In this document: positions 1 through 64,000 of the stretch, in pieces
Position numbering within the stretch: the stretch's first letter is position 1
Layout: the number at the start of each line of letters is the position of its first letter
Assembly (NCBI GenBank): GCA_949358305.1
Contig: OX442319.1
Location: 3,286,001 to 3,350,000, forward strand
Direction of reading: 5' to 3'
Source of the DNA: Strigamia acuminata
Taxonomy: Eukaryota > Arthropoda > Chilopoda > Geophilomorpha > Linotaeniidae
DNA: 64,000 nucleotides
The notes under the pieces: model-generated
Seen by the model: the letters and a program-made list of their open reading frames with translations, nothing else
The model's database searches: none
Told to the model about the DNA's origin: nothing
Made by a program: the position numbers and the translations under genes

Positions 1-1012
1 AGGCCTACACGTAAGTACTGACGTCACTGGGAATGCTCTTCAGGAACTTGTAATAACTAAACACGACAAACCACAAATATATCTGCAAGAAATAAATATT
101 TTTTTAAAATATATTAAATCGAGTATAACTTAATCACCAGAAATTTACTCACAAAATAGACGACGTAAATTATCTCTAACAGTTTTAAAAAATTCTAAGA
201 AATTGATTTGTTTACTTTAAAAATCGCTTTTAAGTACAGTTGGTTTACAGTTTACACTTACACGAGACATTATGGCGACAGTAGTGCTGCCGATAAAAAT
301 ACCGAATCGTACGGCGGACAAGGCCAACCAAGGAATTAATAGGAATGTTTTATGGGTCTAAAATTGCAAGAAAAAAAAATAAAAAGAAAAAATTACTGGA
401 AATTTACTTTATGACATAACTTACACCAAAAATTGCAATAATTAAACAGAAAAAACTTATCACTCCTAAGACGCCGCTTATGATATCCAAAATGTGAATA
501 TCTGTATAAACAAATTACATTATTTACAATTTGTTTTCATTAGAGTAATCTAAAATTACTTGAGACGGCAATAGTTTTGTCCGTTTTGAGCTCCGACAGT
601 ACAAACACAAATTGAATTACAACACCGACCTGTAAATAGAAGTTTTGTTTAGAAAGAAAAGAATTAATATTTTTTAACAAATGATGTACGAGTGTCCAGT
701 TTGCTGCTACTAATGATCCGTAACGAAGTGGACAGATGCAGCAGCAGTTATCTAGTAAACACATTGATGATTGCTAAAAATCAACTGTAATTTTTTTTTT
801 GAGATAGTCTTATGACAGATACGTATATAATGCTGCCCTCGTTTGCATTGTTGTCAGTTTTGCATACATTGTAAGCATCTACAATTGGTGTAGGTACACA
901 TATAATGAAAGACAAAGTACAAGTGGAGATTTTTGTATTTTGCTTTTTATTTTAATTTACTTTTCTTGCTTATAATATTACCATACTTTTTTGAGTAAGA
1001 GCCGTTGAAATT
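1..1012. other. AT-rich sequence with no recognised gene
   Basis: I see no conserved protein, RNA gene or clear transposon end here. The short minus-strand frame at 540-764 encodes no recognisable motif and is probably chance. Confidence 0.5.
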
Positions 1013-1350
1013 TCAATTTTTTCATTGAAATTTCAACTTTTTTATTAAAATTTCAATTTTTTCATTAAAATTTCAACTTTTTTATTAAAATTTCAATTTT
1101 TTCATTGAAATTTCAATTTTTTCATTGAAATTTCACATTTTTCCATTAAAATTTCAATTTTTTCATTGAAATTTCACATTTTTCCATTTCAATTTCAATT
1201 TTTTCATTGAAATTTCACATTTTTCCATTGAAATTTCAATTTTTTCATTGAAATTTCACATTTTTCCATTGAAATTTCACATTTTTCCATTGAAATTTCA
1301 CATTTTTCCATTGAAATTAAAATTTTTTTTATTAAAATTTCACTTTTTTT
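1013..1350. repeat. AT-rich minisatellite, about 20 bp unit
   Basis: Tandem imperfect copies of a unit close to ATTGAAATTTCAATTTTTTC, with variants ending in CACATTTTTCC. GAAATTTC is self-complementary, so each unit can form a small hairpin. The array lies downstream of the STPGR gene and contains no open gene. Confidence 0.85.
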
Positions 1351-1652
1351 TAAATTTTCGATTTAAATAACCATCATCATCGACGAATGTGTCATTAACC
1401 GTTTCCTGTTTGGTTACAAAACCCCTCGAATAGTAGCCGCATTTGTCGCTGCTTCGGCTTTCCCTCGTATGCACTTCACTGTAGTGCTTTGCGTGCGCTT
1501 CACTGCACTACCCTGTATGCGCTTCACTGCACTGCGCGCTCTTAACGAAAAGAAATATGTCTCTCAAAGTCTCCGTGTAGTATACAATACAACTGAACAA
1601 ACTTCAAAGAAAATGTTTTTCTTTTTAATATCCAAATTAAATTTATAGATGT

Positions 1653-4600
1653 TTATTTCAAGCGATAGAACATTCTCGTGGGTGTTACAGGTATTTTGAG
1701 TTTGGCAATGCCGTGATGGACGAACGGAGTTTGACGACCTTTAAAACTTGCGCCCCGACGTGGCTGTGTTTTCGAACTGTCAAATGTAGATGGCACCGAG
1801 TACTTGGTCGGAGATGGCATGACGTTCACTAACACAAGTTTAATCGGTTAAATTAATACAATCGACTCGTTTCTACACATTGTTTACCTGGTTGCGTGAG
1901 GGGGAATCCGAACGTGAACTGATTTTTCAGTTCCACCGTCGATGGCAGTGGCCGTGGTTCGACATTCAAAGTTAGCGGAACTGCTAAAGAGCGTTCATTC
2001 GTCTAGAATTAATTGATTCACTTTTATTTCTATTTCCATACCACTCTTGCTCATGATTTTGTGTCCAAACGTATACGCCGGAATGCGTTTTAGTTTTGGA
2101 TCAGTGCACGGATTATACTCGTTCGGAGCAATTTTTCTGTCTCCTAGATGGTGTTTGGTCATTTTTTTACTCCAATTAATTATAATATTTCGTATTACCC
2201 TTGTGCTCGGCAGGTCTCGACCGAATTCGTGCTCCCGGTGTGCCTGATCCAAATTTTTCCTCCTTGAAATAGCACAAATGAATCGACGGCGAAGGCTCGT
2301 CTGTGAAATGTTACGCTAACTTCAAAATTAGTTGTTCGAAACGGGCGAATAGACCTTTGGAGAATCATGATGTTATGCCCTTTGGCTCCGCCCACAATAG
2401 TGTGGCGTATTTTTGAATCTAACTCGAAAGTACTACAAGTATTGACTGAAAAAATTTTTGCTTAGGGGCCCCGCAAGGCCGCAATACCTAAGTCCGGCCC
2501 TGCCGTAAATCTTAAACTACTGCGTTTTTTCTCGTCTTTTCTCATCATTGGGACCGCACGTGCCCTGTGATGTCCGTCTGCCACTTACATTCAAGGTCGA
2601 ACGAGAAGTATACAGGGTGTTCTAAAAGTCTGGATAAGTTGTTTTGTACTAATTTGATGGTGCTCTACAACTTTGTAATTGGAAATTTTGCTGTATCTTA
2701 AACGGTTTAAAAGTTAGAAAGTGAATGACCTTGAAAATGACCTTCAAGGTCAAATTTGATGACATCATTGGATTGCTCGCACCCAACTTCCTATACGATC
2801 CCATCATCAAAGTTGGTCTAGATGCAATTTGTCAGGATATATTCGGAGGGAACCAGACTTTTAGAACACCCTGTATAAGGTTCCGTCATCAGGGAGTCTT
2901 CTGTGATTGGTTAATTGTTGTACGTCACAAAGTGCCCGTTTATCATTACGGTAAAAAAGTGCTGTGAAATTTGATAAAATTGAGATAAATCTCTTAAAAA
3001 AGTGCAAAATCGATAAAAATCAGTTTGAAATGTGCAAAATTGATGAAAAATTGATATAAATGCTTTGTATATGTATTTGACTATGTGAAGTCAACACTAG
3101 GAGCATTTTGTGACATCATAATGTGTCCCAACAGTGCTAAAGCCAGACCGAAACCGCCATTTTAATCTCCGATGACCGATGACGGAACCTTATATACTTC
3201 TCGTTCGACCTTGACTCACACTAGTGTTGAAATTACTTTCAAGAGCTGAATATCGAAGAGTAATCATGGTTTCTTGGCGGCTTATTATTTTTGGTCCACG
3301 GATCCTAGGCCTTGGTTTTGCCAATCTCAGGAATTTTGATCGGTAGGTAGTTTTGGATTGCTTCGGCAGCAACAACGGCTCAACTAAATACGAATTTGGA
3401 GCAGGAACCGGCTGTCCTAAACAAAAACACAACGAATATGTATCCATACAAGATATAAACGAAAAAATAGACGTTATTTTACTAGGGAATCTTGACGGGA
3501 GCGGTAGTTGGCCCATGGTTATCGGCGCGCCAAGTTTAGGCTTAAATACTGCGTATCTGCACGGACCAGGCCCAACTTTATTCCCTTGGAAAATACTTGG
3601 CAATCTGTGAGAGACTCGTGGAAACTTACCGCCTTTACCAAGTTCACTTCTAGGTAAATATTGATTGGGGGCTGGTGCATCCCACCCTGGCGACAAAATC
3701 AAAAAGTTAAATATTAAATGAGCGTCGTTACCACGTCGAGTGAATTTACCGGTAACTTTTGGTGGCCAAGGACGTCGCGTTAAAAATTGAAACTTGGATC
3801 CTTCGGGAAACATCGGTGGAACTTTATATATGGGTCCTTGAAAACGAAGAAAAATAATTCTTTCAACAATAAAACGGTTAAAATTGTACCTGGGAATTCA
3901 TCTTTAGTCAATTTCTTTGGTATTATGCCGAATTTGACGCCTTTTTCTAACGTTGGCATCCGGCCACAATAACCGGCTACGTTGTCCCTGCCAGGATATG
4001 GATATGGATAGCCAGGCAACATGCCCACATTATTTCCATCTGGTGGACGTGATGAAATAGTTGCACCGTTTTGGCGCAGAGTAGAAGGCAACAGGTATGA
4101 AGCGGGATCAGCCGTTTTCCTTTTTGCTTCTATCACGAAAAATGTTGATAAAAGTGTGTGGACAGCGACAAAATTATAACTGCACCTCACTGTTTTGCAC
4201 CGCACTGTATATGCAAGATCCTTGCATCCAGAAACATCAAATTTAAGCCAGAAATGCACAATGGTAGCAGAAGAAACGTTGTAGCACTTATCACGCAATC
4301 GTCTCTTCCCCGTATGGTTAAAAAATACACTGAAATTGTATCGCCATGTATTTTGAAATGCATTTTTGTAAATGAATTGAAAATACATTTTATACAATGT
4401 GTTACTGCGAGTCCCAGGGGACGGTTTCCCGTGTGGGTATCGGTCCAAAACACTAAATTAAGGGTATCGTTGTAAGAAAGTATTGGAGGATTGTTATGCT
4501 TCCATTTGCAGATGATGAACTGCCTTTGACATGGATATTTCAGCAGGAAAATGATTCTAAGCATAGAGACAAGTCGATTGCTCAGTTTTGACTTGGTCTG

Positions 4601-5529
4601 CACGATCACACATACAAAATTTTGGTTATCCAACAAAATATTGAAATGTATCGTTCAAATAAACAATGATTTTCTGGTTTTTGTGCTTTTTTGAATGTGG
4701 TGCTAAACTTTTGTCCAGCAACAATTTGTACGCAAACACTAAAAATTACTATTATTAATTACAATGTTATGATTGGTTTAAATATTTTAGCATTTTCTAA
4801 GGCAGAATTTAATGCTAAATTCATATTTTGTATCAGAAAGATGCTGCAGGCTTTACTTTTTTGTCAAAACACAAAATAGTGCAAGTGACAGTAGTGGCGC
4901 TAAACTTTTGGCCACCACTGCGTACGGGATTCCAGTTTCTTTTACCATTGCACATTACTGACTTACCAGTAAGTTTCATAACAGTGAGGCACACTTATAA
5001 CGATTTTTATTTTACTGCTTGGCGAATCAGTGAATGCAGCTCTTGACTTCATGGTCGGTGCTTTGCAAGGGTTGTAAAAATCTTTCAATTTGACATAATC
5101 CGCTGGACCCGGTGTGGGGCTTTTTTTCCACACACGGAATTTCTTTCCAATGGTGTATTTTGGACCTTCTCGTTCAAAGGTCGGTTGGTAATCAAACGCT
5201 GACGGAGTTGGTAGTGCTGCTAACGTCAGTGGGGACTTGTTAGGCGACGGGATGTATTCGCCCATTGCTGTTCGCTGTAATCTGGGGTGATGTTCTGAAA
5301 ATTAGAAATTCTTGTGACAAAATGTGCGAAATTACGAGGGATTTGACCATTTGTTGAACCAACTTTTCTTCTCCAACGTTTCGAGTCGCTTCTTACTCCA
5401 ACTGCCCACAATTTCTGGATGGAAGTCTTTAGCTCTGAATTTAGGTATCGTTCTAGGTCGGGTTGCTTCATCGTCTAGAATTTGAAATTTTGATTTTAGT
5501 GTCGATGGTTGACTTATGCTTTTTGCCAT
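1653..5529 (-). CDS. Sperm-tail PG-rich repeat (STPGR/SHIPPO) protein, ten exons
   Basis: Predicted axonemal microtubule-associated protein of the ODF3/CIMAP/STPG group, about 554 residues. Exons on the minus strand: 5336-5529, 5016-5281, 3890-4129, 3732-3836, 3483-3686, 3237-3416, 2199-2300, 2042-2143, 1888-1983 and 1653-1828. All junctions are GT-AG and keep the frame. STPGR-like Pro-Gly-Pro-x-x-Tyr motifs recur: PTPGPADY, ADPASY, FPGPIY, APAPNQY, GPGPCRY, PAPNSY, GTPGAR, APNEY and SPTKY. After the first intron (phase 2) every intron is phase 1, so the internal exons are symmetric, as expected if exons duplicated together with the repeat. Proteins of this family sit in or on sperm and ciliary doublets. 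The start at MAKSISQPS was chosen because it opens the first exon; cDNA is needed to exclude a further 5' exon. Intron 6 holds nested MITEs. Confidence 0.83.
2591..3214. mobile_element. Foldback/MITE with long TIRs, interrupted by a second MITE
   Basis: The left arm starts TCAAGGTCGAACGAGAAGTA. It continues, after an inserted element, as AAGGTTCCGTCATC. The right arm (about 3177-3214) is the exact inverse of both blocks joined, so the inner element landed inside the left inverted repeat. The element lies in intron 6 of the STPGR gene. I could not fix a target-site duplication. Confidence 0.7.
2613..2873. mobile_element. 261-bp MITE with TA target duplication (mariner-type)
   Basis: Terminal inverted repeats CAGGGTGTTCTAAAAGTCTGG and its complement are flanked by TA on both sides. 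There is no coding capacity. Removing it restores the left arm of the surrounding foldback element, which confirms the boundaries. Confidence 0.82.
4427..4490. repeat. Dispersed repeat fragment shared with 37253-37330
   Basis: This stretch reads as the inverse of 37253-37330. The shared core includes TTAAGGGTATC and an AAGTATTGGAGGA end. It lies in an STPGR intron here and beside the segmental duplication at 37.3 kb. The class is unknown. Confidence 0.45.
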
Positions 5530-5993
5530 TTTTGAATGCTGTTCTGTGAATCACTCATCAATCGCTATTTTAGACCGGAAAACTGATTAACAATCGCCAA
5601 CAACAACAATAATATCAATAAACAAAAGACTGCAAGCTAGGAAAAATGGAGCAAATCCTATGACTGATGTATTACTTATGCCTGGCATCGGCTAAGCCAA
5701 ATACGCTTCCTTATTCCACTTGTTGTGGGACTGTGCTAAAAGGCGATACTAAAATATATTACAACCGTTTAATTAAATCAAATAAATGATTATTTGAAAT
5801 CAATTAATTTGCCCAAATGAATTATTTTAGTGAAATATAATTTTATAATTTAGAGTTTATAGCTCACTGAGTTTTTAATTTCTTTTTTTCCGTTTATACG
5901 TTGACAGCTTTTTATTACGCCATCCTGTGTATTTACGTTATGTCAGCTGCATCATGATAACTTGTCTGGAGAATCGTGTTTTCAAAAAGAAAT
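5530..5993. promoter_or_regulatory. Divergent intergenic region between the STPGR gene and GNPTG
   Basis: The two genes start head to head about 460 bp apart, so this interval should hold both promoters. I see no convincing TATA box or other named element. The assignment rests on gene layout only. Confidence 0.4.
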
Positions 5994-7499
5994 ATGATAT
6001 TATTTTGCAATTTATTGATTCTACTTTTAGTTAAACCTTCATGGACCACGGTGATTTCAATGAAAGTCGTCGAAGCTCCAATTTCATATGGGTAGAAAAA
6101 AATGCGTTTTAATTTTTCAATTAAAAAAAATATACCGGTATAGATATATATTTTTATTTTTATTTTAGATTAAACAATGACATAACTGGAACAAATTTCA
6201 ACAAAGAAAGTCTCACGTTACTCGTTCCACCGTCTGATTTCTCAGGTCCGGAACATTTGAAACCACTTTCGGGTCGATGTTATAATTTCACCGATGAAAA
6301 TTACCGTTACGCGTTTTGTCCTTTTCGTAACGTCACTCAGCACGAGTTGACAAACCGGTGGAATTCCTATCAAGGAATTTTAGGGTAAAGAAGAAAATAG
6401 AGCAAAAATGTGATTTATATCGTGTTCTATTGATAACATTAGCGTATCCAATTTTTAGGCAGATTTTTAGGCGTATTCTGCTTAAAAGTAATTTATTCTG
6501 TCTAAAAGTAATTTATTCTGCCTAAAAGTAATTTATTCTGCCTAAAAGTAATTTATTCTGCCTAAAAGTAATTTATTCTGCCTAAAAGTAATTTATTCTG
6601 CCTAAAAGTAATTTATTCTGCCTAAAAGTAATTTATTCTGCCTAAAAGTAATTTATTCTGCCTAAAAGTAATTAATTCTTCCTAAAAATCGTAATTTTGT
6701 TTGTCTAAAGTTCATTTTTTGACCCAAAAACCTCAATTTTAAGACCAAAAAGTTCAATTTTAGTACAAAAACGTTATTTCAGGCCCGAAAGGTTTATTTT
6801 TAGATGACAATAAATTTCAAGAAACAAAAATATAGTTTTTGGTTATTTATTTATTTATTTATTTATTTTTCCTGACTAATAAACATTGTAATTTTAGGGT
6901 TTGGCAGGAATGGAAGATAATCAATAATACATTTTCATCAATGATGATGCTCAAAGGCGACAAATGCGGCGACGTTCATCGATCGGTAGAAGTTGTTTTG
7001 ACCTGCAATCAAACCGAAGGCATCGAGCAAGTCGCCGAACCATTCAAATGCAACTACATTCTGATATTTTCCACACCTTTGGTGTGTTATTCACACGCCC
7101 TGCTGGTTTATCCAAGTCTATCCGAACCTTTAAGGAGCAAATGGGACCAACTGGAGACCGATTTAAATTTGCAATTCATTTCTCAAAAAGTATTTTTGTT
7201 TCACATTATTTTTTAAAAAAAAATATAACAAATATAATATTTATTATTTAAAACAATTCTAGGGTTACGAAAAGGGCTTAGAGGAGGTGTTTGTGGAAGC
7301 TGGATATCAGCAAAAGAAAACGAGTGAAATTGAATTAAAAAAGGACAAACAAAACGAATCGACTCCTGAAACTGGTTTTACGAATTTGAATAGTTGTCAG
7401 AAGGAAGTGGAAGAGTTACGAAACGAAATCGAAGGCTTAAAAATATTATTGGACTTAAAAGCGATTTCCGAAGTGCCAAAAACCAAAAAACATAATTAA
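5994..7499 (+). CDS. GNPTG: GlcNAc-1-phosphotransferase subunit gamma
   Basis: Accessory subunit of the Golgi enzyme that starts mannose-6-phosphate tagging of lysosomal hydrolases. Exons 5994-6091, 6169-6384, 6898-7189 and 7263-7499 give 280 residues. The first exon encodes a hydrophobic signal peptide ([17 protein letters not shown]), as expected for a lumenal protein. Family landmarks are in order: [16 protein letters not shown] with N-glycosylation potential, [15 protein letters not shown], the conserved Cys residues of the MRH lectin-like domain, [15 protein letters not shown], then an acidic coiled-coil tail ([16 protein letters not shown]). The length is near that of vertebrate GNPTG (about 305). 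All introns are GT-AG and in phase. Intron 2 holds a 20-bp minisatellite. I see no lesion, so the gene is probably functional. Confidence 0.93.
6471..6675. repeat. 20-bp minisatellite in GNPTG intron 2
   Basis: About ten tandem copies of CCTAAAAGTAATTTATTCTG; the internal copies are identical. The copies are contiguous with no spacers, so this is not a CRISPR-like array. It is wholly intronic. Confidence 0.93.
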
Positions 7500-7688
7500 T
7501 TCATCAAGTTTTATCATATTTCCTAGTCAATGTCAAGTAATTAAGATGAAATCTCATTATTTGTATGTGAAAATAAGCAGTTTCGATTAAAAAAATCCAA
7601 ATAAACTTAAAAATCACATTCAGAAAACATTGAAACCACAAATTTTTTAATTTAATCTTATTTTAACTTATTTATTTATTTTAACATT

Positions 7689-8863
7689 TCACAAATCCAT
7701 TTTCGCTTCGTCTTTCGTTGTCTTATTTCTCGCGCTCTGACTTTCCTTGAGTCGCGCAACTCCTTCGTAATCGGCGGGCCGAGCTTTTAAATATTCCTCC
7801 GTCACATCAACTCCTAACACTTCCGGTACCATGTACGCTTTGAGCCAGTTGACCAACGGCGTGGGTCCACTTTTATAATGAGATTGTTTATGGTAGAACA
7901 AAATTCCGTCCAAATCCACTGGAAACGGCGCCGGAGACGCCATTTGGCGATGCAACTCGAGCGACGAGTATTGGAAGTACGGCAAAGCGATAAACTGGTA
8001 CGGATTGATCAATGTCCGACTAGAAATTTCCGGCACTTCGGATAACTTTTCCTTCAGCCAGTAAAAGCGGAACTCGACCTAAAAATTAATTTTAAAAAAA
8101 TTAAAAACAAAATTAAAAATTAAAAAAAAATATTATTTGACCTCTGAATCATATACAGGATGACCCTTCCAACACATGACATCCAGGACGTAAAATGTAC
8201 GCTCGGCTTCGCAGAAAACGCAGTCCAAAGTCGTGTACTCGTTGCGGGTCTTCTGCTCGTGGTTGCTCCCGCCCGGCAAATGCGATGAGAATTTTTTGAG
8301 AAAATATCCGCTTCTTGAATATGCGCTGGTGTGGCCCTAAAAATTGAATTAAAAAATACACACACATTAAATTTCGTCATTATTTTTGAAGTTTTTTATT
8401 TTTCGGACCTTATTAGTCGTGACTAAACAACGACGACCTGTCGGACAGAGCATAAAGTACCAATTGGTCGCCAAATCTTCGGGAACATCAACTAGCCATT
8501 CGGATAACATTAATCGATTGCAGTTTTTCCTTTTCTTTTTATTTTTTGTTCGTGCGTGCTGCCATTGCATCGGTTCCTCTTCCTTTTCATCTTCGGGTTC
8601 CGCTGTGTCTGGTAGGTTGCGTTTGTTGTTTACATATTTATATCTCTGTCTGAAAAATATTTTTAAATTAGTACTGGAACGGAAACGAATTATTATTAAT
8701 AGTACAATTTTTGTTCCTCTAATATTCGTTCTCGTCTCGCTGCTTGGTCTGCATTTTTCGGTTTTCTTTTGTACTGCGAAAACCGTGGATGCGGTGCGTG
8801 TGGATTGTTTGGGAATTCTGTCACTTGAAAATCGACAGCCAAAGCTTCGGTTAGAGCCTCCAT
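7689..8863 (-). CDS. SNUPN: Snurportin-1, U snRNP nuclear import adaptor
   Basis: Binds the trimethylguanosine cap of U snRNAs and carries U snRNPs to importin-beta. Exons on the minus strand, 8706-8863, 8409-8649, 8142-8336 and 7689-8078, give 327 residues (human 360). The N-terminal importin-beta-binding segment shows HPRFSQYKRKP. The cap-binding core shows LMLSEWLVDVPEDL, GHTSAYSRSGY, FSSHLPGGSN, VLDVMCWKGHPVYD, EFRFYWLKEKL, LDGILFYHKQSHY and TPLVNWLKAYMV. The start MEALTEAL aligns with the vertebrate start; an upstream in-frame Met ten residues earlier is less likely. The gene looks intact. Its first exon and upstream sequence are partly duplicated at 37.3 kb. Confidence 0.94.
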
Positions 8864-10390
8864 TTTGTTAATGGTGTTTGTTCTTGCCACACGTGCGCCA
8901 TCTATTGGCGAAATAAATACTTTTTCTTTTCTTCTTGATTTGTTGAATCTCGTATTTCCTTTTATTCAACTGACAAATACATAAATCATGTAAACAAACA
9001 AAACGTACACAAATAATTTTCTGTGTGAAATACCACGAATAGATTAGACGGCGCACATCGGTTACCGTAATGGTGAAAAGTTTAAATATTTTATTCATAA
9101 ATTTGTAAAAAAAAATTAAATTAAAAAATAAATCAGATCATGCAAAAATGCAGGATAATTTTGATAGTTTTATTCATTGTGCAATATATTACAAATGTCC
9201 ATTGTGCCCATTTTGTTCATCTCCACCTCCAAGGACACCCAGAGGAGCCGCTACCTCTCCGAGAACTTCATTCGGCTAGATAAAGCAATAAAATGTTAAT
9301 ACCATACGCAAAATAATTGCTTATTTGGCTTAAAAGACTTCTAAAGTTCAAGTTATACCATGTACTCCTGTCTATGTTCACGAAAATCCCCAACATCAAG
9401 TAAAGTTTCCGGTACGATGACGCCATCTTTAAAAAGTTTGAATCCAGCCTTGTTTTCTATGACCGCCAATTCCACTCGATATGCACCCAATTCCCGATGC
9501 AGACCATAGAATCGATTTTCCAATAAGTAACAACCGATGCTAAAACAGTCACCGTTTTTAGCAATGACTATTTTATAGTAATGACTGGGAAAACCGAGAC
9601 GATTAGTCTGCGAAACTTGATAGTGCATTTCATCCGGACGTCTAAAAAATACAAAAACTATTAATTCATCACAAAATGCGAAGAAAGCTTTACGTGGGTT
9701 CAAACAACGGCCCGCTGAACACGTAAACATCGTCGTAATTTTCAGCCAAATATCGGCAGTAAATCTCCAAATCTCGCCACACACCAGTGTGGAATTGGAG
9801 ATGCTGAAAATTTAATTTAATTTGATTTAAGTAAAGACTGTAATTGCATAATTTTACCTGTGGGACACAGTTGGTGCGAATATGGCAATCAGCGGCGCCC
9901 CGTGCCGAAATTGGGTAATTGGAGAAATCAGCGAGACCAAAACGTTGCATTTCTGTTTGAAAATCAATGTGGTCCGATTGGAATTCTTTTGGGACTCTCG
10001 AATCCAAGACATAAGCAAAGCTTCTTTGACAAAGATCTTCGTCTGCAAGAACTTGCATCTTGTCGCAGTTTAAGTGTTCTAAAACCCAGTTGGGCATGCG
10101 GTTCCTCTGGTCGTACGATATTTGAAAATGTCGATTTCTTAAAGTCACATCGCGCTGTGGCAGTCCGTACTTTGCGAAGCGACTTCCGAGGTGCGGATCT
10201 TGGTAGTGTTCACTTCCGGGCTGTCGTTCGAGGTCATGTATCTGCGCTTTCACTTTGAAAGTCTTCTGCCCCCATTGGTGGGTTAATCCGCAGAAATAAC
10301 CCATTCCTATACTTGTAGCGAATAAAACTCGAAAATAGGCCATGATTTGTTTATACACTGAATTTTTTTTAAATCCCACGATTTTTGAAA
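8830..10390. repeat. Segmental duplication, copy 1 (partner about 37340-38925)
   Basis: The start of SNUPN exon 1, its upstream region and the whole of EndoG-like gene A recur in the same order and orientation at about 37340-38925. The shared sequence includes introns and flanking non-coding DNA, so this is a DNA-level duplication. Divergence is visible but modest. Confidence 0.9.
9189..10343 (-). CDS. EndoG-like pseudonuclease A
   Basis: Member of the DNA/RNA non-specific endonuclease (EndoG) family, 321 residues. Exons 9858-10343, 9694-9803, 9359-9641 and 9189-9275. Residues 1-20 are a hydrophobic, targeting-like N-terminus. Then FAKYGLPQRDV (EndoG AKYGLP), YDQRNRMPNWVLEHL, RTNCVPQ (EndoG SNVAPQ), VWRDLEIYCRYL, YDDVYVFSGPLFEP, FPSHYYKIVI and a C-terminal sheet. 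The EndoG DRGH motif falls at residues 133-136 and reads QRFG, and the metal-binding Asn falls at His167. The protein should therefore not be an active nuclease of the known mechanism. The last exon encodes a short Gly-rich tail with GGGDEQNGHNGHL. Location in mitochondria is inferred from the family. Confidence 0.88.
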
Positions 10391-10647
10391 TTTGCAACAA
10401 CTATGCAAACCACTGCAGTGTGGCCCATTGTTGCGTGTATAGTGTTAAAAATGAAGATTGCATTGTAAATATTGACACATTCCAACACATCTCCCAAAAC
10501 CTCCATCAAATCAAAAGAGTACTAAAATCGAATTTAGCGCCATCTGCTACCCAAGATATACTACTGTAGATGGAGCCACATGATGGAGCGATTGTGAGCG
10601 GAGCAGTCGTTCCGTGATTAGACAATTTATGGCGATTTCCAGTCAAC

Positions 10648-11984
10648 ATGCCACGCACGAGATTAATACCGAGCCTGGAAGAACTGTGTTTAAATGTGGT
10701 GACTGTTCATTACGAAGAGCGAGAGGTGCACGATGGACTGGCAAACCTACCGCCCATGCTTATTAACGACATATTTGAAAGACTGTGTGTACAATTCGAT
10801 CGCACCCTTCATCTTTTCCCGCCTAACCACAGACCAACTCTGCGGTCAAACATTTTCATCCATCCCGGCGCCGGATTCCTCTATTCGATAAAATAGGCCA
10901 AGTTTGTAGAAACCTCGTGGATTTGAGGGCGGAAAAGGATTTCGAAATTGTCAAAGATGATTCAGAAGTAGTGATTCCATCCATGGTTAAAATGATGCAA
11001 AGTTTACCGAAACTTCGACGTTTAAATCTTAGGTTGTGGCAACAGTGCACGACTGAAGTCATACTTGAAATCGGAAGAAATTGCCCGCTGCTCACACATC
11101 TCGACATCAATTGCCATAAAGTTACTGACGATGCGATCCAGACATTAATTTGTTGTGACAAGCTGGAGTATTTAAATATTTTTTACACTGGTATCACGGA
11201 AAGTGGGTGTTTGTTTCTTCTCAATACACTGCGCCATTTAAAAGTGTTTGAAAATAAATACTGGCGCAGATTATTACCGGAGTTAGAAAAACTGTCGAAC
11301 GAAGACAAAACATTGGTCACTTATTGCATCGAATCTGTTAGTGTAGAGAATATCGAAAACATCCCCATCTTGAGGACAATTTTTCCAAATTTAAGAAAGT
11401 TAGTGTTGGCAGACATAGAAGCTCATCTAGATTTTAATAATCTAATATGGCCACCAGGATTGACTAATCTCCAACTGTGGCATATTACGGCGGTCAATAT
11501 TCAAAATGTTAATTGCGCTTGGCCGATGTTAGAGACATTGGTATTTGATAGTGCTTTGAGTGTCCATGAAAATAATTGGATTATTGATGCTCCGTTGAAA
11601 AATCTTCGTCGACTGTTCTTCGGCGGTAATGTTGATAAACTCATTAGTCAAAAACAAATGAAAAAGTTATTGGTACAATGTACCAGTTTAGAAAAATTGT
11701 GCATTGACAATTCTGACACACTTTCTGACGATTTATTTTTGGAACTTGTTAAATTGAATGCGCTTAAGAATCTGAAAATGTTAGCGGTACCAAATTGCCA
11801 AGCTATAACTTCCGCTGTGATCATAAGATTGCTGGAAATGCAAAATCCATTGAATAAGTTATTCTTTTATTCTTGTAAGAATATTGACACCGAAATGATT
11901 GAAACTTATGTGAAAAGTAAAAATTTGGATGTGCAGGTTGAAGACAGGAATCTTCACTTTTACCAAACGGATTTCAAAAGATAA
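10648..11984 (+). pseudogene. F-box/leucine-rich-repeat gene with a frame break
   Basis: The N-terminal frame 10648-10896 has an F-box-like stretch (LPPMLINDIFERL). A second frame carries irregular LRRs of the AMN1/FBXL type (LPKLRRLNLRLW, CPLLTHLDINCHKVTDDAI, KLEYLNIFYTGIT, LKMLAVPNCQAITSAVI) and ends at 11984. The LRR frame is open upstream to 10827 and reads PLFDKIGQVCRNLVDL before the GTG at 10917, so the switch lies between about 10827 and 10896. I find no convincing intron there. It is either a one-base indel in a decaying or misassembled gene or a very small unusual intron. A role as an SCF substrate adaptor is inferred from the family only. Confidence 0.62.
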
Positions 11985-11993
11985 ATTACAATA

Positions 11994-12611
11994 GGTGCGT
12001 TCAATCTGCTAGTCGAAAGTCACTTAACTGACTTAACTGACTTTCAGAGGGCGGAAGTGACGATAATTACGTCACATTTTCACCAAGTAAAGTCACCTAA
12101 GTGACTTTCAGAAAAGTAACTGGAAAGTTCCTTTTCCACCTTTTAAAAGTGACTTATGTGCGTGCGCATGCGCATTGCACATTTAACAAATACAGTGGCA
12201 GCCATTTTGTTCTCGATGAACACGGTAAATTCACACGTGTGGCACACGGTAAATATACGTGTGGCACACGGTAAATATACGTGTGGCACACGGTAAATAT
12301 ACGTGTGGCACACGGTAAATATACGTGTGGCACACGGTAGATTCACGTGTGGCACACGGTAAATTCACACGTGTGGCACACGCTAAATTCACGTGTGGCA
12401 ATGCACGGTAAATTCACGATAAATTCACGGTAAATTCACGGTAAATTCACGGTAAATTCACGGTAAATTTGGCAAATTCATGGTAAATTCGGCAAATTCA
12501 CGGTAAATGGAAATGGAAGTCTGGTGGTAAGTAAGTGCATTCAATGAAAAGTGACTTTGAGGAAAGTAAGGAAAGTGAAAGTCACTTCTTCTAACACAGA
12601 TTGAACGCACC
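11994..12611. mobile_element. 618-bp non-autonomous DNA transposon, TA duplication
   Basis: Perfect terminal inverted repeats GGTGCGTTCAATCTG and CAGATTGAACGCACC with flanking TA. Subterminal repeats of AAGTGACTT run in both directions, and the centre is a two-tier minisatellite. There is no transposase. It inserted just 3' of the F-box/LRR gene. Confidence 0.85.
12226..12505. repeat. Two-tier minisatellite inside the MITE
   Basis: A 22-bp unit (GTGTGGCACACGGTAAATATAC) is repeated about six times. It then degrades into a shorter CACGGTAAATT unit repeated several more times. GTGTGGCACAC is nearly palindromic. The minus-strand frame through it is an artefact of the repeat. Confidence 0.88.
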
Positions 12612-12613
12612 TA

Positions 12614-12883
12614 ATATTTAATAGAGTAATAAAGTAAGATGTAAAATTAAGTTATAGTGCATAAAAATACTTGAAAATCCACTCTGGTTGTGCTATTTGT
12701 TTTTGCCGGTTTCCTTCTTATTAGCGACGCCTGTTTTAGCAAATTTCAAATAAAAATCCCCATTTTAGCGTTCTCGTTTTAGCGAAAATTGAGAAATCTC
12801 CACGCAACGACCGACCCGTTTTAGCGACGCTACACAATAGCGACCGACTCGTTTTAGCGAATGTACTTTATTTTAGCGGGAAG
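12614..12883. other. Non-coding stretch with repeated GTTTTAGCGA motifs
   Basis: GTTTTAGCG recurs at least four times between about 12730 and 12870 with irregular spacing. A related inverted stretch (TCGCTAAAACGAAT) occurs near 28790. It is probably a transposon remnant; no gene seen. Confidence 0.4.
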
Positions 12884-13160
12884 AAATCGCATCATTTCCG
12901 TTTGAAAATCGATGTGGTCCGATTGGAATTCTTTTGGGGCTCTCGGATCCAAGAGACATCTATTAACCCATTCAGGAGAAAAACCATTCAAGTGTCATTT
13001 GTGTGATTATTCCAGTGTTCAAAGTGGGACTTTAAGGAAACATCTATTAACCCACACAGGAGAAAAACTATTCAAGTGCCATTTGTGTGATTATTCCAGT
13101 GCTCAAACTGGGGATTTAAGAAGACATCTCTTAACCCATACAGGAGAAAAAGCGTTTTAA
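12884..13160 (+). pseudogene. Chimeric relic: antisense EndoG-like exon 1 joined to C2H2 fingers
   Basis: 12884-12957 matches the complement of EndoG-like exon 1 (compare 38470-38535 of gene B). From 12958 the sequence abruptly becomes C2H2 zinc fingers: HLLTHSGEKPFKCHLCDYSS and two more, ending in HTGEKAF and a stop. The two parts form one open plus-strand frame starting at 12912, but its first 13 or so residues are antisense EndoG sequence. It is best read as a fusion of two duplicated fragments, not a selected gene. Confidence 0.75.
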
Positions 13161-14360
13161 GCAGGAATATAAATTTGAAAACTTTCTTCATACATTGTTT
13201 ATAATTCTTAAATTCAAACGCTAATTTTTGGTTTTTAATGTGCATTTAACTTTTTAAAATAACATACCGGAACTATTATTTTGAATTCCTGACAAGTAGA
13301 ATTGTAGAATTTTTTCTCGGTTCATTTTCAATTTTAAAACACGTTCTTGCATTGTAAATAAAATGTAAAAATTTCTTTCACTTTCACGTTTTTGTATATT
13401 CTGAAATAAATTTTTTAACTTGAAAACGAGCAATTTCCAACCTTCAAGATGATTACATTTAGCTACAGGTGCTCAAAAACACAAAGTTTAATTTGTACAA
13501 AATCACTTTCTGGGTACATATCGAACAGGAGCAACGGGAGCGAAAGAAAGACAAACAAACAATGAAGGAGAATGATATACCTTGGGAACTTATAAACCCT
13601 TTATTATTTTCAATAAACATTCAGTTTTCACTCAATAAATATGTAAGCAATTAAAGTTAGAGATACGTGTGGAAGTTTGGATGTGGTGTTGGGGAAGGTT
13701 TTATGTACGACGTTTGTTGTTTTTGTTTTTCTTTTTGAGTTGGTTTGTTTGGGTTTTACATGTGGTTTATTGAGTTGTGTTTGCGGAAGAACAATTTTTA
13801 TTTCATGAATCAAATGTCATTTATTTTCAAGTTTTTTATTCGTGAACATGAAATTAAAATTCCTAGTTTTAGAAAGAGCAATTATTTCGAAGCATTGCAG
13901 TGAAGCAAGGATTATTTTTATTAACTTTGAAATAAAATTTAAGAGATTAAGTTAAAACAGCTAAATTGAAGGGAAGTTTATTTTGTCCATGATTGTCCTA
14001 GACAAAAGTTTATGATAAGGCGGTGCTGCCACCTAGCGGGAGGAACCACGGATGTTTCAAGGACATGGCCCGTTTTCCCATCCTTCTCTTCTATATCCTT
14101 GCTTTGACCGTGCCAAATAAAATAACTTTAAAAAGTACTTTTTCTTTGCAATTTAAAAAAAGAAAATATTCAGGTTTATAGGGTATTAAGCCAGCTGCAG
14201 CAATCCCCTGACCGTGCCCCTAACACTATGGTTATCAGGTTTTCGTGAAACCCAAGGTTGGAAGGTTGGAATGGACAGCTTCAAAAGTTTGCTCGTGGTT
14301 GCTCGTGGTTTTCCACTTTCAGTAGGTACGTAATCAACAAAAACGATTTATTAATCCCAA
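13161..14360. other. AT-rich intergenic sequence, nothing recognised
   Basis: No conserved protein frame, RNA gene or clear transposon end. Short frames at 13469-13654 and 13628-13813 are low-complexity and lack motifs. Confidence 0.5.
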
Positions 14361-14366
14361 CGGGTA

Positions 14367-15240
14367 TAATTTTACTTTACCGGCCACCTCTCAGATCATC
14401 TGCAAATTTTGTATTTAGGGGTATTCAAGTGTGGGAAAACGAATGGCGCTGATGGTTTCGGGGGCAAACGGAAGCGGAAGCGGAAATCAGGAGATTATTA
14501 GTAGTTGGTTTATACTGGTGAGGTTAGGTTAAGCATCGGAACTATATGGCCCATTGTTGTTGTTGTCCTTTATGTTGTTGTTGTGTCGCTGGGTTAAATA
14601 GTGTATGCGGCTGGGGGGGCAGGGGGGGGTCCAAGGTTAGATGAGGTTAGGTTAGGTGAGGTGAGGATAGGTGAGGTTAGGTTAGGTGAGGTTAGGTGAG
14701 GTTAGGTGAGGTTAGGTGAGGTTAGGTGAGGTGAGGTGAGGTTAGGTTAGGTTTGGATTGATGTACGATCGGAGGTTGGTTTCAGGGGCGTGGTTTCTAG
14801 TAGATTAGGTGACCCCAAAACGAAGGTAGAAAGACGAGGGTACAAACCTGGGATGAAATGGAAACCCCTTTTAGGTGTATGAATGATGAAACTGAACAAA
14901 TCGTGGAGTGAAACAAAACGTTTTTATTGTGTGAAATCAGGTGGAAAACTGGTGCAAAAATAAAGATGGCTGACAATAAGAGCGCACGTGCATAACAATG
15001 CTGGGGAGAGAATGACTGACAGCTAACAATGAAATTAGGGTTTTAAAAATGAAAAAGTAAACATCTGATGGCAATCACTGGTCGTTAATCTGCTGTTTTC
15101 CGCTTCCGCTTCCGTTTGCCCCAAAAACCGTCAACACCATTGATTTTTCACCCTTGAATACCCCTATATCCAAATTTTGGAGATGATCTGAGAGGTGGCC
15201 GGTAAAGTAAAATTGTTCCTTTGTCCATAGGATGATACGA
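14367..15240. mobile_element. Foldback element with a GGTTAGG-rich core
   Basis: About 130 bp at 14367-14497 is the inverted counterpart of about 15095-15240. Shared blocks include CGGCCACCTCTCAGATCATC and GGGGCAAACGGAAGCGGAAG. The loop contains the G-rich array at 14638-14752. No coding sequence and no clear target-site duplication were found. Confidence 0.65.
14638..14752. repeat. GGTTAGGTGA array
   Basis: Tandem GAGGTTAGGT/GAGGTGAGGT units, strongly strand-asymmetric. It resembles but does not equal the arthropod telomere repeat TTAGG. Its place inside a foldback element argues for transposon-borne simple sequence. Confidence 0.85.
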
Positions 15241-15821
15241 TATATATTGCAAGTTATCTGCAGTTGACACGAAAACCAGGTGCGCATGAGTCACGATTCC
15301 ATGTCTGGCGGAAAGGAAACTCTATTACCTAAAGAAAAATTTGACGATATCCAAGCAAGTTTATTAGTCGTTTAAAAAATTACTGTTAATAGAAACAAAA
15401 AAGAAATAAGAAAAATTTATTTTGCATTTTAAATTACACAGGTATTCACTTATCAGTCAGCATGTCTCTTGACAAACAATGTGAAAACTTGACTGGCCAG
15501 GGATGTGTATCTGTCACCACTGATGGTACAAAAACAATGAATATTAACACACACGTCACCAAAACTTACAGTACCAATTACTTTGGGGTGGAAGCAAGAT
15601 GTAGGCATTTTCTTACATTCTCTATCTAATAAGTTTTATATACAGTAGAGCATCGATTATCCGAACTAATTCAAGCCATATTACGCCTAACTGTGGAGTG
15701 TGCTCTACTACGCGGAAAAGTAGTTCTGTTTATTTCCAATTAATATTAGTGTAAATTCTGTTGTTATGGGCTACTTTTTTGTGCCACTACACAAGTGATA
15801 CGGCTTGAATTAGGACAACGT

Positions 15822-16825
15822 TGTCATGAACCGGTTGTTTCTGGTTGTTTGAAACCGCGTTTGAAAGACGCGCCAGTTACGATACTGGGAGAGCCTGGTC
15901 CCGAATAAGGGCCCGGGCAACAATAAGCAGCCTGGAGGGTGGCGGCAAGCTTATTCCCCTATTCGATCATTTCACAAATTTTACCGGGTTTGTTGGAGCC
16001 TTAAAAATGGAAGAAGTGATGCTCACGTGCGGACTTAACAACGCAAACGTGGCTTAAGCTAATCTGGCAGGGACTCCTAATGGCGGAGCGGCCAGACCGA
16101 GCAAGCGCGCACTAATCGCGCGCAAAAGACGAAATAAACAACTCATTAGCTACTTGAATCTAATTTCTAGTCCAGAGGCACGTCAGCGGCATAAAACGTC
16201 GTGTAAACACAAAAGAACATCGAAAGGAAAGGAAACAAAGATGACACGCGGAATTTAGACACGCGATATGACCATGAATATACTCAAACATGCACAATTA
16301 CGTGGCATGGAGTTATACTGTGAGTTAACACAGGAGAGACTGCCAAATGCACAATGGCCAGCTAAGGCACTTACGATAGCTCATGGTCTTACGCCTTCTG
16401 ATCAGACTTGGCTGAAACAGCTCAGAAGTGAACTTGGGCCAAGTCTATCACAGAAAACAAGGGGAGAACCATGAGTCAAGCACGCGTGGGCCAATCAGGC
16501 GCGCTCGTGAATAATCATCGCGATGAGTCAGTCGCGAGTGACTAAACATTTAAATTAGGTAGGATAAACTAAACGAAATCAGGAGGGGTAACAGTGGGAA
16601 ATACACAACTTAGACTAGTCTGATGTGGCAGAATTGAGCCACACCAGACCAAATCAAGGGATAAACATGAATAAGAAATGAGGACAAATCAAAACTCAAA
16701 TTCAAACACAAATAGGTTTAGGGATTTATTGAGAGTTTTAACAATGGTGGAAAACACACGGAATAACGCGCACAACACAACAATTAGGTGAGGATTACAA
16801 AGCGCGTAAATGCCGGGCCGTGACA
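15822..16825 (-). repeat. 3' LTR of Ty3/gypsy element 1
   Basis: 1,004 bp with TG...CA ends (plus strand TGTCATGAACC to CCGTGACA). On the coding strand a short G-rich run (CCGAGGGGTG) directly precedes it and probably serves as the polypurine tract. Frames read in the plus direction inside it recur in the other LTR and are not genes. Confidence 0.95.
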
Positions 16826-17423
16826 CACCCCTCGGACCAGAGTGTTTTAATCTCTGTTCAAAATCTGAAAACGAAAGTAAAATGCGATACAAGAAATCAA
16901 ATCAAATGACACTGTTGGAATGATCAAAAACAATACACTAATGAGGCGCGAGAACTTATCGCGTAAACTCATTAGATAACTAACGCGCGGACTAAACAAC
17001 GCAAGCGTTAAGCGCTCTAAAAACTGAACAATAACAAGAAAAACTACTAGCATAAGCGCCAGGCCAGGAATGCGTTAATCGCATTAAATCACGCCATAAG
17101 GGCATCTCGACACTTATTTAAACACTAGAAATACACTACACTAAATATCAAAGACAAAATTCAAAGTCGCGTAAACACTCCGACGGGAAAAGAATGGAGT
17201 TTTGACCCCGCATTCCCCCTCGAAACGTCAGCGAATATCAACAATTAGTAAAAAATGTTCTAAAACCAAATATTAGTGCAAAATACATCAAAAAACACAA
17301 CAACACACCCATTCCAATGTAAACAAAAATCAACACGAACACCAAAACTCTTATAAAAATTGAAACAATGCTAAAAAATGAATAAATATTAATAAACACT
17401 TTAAAAACATAAAAAGAAGGCTG

Positions 17424-20400
17424 TTATGGCGGATCCTCTTCCTGTTCACAATCATTATACCGAATATTGTTCTCGGCATAATATTTTATGCAAATCTCAC
17501 GTGATTCCGCACTGAATTTGTCCACTCGGGCGTGTATATCGTCCATATCCACCCGGGAAATAGAACTAGCGCCGCAACCGTATCTAACAGCACTCAGCAC
17601 CTCCAGCGGGTCCGGAACATCCTCCGAGTCCTTCGCGTCTTCATCCGGGTCGCGATACCAATGTCGGAGGTCCACGATGTGGTAAGGTTGTGTAACACTT
17701 CCGTCCTCCTTCATCAGCAGCACGGTATTCGGTCCGATGATCCGGTGGATGATGTAAATCCCTTCGGTACGCTGCTGGAAACCCGCTGAAACCTGCTTGT
17801 CCGCCGACGACAAGATCCTGCTCCTCAGCGTGACCCAGTCGCCAGGCTTGAAGTCGTGGGGCCGCCGTTTCCGATCGTACCATCGCTTATGTCGCAGGTT
17901 CGCTATCTCCAAGTTCTTCCGCGCCTCGGCTCCGACGCGTAGCATGTATCGATGTAAATACCTCGCCTCATCCGGCGGGAGAGGATCCCCATCGTCGGTG
18001 TCGCTGTCGAGGTCGCCTGGATAACGCGCTTCCTGCCCAACGATCATCATATACGGTGAGAACTTCAGCGATGTTTGATAGCTGGCGTTAATGGCCAAAA
18101 TGAAGTAGCCAATATGACGGTCCCAATTCACGTGTTCGTCGATGTACGCGAGAATGCAGGTCTTCAGCGACTGGTTCAGGCGCTCCGCCAAATTCCCTTG
18201 CGGATGATACACAGATATGTACTTATTTACAATGCCCATTCCCGCACAGTGCGCTTGAAAACGCGCAGAACGAAAAGTAGGCGCATTGTCACTAATTAAA
18301 GTCTTTGGGAAGGCCCATCGTTGCACAAATTTCTCAATTTGCCTGATGGTAGTTGGCACATCTGCATTTTCAGTAAGCCGAACGTCAACCCATCTACTAG
18401 CTGCGTCAACCATTACAAACGCGTAGCAATTACCCTGGCTAGACTTCAACTTTTTCCCAAAGTAGTCGACGTAAATAGTTCTGAAACGACGGCGTGGTTT
18501 TGCCGTTTCCATTTCTCCCATTGGCAAACGCCGCTCGACCTTTGCTCTCTGGCATGGCCCGCATACCTTAATCCACTCCGCCACATCTTTCTTCATCCCT
18601 GGCCAAAAAACACGCGTCTTTAAACGCATCATGGTCTTTTCAATTCCGAGGTGGCCAGAAGTTGGCGGGAAGTGAAGGCAGTGAAAATAAATTCGTCTCA
18701 AAGGCTCTGGCAAGTAAATACGACGCGATTCAGCGCGTTGGCCAATTGTCACTGGCGGATACCTGCACAGAAGCCCATGATACAAAGCCATGTCAACAGA
18801 TTGCTTTTTGATTTTCTCAGCCTCGTCTTCGTCAGGCGGCAAATGCCCAGTGTCCAGATACATTATAATACCCCTCGCCCAACCATCAGCCAACTGAACT
18901 TCCCTCATTCTTTTCTGAGTTGGCAAAAGCTCGTAAGCCGGATGCTCAGCCGGTCGATCCTCATCCAAATCTTCGGATTCGTATGGCGAAACTTGGCCGT
19001 CCACCAAAGGTTGTTGAGTCTGCCTCGAACGCGTATTTGGTCGCGTCGGCAAAGGTGACACCGTAGTCCGATATTCGTCGGAACTATGGTCACTCACAAA
19101 TCGCTCGCTACCAGATTTTCCTCCATTCGAAACTGGTGACGCTGGTGAAGACGAATGCTCACTTCTTGCAGGTGATACAATTTTTTTGGGTCTTCCAACT
19201 TTACGTTTTTGTTTTGGTGGCCGTCCTCTTTTCCTTTTAGGCACAGGATCAGAAGGAACCACTTTGACCTTACAGGGCCTTCCAACATGCCTCTTCAATG
19301 GTAAGTCAGTCGGCGGCGCAATTACCTTACGCGGCCTCCCAACACACCTCTTTGGTGGCAAGGCAGCTGGAGGCGTAGTTACACCGGAGAGCTGGTGTGC
19401 ATCGAACACGGCATTTTCCATGTCGGCCGGCACACTACCCCCCCTCGAGGGGCCGGGGGGTTTGGGGGGTTGGGTGTCAGAATCCCCAAACAACTCGAGC
19501 GGTTCCAACTCCTCAAATTCACGTCTCTTTTGAAGAATACGCAATTTCTTCCGAAGTTTGGCCGCGTTAACGATCTTTGAGCCAGATGGTTTAGGCACGA
19601 AATGCTCGTCAAGCTCCACCATCTCAATGGTCGGCCAACTCGCGAAATCGTCAAAGAACGCACAATATGTCGCATCATCAACGAGCGGACAATCATCATC
19701 GCCAATTCCAATGGCCGGATCTACAGGAGCTCTGCTCAACGCATCAGCGACACGATTGCTTGTGCCACTGCAATGCAGAAACGTAAACCGAAAGTCTGAC
19801 ATTGACAGAATCCATCGAGCCAATCTGCCCTTTGGTTCGCGCTGAGCAAAAAGCCATTTTAAACACTTGTGATCGCTCTCAAGGTAAAAATCCATAAGTT
19901 CTAAGTAACTGCGGAAACGCTTAACTGCCCAAACAGCAGCTAGACACTCGATCTCCGTAACGTTATAATTCTTTTCCGCACTATTTAAAGCGCGCGAAGC
20001 AAATGCAATTGGCACACGAATGCCGTTATTATCCAATTGCATCAACGCAGCACCCAAGCCTGAGTAGCTCGCGTCTGTCTGCAGAATATACGGCTTCGAC
20101 CAGTCAGGAAACCTCCGCTGCAAAGTTGATGCTGCAACTTGGTCCCGCAGATACTCGAACGCTGCTTGACAGCCATCCGTCCAATTCCATGGCGCGTTCT
20201 TCTTCATCAAGGGCCTGAAAACTTCACAAGTCTTCGAGTACCCCGGAAAAAACGAAGAATAATACCCAATCATGCCCTTAAAGCGCTGCAACTCTTTTAC
20301 ATTAGTTGGCGCGGGAAATAACTGGATCGCGCTGGTCTTTTTCGGATTAGGACGAATTTTTCCTTCTTCAACAATATGACCCAACACTTCAAGGCTACGC

Positions 20401-22289
20401 TTACACAACTCTGTCTTGCCGGCATTCATCGTGAATCCTGCCGCGTCAAGAAGTGTCAAAACTTGCTTCAGATGTTCTACATGCTCTTCAAATGTTTTAC
20501 TAAAGACAATAATGTCGTCGATGTAAACAAAGACGCATTTGTAAAGAAACTCCGCAAGCGTAAGATTCATAGCGCGTTGCAGTGTTGCGGGGCCATTTAT
20601 TGGTCCAAAAGGCATGCGGACATACTCGTAGAGTCCGCGATGCGTGATAAAAGCGAGAAAACGTTCATCTCCCGGCCTAACGCCGATCTGATGAAACGCT
20701 TCACGTCCATCTATTATGGAAAACCACTTAGCCCCGCCCAAATATGAAAAGATGTTATCAATATCTGGGAGGGGATACACGTCAGGCATCGTTTGCGCGT
20801 TGATAGGGCGAAAGTCCATGGCACACCTCCATCTGCCATCCTTCTTGGGGACGACGACAGGAGCCACGGCACAATCACTCTTCGAGCGACGAATAATTCC
20901 CTGCGCCAGCTTTTGATCGATGTATTGATCAATGATAGCTTTTTTAGCAGGGTTTACCGGCCTAACAGGCACGTGTATTGGCCTAAAGTCAGGTTTGAGA
21001 TCAACCTCAAAAAGAGTGTTATTGCACAACCCAATTTCTTCTCTAAAGATGTTCGAAACGGGTTTTAACGCGTCAATCAAATGAGTGATGCGTTTTGGTG
21101 ATAGTTGATTTGATAACTGCCCATAAATCCAGTCCAACTTAGTCGGATCAGGACAAGGCAGATATTCAACAAAATTGGTCGTAGGAGAAAACTGTCCACC
21201 AGTGGAATCAACTTTCCCTTTTACATCCGAAATAACTGAATCGGGAGGAACTGACGGAACGGACGACTCCGCAGACTGCGACAATCTCTTCCGAGCCCTG
21301 CGCACCCGTTTAGAACGTCGGAGCTGGCTAAAACACATGGGCCTCCGGTAGACACGTGTCGTATCGCGGAATTTAGTTCTGCGCGACTTTTCGCGTCGCG
21401 GAGGTGACCAAAGAAATGTCCAACTCCTATTTTCCGCGGTCTTACGCGAAACCACCACCTTAACTCTGAATGGCGCATCGTCATGCGGTAACTCAAAAGT
21501 TTCGGCGGGCAATGTGCGATGATTCAACAAAACACAATTTACATCACTAATCGGGGCAGGAACTGCCATCTTAGGGGCGGCGGGGATTAGTGGCAACAAA
21601 AGTACTGGGTCGGAGGCCAGCACCTGTCTCATAGTCATGAAACTACGCCGTTCCTCCGAACCTCTTATGAACCAGCAATTAAGTCCATGGTCCGTACATA
21701 ACCCAACCGCTCGACAGAAATCTCGTCCGAGCAGCAAGTCCGCAGATGAGTCCTCTATAACCAAGCACACAAAAGAGATCAGAGTTTGAGGTGCACGCAC
21801 GGTTATCTCCACGCTACCCAAAACCTCAACTAATTGATTATTGGCAACGCGAATGGTCTCGTGCAGTACAACCATCTCCACCCCCATCTTCTCATGCAGC
21901 TTTTCATACAGATCTTGCGCCATGATGCAGGTCTGAGCACCAGAGTCAAACTGCGCAATAAATTGGATGTCATTCCAGACGATCTTCACATATTGGGAAT
22001 CACGTCGTACTCTTTCTCCAATCCCGATCTCAATTTTTGGCTCCTCGGACACATCTTTCTCTTTAGGAGAAATCATCACGAATGAAGTCAACTTCGGAAG
22101 TATTGGGTCAGTATTAGGCGCGGTCAACACAGATTTTGGTGGCAACACGCGCTTCACTTCCGGTGGTTCCGACACAGCTTTAGATGTTAAACCTACTTCT
22201 TCTTTGGGTCCACCACTTTGGCGTCGGACTTCAGTGGGGGCCCTCTCTCGTTTCCCGGAACGACCCAGGGTTTGTAACAGTGCGGGCAT
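17424..22289 (-). CDS. pol: Pol polyprotein of Ty3/gypsy element 1 (PR-RT-RH-IN)
   Basis: Open for 1,621 codons; translated by -1 frameshift from gag at 22250. Domains in order: aspartic protease (QFDSGAQTCI, about residue 115), reverse transcriptase with YIDD (about 588), RNase H (TDASYSGLG, about 738), a basic linker with four AT-hook GRP cores (975-1035), integrase zinc-binding HHCC (HFPPTSGHLG to CGPCQ, about 1200-1230) and the DDE core (YVDYFG, SDNAPTF, NLAERLNQS). A GPY/F-like segment follows the core. All catalytic residues I can identify are present. AT-hooks between RNase H and integrase are not part of the usual Ty3/gypsy layout. Confidence 0.95.
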   Translation of the reverse strand: MPALLQTLGRSGKRERAPTEVRRQSGGPKEEVGLTSKAVSEPPEVKRVLPPKSVLTAPNTDPILPKLTSFVMISPKEKDVSEEPKIEIGIGERVRRDSQYVKIVWNDIQFIAQFDSGAQTCIMAQDLYEKLHEKMGVEMVVLHETIRVANNQLVEVLGSVEITVRAPQTLISFVCLVIEDSSADLLLGRDFCRAVGLCTDHGLNCWFIRGSEERRSFMTMRQVLASDPVLLLPLIPAAPKMAVPAPISDVNCVLLNHRTLPAETFELPHDDAPFRVKVVVSRKTAENRSWTFLWSPPRREKSRRTKFRDTTRVYRRPMCFSQLRRSKRVRRARKRLSQSAESSVPSVPPDSVISDVKGKVDSTGGQFSPTTNFVEYLPCPDPTKLDWIYGQLSNQLSPKRITHLIDALKPVSNIFREEIGLCNNTLFEVDLKPDFRPIHVPVRPVNPAKKAIIDQYIDQKLAQGIIRRSKSDCAVAPVVVPKKDGRWRCAMDFRPINAQTMPDVYPLPDIDNIFSYLGGAKWFSIIDGREAFHQIGVRPGDERFLAFITHRGLYEYVRMPFGPINGPATLQRAMNLTLAEFLYKCVFVYIDDIIVFSKTFEEHVEHLKQVLTLLDAAGFTMNAGKTELCKRSLEVLGHIVEEGKIRPNPKKTSAIQLFPAPTNVKELQRFKGMIGYYSSFFPGYSKTCEVFRPLMKKNAPWNWTDGCQAAFEYLRDQVAASTLQRRFPDWSKPYILQTDASYSGLGAALMQLDNNGIRVPIAFASRALNSAEKNYNVTEIECLAAVWAVKRFRSYLELMDFYLESDHKCLKWLFAQREPKGRLARWILSMSDFRFTFLHCSGTSNRVADALSRAPVDPAIGIGDDDCPLVDDATYCAFFDDFASWPTIEMVELDEHFVPKPSGSKIVNAAKLRKKLRILQKRREFEELEPLELFGDSDTQPPKPPGPSRGGSVPADMENAVFDAHQLSGVTTPPAALPPKRCVGRPRKVIAPPTDLPLKRHVGRPCKVKVVPSDPVPKRKRGRPPKQKRKVGRPKKIVSPARSEHSSSPASPVSNGGKSGSERFVSDHSSDEYRTTVSPLPTRPNTRSRQTQQPLVDGQVSPYESEDLDEDRPAEHPAYELLPTQKRMREVQLADGWARGIIMYLDTGHLPPDEDEAEKIKKQSVDMALYHGLLCRYPPVTIGQRAESRRIYLPEPLRRIYFHCLHFPPTSGHLGIEKTMMRLKTRVFWPGMKKDVAEWIKVCGPCQRAKVERRLPMGEMETAKPRRRFRTIYVDYFGKKLKSSQGNCYAFVMVDAASRWVDVRLTENADVPTTIRQIEKFVQRWAFPKTLISDNAPTFRSARFQAHCAGMGIVNKYISVYHPQGNLAERLNQSLKTCILAYIDEHVNWDRHIGYFILAINASYQTSLKFSPYMMIVGQEARYPGDLDSDTDDGDPLPPDEARYLHRYMLRVGAEARKNLEIANLRHKRWYDRKRRPHDFKPGDWVTLRSRILSSADKQVSAGFQQRTEGIYIIHRIIGPNTVLLMKEDGSVTQPYHIVDLRHWYRDPDEDAKDSEDVPDPLEVLSAVRYGCGASSISRVDMDDIHARVDKFSAESREICIKYYAENNIRYNDCEQEEDPP

Positions 22290-24181
22290 AGCGGAGCGTT
22301 CAATTTAATGTCACGCATATACCACCGATCGCGTCTGTTTTTAGCCCACTCCGCTCCGGGTGGCAACTTAATGTCCTTAGGTGGGCCGGAGCCCTGAGCG
22401 AAGGAGTTGTTTTGACTGCAGACATGAGGTTCTCCAGTCTCTACCGGTGGCTCTGTTCCAACAATAGGCACAGTTTTCGCAGCCATGATACTACGGACTG
22501 TCTGTGCCATTACGCTTTGATTGTCATCGTCAAACATGCCACCTTCCTCTAATTCACCCAAGACTTCCATCACGGCCACAACCTTATTGCGCGTGAAAAA
22601 ATGTCGAGTCGGGTTCTTAGTCGCCTCAACCGGTTTCTTCACGGCGGCTTCTTGCCTAGTCTGAGCTGCATGCTGGGGAACCGGCATTTGGCCTCGCTTA
22701 ACCCCGTGCAGGTCGAAATCTTTTTTATGGAGAGATCGTAGTTGCAGCTCGCTATCTGCTTGCTGTCCCCTAACAATGGCTTGTGACAAGGTTAATACGC
22801 CCATTTGACGCATGACTTCCGCAACGTCAGGTTGCAGTCGTCGTTGGGCTATATCCCATTTTTGACTGTCCCCAACTATCCCTGTTTTTTGTAGGAATCG
22901 GTTAGTCTCGCGCAAAAATTTTGCAGTTGGCTCCCCCATCGCCTGTCGCTTTTCCGCCAAATTGACAGTAGCTTCAGCGACGGTGAGAGAGAACGCGTCT
23001 TTAAACAAATGCGCGAACTCATCCCAAAACTCAGGCTTCGGAAGCAAATCAATGTACCAGTCCAGAGCCTCGCCTTTTAAAGCTTGAGGCACATAATACT
23101 CAAGATACACCGACTCCGCCATTCCCGAAGTAAAGAAATGGGCTCGCAGTTGAGTGAGAAACAAATCCACTGCGTTATAGGCGCCCTTGCTCACATTGAA
23201 CTCCGGTAACTTCCCCATCCTCATACCGGAAGTTCGAGCAAACTGCTGTGGTTGCTGCCGCCATTGCGGTTGCGGTAATTGCCCTGTCTGTTGAAATACA
23301 GGTATTTGTGGAACAGCACCAGTTTGAAGCGGAACATTAGGCCTTGGCCGCTGCCCACTTTGAGAATTTCTCTCTCTTTCCAGCTGGCTCAACGGTATGG
23401 ATGGCGGTGCACCCACTACCGATGCCTTACTGCGAATTATTGATCGCATTATTTCGCTGTTAATTTGGATAACGGCTGGATCCACTTCACGAGACTGCAA
23501 ATGGATTCTCCCCTGCACACTGGGTGCTGCACGGGCCCCACCCAATATTATCTCACTTGGCGTTAGGATTACAGACGCGTCTCCAGTGGAACGAGGTATA
23601 ATTTGGGGAACCGTCCGCCCCGACACGCCCAGGAGGATATGAGGTTCCTGTGGCGGCGGAATTAATGGAATTCCACCCACCAATGGCGGTCGTTGAGCAG
23701 TACAGTCCTCCACCACTTTCCTTACACGTTCGACCGTAGCTTCGGCCCAACCATGCAATTGTGCATTTATGGCCCGATCCAGTCTTGCGGAAATTGCCAC
23801 CTCCATATCATGGAGATAAGCCCCCAAACCAGGCACCTCCGGTGGCGCTTCTGATTCATTTCTTGTTGGAGCCGAAGCAATGTTTTGCAAACGCGCTGGT
23901 TCTTCCAACTCAGCTATAGCGCTGGCCGGAGTTGCAGTATGCACGCTTATCGGCCCCTCCAAAGTGGGGTTTATATCTCTTTCCATAGAGCTAGGCTGGT
24001 CAGTGGAATCTGTTGGTATTTCCTCCAGCATCCCACGAAGAGCGCCCGGTCTCAGACCGCGTAATCTTTCAACTTCCTCACGTCGCTGTCTCTCTACACG
24101 TAAACGCACAGGATCCCAGCGATCTATGAGGTCGGCAAACATCCCTCTCTTTTTCTCGGGAGTTTCTTCCTTATTCGCCAT
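22193..24181 (-). CDS. gag: Gag of Ty3/gypsy element 1
   Basis: The start MANKEETPEKK at 24181 is preferred over the upstream in-frame Met at 24214, which adds a hydrophobic leader. The middle carries a retrotransposon-gag domain (FLTQLRAHFF, YYVPQALKGEALDWYIDLL, FAHLFKDAFSL, AKFLRETNRFLQ). The C-terminus has only CPHC and no complete CCHC knuckle. It ends at 22193, overlapping pol by 97 bases in the -1 frame. Confidence 0.88.
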   Translation of the reverse strand: MANKEETPEKKRGMFADLIDRWDPVRLRVERQRREEVERLRGLRPGALRGMLEEIPTDSTDQPSSMERDINPTLEGPISVHTATPASAIAELEEPARLQNIASAPTRNESEAPPEVPGLGAYLHDMEVAISARLDRAINAQLHGWAEATVERVRKVVEDCTAQRPPLVGGIPLIPPPQEPHILLGVSGRTVPQIIPRSTGDASVILTPSEIILGGARAAPSVQGRIHLQSREVDPAVIQINSEIMRSIIRSKASVVGAPPSIPLSQLERERNSQSGQRPRPNVPLQTGAVPQIPVFQQTGQLPQPQWRQQPQQFARTSGMRMGKLPEFNVSKGAYNAVDLFLTQLRAHFFTSGMAESVYLEYYVPQALKGEALDWYIDLLPKPEFWDEFAHLFKDAFSLTVAEATVNLAEKRQAMGEPTAKFLRETNRFLQKTGIVGDSQKWDIAQRRLQPDVAEVMRQMGVLTLSQAIVRGQQADSELQLRSLHKKDFDLHGVKRGQMPVPQHAAQTRQEAAVKKPVEATKNPTRHFFTRNKVVAVMEVLGELEEGGMFDDDNQSVMAQTVRSIMAAKTVPIVGTEPPVETGEPHVCSQNNSFAQGSGPPKDIKLPPGAEWAKNRRDRWYMRDIKLNAPLCPHCYKPWVVPGNERGPPLKSDAKVVDPKKK
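22250..22256 (-). promoter_or_regulatory. Predicted -1 ribosomal frameshift site GGGAAAC
   Basis: On the coding strand the heptamer reads G GGA AAC in the gag phase, a canonical X XXY YYZ slippery site within the gag-pol overlap. A GC-rich stretch (GAGAGAGGGCCCCCAC) follows. Slipping back one base joins gag to the pol frame at RERAPTEV. Function is inferred from the pattern. Confidence 0.78.
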
Positions 24182-24374
24182 ATTAGCGAGACAATAAGGG
24201 AAATAGCAGCTCACTGCAAATGATGCGCACCGTAATTAAACGATACGCGAGTACTATGAAAAGTTAGTTACTCTGAAACCTTCCTTTCGGCAAAATAGTC
24301 TCTAAAAAACGCCACTAATGCTTGTTAAATAGCAACTAGTTTATATGCGCTAGACTGAATAAACTCCAACAAGG

Positions 24375-24392
24375 TCCCGGGTTTCGGCACCA
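24375..24392 (-). other. Primer-binding site, tRNA-Phe type
   Basis: Two bases inside the 5' LTR the coding strand reads TGGTGCCGAAACCCGGGA. This complements an 18-nt tRNA 3' end TCCCGGGTTTCGGCACCA, which matches the acceptor/T-arm end of animal cytosolic tRNA-Phe as I recall it. Confidence 0.75.
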
Positions 24393-24394
24393 CG

Positions 24395-25398
24395 TGTCAT
24401 GAACCGGTTGTTTCTGGTTGTTTGAAACCGCGTTTGAAAGACGCGCCAGTTACGATACTGGGAGAGCCTGGTCCCGAATAAGGGCCCGGGCAACAATAAG
24501 CAGCCTGGAGGGTGGCGGCAAGCTTATTCCCCTATTCGATCATTTCACAAATTTTACCGGGTTTGTTGGAGCCTTAAAAATGGAAGAAGTGATGCTCACG
24601 TGCGGACTTAACAACGCAAACGTGGCTTAAGCTAATCTGGCAGGGACTCCTAATGGCGGAGCGGCCAGACCGAGCAAGCGCGCACTAATCGCGCGCAAAA
24701 GACGAAATAAACAACTCATTAGCTACTTGAATCTAATTTCTAGTCCAGAGGCACGTCAGCGGCATAAAACGTCGTGTAAACACAAAAGAACATCGAAAGG
24801 AAAGGAAACAAAGATGACACGCGGAATTTAGACACGCGATATGACCATGAATATACTCAAACATGCACAATTACGTGGCATGGAGTTATACTGTGAGTTA
24901 ACACAGGAGAGACTGCCAAATGCACAATGGCCAGCTAAGGCACTTACGATAGCTCATGGTCTTACGCCTTCTGATCAGACTTGGCTGAAACAGCTCAGAA
25001 GTGAACTTGGGCCAAGTCTATCACAGAAAACAAGGGGAGAACCATGAGTCAAGCACGCGTGGGCCAATCAGGCGCGCTCGTGAATAATCATCGCGATGAG
25101 TCAGTCGCGAGTGACTAAACATTTAAATTAGGTAGGATAAACTAAACGAAATCAGGAGGGGTAACAGTGGGAAATACACAACTTAGACTAGTCTGATGTG
25201 GCAGAATTGAGCCACACCAGACCAAATCAAGGGATAAACATGAATAAGAAATGAGGACAAATCAAAACTCAAATTCAAACACAAATAGGTTTAGGGATTT
25301 ATTGAGAGTTTTAACAATGGTGGAAAACACACGGAATAACGCGCACAACACAACAATTAGGTGAGGATTACAAAGCGCGTAAATGCCGGGCCGTGACA
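24395..25398 (-). repeat. 5' LTR of Ty3/gypsy element 1
   Basis: 1,004 bp, the same sequence as 15822-16825 as far as I can read. It is bounded by the primer-binding site on one side and the ACGT target duplication on the other. Confidence 0.95.
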
Positions 25399-28300
25399 AC
25401 GTTGTATCGGCTCAAGAGTATACATGCATGTGGAATAATAAATTTAATTCTATATGTAAATATTTTTAAATAAAAGTTTCAAAATCCATTTAATTTGCAG
25501 CAGTTCATGGAAATGCAGAGATTCCAGCAACGATCGAGGAACAAAAATCTTCATTAATTACAACGCAAGGTACCTGGGGTAGTTTCAAAAATAAAATAAC
25601 CAAGAGAAAAATATTAAAAATAATAATAAATTTTCTTTTTTCTAATTTCAGATGTCTGTGATCTGAAAACAAGCCTTCAAGAGTTTTACAAAGAACTGAC
25701 AATGCCGTGTATTGCATGGTTAGACGAAGCAGAAGATTTAAAAGTAGACGAGTTTTTTATTGACCTCAAACTTGATGAATCTGCCACAACAATTCAAAAG
25801 GAAGACATCTTCAATGCGGTGGAGCAACAAAAGCCGACAAGAATTCTGATTGAAGGACAGCCTGGTTCTGGCAAAACATCGCTAGCAACAAGAATCGCTT
25901 GCGATTGGGCTTCGCAAAAAGAATATGTCAGTCAATTTGAACTCGTGTTTCTACTTCCTCTCAGAGAATTGCAGCAGCAAAGTGTTGACGATGCGATTAA
26001 ATCAATTGGCAACATTTGCGGCTTCAAAGGCTGCGACAAAATTGATGGAATTATTTCGTGTAACCAACAACAAATTCTTTTCATATTTGATGGATTGGAC
26101 GAACTATCGGTGGAAGACAGAGAACCCATTCTTAAATTATTGTATAAACAAAAGTATCGTGAAGTGACAATGTTAGTAACGTGCCGAACGGGACTGTTCA
26201 CATTGACTAAAGATGAGCGTAAACAACTGTTCCAAGGAATAAACCAAGTTCTGCAATAAGCAAATATCCATATTAGGTATTAAAAATAAAAAAAAGAAGA
26301 TGGAATTTTTAGAAAAGTTTATTGCGACTGACGGTAGCATCAAAAGTAATTTACTTGCTAACATAAAACCAACAGTCATTAACATCAAATTGTTTGATTG
26401 CCCTTTGTTTTTAATCCTGTTGGCGTTTATCGTAAACACTGAAGAAAATGTGTGGACCTTCCTATCACGAACTGAACTTTATAAGAAACTCTTCAATAGT
26501 ATAATCAAGCACAGTTGCGCAAGAAATGGAACGCCACTTGAAGATTGTTTCGATCTGTTTGATTGTGATTCATCACTGGACAACGAGAGACGCAAACTGA
26601 TTGAAGAATTTGGAAAATTGTCTTTGAAACACGTTCTTGAAAACAATCTGCAGTTTAAAAGCGACAGTTTGACCGAGCGAATTTACGAGCTTGGGTTTCT
26701 GAGCAACCACAAACAAGTGATTCGTTTTAAATCCAACCAATATTACGAAGCATTCCATTTGTCTATTGTAGAATTTTCTGCTGCCTATTACGTGTGGATG
26801 AAATACAAATCCAATAAGTCTGAATTCAAAGAAAATCTTTTGAAACCCGTGTTGCAACATTACTTAAGTTCTAAGGGTACATCTCTCGTTCTTGGCTTTA
26901 TGATTGGTTTGCTTCAAGAACAATCGTGCGACATATTCGATGCTATTCAGCCGTACTCTTTTTGTTTTTCTTCAAACTTCCATTATGTTGAGCAGCTGAT
27001 GAAGGAATTGTCTTCTCCGGAAGTGTATAACAAAGTATTCCCATTTCTCATTCATTTCGTGCCAGTGCATTTGGATCTTCGAAAGAACTATTGCAATGAA
27101 ATGTTTGGTCTAGAGTCGTTTGAAAAGTTGATTGAATATGCAATCGAATGTGGCAAAGTTGAAAGTGTTTGCGGTCACAATTTGATTCGAACACCTTGTC
27201 TGAAAAATATACGACCTTCAATTGTCAAAGTCACTTTAGATGAGATTGAAGATTTACAGGATATTTTAGCACATCTGGCATGCAAAGTAAAGGAACTGCA
27301 TATTAACATTTCATCGCTAACAAAAAATAGAGAAGCCAGCACAGAAGACCTAACAAGAATTGCTTCTACGATTGCATCTTTTCAATCGGCAACGTGTTCT
27401 CTAAAATTACATTGCGGAAATGTATCTTATACGAAACATCGACTTCGTCTACAGTCCGAAGAGATAATGTTTCAAAATCCTTTTTATTTCTTCACAATTG
27501 ATATCAGAAAAAAAATAGATAAACTATTTACAATAAGATTATTGCAAAAAACTCAAGTTACAATTTTGCAGGTGCGCTTAGTGTCAAATATGGAACTTTA
27601 TGATTTGTTTGATGCCATTGCCAATTCAAGCAGTTTACTTTATTTTGCGTTTCACAGTGTGCCTGATGCTGTGTGTGATACTGTAGTAGATTTGTTTGAC
27701 CTTACCAATGGTGGAAGCAAGAATTACGAGTATTTGGAGTTTAAGAATTGCACTGTCACTTGTAGGCAGCCATTAATAGACAGGAAATGCATTAAAACCT
27801 TGTCAGTTGATACAATTTTGAGAGAAACACTATTTGAGGTTGAGCCTGCGAACTTGAAGTGCAGGATTTCGGTTGTCGAAGAGTTACTGGAAATGAATCC
27901 TGCATGGTGTGGTACCAATTCGATTAAATACATAAACATATACAGTACAGTACGGGACATGGCAATTGCATATGCATGCACCGAAATAGGTAACATTGAA
28001 GTCAAACGACTGCTAACTTTTTTACCTACTTGTAGAAATCTTCAAACTTTAGAAATCAGTTCTAAGATGTTCAAAGATGCACAAACTTTAGTTGAGGGAT
28101 TGAAACAACTTGCAATTGAAAAATTGGTTTACAATTATGATGATCTTGCAAATCTGAATCTGTTTAAAACCATCAACACCAACTGGAAAACTGGTGTTAA
28201 AATTAAATTGCAATCTATTGACATTATATCTCACTGGTTTGGTCTGAGACGTGTGACAGGGTCAGGAGAAAAAATTGATCGTCTTTTTTTGTCAGAGATA

Positions 28301-28654
28301 TTGGAATTGTTGACAGGTTTGCAAGAAGGACATTGGAAGAGAGTGAATTTTGTTTGGTCTGACATGCTTGATTATATGTTTCGAATGAACGAAGAAAATT
28401 TAATTGATTTTACTCCCTTTAATGTTGTTCATTACAAGTATGGAAGTGAAAGTGACGATCTTGATGACCATAAATGTCGCTTTATCCAATATGCCTTTAG
28501 TGATAAAGATGCATTTGCTATTACTATGAAATGAATTTGATAATTTTTAAAGTAATTTTTTTAATGTCATTTTTGATTAATTTGGAATTAACATTTCAAT
28601 TTGTAAGTAATTACGAGTAAATTAAGCACACAATTTTAAGCAGTACCGTTTATT

Positions 28655-28735
28655 CACTTTGGTTACGATTTGATTCGAACACCGTGTCTTAAAATTTTAC
28701 GTCCTTCATAATTGTTAAGGCCACTATGTCTTAAC
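28655..28735 (+). pseudogene. Relic fragment of a third NLR-like copy
   Basis: About 75 bp matches the coding segment at 27176-27240 (TTTGATTCGAACACC, then a diverged ACGTCCTTCA), with substitutions and indels. It sits just downstream of NLR-like gene 1 and is probably left by unequal exchange or deletion of a further copy. Confidence 0.75.
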
Positions 28736-28739
28736 ATGC

Positions 28740-29430
28740 ACAGTGGAAACTTTTTATAATGAAACGCAAGGGACCCGTTATAACAAGAATTCGCTAAAAC
28801 GAATATTAGCTGAAAAAAGAATTTCATCAAAAACAACATTATTTATTTATTTATTCATAAACTATTGACAGTAGTTTACAAAATAAAATTTTCAATATCA
28901 TTAATTTTCAAAGTTAATAATGTTCAACTTGTCCTGAATCGAAATTGCCTTTCGTTTAACGGCCATTTTAAAACAGGAAATATTTCATTTTTCATTTTTC
29001 ATAGTGGTCAGAGTTGTTCTAACAACCAGCATGGCGAACGATCGCATTCCGACCGTCTCTCCGAACTGGCTGCGATGGTGACCCCATCAATCGGCACGGC
29101 GACTCTATCGCCCGTCGAAACCTGAACGTTCGTGTTGACCACGACACGGTCCAATTAGGGATGGCTGCTATGCAACCATTACTGGGGACACCATAAATCC
29201 CGTAGGCAACAATAAAGCCGTTACCCCAATATAATAACTGTGTCTCTTGTATTTCGTGGGTAGTTTTTATAGTGTGTTGCGTCCAGCGCCTCGTCGCCCT
29301 CCCCTGACCACGTGGCGTCCGTCCAAACACACAATTTTTTACTCCATACAACTCTTTATCAGTGGGGATGCATGATTACTCACTGGGTCAGCACAGTTTT
29401 TGGTGCACAAAGCAAATAAGATTGACAGCT
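28740..29430. other. Intergenic; possible solo LTR or GC-richer repeat at about 29010-29350
   Basis: No gene. The stretch about 29010-29350 is less AT-rich than its surroundings and contains AATAAAGCCGTTACC followed by TGTCTCTTG, which resembles an LTR poly(A)/U5 region. I could not find matching ends. The minus-strand frame 29019-29351 has no recognisable motif. Confidence 0.35.
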
Positions 29431-29502
29431 TCCCATGTGGTCTAGTGGCTAGGATACCTGGCTTTCACCCAGGAGGCCCGGGTTCGATTCCCGGCATGGG
29501 AA
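29431..29502 (+). tRNA. tRNA-Glu (UUC anticodon)
   Basis: Complete 72-nt cloverleaf without an intron. The acceptor stem TCCCATG pairs with CATGGGA. The anticodon arm is CCTGG-CTTTCAC-CCAGG, giving TTC. The A box is TGGTCTAGTGG and the B box GGTTCGATTCC. A Pol III TTTTTT terminator follows within ten bases. CCA is not encoded, as in eukaryotes. Confidence 0.97.
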
Positions 29503-30230
29503 AATATTTTTTGCAAATATATTCTATCGTAATTTATATTCATTTTCTCAGGCATATGCTGGTACGAAGAAAAAGAATAATGAAAAGTTGTTAAAGGAAA
29601 AGAATCCAAGTGTAAATTAGTTTAAAAATGTTTGATATTCATCTTTTTGATGACAATTAAAATAAATTAGATTTCAACCTTACTAATCCATGTGTAAATA
29701 GATGTCCTAGTGAATATGTTTTAAAAAGATGTTTTGAAATCACCAACAAAGTTCGCAGTTATCATAATGTTGTGACGATGACTGTGGCCACAAAAAAAAA
29801 ACCTTTTTCTTAACAAGACCAACCCAAACACGGCAAATCAGTCAAATTTGATGGTCGGGCCGGTTTTATTTGAGCCATCATGTTTCCCTCATCCTTTTAA
29901 ATACAAAATAAATCTTGAAAATCACTCAGGAAACTAGGTTTAAATTTTGCGCGCTAATGCTTAAGTTTGCGTCGTCAACTAAACTTAGCCAAAGGCGAAT
30001 CCAGGAAACGAAGTGATTCCATGTAGTTGTTTACATCATGGAGTTAAGAACGTAACAACAAGGTCAGTTATCAGAGTGACATTTACTGGATAACTAGGTA
30101 ACGAATTTGTGAATCTGATTGACATTAGTACCATACGCCACTCGTTTGATCTGATCAGATTTTAATTTATCCGTACGGTTCTTTAAAAATTTCTAGGCTT
30201 ATTTCGACACAGGAAAGGAGTTGCTAAACG
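29503..30230. other. Intergenic region upstream of NLR-like gene 2
   Basis: AT-rich, with no protein frame or transposon end I can support. It should contain the promoter and 5' UTR of the NACHT gene that starts at 30231. Confidence 0.45.
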
Positions 30231-33200
30231 ATGAGTAACCTTGAAAGTGTTCAGGCAGATGACGAAGGAACTCCCCAGGGGCGAGCTTCCGACACAAATT
30301 TTAGTGCTCAAGGTGTGTGTATAAAATGTGTTCATATATCATAATGATGTTTTGAAAAATATTTGTAGGGTCTGTATACAACATACAAGTCCATAGATGT
30401 GGAGGTCAGTTACTTATACAAACAGAAAAACGTCCATTTAGTTACCTTAACCAGTTTAAAAAGTGAATTTAATTTGTAGCACTTTACGCTGGAAACGCAG
30501 AGATCCCATCAAGATTAAATGAACCGAAACCTTCGTTGCTTGCAACCCAAGGTATGCCTAGTTTAGTTTAAGAATTAAAACAACATTATTTAAAAATATA
30601 TATGTATATTTTTAAATTTCAGATTTAACTGATTTGAAGAATAAACTGCAAGAGTTTTACAAAGAACTGACAATGCCATGTATTGCATGGTTAGACGAAG
30701 CAGAAGATTTAAGTATAGACGAGTTTTTTATTGACCTCAAACTTGACGAATCTGCCACAACAATTCAAAAGGAAGACATCTTCAACCCGGTGGAGCAACA
30801 AAAACCGACAAGAATTCTGATCGAAGGACAGCCTGGTTCTGGCAAAACATCGCTAGCAGCAAGAATCGCTTGTGATTGGGCTTCGAAAAAAGAATATGTC
30901 AGTCAATTTGAACTCGTGTTTCTACTTCCTCTCAGAGAATTGCAGGAGCAAAGTGTTGACGATGCGATTAAATCGATTGGTTACATCAGTGGTTACAAAG
31001 ATAATGATAAAATAGACGACATCATTATGTCGAATGAACAACAAATTCTATTCGTATTTGACGGATTAGATGAACTATCGGTGGCAGATAGAGCATCTTT
31101 TCTTCAACTGCTATATGGACAAAAATATAGAGAAGCGACCATATTGGTAACGTGCAGAACTGGATTATTCACTTTGACTAAAGACGAGCGGAAGCAACTT
31201 TTCAAACAATTGAATATGCGGACTAAGTTTTGGAATAAGCAAATCTCCATATTAGGAATTACAAATAATGAAAAGAAGATGGAATTTTTAGAAAGTTTTA
31301 TTGAAGCGGACGAAAGTATTAAAAGTGTCGTAGTTGCCAATATAAAACAGACAGTCCTTACCACTGAATTGTTTGATTGTCCTTTGTTTTTAATTCTGTT
31401 GGCATTTATTGTAAACACTGAAGAAAATGTGGGCACCTTCCTATCACGAACTGAACTTTATAAGAAACTCTTCAGTTGCATTATCAAGCACAGTTGTGTA
31501 AGAAATGGAATTCCAATTGATGATTGTTTCCATCTCTTTGATTGTGATTCGTCACCGAACAACGAGATACGCAAACTGATTGAAGAATTTGGAAAAATGT
31601 GCATGCAAAAGATTCTAGAAAACAATTTACAGTTCAAAAGTGAGGGTTTGACGGAGCGAATTTACAAAATTGGACTTTTGAGCAACCACAAACGAGTGAT
31701 TCGTTTTAAATCGAAGCAGTATTACGAAGCATTCCATCTGTCTATTATGGAATTTGCCGCTGCCTATTACTTGTGGACGAAATACAAATCCAATAAGTCT
31801 GAATTCAAAGAAAATCTTTTGAAACCTGTGTTGCAACATTACTTAAGTTCTAAGGGTACATCTCTCATTCTTGGCTTTATGATCGGTTTGTTTCAAGAGC
31901 AATCGTGCGACATATTCGAAGCTATTCAGCCGTACTCTTTTTGTTTTTCTTCAAACTTCCATTATGTTGAGCAGCTGATGAAGGAATTGTCTTCTCCGGA
32001 AGTGTATAACAAAGTATTCCCATTTCTCATTCATTTCGTGCCAGTGCATTTGGATCTTCGAAAGAACTATTGCAATGAAATGTTTGGTCTAGAGTCGTTT
32101 GAAAAGTTGATTGAATATGCAATCGAATGTGGCAAAGTTGAAAGTGTTTGCGGTCACAATTTGATTCGAACACCTTGTCTGAAAAATATACGACCTTCAA
32201 TTGTCAAAGTCACTTTAGATGAGATTGAAGATTTACAGGATATTTTAGCACATCTGGCATGCAAAGTAAAGGAACTGCATATTAACATTTTATCGCTAAC
32301 AAAAAATAGAGAAGCCAGCACAGAAGACCTAACAAGAATTGCTTCTACGATTGCGTCTTTTCAATCGGCAACGTGTTCTCTAAAATTACATTGCGGAAAT
32401 GTATCTTACACGAAACATCGACTTCGTCTACAGTCCGAAGAGATAATGTTTCAAAATCCTTTTTATTTCTTCAAAATCGATGTCGGAAAAAGAATAGATA
32501 AACTATTTACGATAAGATTATTGCAAAAAACTCAAGTTACAGTTTTGCAGGTCCGATTAGTGTCAAATGTGGAACTTTATGATTTGTTTGATGCCATTGC
32601 CAATTCAAGCGGTTTACTTTATTTTGTATTTGACACTGTGCCTGATGCTGTGTGTGATGCTGTAGTAGATTTGTATGACCTGACCAATGGTGGAAGCAAG
32701 AATTATGAGTATTTGGAGTTTAAGAATTGCACTGTCACTTGTAGGCAGCCATTAATAGACAGGAAATGCATTAAAACCTTGTCAGTTGATAAAATTTTGA
32801 GAGAAACACTATTTGAGGTTGAGCCTGCGAACTTGAAGTGCAGGATTTCGGTTATCGAAGAGTTATTGGAAATGAATCCTGCATGGTGTGGTACCAATTC
32901 GATTAAATACATAAACATTTACGATAACAGTCCATTTGGAAAGACCAAAACAAGTAATATCGAAGTCAAACGCCTGCAAGCTTTTTTATCCACTTGTAGA
33001 AATCTTCAAACTTTAGAAATCAGTTCTAAGATGTTCAAAGATGCACAGACTTTAGTTGAGGGATTGAATCAACTTGCAATTGGAAAATTGGTTTACAATT
33101 TGGATGATCTTGGAGGACTGAATCTGTTTAAAACCATCAACACCAACTGGAAAACTGATGTTAAAATTAAATTGCAATCAATTGACATTATATTTCAGTG

Positions 33201-33495
33201 GTTTGTTCTGAAATGTGGGTCAGGGACAGAAGCAAGAACTGAGGGCGTTTTTTTGCCAGAGGTATTGGAATTGTTGACAGGTTTGCAAGAAGGACATTGG
33301 AAGAGAGTAAATTTTGTTTGGTGTGACAGGCATTTTTTTTTGTTTGCGCTAAACGAAAGTTTAATTGATTTGACTCTCTTTAAAGTTGTTCATTACAAGT
33401 ATGGAAGTGAGAGTGACGATCCTGATTACCATAAATTTCGCTTCTACCAACATGCTTTTAGTGATAAAAATGCATTTGCTATTACTATGAAATGA
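30231..33495 (+). CDS. NACHT-domain NLR-like protein 2 (intact)
   Basis: Predicted STAND-class NTPase, about 1,008 residues. Exons 30231-30312, 30480-30551 and 30623-33495, all GT-AG and in phase. The first two exons encode about 51 residues with no known effector fold (MSNLESVQADDEG...). The NACHT domain follows: a helical lead-in (LQEFYKEL, FIDLKLDESA), Walker A GQPGSGKTS (about 120-128), Walker B LFVFDGLDELS (about 195-205), and a TCRTG sensor-like motif. The C-terminal 600 residues hold weak LRR-like segments (LQTLEISSKMF) but no regular LRR array. A 36-nt in-frame cassette at 30368-30403, bounded by AG and GT, may be an optional exon. Role in sensing infection or stress is inferred from the NLR family. 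Near-identical stretches shared with gene 1 suggest gene conversion. Confidence 0.9.
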
Positions 33496-33531
33496 ATTAG
33501 AGTAATATTTCCGGCCATTCGATCAATTCTG

Positions 33532-33624
33532 TTATGCATTTGGTTCGTGGCCATTTTGTTCATGACCTCCTGCATGAAGATAATCTGCTATTGGAAAGTC
33601 AATCACTCCTGGAAGTTCATCGGG
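33532..33624 (-). pseudogene. Orphan tail exon (exon 4) of an EndoG-like gene
   Basis: Thirty codons plus stop, preceded by AG, encode PDELPGVIDFPIADYL then GGHEQNGHEPNA. This is almost identical to exon 4 of gene C (39066-39170). No EndoG exons 1-3 lie upstream; a PRPF31 copy does. It is a stranded duplicate exon. Confidence 0.85.
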
Positions 33625-33755
33625 CTGGATAAAAAGAATTACGGAGTCTAAAATAAAATTTAAATGATGTTTAACCATCTTATAACCGCACTATACATGT
33701 ATACTTGGATCAAATAACAACTCGATTTTAAAGTGTTTATAATAACATTAAAGTG

Positions 33756-33856
33756 TTATCTCTCTTTCTCTACATAAACCAATGTATGTTTCGTATATTC
33801 CAAGCCATCACTTGTGAAATAATCCAACATTTGCTCAATGTGCACCACTTCAGTGC
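33756..33856 (-). other. Exon-like open frame, unassigned
   Basis: A TTTGTTAG acceptor-like sequence is followed by 33 open codons ending in TAA, encoding TEVVHIEQMLDYFTSDGLEY and KHTLVYVEKER. The composition looks like real coding sequence, but I do not recognise it and it fits neither PRPF31 nor the EndoG tail. It may be a stranded last exon of another gene. Confidence 0.35.
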
Positions 33857-33909
33857 CTAACAAAAAGTTAGTATTTTAAACACATACCGGTACAAGTCTA
33901 AATTTTAAT

Positions 33910-36749
33910 TTAAAAATATTGACTGGTTTTGACTTTTAAAAATCCAGCCGTACTTAAGAAATATTTCTCGTTCGCTTGCTTCTCGGCTTGTGGGGTGATG
34001 ATCTCTAATCCTTGCACCGGCGTGAACACAATGCTACAACCCGTGGCAAAAAGTTTGGAATTATGACCACCTCCAACTGAAAATGCAACAGTAAAGTGCT
34101 GCAGCACAACAATGAGTAAACTTTGTTGAAAAACAAATAAATTAGCTTGAAAGAGCATTGTTTTATCTACATTTTCACTGAAAAAAAACCAGTAGAACTT
34201 CAACTAGTGATGAAATAAAAAATCATTACAAAATCAACGCAGGGAAATTAATTTGGAATCATACAAATCTGAGGAAAAAAGTTTGGAATCAAACAAAAAG
34301 AGTGCCATTTACGTCCATTTAAAATTTTTAAAATCATTCCAATTCAATGAATTACTCATCTAAATGTCACATGTGTCTAGCCACATGTCCAAGTCACATG
34401 ATTAGGATTTAAAAATGGCTCCTACGAAGTTAATGTCTACTGATCTCAAAGACAAAATTATCAAGGCATGAAAAGAAAAAAGAACTCAAAAAGATGTTGC
34501 AGTTGTGTTCAGTATTACCCAATCTGCTGTATTTAACGTTTGGACAAAATATCAAGAGACAGGAAGTGTTAAAAATCGCTATAAACTGGCACACCAAGGA
34601 AAACTTCAAAACGACAGGATAGGAAATTACGGAAAATTATAAAAAAAAAGTGGAAAAACACATCAAATGAGATGATTCAGAAGTGGAGTAAAGCCACTGT
34701 CAAAGTGTGTGACAGTACAGTCAAAAATCGACTCAATGAAATAGATTTTAAATCCAGAAAAACTAAAGTAAAACCATTTCTAACCAAAAAGCACAGGCAA
34801 GCAAGATTAAAACGGGCAAAACAACATAAACACTTGACTTCTCATGACTGGAGTAAAGTTATATTCAGTAATGAGTCCAGAATTTGCCTTGAATGTGGAG
34901 ATGACAATGAAGCATTTGTCTGGAGGCACATTGATGAGAAGTTCAACAGTAATTGCCTCAAATCTTCTATTAAATTCCTCAATCTTCGATGGTTTGGAGC
35001 TGCATATCTTCAGAAGGCACTGGACATTTGTGTATGATAAATGAGATAGTCAAAGGAGCTATATACATGGATATTTTGTACTATTTTTACTGCCAACAAT
35101 CGAGGATCACTTTGGGGATGAAGAGATAACTTATCAGGACAACAACGCTCCCTGACACAGAGTCAAGGATGTGAAACAATACCTTCAAGAAAAATAATGC
35201 AATTGACACATGTGACATTTAGATGAGTAATTCATTGAATTGGAATAATTTTAAAAATTTTAAATGGACGTAAACGGCACTCTTTTTGTTTGATTCCAAA
35301 CTTTTTTCCTCAGATTTGTATGATTCCAAATTAATTTCCCTGTGTTGATTTTATAATGATTTTTTATTTCATCACTAGTTGAAGTTCTACTGTTTTTTTT
35401 TAAGTGAAAATGTAGATAAAACAATGCTCTTTCAAGCTAATTTATTTGTTTTTCAACAAAGTTTACTCATTGTTGTGCTACAGCACTTTACTGTTGCATT
35501 TTCAGTTGGAGGTGGTCATGATTCCAAACTTTTTGCCAGGGGTTGTAGATGTTCTGACACTTGTCTTTGTACCGTCGTGTTGCCGCCGAAAATTTGCAGT
35601 CGTTGCAGATTTTTCTGCAACGTTTTCGAAACTCGCACTCTCGTCTTATCGTTAATCTGAGTCTTCCGGATTCGACCCGTTCCCGTCTTGCCGATTTGAC
35701 GCAAACTAAATCCAAAGTCCGTTTGGTAACTATCGTCTTCAATTTCGCCAAAATTAATCCTATTCGCCTGTTTGCGCAACGCCGTCATTTCTAAACGTTC
35801 CCTCATCTTCCTCGCTCTTTTCCCGCCCCTTTTCTTTCGCGTTTGATCCACCGGTGCCGGCAACGGTTTCACTCGTTTCACCGGTGGTGGTTCCTGCATT
35901 TTCTCTAATTTTCGTTTAATCTCCTCGAGTAATCTTCTCCCTTGCCGCCCGTCGCGACTTTCGTGAAAGCTGTCGACTCTTGCGGCTAATGCGCTTTTTG
36001 ACGCCAACATATGTGCAGCCTTTAGACGAAAATCCGGAGGAGTGAGCTGAACGATATTACTAGAATATACAAAGCCGGCGTGTGGCAAAACAGCCGTGGA
36101 TGAAAGGCCAGACAAATTCTTTCTCTGCGACCCCAAAACCAATACATTACACGCCGGCATCTGTGATAGATTCGTCAAACCACCGACGACACCCATCAAT
36201 TTAGCGCCTATCAATGGGCCTAAAATGGCCGACAAATTCGGCGCAATTGTTGTTTATCTCATTCAACTCGTCTTGATTCAACATTTGCCCCCGTGTTGTC
36301 GATGCGGTGACATTCGCGACCATGATCGTCGCGGGTGATAGAAACTGCCGTAAAATTGCGTTGTCTTTTGCTTTATCGAGATCATTTCCTAACTCTTTGA
36401 CGGTTGAAATGTATTCCAAAGCTCCCGGTACCAACGACTCCAACTCTGGAAACCTTTGGGAATATTTATCCTTGATGCATTTGTGGATTAGACTGATTTC
36501 GTCATCAATTTCGACGGCTAAATTATTCGCTTCCACGACGAGCTGGTATTCGGGGTCGGCTTCAATGGGTCCAGGAATTTCGTCTCTTGTCGGTGGTTGA
36601 CTTTTAATTTCCCTCATAATTCGGGAAAACGATTCGTTGTGTCGAAATTTGGAAATTGAATCGACGTCAACATTTACAGGAATATCTTCAACACGATTTC
36701 GTTGTCCGTCGAATTTCAAATCGGATAATAATTCATCGGCTAAAGACAT
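33910..36749 (-). pseudogene. PRPF31: Intronless PRPF31 copy, broken and split by a Tc1 element
   Basis: PRPF31 is the U4/U6 snRNP protein that bridges 15.5K and Prp6 in the tri-snRNP. This copy starts MSLADELLSDL at 36749 and runs without introns through the NOP region (SLVPGALEYISTVKELGNDL, ATIMVANVTASTT), GGLTNLSQMPACNV, SSTAVLPHAGFVY, LAARVDSFHE, EPPPVKRVKPLPAP and the C-terminus (FTPVQGLEIITPQ, FLSTAGFLKVK) at about 33910. Near 36240 roughly 70 bases are missing and the frame shifts; residues joining the coiled coil to IAPNLSAILG are lost. A Tc1/mariner element interrupts the C-terminal part, where a second frame change is also needed. The copy is best read as a processed pseudogene, although no poly(A) tract or flanking repeat was found. 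Confidence 0.85.
34037..35545 (+). mobile_element. Tc1/mariner transposon with about 340-bp TIRs, defective
   Basis: Ends CAACCC.../...GGGTTG are flanked by TA (34035-34036 and 35546-35547). The inverted repeats run about 340 bp on each side (34037 to about 34385, and about 35205 to 35545). The transposase relic starts MAPTKLMSTDLKDKI at 34415, stops after about 18 codons, and continues in pieces with an HTH (TQKDVAVVFSITQSAVFNVW) and the DDE core. The core reads VIFSNESR, where active elements have SDES, and YQDNNAP for the second Asp. It is inactive by stops and by loss of the first Asp. It lies within the PRPF31 copy. Confidence 0.9.
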
Positions 36750-37340
36750 GATCAGAAAATCAGATAATATCAAAAATCCAGGTCGCTTGAAATGTAAAGT
36801 GTTTCTTCAATTCTAAATTCATCGTTTATACATGACAAATGGATTAGTATCCGTTCTCCTATTGGATGCTGGATGCGGATCGTATCTATTGCGTTCATTC
36901 TATCTTGGACAAAGATTTGTCCAAGATTCTATTCATCCTAGACGTGGGCGCCATCAATCCGACTGGCGATCAAAAAATAAAAATCTAAAAATCGTTATTT
37001 TACAGTTTGAATGTTTAATTTATTTCTACAACTGTATTTTCCCATGTTTCTTCGTTTATAAGAATTTACTTCGAGTTCTATTGTTTAAAATCTGCTTTCC
37101 ATTTTGATTTTCGTGTTTTCATATATGGAGCACTGTTTGTAGAAGCCATACTACAATTGTTGCGTAACATCAATTTGAGGAAATAAGTTTAGTTTTACGA
37201 GAAGAACTGGTTGCAACATGTTGTTGGTCACCAAACACATTTTTCAAACAGTTTCCTCCAATACTTTTTTATAAGTATATTGGTCCATGATACCCTTAAT
37301 TCAATGTTGTGGACCAATACCCATACAGAAAAACCATCCC
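36750..37340. other. Intergenic, no gene
   Basis: The plus-strand frame 36832-37107 has no recognisable motif. The end of the stretch (37253-37330) is the dispersed repeat fragment shared with 4427-4490. Confidence 0.45.
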
Positions 37341-37383
37341 AATTGTAAAATCGACAGCCAAATGCTTCGGTTAGAGTCTCCAT
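37341..37383 (-). pseudogene. Duplicated start of SNUPN exon 1
   Basis: Matches 8832-8863 of SNUPN (METLTEAF for MEALTEAL) with a one-base insertion that breaks the frame. The rest of SNUPN is absent. It marks the edge of the segmental duplication. Confidence 0.85.
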
Positions 37384-37686
37384 TTTGTTAGTGGTGTTTG
37401 TTTGTGCCACACGAGCGCCATCTATTGGAGAAATAAATATACTTTTTCTTTTTTTCTTTATTTGTTGAATCTCTTATTTCCTTTTTTCAACTGACAAATA
37501 CATAAATCATGTAAACAAAACGTACACAAATAATTTTCTGTGTTGAATACCACTAATAGATTAGACAATGGAGAAAAGTTTAAATATTTTATTCAAAAAT
37601 TTGTAAAAAAAATTAAAATTAAAAAATAAATAAGATCATACATAAATGCATGATAATTTTGATAATTTTATTCATTGAGCAATATA

Positions 37687-38871
37687 TTACACATGTCCAT
37701 TGTGCCCATTTTGTTCACCTCCACCTCCAAGGACACCCAGAGGAGCCGCTACCTCTCCGAGAACTTCATTGGGCTAGAATAAAGCAATAAAATATTAATA
37801 CCATATGCAAAATCGCATTTTAATTGCTTATTTGGCTTAAAAGACTTCTAAAGTTCAAGTTATACCATGTATTCCAGTCTATGTTCACGAAAATCCGCAA
37901 CATCAAGTAAAGTTTCCGGTACGTTGACGCCATCTTTGAAAAGTTTGAATCCAGCCTTGTTTTCTATGACGGCCAATTGCACACGATATGCACCCAATTC
38001 CCGATGCAGACCAAAGAATCGATTTTCCAATAAGTAACAAGCGAGGCTAAAACAGTCACCGTCTCTAACAATAACTATTTTATAGTAATGACTGGGAAAA
38101 CCGAGACGATTAGTCTGCGAAACTTGATAATGCATTTGATCCGGACGTCTAAAAAATACAAAAACTATTAATTCATCACAAAACCACAAATAACAATAAA
38201 ATGCGAAGAAAGCTTTACGTGGGTTCAAACAACGGCCCGCTGAACACGTAAACATCGTCGTAATTTTCACACAAATATCTGCAGTAAATCTCCAAATCTC
38301 GCCAAACACCAGTGTGGAATTGGAGATGCTGAAAATTTAATTTAATTTCATTTAAGTAAAGACTGTAATTGCATAATTTTACCTGTGGGACACAGTTGGT
38401 GCGAATATGGCAATCAGCGACACTCTGTGGTGACTTTGGGTAATTGGAGTAATCGGCGAGAGGAAATCGTTGCATTTCTGTTTGAAAATCGATGTGGTCC
38501 GATTGGAATTCTTTCGGGACTCTCGGATCCAAGAGATGCATAACGTTTCTTTGACAGAACTCTTCGTCTTCATCAACTCGCATCTTGTCGTAGTTTAAGT
38601 GTTCTAAAACCCAGTTGGGCATGCGGTTTCTCTGGTCGTACGATATTTGAAAATGTCGATTTCTTAAAGTCACATCGCGTTGTGGCAGTCCGTACTTTGC
38701 GAAGCGACTTCGGAGGTGCGGATTTTGGTAGTGTTTACTTCCGGGCTGTCGTTCGAGGTCATGTATCTGCGCTTTCACTTTGAAAGTCCTCTGCCCCCAT
38801 TGGTGGGCGGTTAATCCGCAGAAATAACCCATTCCTATACTTGTAGCGAATAAAATTCGAAAATAGGCCAT
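37687..38871 (-). CDS. EndoG-like pseudonuclease B
   Basis: Exons 38383-38871, 38219-38328, 37866-38148 and 37687-37773 give 322 residues, all in frame. It is the closest relative of gene A. The same landmarks are present (FAKYGLPQRDV, MPNWVLEHLN, VPQ, VWRDLEIYCRYL, FSGPLFEP, FPSHYYKIVI). The DRGH position reads QRFP and the metal-site Asn is His, so nuclease activity is not expected. The tail exon again ends in a Gly-rich GGGEQNGHNGH-type sequence. The upstream region was copied with the gene, so it may keep the regulation of gene A. Confidence 0.88.
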
Positions 38872-39065
38872 GATTTGTTTATACACTGAATTTTTTTTAA
38901 ATCCCGGTTGAAATTTGGAACAATTATGCAAACACTGCAGTGTGGCTCATTGTTGCGTGTGTACATATTGTTCATGATTGACACATTCCACTTTTTCATG
39001 TCCACTCGACTCAAAAAATTTATTCAGAAATTTGTAAAAACAAATAAATAAACAAAATAAAAAGT

Positions 39066-40296
39066 TTAAATATGCTGTTCTGCATTGGGTTCGCGGCCAT
39101 TTTGTTCATGACCTCCTGCGTCAAGATAATCTGCTATTGGGAAGTCAATCACTCCTGGAAGTTCATCGGGCTAAATAAAAAGAATTATAAAATAAAATTT
39201 AAGTGATGTTTAGCCAATCGATCGATTTTTTCTGCCGAATTTACCATGTAGACATGTCTGCGCTCACGAAAATCCAAAACATTAACAAGAGTTTCCGGTA
39301 TGTTGACGCCATCTTTAAACACTTTGAATCCGGCCTTTTTCTCTATATCCGACAAAGCTACCCGAAAGTCACTCAACTTTTCACATTGACCAATCTGCGC
39401 ATTTGGAAATAAATAACAACCGAGATGAAAACCACTGCAATTTCTCCCAATAATTATCTTATAATAATAATTGGGAAAAGCAAGATTGTGAGTCTGCGAA
39501 ACTTGGTATTGCATTCGATCAGGACTTCTGTAAATACACAAATTAAACATTTACCAACACCATAGTTAACACAAAAAGTGCTAAACGAAGATTTAAACTC
39601 ATCAAAAACATCGATTTTATAGAAATTACAGAGTGTGCTTTACGTGGGTTCAAACACGGGTCCGCTGAACACGTAAACGTCGTCGTAAACTTGAGTCAAA
39701 TATCTGCAATAAATCTCCACATCTCTCCACATACCGGATTGAAATTGAAGGTTCTGGAATTAAAACATGTGGAAATGGATTTTTAAAAGAAAAAATTAGT
39801 GATTTACTTGTGGGGCGCCATTGGTGCGACTGTGACATTCAAATACGCCTTTCGTAGAATTGCGGTAGTTGGAGAAATCCGCGAGATTAACTCGAAGCAT
39901 TACAGTCTCGAAATCGACCGCGTCCGATTGGAATTCCTTTTTGATTCTCGGTTCCAAGTGGAAGCTGAAATCTCTTCTGCACGTTATGCCATCTTTCGGG
40001 AGAGCAAGTTTCTCGCGCGTGAAATGTTCCAACACCCAGTTGGGCAAGAGATTTCTCTGGTCGTACGACATTTGGAAGTGTTTGTACCGCAGAATCACGT
40101 CTCGTTGCGGGAGTCCGTATTTTGCGAAGCGACTGCAGAGGTGCGGGTTTTGGTAGTGTTCGGAACCAGGCGCTTTTTCCGGGTCCGAAACTTGCGCTTT
40201 CACGTGGAAAGTTTGTTTCCGACATTGGTTCATCCATGGTCCGCACAAACAGCCGATTCCTGCAGTTGTAGCGAATAAAATTCGAAAACACGCCAT
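39066..40296 (-). CDS. EndoG-like pseudonuclease C
   Basis: Exons 39808-40296, 39644-39753, 39245-39527 and 39066-39170 give 328 residues. The start is MACFRILFATTAGIG. The DRGH position reads LRVN and the metal-site Asn is Gln. RFAKYGLPQRDV, LPNWVLEHF, APQ, MWRDVEIYCRYL and FSGPVFEP are kept. The tail exon encodes PDELPGVIDFPIADYL followed by GGHEQNGREPNAEQHI, nearly the same as the orphan exon at 33.5 kb. Gene C lies 195 bp from gene B in tandem. Confidence 0.88.
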
Positions 40297-40540
40297 GGTT
40301 TACACTCTGAATTTTGGAACAATATTGCCCTCTGTGTTATCTGTTGTCATTATTATTGTTATTATTGAAATAATTAATTTTTAAGAGAATAAAGCAAAAA
40401 AATTACATCAACAAATAAATGATGTTATTTATGGCTTGTCCTAAATATCAGTACAAAAAGAATCTGCTAGGAGGCGTGCTCTAGTATGGGCTTCCGGTTC
40501 CTGGCTAACCAGACCAGTTCAGTAGGCGTTGGGGACAGGC
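40297..40540. other. Short intergenic region upstream of gene C
   Basis: Probable promoter region of EndoG-like gene C. No specific element recognised. Confidence 0.35.
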
Positions 40541-40939
40541 TTAATGGTTTAAGGTTTTAACAACATGTAACGCTGCTGTATTTGTTTTGTCACGTTAGTA
40601 CTAGTTACAATTGTATTTCATGCACATTTTGATTGTTTGAAGTTTTCTTTGTAACTGCTGTTCTTTTTTGGAACACTTTTGTATTTGGATTCCGACATTA
40701 AATAGCAAGAGCTGTTTTCTTGTCATTTGAGCAGAGATCTCATACTCAACGAGGTTTTCAAGCCATCACTAACTTGTAAGTGAGTTGGATTTCTGCTGTG
40801 ATTGTGCGATTTGCTTCTTTCAACAGAAGCTTACATCCCTACACACCGGTAAGTGGAGAGCTCTTTTCGCCTGTTCTTGCGTGAATTTTCAGCGCCGCAT
40901 CTTGCGTTCTTACCTGTCTTCAGAGTCGTCTCTTCTTGC
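40541..40939. repeat. Left direct repeat of an unclassified element
   Basis: About 400 bp that recurs at 43515-44134 in the same orientation (TTAATGGTTTAAGG to AGAGTCGTCTCTTCTTGCT), diverged by several indels. The arrangement resembles terminal direct repeats, but the ends are not TG...CA and I found no target duplication. Confidence 0.7.
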
Positions 40940-41198
40940 TAGGGAGGTCTCATTGCCGTTTGCCGGAAGTCCAAGCGTCGCATCGCCGAGTCTCTTGGAG
41001 TTCCAGCCACGTCAGTCAGCTTTCACCCACGTTGGTCCGTTTCCAGGCTCATGCAAGTCTTTTTCGACGCAACGCAGTGCACTACAAAGAAGTCAACGCT
41101 TTGTTAGATTAAGTCTAGGAAATTAAGGTTTTGGGGGATATTCATCAATTTATTCATTTTTGGAATTGATTTGGTTGTTCTTCAGTTTCATTTTACCA

Positions 41199-41648
41199 AT
41201 GGATCACCCAAAGATTAATAAGGAGGCACCTCTTAACATCTGTCAAAAGGTGGACCTCCAATTCGCCAACATCCACAAAGACTCTGAAAGGTCACAGGAA
41301 TGGGTTGAAAAAGTTGAAGGTGTATGTACGGAAACACGAGCTGGGGTGGCCAAAAGATTAGCTGATGGTCATTCACCGTTTAGTCGAGACACTAAAGAAG
41401 TGGAATTTTTGGGTTGGTTTTCAGGCACGGAGGTACCTAATGATCATGTTCTTGGCAGAGCCCCTAACTGTCATATGTGTCAGAGAGGCAAAGTACATAC
41501 CCGACATCAAGTTACTGTATCCAGCTCAAACGGACCAGAGCCCTTGAGATCACCATTCATACCCAAATTGGGTCCCTCGAGTGCAGGATTGAAGGGACAA
41601 AGTGGAGATAAGAAGACACGTCCGGCTACAGCTTTTAGAGCTTGGTAG
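41199..41648 (+). CDS. Unknown protein inside the direct-repeat element
   Basis: 149 residues starting MDHPKINKEAPLNICQKVDL. A CHMCQRGKVHTRH stretch is the only motif-like feature, a possible half metal site. It is charged, with a Ser/Pro/Lys-rich C-terminus and no membrane segment. Its position between long direct repeats suggests a gag-like or accessory protein of a retroelement. I do not recognise the family. Two upstream in-frame ATGs exist; MDHPK was chosen because the residues before it are a hydrophobic run with no homology I know. Confidence 0.4.
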   Translation: MDHPKINKEAPLNICQKVDLQFANIHKDSERSQEWVEKVEGVCTETRAGVAKRLADGHSPFSRDTKEVEFLGWFSGTEVPNDHVLGRAPNCHMCQRGKVHTRHQVTVSSSNGPEPLRSPFIPKLGPSSAGLKGQSGDKKTRPATAFRAW

Positions 41649-43514
41649 ACTAGCGACTTTGTGTTTGTTACATTTGGGGTACTGTTTGGGGTTCTTGTAG
41701 TCTTCCTAGTTTCATTTGAGGTTGGTGCCCAGAACGTAGATAGGAATGGGGCTTTTGTCTCAAAAATGTTAGTTGATGTTTATCTTTAGTCTTCATTCCT
41801 TGTTACTTTTTTGTTGGGTTAAGTTATTTAGTTTTTACTGCCGGGATCCGATGTGCAGCTATGAATGTGTTCCCTGATTTACAGTAGCCTCAGGTGCCCT
41901 CCTTTTTGGTTATTAGCACGTGATTTGTTGTTTGAGTTTGTTCCTTCTGAAGTAAAAGGTCAAATATATGAGTGGAGTGTAGGACGACGACCGGCTTGTA
42001 AGCCATCAGTTGCTGATGTAATGAGGAGCCTACAGATCGTCACATTTTGGATAATCCGCAATGTCCGTTCGCTGTTTCTGAGACTCTGAGACTCTTAGAC
42101 GCCTAGTACAATAATGAGTTTTCTTTTATTTCAATGGTGAAATTGATGATGGGAACTCTTGGAGCCTATTCAGATATTTGTTTTCTTAACCCTCGGAAGC
42201 ATAAGGATAAAATGTGTCATTCTGGTATAAGGCATTACGGATTTATGGACAATTTTCAGATCAATTAGTTAAAGCGCCGTTTTGATTTTGAAAGTTTGCA
42301 ACTAATTTTATAGAGGGTGCTAGTTGTGAACAGTGAAAAAATATATCTTTTTTACCAACTAGTGGTTGGTTTAAACACTACTGGTAAATGCAAAAAGCTG
42401 CTAACTGAAGCGCTCTTTCTTAGGCAGCAAAGCCAGCATAATAGTTTTGCTGGAGTTTTAAGGGGCAGAAAATTTGCATTTAGCATAATTAATTGTATTA
42501 TTTTCATGACGCGCTGTGATTAGTTGAAAGATGCATTGAAATACATTGATGAAAATCCTCATTTTGTCGACTTTGCTAAAAACGGATAAGGTTAGGTAAG
42601 AAAAAAAGAAGCTAAAACCTCGAAAACATTGAATTTGAGAAAACTTACATTTAGAAAACAAACCGACATGAATAGATCTCAGCCAATCACAGCGCGTCAT
42701 GAAAATAATACGTTCACGTGAACGTAGCCACTGCCTAAAATTTTACCTGAGTTAAAGTTCAGTATGATATAAGCAAAATCACTAATTTTCAGCAAAAAAA
42801 ATGGATAGGAAAAAATGTTTCCTATTCAAGAAAGAGCTTGTTCATAAATCCGTATAGCCTTATGCCTCCAAGAGTTAAATTGTTTTGTCTGCTATTAGCA
42901 AAGAACTCCTTGGTTTGCCAGTACACTGGAATTTTAGAGAAGCGTACACAATGAGGGTGTGACGATAGCGAGTACTAAAATCAAATCAACGTGGACCAGA
43001 ATCTCCAATACTTCATCTCTCTCTGGCCGTTCCTTTCCCTTGCAAGGGAGATCGTTTCAAGCGCTGCATGGACTTCTCGTAATTCCTATCCACTTGTTTC
43101 TTTCTCTGAGGCAGTCTTGTATACAGCTCCTCGTTGTTCTCTAGATAATTACTTTTTTCTTCTTTCCTTTTCGTCGGGAACACTGTTGCGAGCAACTTGG
43201 AGATGTTCTTGCTTTTCCTGATTATGTAATGTTGATTATTTTATTCAAGGTTTAACTAGGGCTTCACATTGCCAGTTTGTACAATCAATAATCATAGTCA
43301 CCATTATAGCTTGGTTTCGTTCTTTTATTCATTTTGACATTTTCTGGTGATTTCTTATGCTATTTTATGCCTTAAGTTTATGCATATTCTTAGTTGGTAT
43401 CTGGTTATGTCAACCATTAGATAACATTTAAATTCACGTCTCTATTTGCATTTTGTGCAGATCTAAAGAAGCTTAATTGGCTCAGCCAGGTTTATTTCTC
43501 TGTCGATTTAAGGA
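41649..43514. other. Interior of the direct-repeat element, non-coding
   Basis: No polymerase, integrase or recombinase motif seen in any frame. A piggyBac-type MITE occupies 42190-42874. Confidence 0.4.
42190..42874. mobile_element. piggyBac-type MITE, TTAA duplication
   Basis: Flanked by TTAA (42186-42189 and 42875-42878). Termini are CCCTCGGAAGCATAAGG and CCTTATGCCTCCAAGAG. Subterminal blocks with GGATTTATG are inverted as well. No transposase. Confidence 0.85.
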
Positions 43515-44134
43515 TTAATGGTTTAAGGTTTTAACAACATGCAATGCTGCTTCATTTGTTTTGTCATGTTAGTACTAGTTACAATTGTATTTCATGCACA
43601 TTTTGATTGTTTCAAGTTTTCTTTGTAATTACTGTTCTTTTTTGGAACACTTTTGTATTTGGATTCCACATTAAATAGTCGTCTTGTTTTTGCTTTCAGC
43701 ACAAGAGCTGTTTTCTTGTTTTCTTGTTTTTCTGCAGAGATCTCATACTCAATTAGGTTTTGAAGCTATCACTCAGTGAGTTGTATTGTGATTGAGCGAT
43801 CTGTGCCTTTCAACAGAAGCCGACATCCCTAAGCGATCAACTAACCAAATCCCTTTTTTTGGTGCCATCGTGACCAGGATTCGAACACACACCGGTAAGT
43901 GGAGACTTCTTTTCGCCTGTTCTTGCGTGAATTTGCATCAGAGTCATCAGAGTCGTCAGAGTCGTCCAGGGCTGGACTGGGGACAAATTTGGTGCCGGGA
44001 AATCTGGATGTTCGGGCCACAATTAATCAAGTTGGGACGGGCCACAATTAATCAAGTCGGGACGGGCCACAGCAAGCCACGACGGGCCACAGCAGCCACG
44101 GGCCAGTCCAGCACTGGAGTCGTCTCTTCTTGCT
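43515..44134. repeat. Right direct repeat of the unclassified element
   Basis: Counterpart of 40541-40939, lengthened by a 150-bp hAT-type MITE and by a short extra block near 43830-43885. Confidence 0.7.
43967..44116. mobile_element. 150-bp hAT-type MITE
   Basis: Inverted ends CAGGGCTGGACTGG and CCAGTCCAGCACTG, flanked by a perfect 8-bp duplication GAGTCGTC (43959-43966, 44117-44124). The interior repeats GGGACGGGCCACA. The empty site is seen in the left direct repeat at about 40920. Confidence 0.9.
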
Positions 44135-44904
44135 CGATTCGACGATTTGATTTGGATTGAAATTCATTAAATAATGTCAGCAGTCTGTAGCATTCCATTG
44201 TTGCGCATTATTCAATAATAAAATGGCAGCTATTGTAGTGAGGTGTTTCTAAAACCTGTTGCTACTAAAACCCGGTTTGGTGTGAACACAACTCCACCCA
44301 AGTGAATATTGGATCCGTTGGTGTGAACACGGTATAACATGGTACATCATTTTTCTCGACTTTTCAGGCTTCTTGCATAAACCAACCATTTTATTCAGAA
44401 ATTTGAAATAAAAATATAAAAATAAATAAGCATACAAATAAGCTTGTGGTCTACTCTGGCTCTATAAAGTCCCCCTTCGGATGCCCATTTTGATCACCAG
44501 CTCCTCCAAACTCAACATCATCTTCAGGGGCTGCTAACTCCTCTTGATCTTCGTTGGGCTATAATATAAGATTTCAAATTGTACGACAGTATTACCAGTG
44601 AAGCCTTTAGCCAATTAAGCGTTTGATAATTTCTAATAAGAGATACAACTAACAATTATTAATTAAATTTTCAAGGCTAGAAATACACAATTTATACAAC
44701 AGCATTAAATAATCAATATTGTTACGCGTACAGACCGTTCCGCTTACCGTATCGGCCGTTCCGCTTAACGGCCGATCCGTATCGCTCATATTAGATTAAT
44801 TAGTTGTTTTTGGAGTCATGGGGACAATTCCTCAAGCACAAGGATGTGAAGACATTGTTCACCGAAAAAACTGACGATTTGGAAGTTTATACACAACTAA
44901 TTAA

Positions 44905-45629
44905 CCCTCAGATGGACAATCTCCAAAGACGACACTTTGGTGCCCATAATGTACCAAATTTGGGACAAAATAATTAAATCCGGAAGGCCGTTAGCTTAAG
45001 CGCTGTTAGGGTAGTGCGAAAAATTGTCGCACTTGGCGCTACTGTTGTCGAGCCAAGAAAATTAATTTTTAGTCAAGAAAATTAATTTTAAGTGAAAAAG
45101 TTTAATTTATCCTAAAAAATTTAATTTTAAGTGAAAAAGTTCAATTTATCCTAAAAAATTTAATTTTAAGTGAAAAAGTTTAATTTATTCTAAAAAATTT
45201 AATTTTAAGTGAAAAACTTTAATTTATCCTAAAAAATTTAATCTTAAGTGAAAAACTTTAATTTATCCCAAAAAAATTAATTTTAAATGTATATTTTAGC
45301 CAGAAATGGAACCATGTAATCACTTGTGTTGGACTACTAGCGCCACACGGTGTCTGCTGATAAAAATTGGAAGCACTAAGTAGAAGCACTTATAAAAAAT
45401 TGGGAGAAGCCAACTTAAATTTAAGCTGGAATTTCTAAGGGGCAGAATTTTCAAAGGTGAATAAATAAATAAATAATGTTCAGAACACTCCAATTTTTTT
45501 TTTAAACAAACATTATTGTTGAGTGAACAAAGTCAGAAATTTTCAGAAAATTATATTAAACCAAAAAAAAGTTTTCCTATTCAAGAAGAGTGTTGTCCCA
45601 AAATTGGTATAGGGTTGCCCATCTGAGGG
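44905..45629. mobile_element. piggyBac-type MITE nested in the previous element
   Basis: TTAA on both sides (44901-44904, 45630-45633). Ends are CCCTCAGATGGACAA and TTGCCCATCTGAGGG. A related copy starts at 63798 and runs off the window. The interior carries an AT-rich minisatellite. Confidence 0.85.
45055..45295. repeat. AT-rich minisatellite, about 39-bp unit
   Basis: Tandem units alternating TTTAATTTTAAGTGAAAAAG and TTTAATTTATCCTAAAAAA within the piggyBac-type MITE. The same array begins at the end of the window (63965-64000). Confidence 0.85.
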
Positions 45630-46763
45630 TTAATCGAATATGAGCGATACGGATCGGTTATAAGCGGAACGGTCCGTACGAATAACAACATCAATAATTT
45701 GAGTTTGAATTCGAAAGCTTTACATGGGTTCAAACAGTGGCCCACTGAATACGTAAACATCATCATAAATTTGAGTCAAATATCTGCAATATCTCTCCAA
45801 ATCAGCCCACACACCCATTTGAAAGTCAAAATTCTGAAATTAAATCTCAGTATGACGTGTTTAAACTAAATTAATCAATATTTACCTGTGGGACACTATT
45901 GGTGCGAGTATGCATGTCAATGACGCCCTTTGTGGAGTTAATGTGATTGGATAAATCAGTTAAAGTATTTCTAAACACTTCTGTTTGATACTCGATGCCA
46001 TCCGATTGAAATTCCCTTTTCACGGTCGGATCCCAGTGAGGATTGAAATTACTCTTCGACATTGGACAGTTGTCCGGAGTATTTAGTTTGACACGGTTCA
46101 AGTGTTCCAAAACCCAGTTGGGCAATCGGTTTCTCTGGTCGTACGACATTTGAAAATGTGTATATCTTAAAGTCACGTCTCGCTGTGGCAGTCCGTACTT
46201 TGAGAAACGACAACCGAGGTGCGGATTTTGGTAGTGGGCACAACCAGGCGTTGTTTCCGGATCCAGAACTTGCGCTTTTACTTTATAGCTCTTTTTCTCT
46301 AGTTTGTTGATGATTATGTACGATCCACAGATACATCCGACTCCTGTAGCTATAGCGAATAAAATTCGATGATAGGCCATGTTGGGTTTACACTCTGAAT
46401 TTTTTAAATCTCAAACTAACAAGCAACAGATGATAAATTCAAAATTCCGACGCTAGTCGGCAGCGATTTTCAAACTGTTGAAGCATTAGTCGCTTCTGAA
46501 AAATTCGTTGTGTAGCTTTCAAGTGGATCTCTATTTTTCGTGTGGTTAATGATAAACTCAGTGTCGACCGACGAAACAAATACTGACCATTGTAATGATA
46601 AATATATAAATAATAATTCACAACACATTCAACATTTTTATGTAATATACTTGTAAGCTCGCGAAAATTTTATTCAAAAATTTGTAAAAGTAAACAAATG
46701 TGTGAAATAAATAGAGAAAAAGAAAGAAAAAGAAAACAAAATAATATGGAAATCAGCTATAAA

Positions 46764-48429
46764 TCAATTGGGCGCTTCATGTCCATTGTGGCCATTTTGA
46801 TCAACACCTGCTCCAATCGGCATTTCGTTATCTGGTGGAAAATCTATGAGATTGGGAACTAAATCTTCGTCGGGCTAGATAAAACATTACATTTAATTAA
46901 GCTTAGAAGGCCTATTTGGCTTTTAAAGTCCAAGATGTTACCAAGTAGAATAGCAAGCGCTCACGGAAATCGCAAATATTAGCTAAGGTTTCCGGAATGT
47001 TGACGCCATCTTTAAAAAGCTTGAATCCAACCTTGTTTTCTACGACAGACAATTCCACTCGAAAATCACGCAATTCCAGATTTGGACCAATCCGTCGATG
47101 TGGTATCAAGTAACAACCAAGATGAAAATTATCACGTGTTTTACCGATAATTATTTTATAGTAATGCGTGGGATAAGCAAGATGATTAGTCTGCGAAAGT
47201 TGATATAGCATTCGATCTTGACGTCTACAAATGCAGAAATTACGGTATAGTATAAAAATTATCGATAATTTGAATTTTAGTATAAAAATTATCGATAATT
47301 TGAATTTTAGTATAAAAATTATCGATAATTTGAATTTTAGTATAAAAATTATCGATAATTTGAATTTTAGTATAAAAATTATCGATAATTTGAATTTTAG
47401 TATAAAAATTATCGATAATTTGAATTTTAGTATAAAAATTATCGATAATTTGAATTTTAGTATACAAATTATCGATAATTTGAATTTTAGTATAAAAATT
47501 ATCGATAATTTAAATTTTAGTACAAAAATTATCGATAATTTGAATTTTAGTATACAAATTATCGAGAATTTGAATTTTAGTATAAAAATTATCGATAATT
47601 TGAATTTTAGTATAAAAATTACCGATAATTTGAATTTTAGTATAAAAATTACCGATAATTTGAATTTTAGTACAAAAATTACCGATAATTTGAATTTTAG
47701 TACAAAAATTATCGATAAATTGAATTTTAGTATGTTATTTAGTGATAAAATGATTATCAACATAGTTTTACGTCGGTTCAAACACCGGTCCGCTGAATAC
47801 ATAAACATCGTCATAAACTTCAGTCAAATATCTGCAATACCTCTCCAAATCTACCCACACACCCATACTAAATTCCCGAATCTGAAATTAAATATTGCGT
47901 TTAAAATGTGTGTAAAAAGAAAAGTATTCAAAACTACTTGCGGGACAGCATTGGTCCGAGCATGAGTATCGATTATGCCGCTTGCAGCATTCACGTAATT
48001 GTTGAAATCAGCCATTGTAGCTCTTTCCAACCCATCAGCTACAAAATCGATGTTATCCGACTGGAATTCTTTCTTCACCTTTGGTTCCCAGTGATAATGG
48101 AAATTACTCTTAGAAAATCCGGAATCGTCTTCATCGTTAAGGAGATTCAAATTCAAATGTTCGAGAGTCCAGTTGGGCATTAGGTGTTTCTGATCGTACG
48201 ACATTTGAAAATGTCTATACCGTAAAGTCGCATCTCGTTGTGGCAGTCCGTACTTAGCGAAGCGACTTCCGAGGTGCGGATTTTGGTAGTGTTCACTTCC
48301 GGGCTTTCGTTCGAGGTCCCGCTTTTGCGCATTCACTTTGAAAGTATTTTCTCCCAATTTGTTGATGCATGATCCGCAGAATAATCCGATTCCGGCGCTT
48401 GTAGCGTAGAAAATTCGTAAATAGGCCAT
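46764..48429 (-). CDS. EndoG-like pseudonuclease E
   Basis: Exons 47938-48429, 47772-47881, 46942-47224 and 46764-46874 give 331 residues in frame. Start MAYLRIFYATSAGIG. Kept landmarks: RFAKYGLPQRDA, MPNWTLEHLN, AVPQ, VWVDLERYCRYL, YDDVYVFSGPVFEP, YPTHYYKIII. The DRGH position reads ERAT and the metal-site Asn is Ser. The tail exon encodes GAGVDQNGHNGHEAPN. Intron 2 holds sixteen copies of a 30-bp repeat. The frames running through that repeat on both strands (47231-47965, 46912-47814) are artefacts of its length being a multiple of three. Confidence 0.88.
47251..47730. repeat. 30-bp minisatellite, 16 copies, in intron 2 of EndoG-like E
   Basis: The unit is TATAAAAATTATCGATAATT followed by TGAATTTTAG. 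It contains the 14-base palindrome AATTATCGATAATT. Copies are nearly identical at the proximal end and drift (ATCG to ACCG) toward 47.7 kb. It is present only in this member of the family. Confidence 0.95.
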
Positions 48430-49965
48430 GGTTTGTTTACACTCTTAATTTTTTTAAATAGTGACAAACTTCTGGTAACAATTACGAGTGACATTTGCAG
48501 TCTGGCGCGCTGCAGTTTTTGTTTGTTGTTTAACAATTAAAAAGAAAATCCCAGGTTTTCGTGTTTGCTCACAGATTTTATTCACATATTAGTAATAAAA
48601 GAAATAAAAATGCATGAAACAAAATTGGTGTATTGATGAATTTTGCTATACATGTTCGTTGTGTCCATTGTGCCCATTCTGATCGCCTCCGCCGACATCT
48701 TGTATTGGATTGTCCATTTCTCCTTGTTGTTCAGGAGGCTAGATAAATAAAATAAATAAAATAAATAAAATAATTATTTATAAATTTGCGCCATATGCAT
48801 TTCAGTGTTTAATTGCTAGCAAATCCTTTAATTAGCCAAATAAGCAATTGCTGTTTTCTTAATAAAAATGGAAATAGGAAATCAGAGATCAAAGTAGCCG
48901 GTCAAACTTAAAATAAACCGAACAGAATCTAATTAATGCTCGTTCATTTTAAATCTTCATTTCCCATCAACCATCATCTTGAATAAAGATTAACATCCTC
49001 AATGTGAATCTTCCAACCAATGGGAGTATTTCAAGTACTTTTCGGAATAGAGTTTAGCTATTACAGCAAACATTTCAAGTGCGTAATTACAATAAAATAT
49101 CAAAAAAACTAAAAAAAAATTAAAACTATTTGCTTATTTGGCTTAAAGGCTTCTAAAATCGAAGTTTACCATGTAGTGATCTTTGTGTTGACGAAAATCA
49201 AAACAATCGGGCAGGATTGTGATTTCGCGTAACTGAACACCTTTAAAAAGCTTGAGTCCGGCTTTTTGCTCTACGGCCGACAATCCTATCCGATATTCAG
49301 TCAACCCGTGCTGTTGACCGATCGGTTGATTCGGTAAGAAGAAACAACCAACGCTTAAATCATTCCCCTTTCTACAAATAATTATCTTGAAGTAATGACT
49401 GGGAAAAGCGAGATGATTAGCTCGCGACACTCGATACGCCATCCGATTCCCAGCTCTGTAAATACACAAAATACACAAAACTTGCAAAAGAAATAATTGC
49501 AACCAAATCTCGAATGTTTACGCTGGTTCAAACACCGGCCCGCTGATCACATAAACGTCGTCGTAAAGTTTGGTCAAATATCTACAATACAAATTTAAAT
49601 CTTTCCATATGCCATTATGAAATTGGCAGTTCTGAAAATCAAATATGGCGGCTTGTAATGTGAAGAGTGTTTGAAGAGCACATTCACCTGTGGAACAATA
49701 TTGGTCCGAAGATGAGCTTCGCGGATGCCCGTTGCAGAATGTAGATAGTTGGCGAAGTCGGCGAGAGGAAATCCGATATTGTCCGTTTCTAAATCGACTT
49801 CAGTCGATTGAAATTGCTCGGTAATTCTCGGATCGAAGTGACTATTTACATCTGTATTTGTGCGAGACGATCCGCCTTCTCTCGGAGCATTTAGTTTGTG
49901 ACAATTCAAATGCTCCAACGCCCAGTTGGGTAAAAGGTTTCTCTGGTCGTACGATATTTGGTAGT

Positions 49966-52900
49966 TGGAGTATATTGATTGTAACGCCATCTAGTGTTCT
50001 TGTATTGAGATTATGTATCTGTGTTCGAGATTAAAACTTGTCAACTTTGCAACCATCATGGAGTTCACTGCCTCGTGATTTCGGTATATTACAATTGGCG
50101 ACGAGGTCAAAATTTTGTGTGTGAAAGGTGCATTTTGGACAATTTATTTCAATTTGGATCAACCATGGCTCAATTCATTGGACAGTTATCTGAGTATGAT
50201 GTCAACTCAGACTGGGACATGTATGTGGAGCAATTGGAGCAACTTTTTGAACTGAATGCAATTGAAGACAAGAAAGTGGCTATTTTATTGGGAACAATTG
50301 GATCACATGGCTACAAAATGCTGAGGGATTTATGTGCACCTGATTTGCCAAAAACCAAGACTTATGATGACTTGGTTACATTAATGCATGACCACCAGAA
50401 ACCGAAACCAATGGTTGCTGCTGAGAGGTTTAGATTCTTTAGAACTACTCAATTGGACACTGAATCAGTAAGTGCATTTGTTATCAAGTTGAAAGCAGCT
50501 GCAGAATTTTGCGAATTTGGACAACAATTGAATGATTATTTACGCGATCAATTTATTAACGGATTGAGATTTGAAAACGTGCAGCGCCATCTGTTGACGG
50601 TGAAGGGACTCACATTTCAAAAAGCAACTGAGACTGCGCTCAGCATGGACACGGCATCAAAGGAAGTGCAGAAGTTTCATTCTAAGACTGAAAATAAGGA
50701 CAATACTGTGCACAAAATTCAGGACAATAAATCGGGGTTTTATAAAAAAGGTAAAACTGATTTTAAAAAGAAATTTTCAAATTCTCAGGATCACTCATCT
50801 GGCCAAAAATCTGATGGAAATAAGCAACGCAGATGCTATGCGTGTGGTTCACCAGATCATTTTCGTGATAAATGCAGATTTAAGGATTCTGATTGCCACA
50901 ACTGTGGTCAGAAAGGACATATTCGCAAATTTTGCCATGTGCGGTCAACATCTCATCAGCTCAATCAGCCAAGCAGGGACAGAGGTGGAGCATCATCGGG
51001 CAAGCAGCCTGCAGCGAATTCCGTGCGTGTTGATGATGATATTTTTGTGCCATTCCACCGTGTTTGCCACGTGCGTGACACCATCGTGGATCCTGTATTT
51101 GTTGACGTGAACATTGAAGGAGTCAATTTAGCCATGGAAGTTGACAGTGGATCTTCACTCACATTAATTGATGAACAATGTTTTAATACTCATTTTTCTA
51201 AATTTAAGTTAAATGCTTCTCCAGTTCGCCTGCGTGCGTTCACTGGTGAATTGTTATCACTTTTGGGGGTATTTGGGGTATCAGTGTTTTTTCAGGGTGC
51301 CCATTACTCTGTCCAATTGCATGTTGTTGAGGGAATGAAGGGGTCGTTACTGGGTAGGGATTGGTTGGACACTTTTGGGTTGTTGAAATCAATTCGGGGT
51401 TTAGTTAGTGAGCCCAAACAAGTGAATGCAGTTGATGGGGTTTTGCCTTCTCCACCACTTGATTTAGCTAGTGCAAAAGTACAACTTGAGGAAATTTTGG
51501 CAAGTCATAAGACTGTTTTTAGTGGGGGTATTGGTCAGTGTAAGGGGGTACAATTGCACATACCTGTTGACAAAAATTTTCAACCAATTTTTCTGCCAGC
51601 ACGTAACCCGCCACTAGCCTTACGAGCTAAAATGGAGGCTGAGATTGATCGTCTTGTTGAAGCAGGGGTTCTGGAACCGGTTCAGCATGCCCGGTGGGCT
51701 ACACCGGTCACTCCAGTGGAAAAATCCGATGGAACAGTTAAATTGGCGGGACTGTATAATTTAACAGTGAACAAGGCACTGCCTAAAGTGGTTTACCCAC
51801 TTCCACGTTTTGAACAAATCACAAGCACACTGGCGGATGGTGAGTATTTTTCAACTTTTGATTTTTCGGATGCGTATAATCAGTGGGAACTTGATCAGGA
51901 GTCACAGGAGGTTATGGTTATCAATACGCATAAGGGTTTATTTTTGGTGAAAAGATTGTTTTATGGGGTTTCGTGTGCGCCCGCATTGTTTCAACAGTCA
52001 ATGGAACAGTTGGTCAAACCAGTTGTGAAGACCCAACCTTTTTTGGATGATGTGTGTGCCACTGGTCGCTCAGTTCCTGAGCATCTCAAGGTAGTTGATC
52101 ATTTGCTCACAATTTTTGAGGAAAAAAATTTGCGGTTGAATGCAAGGAAATGCAAATTTTTTCAAGATAAGGTTAAATTTTTGGGTCATGTGTTTTCAAA
52201 GGATGGATATGCGCCGATTCCAGCACGCATTGATGGTCTGGTTAAGGCAGCTACACCGAAGAATGCAGGTGAATTGCATACGTACATTGGCATGATAAAT
52301 TATTATGCTCGGTTTTTGCCGAACTTAGCCACTGTTTTGGAACCACTTTATTATTTGTTGCGACAAGGGGTGGTGTGGCGTTGGGGCAAGCAACAGGAAC
52401 AAGCTATTGACGGGGTGAGGAAATTATTGGCTAGTGCCACATTTTTGGTACATTTTGACCCGTCAAAGCAAACGGTTTTGACCGTGGATGCATCTCCTTT
52501 TGGAGTAGGCGCGCAGTTATCCCAAGAGGATGAATTGGGTCGGAAACAAACAGTTGCCGTTGCGAGTGGTCTTTTGAATGCGGCTCAGCGCAATTATTCG
52601 CAGACAGATCGTGAGGGGTTTGCAATAATCTTTGGAGTTAAGAAATTCCACCATTATTTGTATGGGCACAATTTTATTTTGGAAACCGACCACAAGCCTT
52701 TAGTTTCAATTCTTGGGGATAAGCGCGGATGCAATGAAATTGTGGCGGCTAGATTGCAACGCTGGTGCGTATTTTTAAATGCGTATAATTTTCAGATTAG
52801 GCACATTGCTGGCAAGAGTAATGTGGTAGCGGATGGGTTGTCACGGCTAGCGATTAATAATGTTGATTTTGATGACTCCGACATTCCGTTACATGCCGTT

Positions 52901-54344
52901 TTCCGTGCACAATTAGAATCGATGCCTATTTCTGCGGTTGTAGTTAGGAAACGGACTTTGGAGGATTCTATTTTAGCTAGAGTTTTGCTTTTAGTGCGTG
53001 AGGGGTGGCCCTCGGGAACTATTGAAGTGGATCTTGCGCCTTGGCATCGGGTTAGGAAGCAGTTATCAGTAGAGGGCGATTGTTTGTTTTACAATGACAG
53101 GGTTGTTGTACCTAAGGTGCTACAGAGCAGTATTTTGACAGAGTTACATTCTGGACATCCGGGGGTGGTCAAAATGAAATTATTGGCCAGGTCAATTTGC
53201 TGGTGGCCCCGCATGGATTCAGATATTGAGCGAATGGTCAGGGAGTGTGAATTGTGTCAAATCAATTTACCGGCCCCGGCTCGTGAGCGTAATGTAGCAT
53301 GGCCAACGCCTGCAGAGGCATGGGGGCGAATTCATGTAGACTTCGCTGGGCCCTTCTTTGGTCACATGTTTATTTTGTGTGTGGATGCAAAATCCAAATG
53401 GCCGGAAATTGTTATGATGAAGGGTACGACAGCACGTGACACGATTGAGGTATTTGAGGAATGGTTTTCTAGGCATGGTCTACCTTTGCATGTACATTCA
53501 GACTGTGGACCACAGTTCACAAGCGAGGAGTTTGTTCAATTTTTGGCAATGAATGGGGTGCGTCAGTCCCGTTCGCCACCTTACCATCCAGCGACGAATG
53601 GGGCTGTGGAAGGGTTTGTTGGTACTTTCAAGACAGGAATGAAGAAGTTTATGGCTGAGCATGGAAACATTAAGCGTGCGTTGCGCCAGTTTTTGTCTAG
53701 TTATCGTACCACTCCTCATTGTACTACTTTGGTGACTCCAGATGCGTTATTCAGGGAGAAGGAGATGCGTACGAGGTTACATTTATTGCGACCTAGGCGA
53801 GAGGACGAGTTGTCCACTCCAGTGGTGCGTAGGAAGTTTTCGATTGATGATTTGATTTATGCCAGAGACTACAGAAGTAGTAGTCGATGGATTGCGGGAA
53901 AAATATTTAAGTTGTTATCACCTGTAACTTATTTAGTTCAATTGCATAATGGGGTATTTTGGAAGCGTCATGCTGATCAATTGCGTGGCCGAGTTGTACA
54001 ATCTTTGAATGGTTCTAGTTCTTTTCAAGTTGAGGAGGACTGGGAACCTGGGAATGGAAATTGTGTTGTTGGTTCTGGTAATGAGAGTTCTGGGGTTGAA
54101 CAGGATGCTGGAAATGATCCTGTAGTTGCACCTAGGCGATCAACTCGTGTTCGTCGTCCCCCAGCTCATCTCAGAGATTTTATTAGGGATTAAGTGTTTG
54201 TCTGAGGGGGAAGAGTTGGAGTATATTGATTGTAACGCCATCTAGTGTTCTTGTATTGAGATTATGTATCTGTGTTCGAGATTAAAACTTGTCAACTTTG
54301 CAACCATCATGGAGTTCACTGCCTCGTGATTTCGGTATATTACA
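49966..54344 (+). mobile_element. Full-length Ty3/gypsy retrotransposon 2
   Basis: 4,379 bp with a 5-bp duplication GTAGT (49961-49965, 54345-54349). The 128-bp LTRs (49966-50093, 54217-54344) are identical by reading, and are unusually short. A purine tract GAGGGGGAAGAG precedes the 3' LTR. ATTGGCGACGAGG directly after the 5' LTR is the likely primer site; its tRNA was not assigned. One long gag-pol frame and no env. The insertion is very recent. Confidence 0.96.
50165..54193 (+). CDS. gag-pol: Gag-Pol of Ty3/gypsy element 2, single frame
   Basis: 1,342 residues from MAQFIGQLSEYD; the frame is open back into the LTR, but this is the first ATG in good context. Domains: retroelement gag; two CCHC knuckles (CYACGSPDHFRDKC and CHNCGQKGHIRKFC, about 50835-50940); protease (VDSGSSLTLI, about 51143); reverse transcriptase with FLDD at 52036, a change from the usual YxDD; RNase H (TVDASPFGVG, TDREGFAI); integrase HHCC (ELHSGHPG to CELCQ); DDE core (HVDFAGPF, HSDCGPQF, GAVEGFVG). 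It resembles the K02A2.6-like branch of animal gypsy elements. No stop or frameshift, so it is possibly active. Confidence 0.95.
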   Translation: MAQFIGQLSEYDVNSDWDMYVEQLEQLFELNAIEDKKVAILLGTIGSHGYKMLRDLCAPDLPKTKTYDDLVTLMHDHQKPKPMVAAERFRFFRTTQLDTESVSAFVIKLKAAAEFCEFGQQLNDYLRDQFINGLRFENVQRHLLTVKGLTFQKATETALSMDTASKEVQKFHSKTENKDNTVHKIQDNKSGFYKKGKTDFKKKFSNSQDHSSGQKSDGNKQRRCYACGSPDHFRDKCRFKDSDCHNCGQKGHIRKFCHVRSTSHQLNQPSRDRGGASSGKQPAANSVRVDDDIFVPFHRVCHVRDTIVDPVFVDVNIEGVNLAMEVDSGSSLTLIDEQCFNTHFSKFKLNASPVRLRAFTGELLSLLGVFGVSVFFQGAHYSVQLHVVEGMKGSLLGRDWLDTFGLLKSIRGLVSEPKQVNAVDGVLPSPPLDLASAKVQLEEILASHKTVFSGGIGQCKGVQLHIPVDKNFQPIFLPARNPPLALRAKMEAEIDRLVEAGVLEPVQHARWATPVTPVEKSDGTVKLAGLYNLTVNKALPKVVYPLPRFEQITSTLADGEYFSTFDFSDAYNQWELDQESQEVMVINTHKGLFLVKRLFYGVSCAPALFQQSMEQLVKPVVKTQPFLDDVCATGRSVPEHLKVVDHLLTIFEEKNLRLNARKCKFFQDKVKFLGHVFSKDGYAPIPARIDGLVKAATPKNAGELHTYIGMINYYARFLPNLATVLEPLYYLLRQGVVWRWGKQQEQAIDGVRKLLASATFLVHFDPSKQTVLTVDASPFGVGAQLSQEDELGRKQTVAVASGLLNAAQRNYSQTDREGFAIIFGVKKFHHYLYGHNFILETDHKPLVSILGDKRGCNEIVAARLQRWCVFLNAYNFQIRHIAGKSNVVADGLSRLAINNVDFDDSDIPLHAVFRAQLESMPISAVVVRKRTLEDSILARVLLLVREGWPSGTIEVDLAPWHRVRKQLSVEGDCLFYNDRVVVPKVLQSSILTELHSGHPGVVKMKLLARSICWWPRMDSDIERMVRECELCQINLPAPARERNVAWPTPAEAWGRIHVDFAGPFFGHMFILCVDAKSKWPEIVMMKGTTARDTIEVFEEWFSRHGLPLHVHSDCGPQFTSEEFVQFLAMNGVRQSRSPPYHPATNGAVEGFVGTFKTGMKKFMAEHGNIKRALRQFLSSYRTTPHCTTLVTPDALFREKEMRTRLHLLRPRREDELSTPVVRRKFSIDDLIYARDYRSSSRWIAGKIFKLLSPVTYLVQLHNGVFWKRHADQLRGRVVQSLNGSSSFQVEEDWEPGNGNCVVGSGNESSGVEQDAGNDPVVAPRRSTRVRRPPAHLRDFIRD

Positions 54345-54941
54345 GTAGTGTTTATATCTTAAAGTCACATCTCGTTGTGGGAGTCCGTATTTTGCGAAGC
54401 GACTGCCGAGGTGCGGATTGTGGTAGTGTTCGGAACCGGGCATTCGTTCCGGGTCCCGTAATTGCGCTTTCACTTTAAATGTATTTTCCGCCCAGTGGTC
54501 GATACATGATCCGTAATAATATCCGATTCCTGCGGTTGTTGTGTATAAAATTCGAAAATAGGCCATGATTATATCAACACTTTGAATTTTTTAGTAGTAG
54601 GACTTTTGCCTGGTGGTAGGTGTTTGTACCAAATACGAGCGTCGTTGTTGGTGATACGAAGTACGAAGCGTGTTTTAGGTTTATTTGTTTTTGTTTTTTG
54701 ATGTTCAAAAATAGAAAAACAAAAAAGCAAACACGAAAAAGCCTTAAAAATCCAACTTTTTGAATGCAGCGAGTGGTTAAATAAAGTTAAAGGTTCAATT
54801 AAACTGCAATCGAAGAAAAATACAAAGAATAACAAAATATTAATTTCAAAAATTAATAACATAATCTCATAAAAATGCAGTTAGAAAAATGTACAATCAC
54901 AACACGTTTTATTTTATTGAAACACAAATTGAAACAAATTT

Positions 54942-55724
54942 TCACTTTTCAACATTTTGGGTATGCTTTGATAAATGTTTTTTCAAACTACTACAATGCG
55001 CACAGGAATAAGCGCAAAGATGGCACTTGAATGGTTTTTCAATTGTATGAGTTGCAATATGACTTCTTAAATGTCCACTTGTAATACTGGAATAATCACA
55101 TAAATGACACTTGAATCGTTTTTCACCAGTATGAGTTGCAATATGTATTTTTAAACTCCCACTTTGAATACAGGAATAAGTACAAAGATGGCACTTGAAT
55201 GGTTTTTCACCTGTGTGAGTTGCAATATGACTTTTTAAATGTCCACTTGTAATACTGGAATAATCACATAGATGACACTTGAATCGTTTTTCACCTGTAT
55301 GAGTTGCAATATGTTGTCTTAAATGTGCACTTTGAATACAGGAATAAGCACACAGATGACACTTAAATTTTTTTTCATCTGTATGAGTTGCAATATGACA
55401 TTTTAAATGTGTACTTTGAATACAGGAATAAGCACAAAGATGGCACTTGTATGGTTTTTCTCCTGTATGAGTTAGAATATGGTTTTTTAAATTCCCACTT
55501 GTAGTACCGGAATAATCACACAAATGGCACTTGTATGGTTTTTCTCCCGTGTGAGTTCGCATATGGACAACTAATGTGTGTTTATGCCTAAAAGAAGTTG
55601 AACACACTTGACATTTGAAGGGTTTTTCACCAGTGTGTATAAGCATGTGATACTTCAAAGAATTATAATTTGAACACGAATAATCGCACAGATTGCAATT
55701 ATAACGCTGTTGTTTTGTCTTCAT
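54942..55724 (-). CDS. C2H2 zinc-finger protein, 9 fingers (copy 1)
   Basis: 260 residues, almost entirely tandem C2H2 fingers with TGEKPFKC-type linkers; probable nuclear DNA-binding protein. Start MKTKQQRYN is chosen because all three copies share MK-KQQ there. An in-frame Met 21 codons upstream (55787) is possible. Fingers are CxxCxYSxx...L..H...H; the residue where the classic finger has Phe is mostly Cys, Ser or Gly (YSC, YSS, YSG). Finger 2 (CSTSFRHKHTL) keeps Phe. No KRAB, ZAD or BTB domain is seen. A spliced upstream exon cannot be excluded. Confidence 0.88.
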   Translation of the reverse strand: MKTKQQRYNCNLCDYSCSNYNSLKYHMLIHTGEKPFKCQVCSTSFRHKHTLVVHMRTHTGEKPYKCHLCDYSGTTSGNLKNHILTHTGEKPYKCHLCAYSCIQSTHLKCHIATHTDEKKFKCHLCAYSCIQSAHLRQHIATHTGEKRFKCHLCDYSSITSGHLKSHIATHTGEKPFKCHLCTYSCIQSGSLKIHIATHTGEKRFKCHLCDYSSITSGHLRSHIATHTIEKPFKCHLCAYSCAHCSSLKKHLSKHTQNVEK

Positions 55725-55789
55725 TTTGAATATATATTTAAAAAAAAAACGATCTTCAAGCTGACTCAGTAAATGGTTGTTTTGCAAAC

Positions 55790-57160
55790 TGACACTGACT
55801 TTATGCTGATAAATATGATGTCACTCAAATCACTTCATAAATGGTCTGTCTGAAATTAAAAGAAATCAAATATTAGGTATTAGGTACACATATTTTATAA
55901 ATAATATTGCTGTGAAAATAGTCACGCGAAAAAATGTAATTTCTCGCCATTTTCCTAAAAACGGTAACAAAATAAAACTCCCTTTACCCCCAACCCGATC
56001 ATTTTTTTCTAATTTATGAAAATGATTCTACTCTTGAACTATTTCATAAACATTACTTCAAAGGCTTTTCTCTTGTATGAGTTGCAAAATATTTTTTAAA
56101 TACCTTTTCTGACCGTAGAAATAAGGACAAAGATGGCGCTTCAATGCTTGTTCGTCTCTACGAATTGTTAAAGGACACGGCGGATCCTTCGACAGGCTTG
56201 TGGAACTGATAGATCAAGCAAACCATAATAAAATAAACCGTATAAAGTAATTTTTACAAGTACAAACTTCAGTAACGTTATATCTTACCTCAATTCTTGC
56301 AAAAAGACCAAACGAGTTTTCTCAACTGCAAAAGCGCGAGGTGAATCGCAGCTTCGTCGTTAAATTTTCACTAGATGGCGCAACCTTGTACTGTAGTATT
56401 CAAGTACGGTAGTCTTGGCTTCGTCCCACCAATGGAACACAACCAATGGAGGGGGTCAGGGGAAGGGTATTGTGATGACGACCTCGGGAATACAGAAGTT
56501 GGTATCGTATTTTGCAATGAGGAGAGAGCAAATAAAATAAAATAAACTTGTTAAATTTAATTCATTTTTTCTTTAATTTTGATGGTGCGAATATTGCGAA
56601 TGGACGAGAAATTTTAATGACTATTAACAATATCAAAATCTAAATTATAAAAATGAATAAAAGATGTTTTAAAATTGAAAATTAAGCAAGAAATATATAC
56701 CATTTTATTTTGCGTAATAGATGAATTGAAACAAACGTTCAGAGTTTTTAGAAAAATACAAAAATTAAACACAAAAATGAAGCATTTTTACAGACATCTG
56801 AACAACGGATTGATGTCAATGGATCAAACGGACAATTAAACAGATATTAATTAAACGAGTAAAAATTAAACAAGATAATTTTTTTTCTGTTTTTTTTTTC
56901 CTGTTTTTTCTGTTTTGTGATGTTAAAAAATAGAAAAACAATAAGACAAACACAAAAAAACCTTAAAAACCCAACTTTTTGAATGCAGCTAGTGGTTAAA
57001 TAAAGTTAAAGGTTCAATTAAACTGCAATCGAAGAAAAATACAAGGAATAACAAAATATAAATTTCAAAAATTAATAACATAATCTCATAAAAATGCAGT
57101 TAGAAAAATGTAAAATCACAACACGTTTTATTTTATTGAAACACAAATTGAAACAAATTT
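55790..57160. other. Upstream region of finger gene 1 and 3' flank of gene 2
   Basis: No intact gene. It contains a degraded C2H2 finger on the minus strand (about 56060-56170) and the conserved upstream block ending near 56350, probably promoter or 5' UTR. Confidence 0.5.
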
Positions 57161-58027
57161 TCACTTTTCAACATTTTTGCTATGCTTTGATAAATGTTTT
57201 TTCAAAGTAACACAACGCGTACAGGAATAAGGGCAAAGATGGCACTTGAATGATTTTTCACCTGTATGAGTTGCAATATGACGTTTTAAATCCCCACTTG
57301 TAATACAGGAATAAACACAAAGATGACACTTGAATGGTTTTTCACCTGTGTGAGTTGCAATATGTTTTTTTAAATCCCCAGTTGTAATACAGGAATAAGC
57401 ACAAAGATGACATTTGAACGGTTTTTTACCTGTATGAGTTGCAATATGACATTTTAAACTTCCACTTCTAATACAGGAATAAGCACAAAGATGGCATTTG
57501 AACGGTTTTTCACCTGTATGAGTTGCAATATGATGTTTTAAAGTTCCACTTTGAATACAGGAATAATCACATAAATGACACTTGAATGGTTTTTCACCTG
57601 TATGAGTTGCAATATGTTTTCTTAAATCCCCACTTGTAATACAGGAATAAGCACAAAGATGGCACTTGAGCAATTTTTCACCCGTATGAGTTGCAATATG
57701 AAATTTTAAACACCCATTTGTAATACAGGAATAATCACACAGATGACACTTCAATGGTTTTTCACCAGTGTGAGTTGCAATATGGCTTTTTAAACTCCCA
57801 CTTCTAATACAGGAATAATCACATAAATGACACTTGAATGGTTTTTCACCTGTATGAGTTCGCATATGGACAACTAATTGTTGTTTAAGCCTAAAAGAAT
57901 TTGAACACACTTGGCATTTGAATGGTTTTTCACCAGTGTGTATCAGCATGTGATACTTCAAAGAATTATAATTTGGACACGAATAATCACACAGATTGCA
58001 ACTATAACGCTGTTGTTTTCTCTTCAT
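57161..58027 (-). CDS. C2H2 zinc-finger protein, 10 fingers (copy 2)
   Basis: 288 residues from MKRKQQRYS. Ten fingers; the conserved first finger is CNLCDYSCPNYNSLKYH and the last ends HLSKHSKNVEK as in the other copies. Middle fingers differ from copy 1 mainly at the base-contact positions (IRSGSLK, ITNGCLK, IQSGTLK, ITTGDLK), which suggests diversified DNA targets. One more finger than copy 1 points to gain or loss of fingers by unequal exchange. Confidence 0.88.
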   Translation of the reverse strand: MKRKQQRYSCNLCDYSCPNYNSLKYHMLIHTGEKPFKCQVCSNSFRLKQQLVVHMRTHTGEKPFKCHLCDYSCIRSGSLKSHIATHTGEKPLKCHLCDYSCITNGCLKFHIATHTGEKLLKCHLCAYSCITSGDLRKHIATHTGEKPFKCHLCDYSCIQSGTLKHHIATHTGEKPFKCHLCAYSCIRSGSLKCHIATHTGKKPFKCHLCAYSCITTGDLKKHIATHTGEKPFKCHLCVYSCITSGDLKRHIATHTGEKSFKCHLCPYSCTRCVTLKKHLSKHSKNVEK

Positions 58028-58099
58028 TTTGAATATATTTTTTTTTAAAAAAAAAAGACCTCCAAGCTGACTCAGAAAATGATTGTTTTGCAAACTGAC

Positions 58100-58952
58100 A
58101 CCGAATTTATGCTGATAAATATGATATCACTCAATCACTTCATAAATAATCTGTCTGAAATTAAAAGAAGTCATATATCAGGTATTATAGGTACACATAT
58201 TTTATAAATAATATTGCTGTGAATATAGTCACGCGAAAAAATGTAATTTCTTGCCATTTTCCTAACAACAGTAACAAAATAAAACTCCCTTCACCTCCAA
58301 CCCGATCATTTTTTTTATCCCACGCAAAGAAAAAAATCTAATTTATGAAAATGATTCTACTCTTGAACTATTTCATAAATATCACTTCAAACGCTTTTCT
58401 CCTGTATGAGTTACAAAATATTTTTTAAATACCTTTTCTGACCGTAGAAATAAGGACAAAGATGGCGCTTCAATGCTTGTTTGTCTGTATGAATTGTTAA
58501 AGGACACGGCGGATCCTTCGATAGGCTTGTGGAACTGATAGATCAAGCAAACCATAATAAAATAAACCGTAAGAAGTAATTTTTACAAGTACAAACTTCA
58601 GTAACGTTATATCTTACCTCAATTCTTCCAAAACGACCAAACGATTTTTCTCAACTGCAAAAGCGCGAGGTGAATCGCAGCTTCGTCCCACCAATGGAAC
58701 ACAACCAATGGAGGGGGCCAGGGGCTCGGGGAAAAAGCATTGTGATGACGACCTTGGGAATACAGAAGTTGGCATCGTATTTTGCAATGACCCAATTTGA
58801 AGAGAGAACAAATAAAATAAAATCAACTTGTTAAATTTAATCCATTTTTTTCTTTAATTTTGGTGCGAATATTGCGGATGGACGAGAAATTTTAATGACT
58901 ATTAACAGTATCAAAATCTAAATCATAAAAATGAATAAAAGATGTTTTAAAA
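58100..58952. other. Upstream region of finger gene 2
   Basis: Same composition as the equivalent part of unit 1, with the relic finger at about 58400-58500. The frame at 58614-58826 is not conserved in the other units. Confidence 0.5.
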
Positions 58953-59206
58953 TGTTGTGTATTGTCAAGGAGAATATGTATGAAACTACATTGCCATCAC
59001 CAGAGTGAGATCTGTTTGCTAAATATATTGTTTAGCAACACTGATCGACTATCTTTTGATTGTAAAACATATATTGTATAAAAGTAAATAAATATAGCAG
59101 ACGACGTCTCGATCAGTGAACGAACAAGCCGTTCTCATTTCTGTCTTCATACACAAACAGATTTCGAGATGAAATCTCAGAGTTTATATTATGTTTAACC
59201 CAAACA
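58953..59206. mobile_element. Solo LTR, 254 bp
   Basis: TGTTG...ACA ends with a 5-bp duplication TAAAA (58948-58952, 59207-59211). It contains a TATAAAAG box. It is absent from the matching place in units 1 and 3 (TTTTAAAATTGAAAATTAAG), so the empty site is known. No internal region remains. Confidence 0.85.
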
Positions 59207-59604
59207 TAAAAAAATTGAAAATTAAGCAAGAAATATATACCATTTTATTTTGCGTTCTATACAAAAATTAAACACAAAAATGAAGCATTTTTACCGACAT
59301 CTGAACAACGGATTGATGCCAATTGATCAAACGGACAATTAAACAGATATCGATTAAACGAGTGAAAATTAAACAAGATAATATATTTTTTTTAATACTG
59401 GTATTTAGAAGTTTTTTTAATATTGCGGAATGAAACGATACTAAAATTATTACATGAATAATGTAGAGTTGCTTGGGAAATCCCGCGGTGCCTTTTGAGA
59501 CAATTCACAAAATCATTCTTTTTCATGTTGGCTTAGAGATTTTATTCCGAAATTTTTATACGAAATTAAAGGAAAAATATATGGAAACAAGCTTGCCCAC
59601 TTGA

Positions 59605-59705
59605 TCAATTCTGCTGTCCATTGGCATTATGCCCATTACATTCACCACCTCCTCCAACATTATTAATCCTTGTGGAAATCCTACCTCTCCTTGACGTTCG
59701 TTGGG
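59605..59705 (-). pseudogene. Orphan, frameshifted EndoG-like tail exon
   Basis: AG is followed by PNERQGEV in one frame. The typical tail GGGGECNGHNANGQQN is in another, so an indel separates them. Nearly the same sequence serves as the tail exon of gene G at 62.4-62.5 kb. No other EndoG exon is nearby. Confidence 0.8.
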
Positions 59706-59867
59706 CTAGACCATACATTACAAGACACACGCTATCGAAGTATAAAACAAGGAATAACAAAATATAAATTTCAAAAATTAATAACATAATCTTATAAAAA
59801 TGCAGTTAGAAAAATATACAATTACAACACGTTTTTATTTTGTGGAAACACAAATTGAAACAAATTT

Positions 59868-60734
59868 TCACTTTTCAACATTTTTGGTATGCTTTGATAA
59901 ATGATTTTTCAAACTACTACAACGCGCACAGGAATAAGCGCAAAGATGGCACTTGAATGGTTTTTCAACTGCGTGAGTTGCAATGTGGGTTTTTAAATTC
60001 CCACTTGTAATACACGAATAATCACATGAATGACACTTGAATCGTTTTTCACCTGTATGAGTTGCAATATGACTTCTTAAATGTCCACTTTCTATACAGG
60101 AATAATCACATAAATGACACTTGAATGGTTTTTCACCTGTATGAGTTAGAATATGGTTTTTTAAACTCCCACTTTGAATACAGGAATAAGTACAAAGATG
60201 GCACTTGAATGGTTTTTCACCCGAATGGATTGCAATGTGGTTTTTTAAATTCCCACTTGTAATACTGGAATAATCACATAGATAACACTTGAATCGTTTT
60301 TCACCCGTATGAGTTGCAACATGTTGTCTTAAATGTGCACTTTGAATACAGGAATAAGCACACAGATGACACTTGAATTTTTTTTCATCTGTATGAGTTA
60401 CAATATGACTTTTTAAATGTGCCCTTTGAACACAGGAATAAGCACAAAGATGGCACTTGAATGGTTTTTCACCCGTATGAGTCGCAATATGAGTTTTTAA
60501 ACTCCCACTTGTAGTACTGGAATAATCACACAAACGGCACTTGTATGGTTTTTCTCCCGTGTGAGTTCGCATATGAACAACTAATGTTTGTTTATGCCTA
60601 AAAGAAGTTGAACACACTTGGCATTTGAATGGTTTTTCACCAGTGTGTATAAGCATGTGATTCTCCAAACGTGAATAAACTGAGCCCGAATAATCACACA
60701 GATTGCAACTATAATGCTGTTGTTTTCTCTTCAT
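59868..60734 (-). CDS. C2H2 zinc-finger protein, 10 fingers (copy 3)
   Basis: 288 residues from MKRKQQHYS. Fingers 1, 2 and the last match copies 1 and 2 closely. Several middle fingers match copy 1 (CIQSAHLRQH, SITSGNLKNH), so copies 1 and 3 are the closer pair. One finger reads CHSC at its first Cys pair; spacing is intact. As in the other copies Cys or Ser replaces the finger Phe. No effector domain is seen. Confidence 0.88.
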   Translation of the reverse strand: MKRKQQHYSCNLCDYSGSVYSRLENHMLIHTGEKPFKCQVCSTSFRHKQTLVVHMRTHTGEKPYKCRLCDYSSTTSGSLKTHIATHTGEKPFKCHLCAYSCVQRAHLKSHIVTHTDEKKFKCHLCAYSCIQSAHLRQHVATHTGEKRFKCYLCDYSSITSGNLKNHIAIHSGEKPFKCHLCTYSCIQSGSLKNHILTHTGEKPFKCHLCDYSCIESGHLRSHIATHTGEKRFKCHSCDYSCITSGNLKTHIATHAVEKPFKCHLCAYSCARCSSLKNHLSKHTKNVEK

Positions 60735-60973
60735 TTTGAATATATATTTAAAAAAAAACGACCTTCAAGCTGACTCATAAAATGGTTGTTTTGCAAACTG
60801 TCACCAACTTTATGCTGATAAATATGATATCACTCAATCACTTCATAATTGGTCTGTCTGAAATTAAAAGAAATCAAATATTAGGGAGATTAGGTACACA
60901 TATTTTATAAATAATATTGCTGTGAAAATAGTCACGCGAAAAAATGTACCGGTAATTTCTTGCCATTTTCTTA

Positions 60974-61286
60974 GGGGCCGTCCATAAATTACGTAACGCT
61001 CCAAGAGGAGGGGGAAGGGGGTTTCAGATTTTGTTACGGATCATTAGTAAGGGAGAGGGGGGTTCTCAATAATGTTACGGTTCTTGAAAAAAATTTTTTT
61101 AATGTTTTAAAATTGAAATTATCGCAGTTTTGGGACTGATTTTTGAAAAATTTTGGAGGGGTGATTTCAGTTTTATTACGTAATTAGGGGGGTGGGGGTT
61201 TGGGAATTTGTTACGGCCTTGTTACAGAGGGGGGGAGGGGGTCTAAAATGCCCAAAATTGGCATTACGTAATTTATGGACGGCCCC
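60974..61286. mobile_element. PIF/Harbinger-type MITE, 313 bp
   Basis: Inverted ends GGGGCCGTCCATAAATTACG and its complement, flanked by TTA (60971-60973, 61287-61289). Units 1 and 2 show the empty site. The centre is G-rich on the plus strand (GGGGGAGGGGG). Confidence 0.88.
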
Positions 61287-61289
61287 TTA

Positions 61290-62477
61290 ACAACAGTAAG
61301 AAAATAAAACTCCCCCTAACCCGATCATTCTTTTTATCTCACGCTAAGAAAAAATCTAATTTATGAAAATGATTCTACTCTTGAATTATTTCATAAATAT
61401 CACTTCTGTATGAATTGCAAAATATTTTTTAAATACCTTTTCTGACCGTAGAAATAATGACAAAGATGGCGCTTCAATGCTTGTTCGTCTATACGAATTG
61501 TTAAAGGACACGGCGGATCCTTCGACAGGCTTGTGGAACTGATAGATCAAGCAAACTATAATAAAAAGAACCGTAAAAGGTAATTTTTACAAATACAAAC
61601 TTCAGTTACGTTATATCTTACCTCAATTCTTGCAAAAAGACCAAACGATTTTTCTCAACCGCAAAAGCGCGAGGTGAATCGCAGCTTCGTGTCCCACCAA
61701 TGGAACACAGCCAATAGAGGGAGTCAGGGGACGGGCATTGTGATGATGATGACGACCTTGGGAATACAGAAGTTGGTATCGTATTTTGCAATAAAGAGAG
61801 GGCAAATAAAATAAAATCAACTTGCTAAATTTAATCCATTTTTTTTTTTAAATTTTGGTGTGAATATTGCGGATAGACGAGAAATTTTAATGACTATTAA
61901 CAGTATCAAAATCTAAATCATAAAAATGAATAAAAGATGTTTTAAAATTGAAAATTAAGCAATAGTAATAGATAAATTGAAACAAACGTTCAGAGTTTTT
62001 AGAAAAATACAGAAATTAAACACAAAAAAAGCCACTTGCGAAATTGAATCCAGTCTAAAATTTTGGCAAATGGCAGATCGTTTTTTAGCAAATAAAATAA
62101 ACTATAGCTCAGATCAAAAAGTTATAGGCACCATTTGAAGGAGCGGTAAATTCTACACAGGAAACATGTTTTAAAGTTGTTAAAACCGAAAGTTGAAACA
62201 CACAAACATTCAAGACTTTAAAAAGGGAATGAAATAGATAAATTACGAGAAAAAAATTCAATTGTAAAGAAGAATTTATTTTCAAATAACATCATATTGT
62301 ACATGAATAATGTAGAGTCGCTTGGGTCTTTTGAGACAATTCACAAAATCATTCTTTTTCATGTTGGCTCAGAGATTTTATTCCGAAATTTTTATACGAA
62401 ATTAAAGGAAATATATATGAAAACAAGCTTGCCCACTTGATCAATTCTGCTGTCCATTTGCATTCTGCCCATTACAT
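61290..62477. other. Upstream region of finger gene 3 and intergenic DNA
   Basis: Holds the relic finger (61390-61510) and the conserved unit block. No intact gene; the minus frame at 61623-61820 is not conserved in frame in the other units. Confidence 0.5.
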
Positions 62478-63640
62478 TCACCACCTCCATACCTCTCCTT
62501 GACGTTCGTTGGGCTAGACCATACATTACAAGACACGTTTAATTATTAACAAAACCTAACTTTGAGTTTCCTACAGCTTGTCAGCTTGTATGGGAGCAGC
62601 TCGAAAGCTGTATAATTGAGATTGAAGGCTTATTTGGCGTTTAAAGTCTAAATTACCATGTAGTCGAGTCTGCGTCGACGAAAATCAAAACAATTAGGTA
62701 GGCCTACTTCGGGAAAGTTGACGCCATCTCTAAAAAGCTTGAATCCAACCGCCTGTTCCAAGTCTGTCAACGGTACTTGGAATTCACTCAATGAGCACTC
62801 AGGACCAACGCGTCGATTTGGCAATAAAAAACAAGCAAAATAAAAATCGTTCCCTTTTTTACAAATAATTATTTTAAAGTAATGACTGGGAAAAGGAACA
62901 CGATTACGAGTGTGCGATACTCGATATTGCACGTGCTGTGGATCTCTAGAAATACAAAAATCACACATTACCAGCACAATTAGGCCTAAGTATTCGTGAC
63001 ATTTACGTGGGTTCGATCACTGGTCCTGTGAATACGTAAACGTCGTCATAAAGTCGGGTCAAATATCTGCAATATATATTCAAATCTCTCCACACACCAG
63101 TCAAAAATTGGATATTCTGGAATAAAATGTTAGAATGGCTTTAAAAAGTGAGTATATTTGCATATTTACCTGTGGTACACTGTTTGTTCGAGTGTGTGCA
63201 TCGGTTTTACCCTGTCTAGTTGTGTAATTGACGTAATCAGCTAGAGGATATCCGACCATTTCTGTTTCATCGTCGATACTGTCGGATTGAAATTCCTTTT
63301 TAATCCTCGGATCGAAGTGTCTGGTTGCAATTCTTCGAGAAAATCCGCAATCTTTCGGAGCATTCAGTTCGTTACAATTCAAATGCTCCAAAACCCAATT
63401 GGGCATTCGGTTCCTCTGATCGTACGATATTTGAAAATGTTTATATCTTAAAGTGACATCTCGTTGCGGCAGTCCGTACCTTGCAAAGCGGCTTCTGAGG
63501 TGCGGATTTTGGTAGTGTTCGCATCCGGGTGTTCGTTCGGGGTCCACTAATTGTGCCTGCACTTTAAATTTGTCCTTATACGATCCGCAGAAACATCCGA
63601 TTCCTGCAGTCGTAGCGTATAAAATTCGAAAATGGGCCAT
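62478..63640 (-). CDS. EndoG-like pseudonuclease G, shortened tail
   Basis: Exons 63170-63640, 63007-63116, 62657-62945 and 62478-62513 give 301 residues. Start MAHFRILYATTAGIG. Kept landmarks: RFARYGLPQRDV, MPNWVLEHLN, SVPQ, VWRDLNIYCRYL, YDDVYVFTGPVIEP, FPSHYFKIII. The DRGH position reads VGYP and the metal-site Asn is Leu. In the tail exon an indel shifts the frame, so the tail stops after PNERQGEVWRW; the usual GGGECNGQNANGQQN lies downstream out of frame. The body of the protein is intact. Confidence 0.82.
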
Positions 63641-63797
63641 AATTCATTTACACGCTGAAATTTTAAAATAGCACAACTTGTGGAGTTTGTAACAATTACG
63701 AGTTATGGATCTCTGTTGTTGTTGTGCAACAATATTGTGTTACGGTCTGTCTTACCTTGTACCTTGTCCAAGGTCTTACAGCACAATTTTCTCTTAA

Positions 63798-64000
63798 CCC
63801 TCAGATGGACAATCTCCAAAGACGACACCACTGTGAACGACACTTTGGTGCCCATATGTACCAAATTTGGGACAAAATAATTAAATCCGGAAGGCCGTTA
63901 GCTTAAGCGCTGTTAGGGTAGTGCGAAAAATTGTCGTACTTTGTGCTACTGTTGTTGAGCCAAGAAAATTAATTTTAAGCCAAGAAAATTAATTTTAAGC
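63798..64000. mobile_element. piggyBac-type MITE, cut by the window end
   Basis: TTAA (63794-63797) then CCCTCAGATGGACAA and the same interior as 44905-45060, including GGACAAAATAATTAAATCCG and the start of the AT-rich minisatellite. The right end is outside the window. Confidence 0.85.

Follow-up and report, generated by a model that had tools for sequence, protein, structure and literature searches.

Why should an animal genome hold a row of EndoG-like genes whose products lack the residues needed for cutting, and are such genes decaying duplicates or do they encode proteins with another role? To our knowledge, the mitochondrial nuclease EndoG is highly conserved and as a rule present once, with one copy in other animals. 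We addressed this question for the EndoG-like loci in a stretch of 64,000 nucleotides from Strigamia acuminata (hereafter, the window).

EndoG-like loci in the window

We modeled seven minus-strand EndoG-like loci (A to G), all at the places where the initial annotation had found them. The exon models were obtained with a custom spliced aligner that admits only GT-AG and GC-AG introns, and the exon borders are hence of these types by construction. The features are listed below; the letters found at the position of the catalytic DRGH motif and at that of the metal-site Asn (four residues before a Trp) are given last for each locus.

Gene A: 9189..10343, minus strand; exons 10343-9858, 9803-9694, 9641-9359 and 9275-9189 (stop included); 321 aa; QRFG, H
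QNGHNGH tail motif in exon 4 of gene A: 9195..9215, minus strand
Gene B: 37687..38871, minus strand; exons 38871-38383, 38328-38219, 38148-37866 and 37773-37687; 322 aa; QRFP, H
Gene C: 39066..40296, minus strand; exons 40296-39808, 39753-39644, 39527-39245 and 39170-39066; 328 aa; LRVN, Q
Locus D: 44451..46380, minus strand; exons 1, 2 and 4 at 46380-45886, 45833-45724 and 44558-44451; FRNT, Q
Gene E: 46764..48429, minus strand; exons 48429-47938, 47881-47772, 47224-46942 and 46874-46764; 331 aa; ERAT, S
Locus F: 48646..54566, minus strand; exon 1 in two pieces (54566-54345 and about 49965-49688), then exons 49631-49522, 49455-49170 and 48738-48646; IGFP, H
LTR retrotransposon in exon 1 of locus F: 49966..54344, plus strand; single long frame 50009-54193
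Gene G: 62478..63640, minus strand; exons 63640-63170, 63116-63007, 62945-62657 and 62513-62478; VGYP, L

Genes A, B, C and E each comprise four coding exons and a stop codon. The four-exon structure that had been proposed as common to all seven loci holds for these genes and for G with an altered last exon (a short tail in a reading frame unlike that of the other copies), but not for D, in which no recognisable match to exon 3 was found (tblastn, best E 0.093), or for F, which is split by the LTR element. The ends of this element are identical over about 128–131 nt and it is flanked by a target duplication read by eye as ACTAC; its insertion is very recent. Frames are accordingly broken in two of the seven loci (D and F) and open in the other five (A, B, C, E and G). 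Gene B is a recent duplicate of gene A (dS 0.10). The exon-4 motif QNGH is also present in B, D, E and F, with QNG in C and neither in G as read, and AATAAA lies within 95 nt past the stop in all seven loci (its frequency in a random 160-nt stretch is 0.19). Intron 2 of gene E carries a 30-nt repeat in 16.2 copies.

The proposed homology to EndoG was borne out by the Pfam profile search and by matches to PDB sequences. All 10 exon pieces submitted from the window matched Endonuclease_NS, nine of them above the cut-off, and the spliced genes A (103.6 bits, 1.6e-29; cut-off 23) and E (7.5e-31) matched it as well. Among PDB sequences, gene A matched EXOG (2.2e-28), fly EndoG (1.5e-25) and worm EndoG (1.7e-21). 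EXOG, which belongs to the same superfamily, thus gave the top PDB score; however, it keeps SRGH and the Asn, which the window genes do not, and a branch with 100/100 support sets the EXOG-type pair apart from all EndoG-like models, so that, as judged from the tree, the window genes group with EndoG and not with the EXOG-type genes. With EndoG (fly CG8862, worm CPS-6) they share the whole domain, the N-terminal pattern seen in the canonical copy of this genome and their ancestry by tree, whereas they differ in the absence of the catalytic His and the metal-site Asn, in a shortened dimer loop, in an extra C-terminal exon that mostly carries QNGH and in their many copies. No family for gene A was found in NCBIfam, and no relative in a scan of a viral contig collection.

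Active-site residues in the window and across the genome

Neither the catalytic His of DRGH nor the metal-site Asn is present in any of the seven window copies or in any of the 10 models of clade I, the window clade. In our alignment, the replacements in A to G are letter for letter those that had been read initially, and phmmer, which is independent of the custom alignment, agrees for gene A: it sets Gly136 on the catalytic position of EXOG and His167 on the EXOG metal-site Asn (positions 140 and 171, with numbering from an extract of PMC5418593 and our own count). In human EndoG, mutants at the matching positions were reported to retain <0.01% (H141A) and about 0.1% (N172A) of activity (PMC2653514, extract). 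The former catalytic columns belong to the most rapidly changing ones in the window clade. Their site-rate percentiles within clade I are the 95th (D), 94th (G), 85th (H) and 92nd (metal-site Asn), and those of N163, W177, Glu and R139 are the 6th, 26th, 33rd and 60th, respectively.

The family extends beyond the window, where the cluster continues (10 copies and a fragment). A search with canonical EndoG located 51 exon-3 places in the genome, namely one canonical EndoG, two of EXOG type and 48 others, the last number being a lower bound; 11 exon-3 places lie outside the residue table. A DRGH-type canonical copy, sought in the rest of the genome, was found intact (L011, 5616-6632; 64% identical to fly EndoG, 1.2e-102). 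A DRGH-like codon pattern was too unspecific for use genome-wide (964 forward and 918 reverse matches). R-G-H is kept in none of the 34 non-canonical gene models readable across the genome; the His is kept in 11 of the 34 (one, L029p650, is gapped there), the metal-site Asn in six (one, L022p8859, is gapped there), and His, Asn and Glu are all kept in two paralogues, L010 and L011a. These three residues were lost in differing combinations across models, with at least four to five state changes on the tree. The consistent loss of the active site that had been described from the window therefore holds for its seven copies, but not genome-wide, where different members lack different residues.

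Selection on the window clade

For the window clade, omega was estimated at 0.426 (lnL –6243.1 for the free fit and –6315.2 for the best fit at omega 1 over five kappa values), and omega 1 was rejected (2ΔlnL about 144). In the first 24 codons, synonymous divergence is low and the local omega is 0.77, so conservation there cannot be taken at face value as a sign of constraint on the protein. The domain spans 224 columns, of which 51 show the conserved state of canonical EndoG; another 28 do not vary within the clade yet are unlike canonical EndoG (one being a gap in the latter), which suggests new constraint. The retention of long intact frames noted initially stands for the five open loci, although not for D and F, and omega for the clade is well below 1 (0.43). 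In the window clade, then, a nuclease domain is kept, the catalytic residues are lost and the frame is under selection, the combination that marks a pseudonuclease.

These estimates bear on the possibility that the genes are functionless, decaying duplicates produced by birth and death of EndoG copies, with intact frames that are young or lucky. Such decay is visible in the broken loci D and F, the latter through a very recent insertion, and in the fragment L015c; in addition, omega is 1.02 for the pair L011a/L011b, and for the pair A-B alone (omega 0.60, 18.7 synonymous changes) neutrality was not clearly rejected. However, the clade I pairs other than A-B have open frames at dS 0.5–1.2, and both the rejection of neutrality and the 28 clade-specific columns argue against decay, which we consider improbable as an explanation.

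The varied loss of residues, the repeated state changes on the tree, the low omega of the clade and the fast ex-catalytic columns together point to an expanded pseudonuclease family rather than to the decay of one enzyme. It is likely that the window is part of a large EndoG expansion and holds a pseudonuclease clade that, by the known EndoG mechanism, would be catalytically dead or nearly so. The remark in the initial annotation that a pseudonuclease family amplified in this manner had not been described agrees with the literature matches listed, which result mostly from broad terms, cover subscription literature thinly and contain no EndoG pseudonuclease family. The closest parallel is that of Ssd1 and the fungal Dis3L2 pseudonucleases, in which a nuclease fold was likewise kept while the active site was repeatedly lost and a non-nuclease role was kept; however, these proteins have the RNase II fold, and their losses are spread across fungal lineages, some after duplication, whereas dozens of paralogues are found here in one animal genome (PMC8097288, extract). 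To the pseudonucleases known to have evolved repeatedly in fungi, the present family adds a case from an animal and with many copies.

Possible roles of the window proteins

Since the cutting residues are lost and most of the genes are intact and selectively maintained, the window proteins probably perform a new, non-cutting job. Of the non-canonical models, 29 begin with Met; in 25 of these, residue 5 is Arg, as in the canonical copy, and 17 also show the canonical A/T-G..G after Arg5. These N-termini resemble that of the canonical copy; a PDB search with the 72 N-terminal residues of the latter found no match. We propose that the proteins would enter mitochondria through this EndoG-like N-terminus and would act there without cutting, through contacts with other proteins; most likely they would compete for the partners of EndoG or otherwise tune mitochondrial nuclease and death pathways. 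This mechanism is a guess, which we regard as plausible though doubtful. A dead EndoG fold can keep its contacts, because dimerisation and DNA binding persist in the inactive human mutant H141A (PMC13151035, extract).

The same observation accommodates another possibility, raised in the initial annotation, that pseudo-EndoGs act as dominant-negative decoys by pairing with canonical EndoG into half-dead or dead dimers. EndoG is a homodimer in fly, worm and mouse crystals (PMC13151035, extract), and the window clade retains the segment and the hydrophobic patch through which EXOG swaps domains (KYGLP and AGFKLF in gene A; PMC5418593, extract). On the other hand, the window genes are about 28–36% identical to canonical EndoG over long matched stretches, and the loop matching EXOG 203-215, which is part of the dimer interface (PMC5418593, extract) and was mapped onto the family by our own count, has 16–17 residues instead of 20 in eight of the nine scorable clade I models (21 in L015b) and 15–17 in seven of eight clade II models. 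This shortening weakens the idea of an inhibitor acting by dimerisation, which we consider unlikely, although the loop has at least 20 residues in 9 of 10 clade IV models. Binding of nucleic acid without cutting, for example to guard or pack mtDNA or to shield it from EndoG, is possible but also rather unlikely. For dead human EndoG, binding to ssDNA, dsDNA and ssRNA has been reported with Kd values in the micromolar range (PMC13151035, extract). Preferential loss of basic residues was rejected in clade I: where canonical, fly and worm EndoG all have a basic residue, 63 of 124 cells remain basic, compared with 64 of 149 cells that remain acidic at acidic positions and 428 of 1033 identical cells for all invariant positions. 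Arg139, which lies beside the lost His and, in the human enzyme, has been implicated in interaction with the substrate (PMC2653514, extract), is however kept in only 5 of 10 clade I models. Genes A, B, C and E encode acidic proteins when the C-terminal tail is included (net charge –4 to –13, a value dominated by the tail); by itself the domain shows no unusual acidity (–4 to +7, compared with 0 for canonical EndoG), and we withdrew the acidic charge as an argument against binding. In sum, the residue and charge data would neither favor nor count against nucleic acid binding.

We also considered whether the active site has been rebuilt. Residues of the Asn163, Asn251 and Glu271 types (N158, N241 and E261 in gene A) are kept as in canonical EndoG at 80% or more, His is found at residue 154 of gene A in 7 of 10 clade I models, including all seven of the window, and Arg at residue 156 in 9 of 10. 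The conserved residues and His154 make residual or rebuilt chemistry conceivable, with the new same-strand H154/R156 pair contributing to a different polar pocket for a new ligand or reaction. However, His154 lies four residues along the strand from N158, probably too far for a general base, and in gene E the Asn251-type position is occupied by His; we consider a rebuilt site very improbable. A structure prediction from the contiguous exon 1-intron 1-exon 2 reading of gene A with the window rows reached a pLDDT of 33 and was not used for a fold search.

Returning to a mitochondrial, non-cutting role, a bolder version would be that some 48 or more mitochondrial pseudo-EndoGs, short of catalytic residues in varying combinations, maintained by selection and turning over rapidly beside NLR and zinc-finger genes, serve as fast-evolving decoys for EndoG's partners in an arms race over mtDNA destruction. 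We regard this as a long shot; if true, the conflict might be, for example, over the elimination of paternal mtDNA or over death signalling driven by parasites. A genome in which one copy works and dozens are altered, and in which the window clade is under selection, lends itself to a natural experiment on which functions of EndoG depend on cutting. The family might also provide an EndoG-derived regulator distinct from EndoGI, the protein known to inhibit EndoG in Drosophila. If the window proteins are inhibitors, both would have EndoG as their target, but EndoGI is not an EndoG paralogue and is similar to the Ku80 C-terminal domain in its domain 1 (PMC13086865, extract), whereas Pfam gives Endonuclease_NS only, and no Ku80-C-terminal-like domain, for genes A and E. 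Elsewhere, one partial Ku_PK_bind match was observed in the genome (30.8 bits, cut-off 25).

The EndoG-like loci and their surroundings

The window covers C8:3286001-3350000 of a 237.5 Mb genome in 157 contigs. The seven EndoG-like loci that the initial annotation proposed on its minus strand (A-G, 9189 to 63640) all carry an Endonuclease_NS domain. We spliced these loci using a small protein-to-genome aligner, with only GT-AG and GC-AG introns permitted. The proposed four-exon structure and long intact frames were found in A, B, C and E, in which four coding exons end with a stop and the last exon carries a QNGH tail (A, B and E) or QNG (C), and G shares the structure with a shortened last exon in a changed frame; however, D is without exon 3, and exon 1 of F is split by an LTR retrotransposon. 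Both ends of this element are identical over 131 nt, and the break is therefore very recent; outside the split, F has an open frame and exon 4 is present. The cluster extends beyond the window, with a plus-strand copy (L020) starting 12.6 kb before it and two copies and one fragment (L015) after it. The window also contains the following features:

12956-13151: zinc-finger-like 84-nt repeat
17424-24235, minus strand: long retrotransposon whose frames resemble gag and pol (by eye)
25630-28534, plus strand: first NLR-like (NACHT-LRR) gene, two overlapping frames (LRR part by eye)
30616-33495, plus strand: second NLR-like (NACHT-LRR) gene, in tandem with the first, single open frame of 959 aa (LRR part by eye)
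33910-35660: transposase-like remnant, apparently Tc1-like, between inverted copies of one frame (by eye)
35516-36253, minus strand: PRP31-like exon with Nop and Prp31_C domains
47248-47733: 16.2 copies of a 30-nt unit within intron 2 of gene E, which stay open in the frame of exon 3
54942-55820, 57161-58126 and 59868-60764, minus strand: three tandem C2H2 zinc-finger frames among the EndoG-like genes (one by Pfam, others by eye)

By eye, a frame at 36201-36806 beside the PRP31-like exon looks like the same gene. Elsewhere, loci L055 and L056 on contig C157 belong to the mitochondrial genome (15,068 bases, 63% AT), in which an identical frame is repeated at 8304-8513 and 11286-11495 and the gene order is apparently rearranged, as judged by eye.

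Canonical EndoG and the active-site residues

Searches of the genome, whose counts are lower bounds, gave at least 63 exon matches to Pfam Endonuclease_NS and at least 79 matches to canonical EndoG, of which 51 were exon-3 places (1 canonical, 2 EXOG-type and 48 others). A canonical DRGH copy does exist outside the window, on contig C3 (L011 5616-6632); it carries FDRGHLAAARNH and FNRDAWNKLE and matches fly EndoG (1.2e-102; 153/239 residues identical). A second canonical copy appears unlikely, since the runner-up when places are ranked by E-value shares 41% identity over residues 3-168; some short exon matches reach 58%. Two EndoG-like neighbours with a pairwise omega of 1.02 lie upstream of canonical EndoG (L011 1548-2817 and 3774-5157), and the first of them has TKGH and keeps Asn and Glu.

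We then compared residues in 37 aligned models from fetched loci (1 canonical EndoG, 2 EXOG-type and 34 others; 11 of the 51 exon-3 places and one exon-1 place fall outside this table, and weak exon matches underlie some models of clade IV, a clade other than that of the window). Canonical EndoG has DRGH and both EXOG-type models SRGH, each with Asn four residues before Trp. Among the 34 others, His was kept in 11 and Asn in 6 (one model gapped at each column), Glu in 14, and all three in only two (L010 and L011a); R-G-H occurred in none of the 34. In the window clade (clade I), both His and Asn are absent from 10/10 models, including all seven window loci, for which the initial annotation had claimed this loss, and phmmer against EXOG gave the same register as our alignment. 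The loss is thus uniform in clade I but not genome-wide, where different models lack different residues.

In human EndoG, an excerpt of PMC2653514 gives <0.01% activity for H141A and about 0.1% for N172A, and names Asn163, Asn251 and Glu271 as three more functional positions. These three positions are largely conserved within clade I, indicating specific residue loss rather than general decay; some residual chemistry might conceivably persist in these proteins.

In a tree of 32 models, built after setting aside five partial ones (D, F, L022p8859 and two from L029), the split between EndoG-like models and the EXOG-type pair was supported at 100/100, and all non-canonical models formed one group with weak support (67.9/80). 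The minimum numbers of state changes were 4 (His), 5 (Asn) and 4 (Glu), or 8, 7 and 4 losses with regain disallowed, and different branches therefore lack different residues. The literature matches listed included no EndoG pseudonuclease family; among the published work consulted, the closest analogue (PMC8097288) comes from fungi, where RNase II active sites have been lost repeatedly.

Selection on the window clade

Over the 10 window-clade members (D and F partial), omega was 0.426, and fixing omega at 1 lowered lnL from -6243.1 to -6315.2 (best of five kappa values). By site-rate percentile within the clade, the residue columns of D (95th), G (94th) and H (85th) of DRGH and of the metal-site Asn (92nd) were fast, with R139 at the 60th and slower columns at Glu (33rd), W177 (26th) and N163 (6th); 28 columns were invariant within the clade yet different from canonical EndoG. 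Pair omegas in other clades were 0.46 (L014), 0.29 and 0.31 (clade IV) and 0.19 (L013/L019, dS near saturation). Weighing against selection, however, are the A-B pair (0.60, few changes), the L011a/L011b pair (1.02) and codons 1-24, with low synonymous divergence and a local omega of 0.77. In clade I, pooled dS in these codons was 0.33, compared with 0.90 in the domain, perhaps through gene conversion or constraint at the DNA/RNA level.

Dimer loop, charge and N-terminus

The initial annotation suggested a new role for these proteins and gave as examples dimerising with and inhibiting true EndoG, or binding nucleic acid. An excerpt of PMC5418593 describes the EXOG 203-215 loop as part of the dimer interface. 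When we placed this loop on the EndoG-like models by our own count (three models left out, as in the basic-residue count), it was shortened in 8/9 scorable clade I models and 7/8 of clade II, and in only 1/10 of clade IV. For the window genes, this shortening lowers the likelihood of classical dimers with EndoG, and the dimer idea as a whole seems improbable. The basic-residue count gave no preferential loss of basic residues, and domain-only charge was near that of canonical EndoG. We rate a nucleic-acid role as unlikely. We favour a non-catalytic role via protein contacts.

According to an excerpt of PMC13151035, human EndoG is targeted to the mitochondrion by an N-terminal sequence that is then cleaved off, and the N-termini suggest that the non-canonical proteins may likewise be imported. 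Arg at residue 5, as in the canonical copy, was present in 25 of the 29 Met-starting non-canonical models, and 17 of the 29 had both this Arg and the glycine motif after it.
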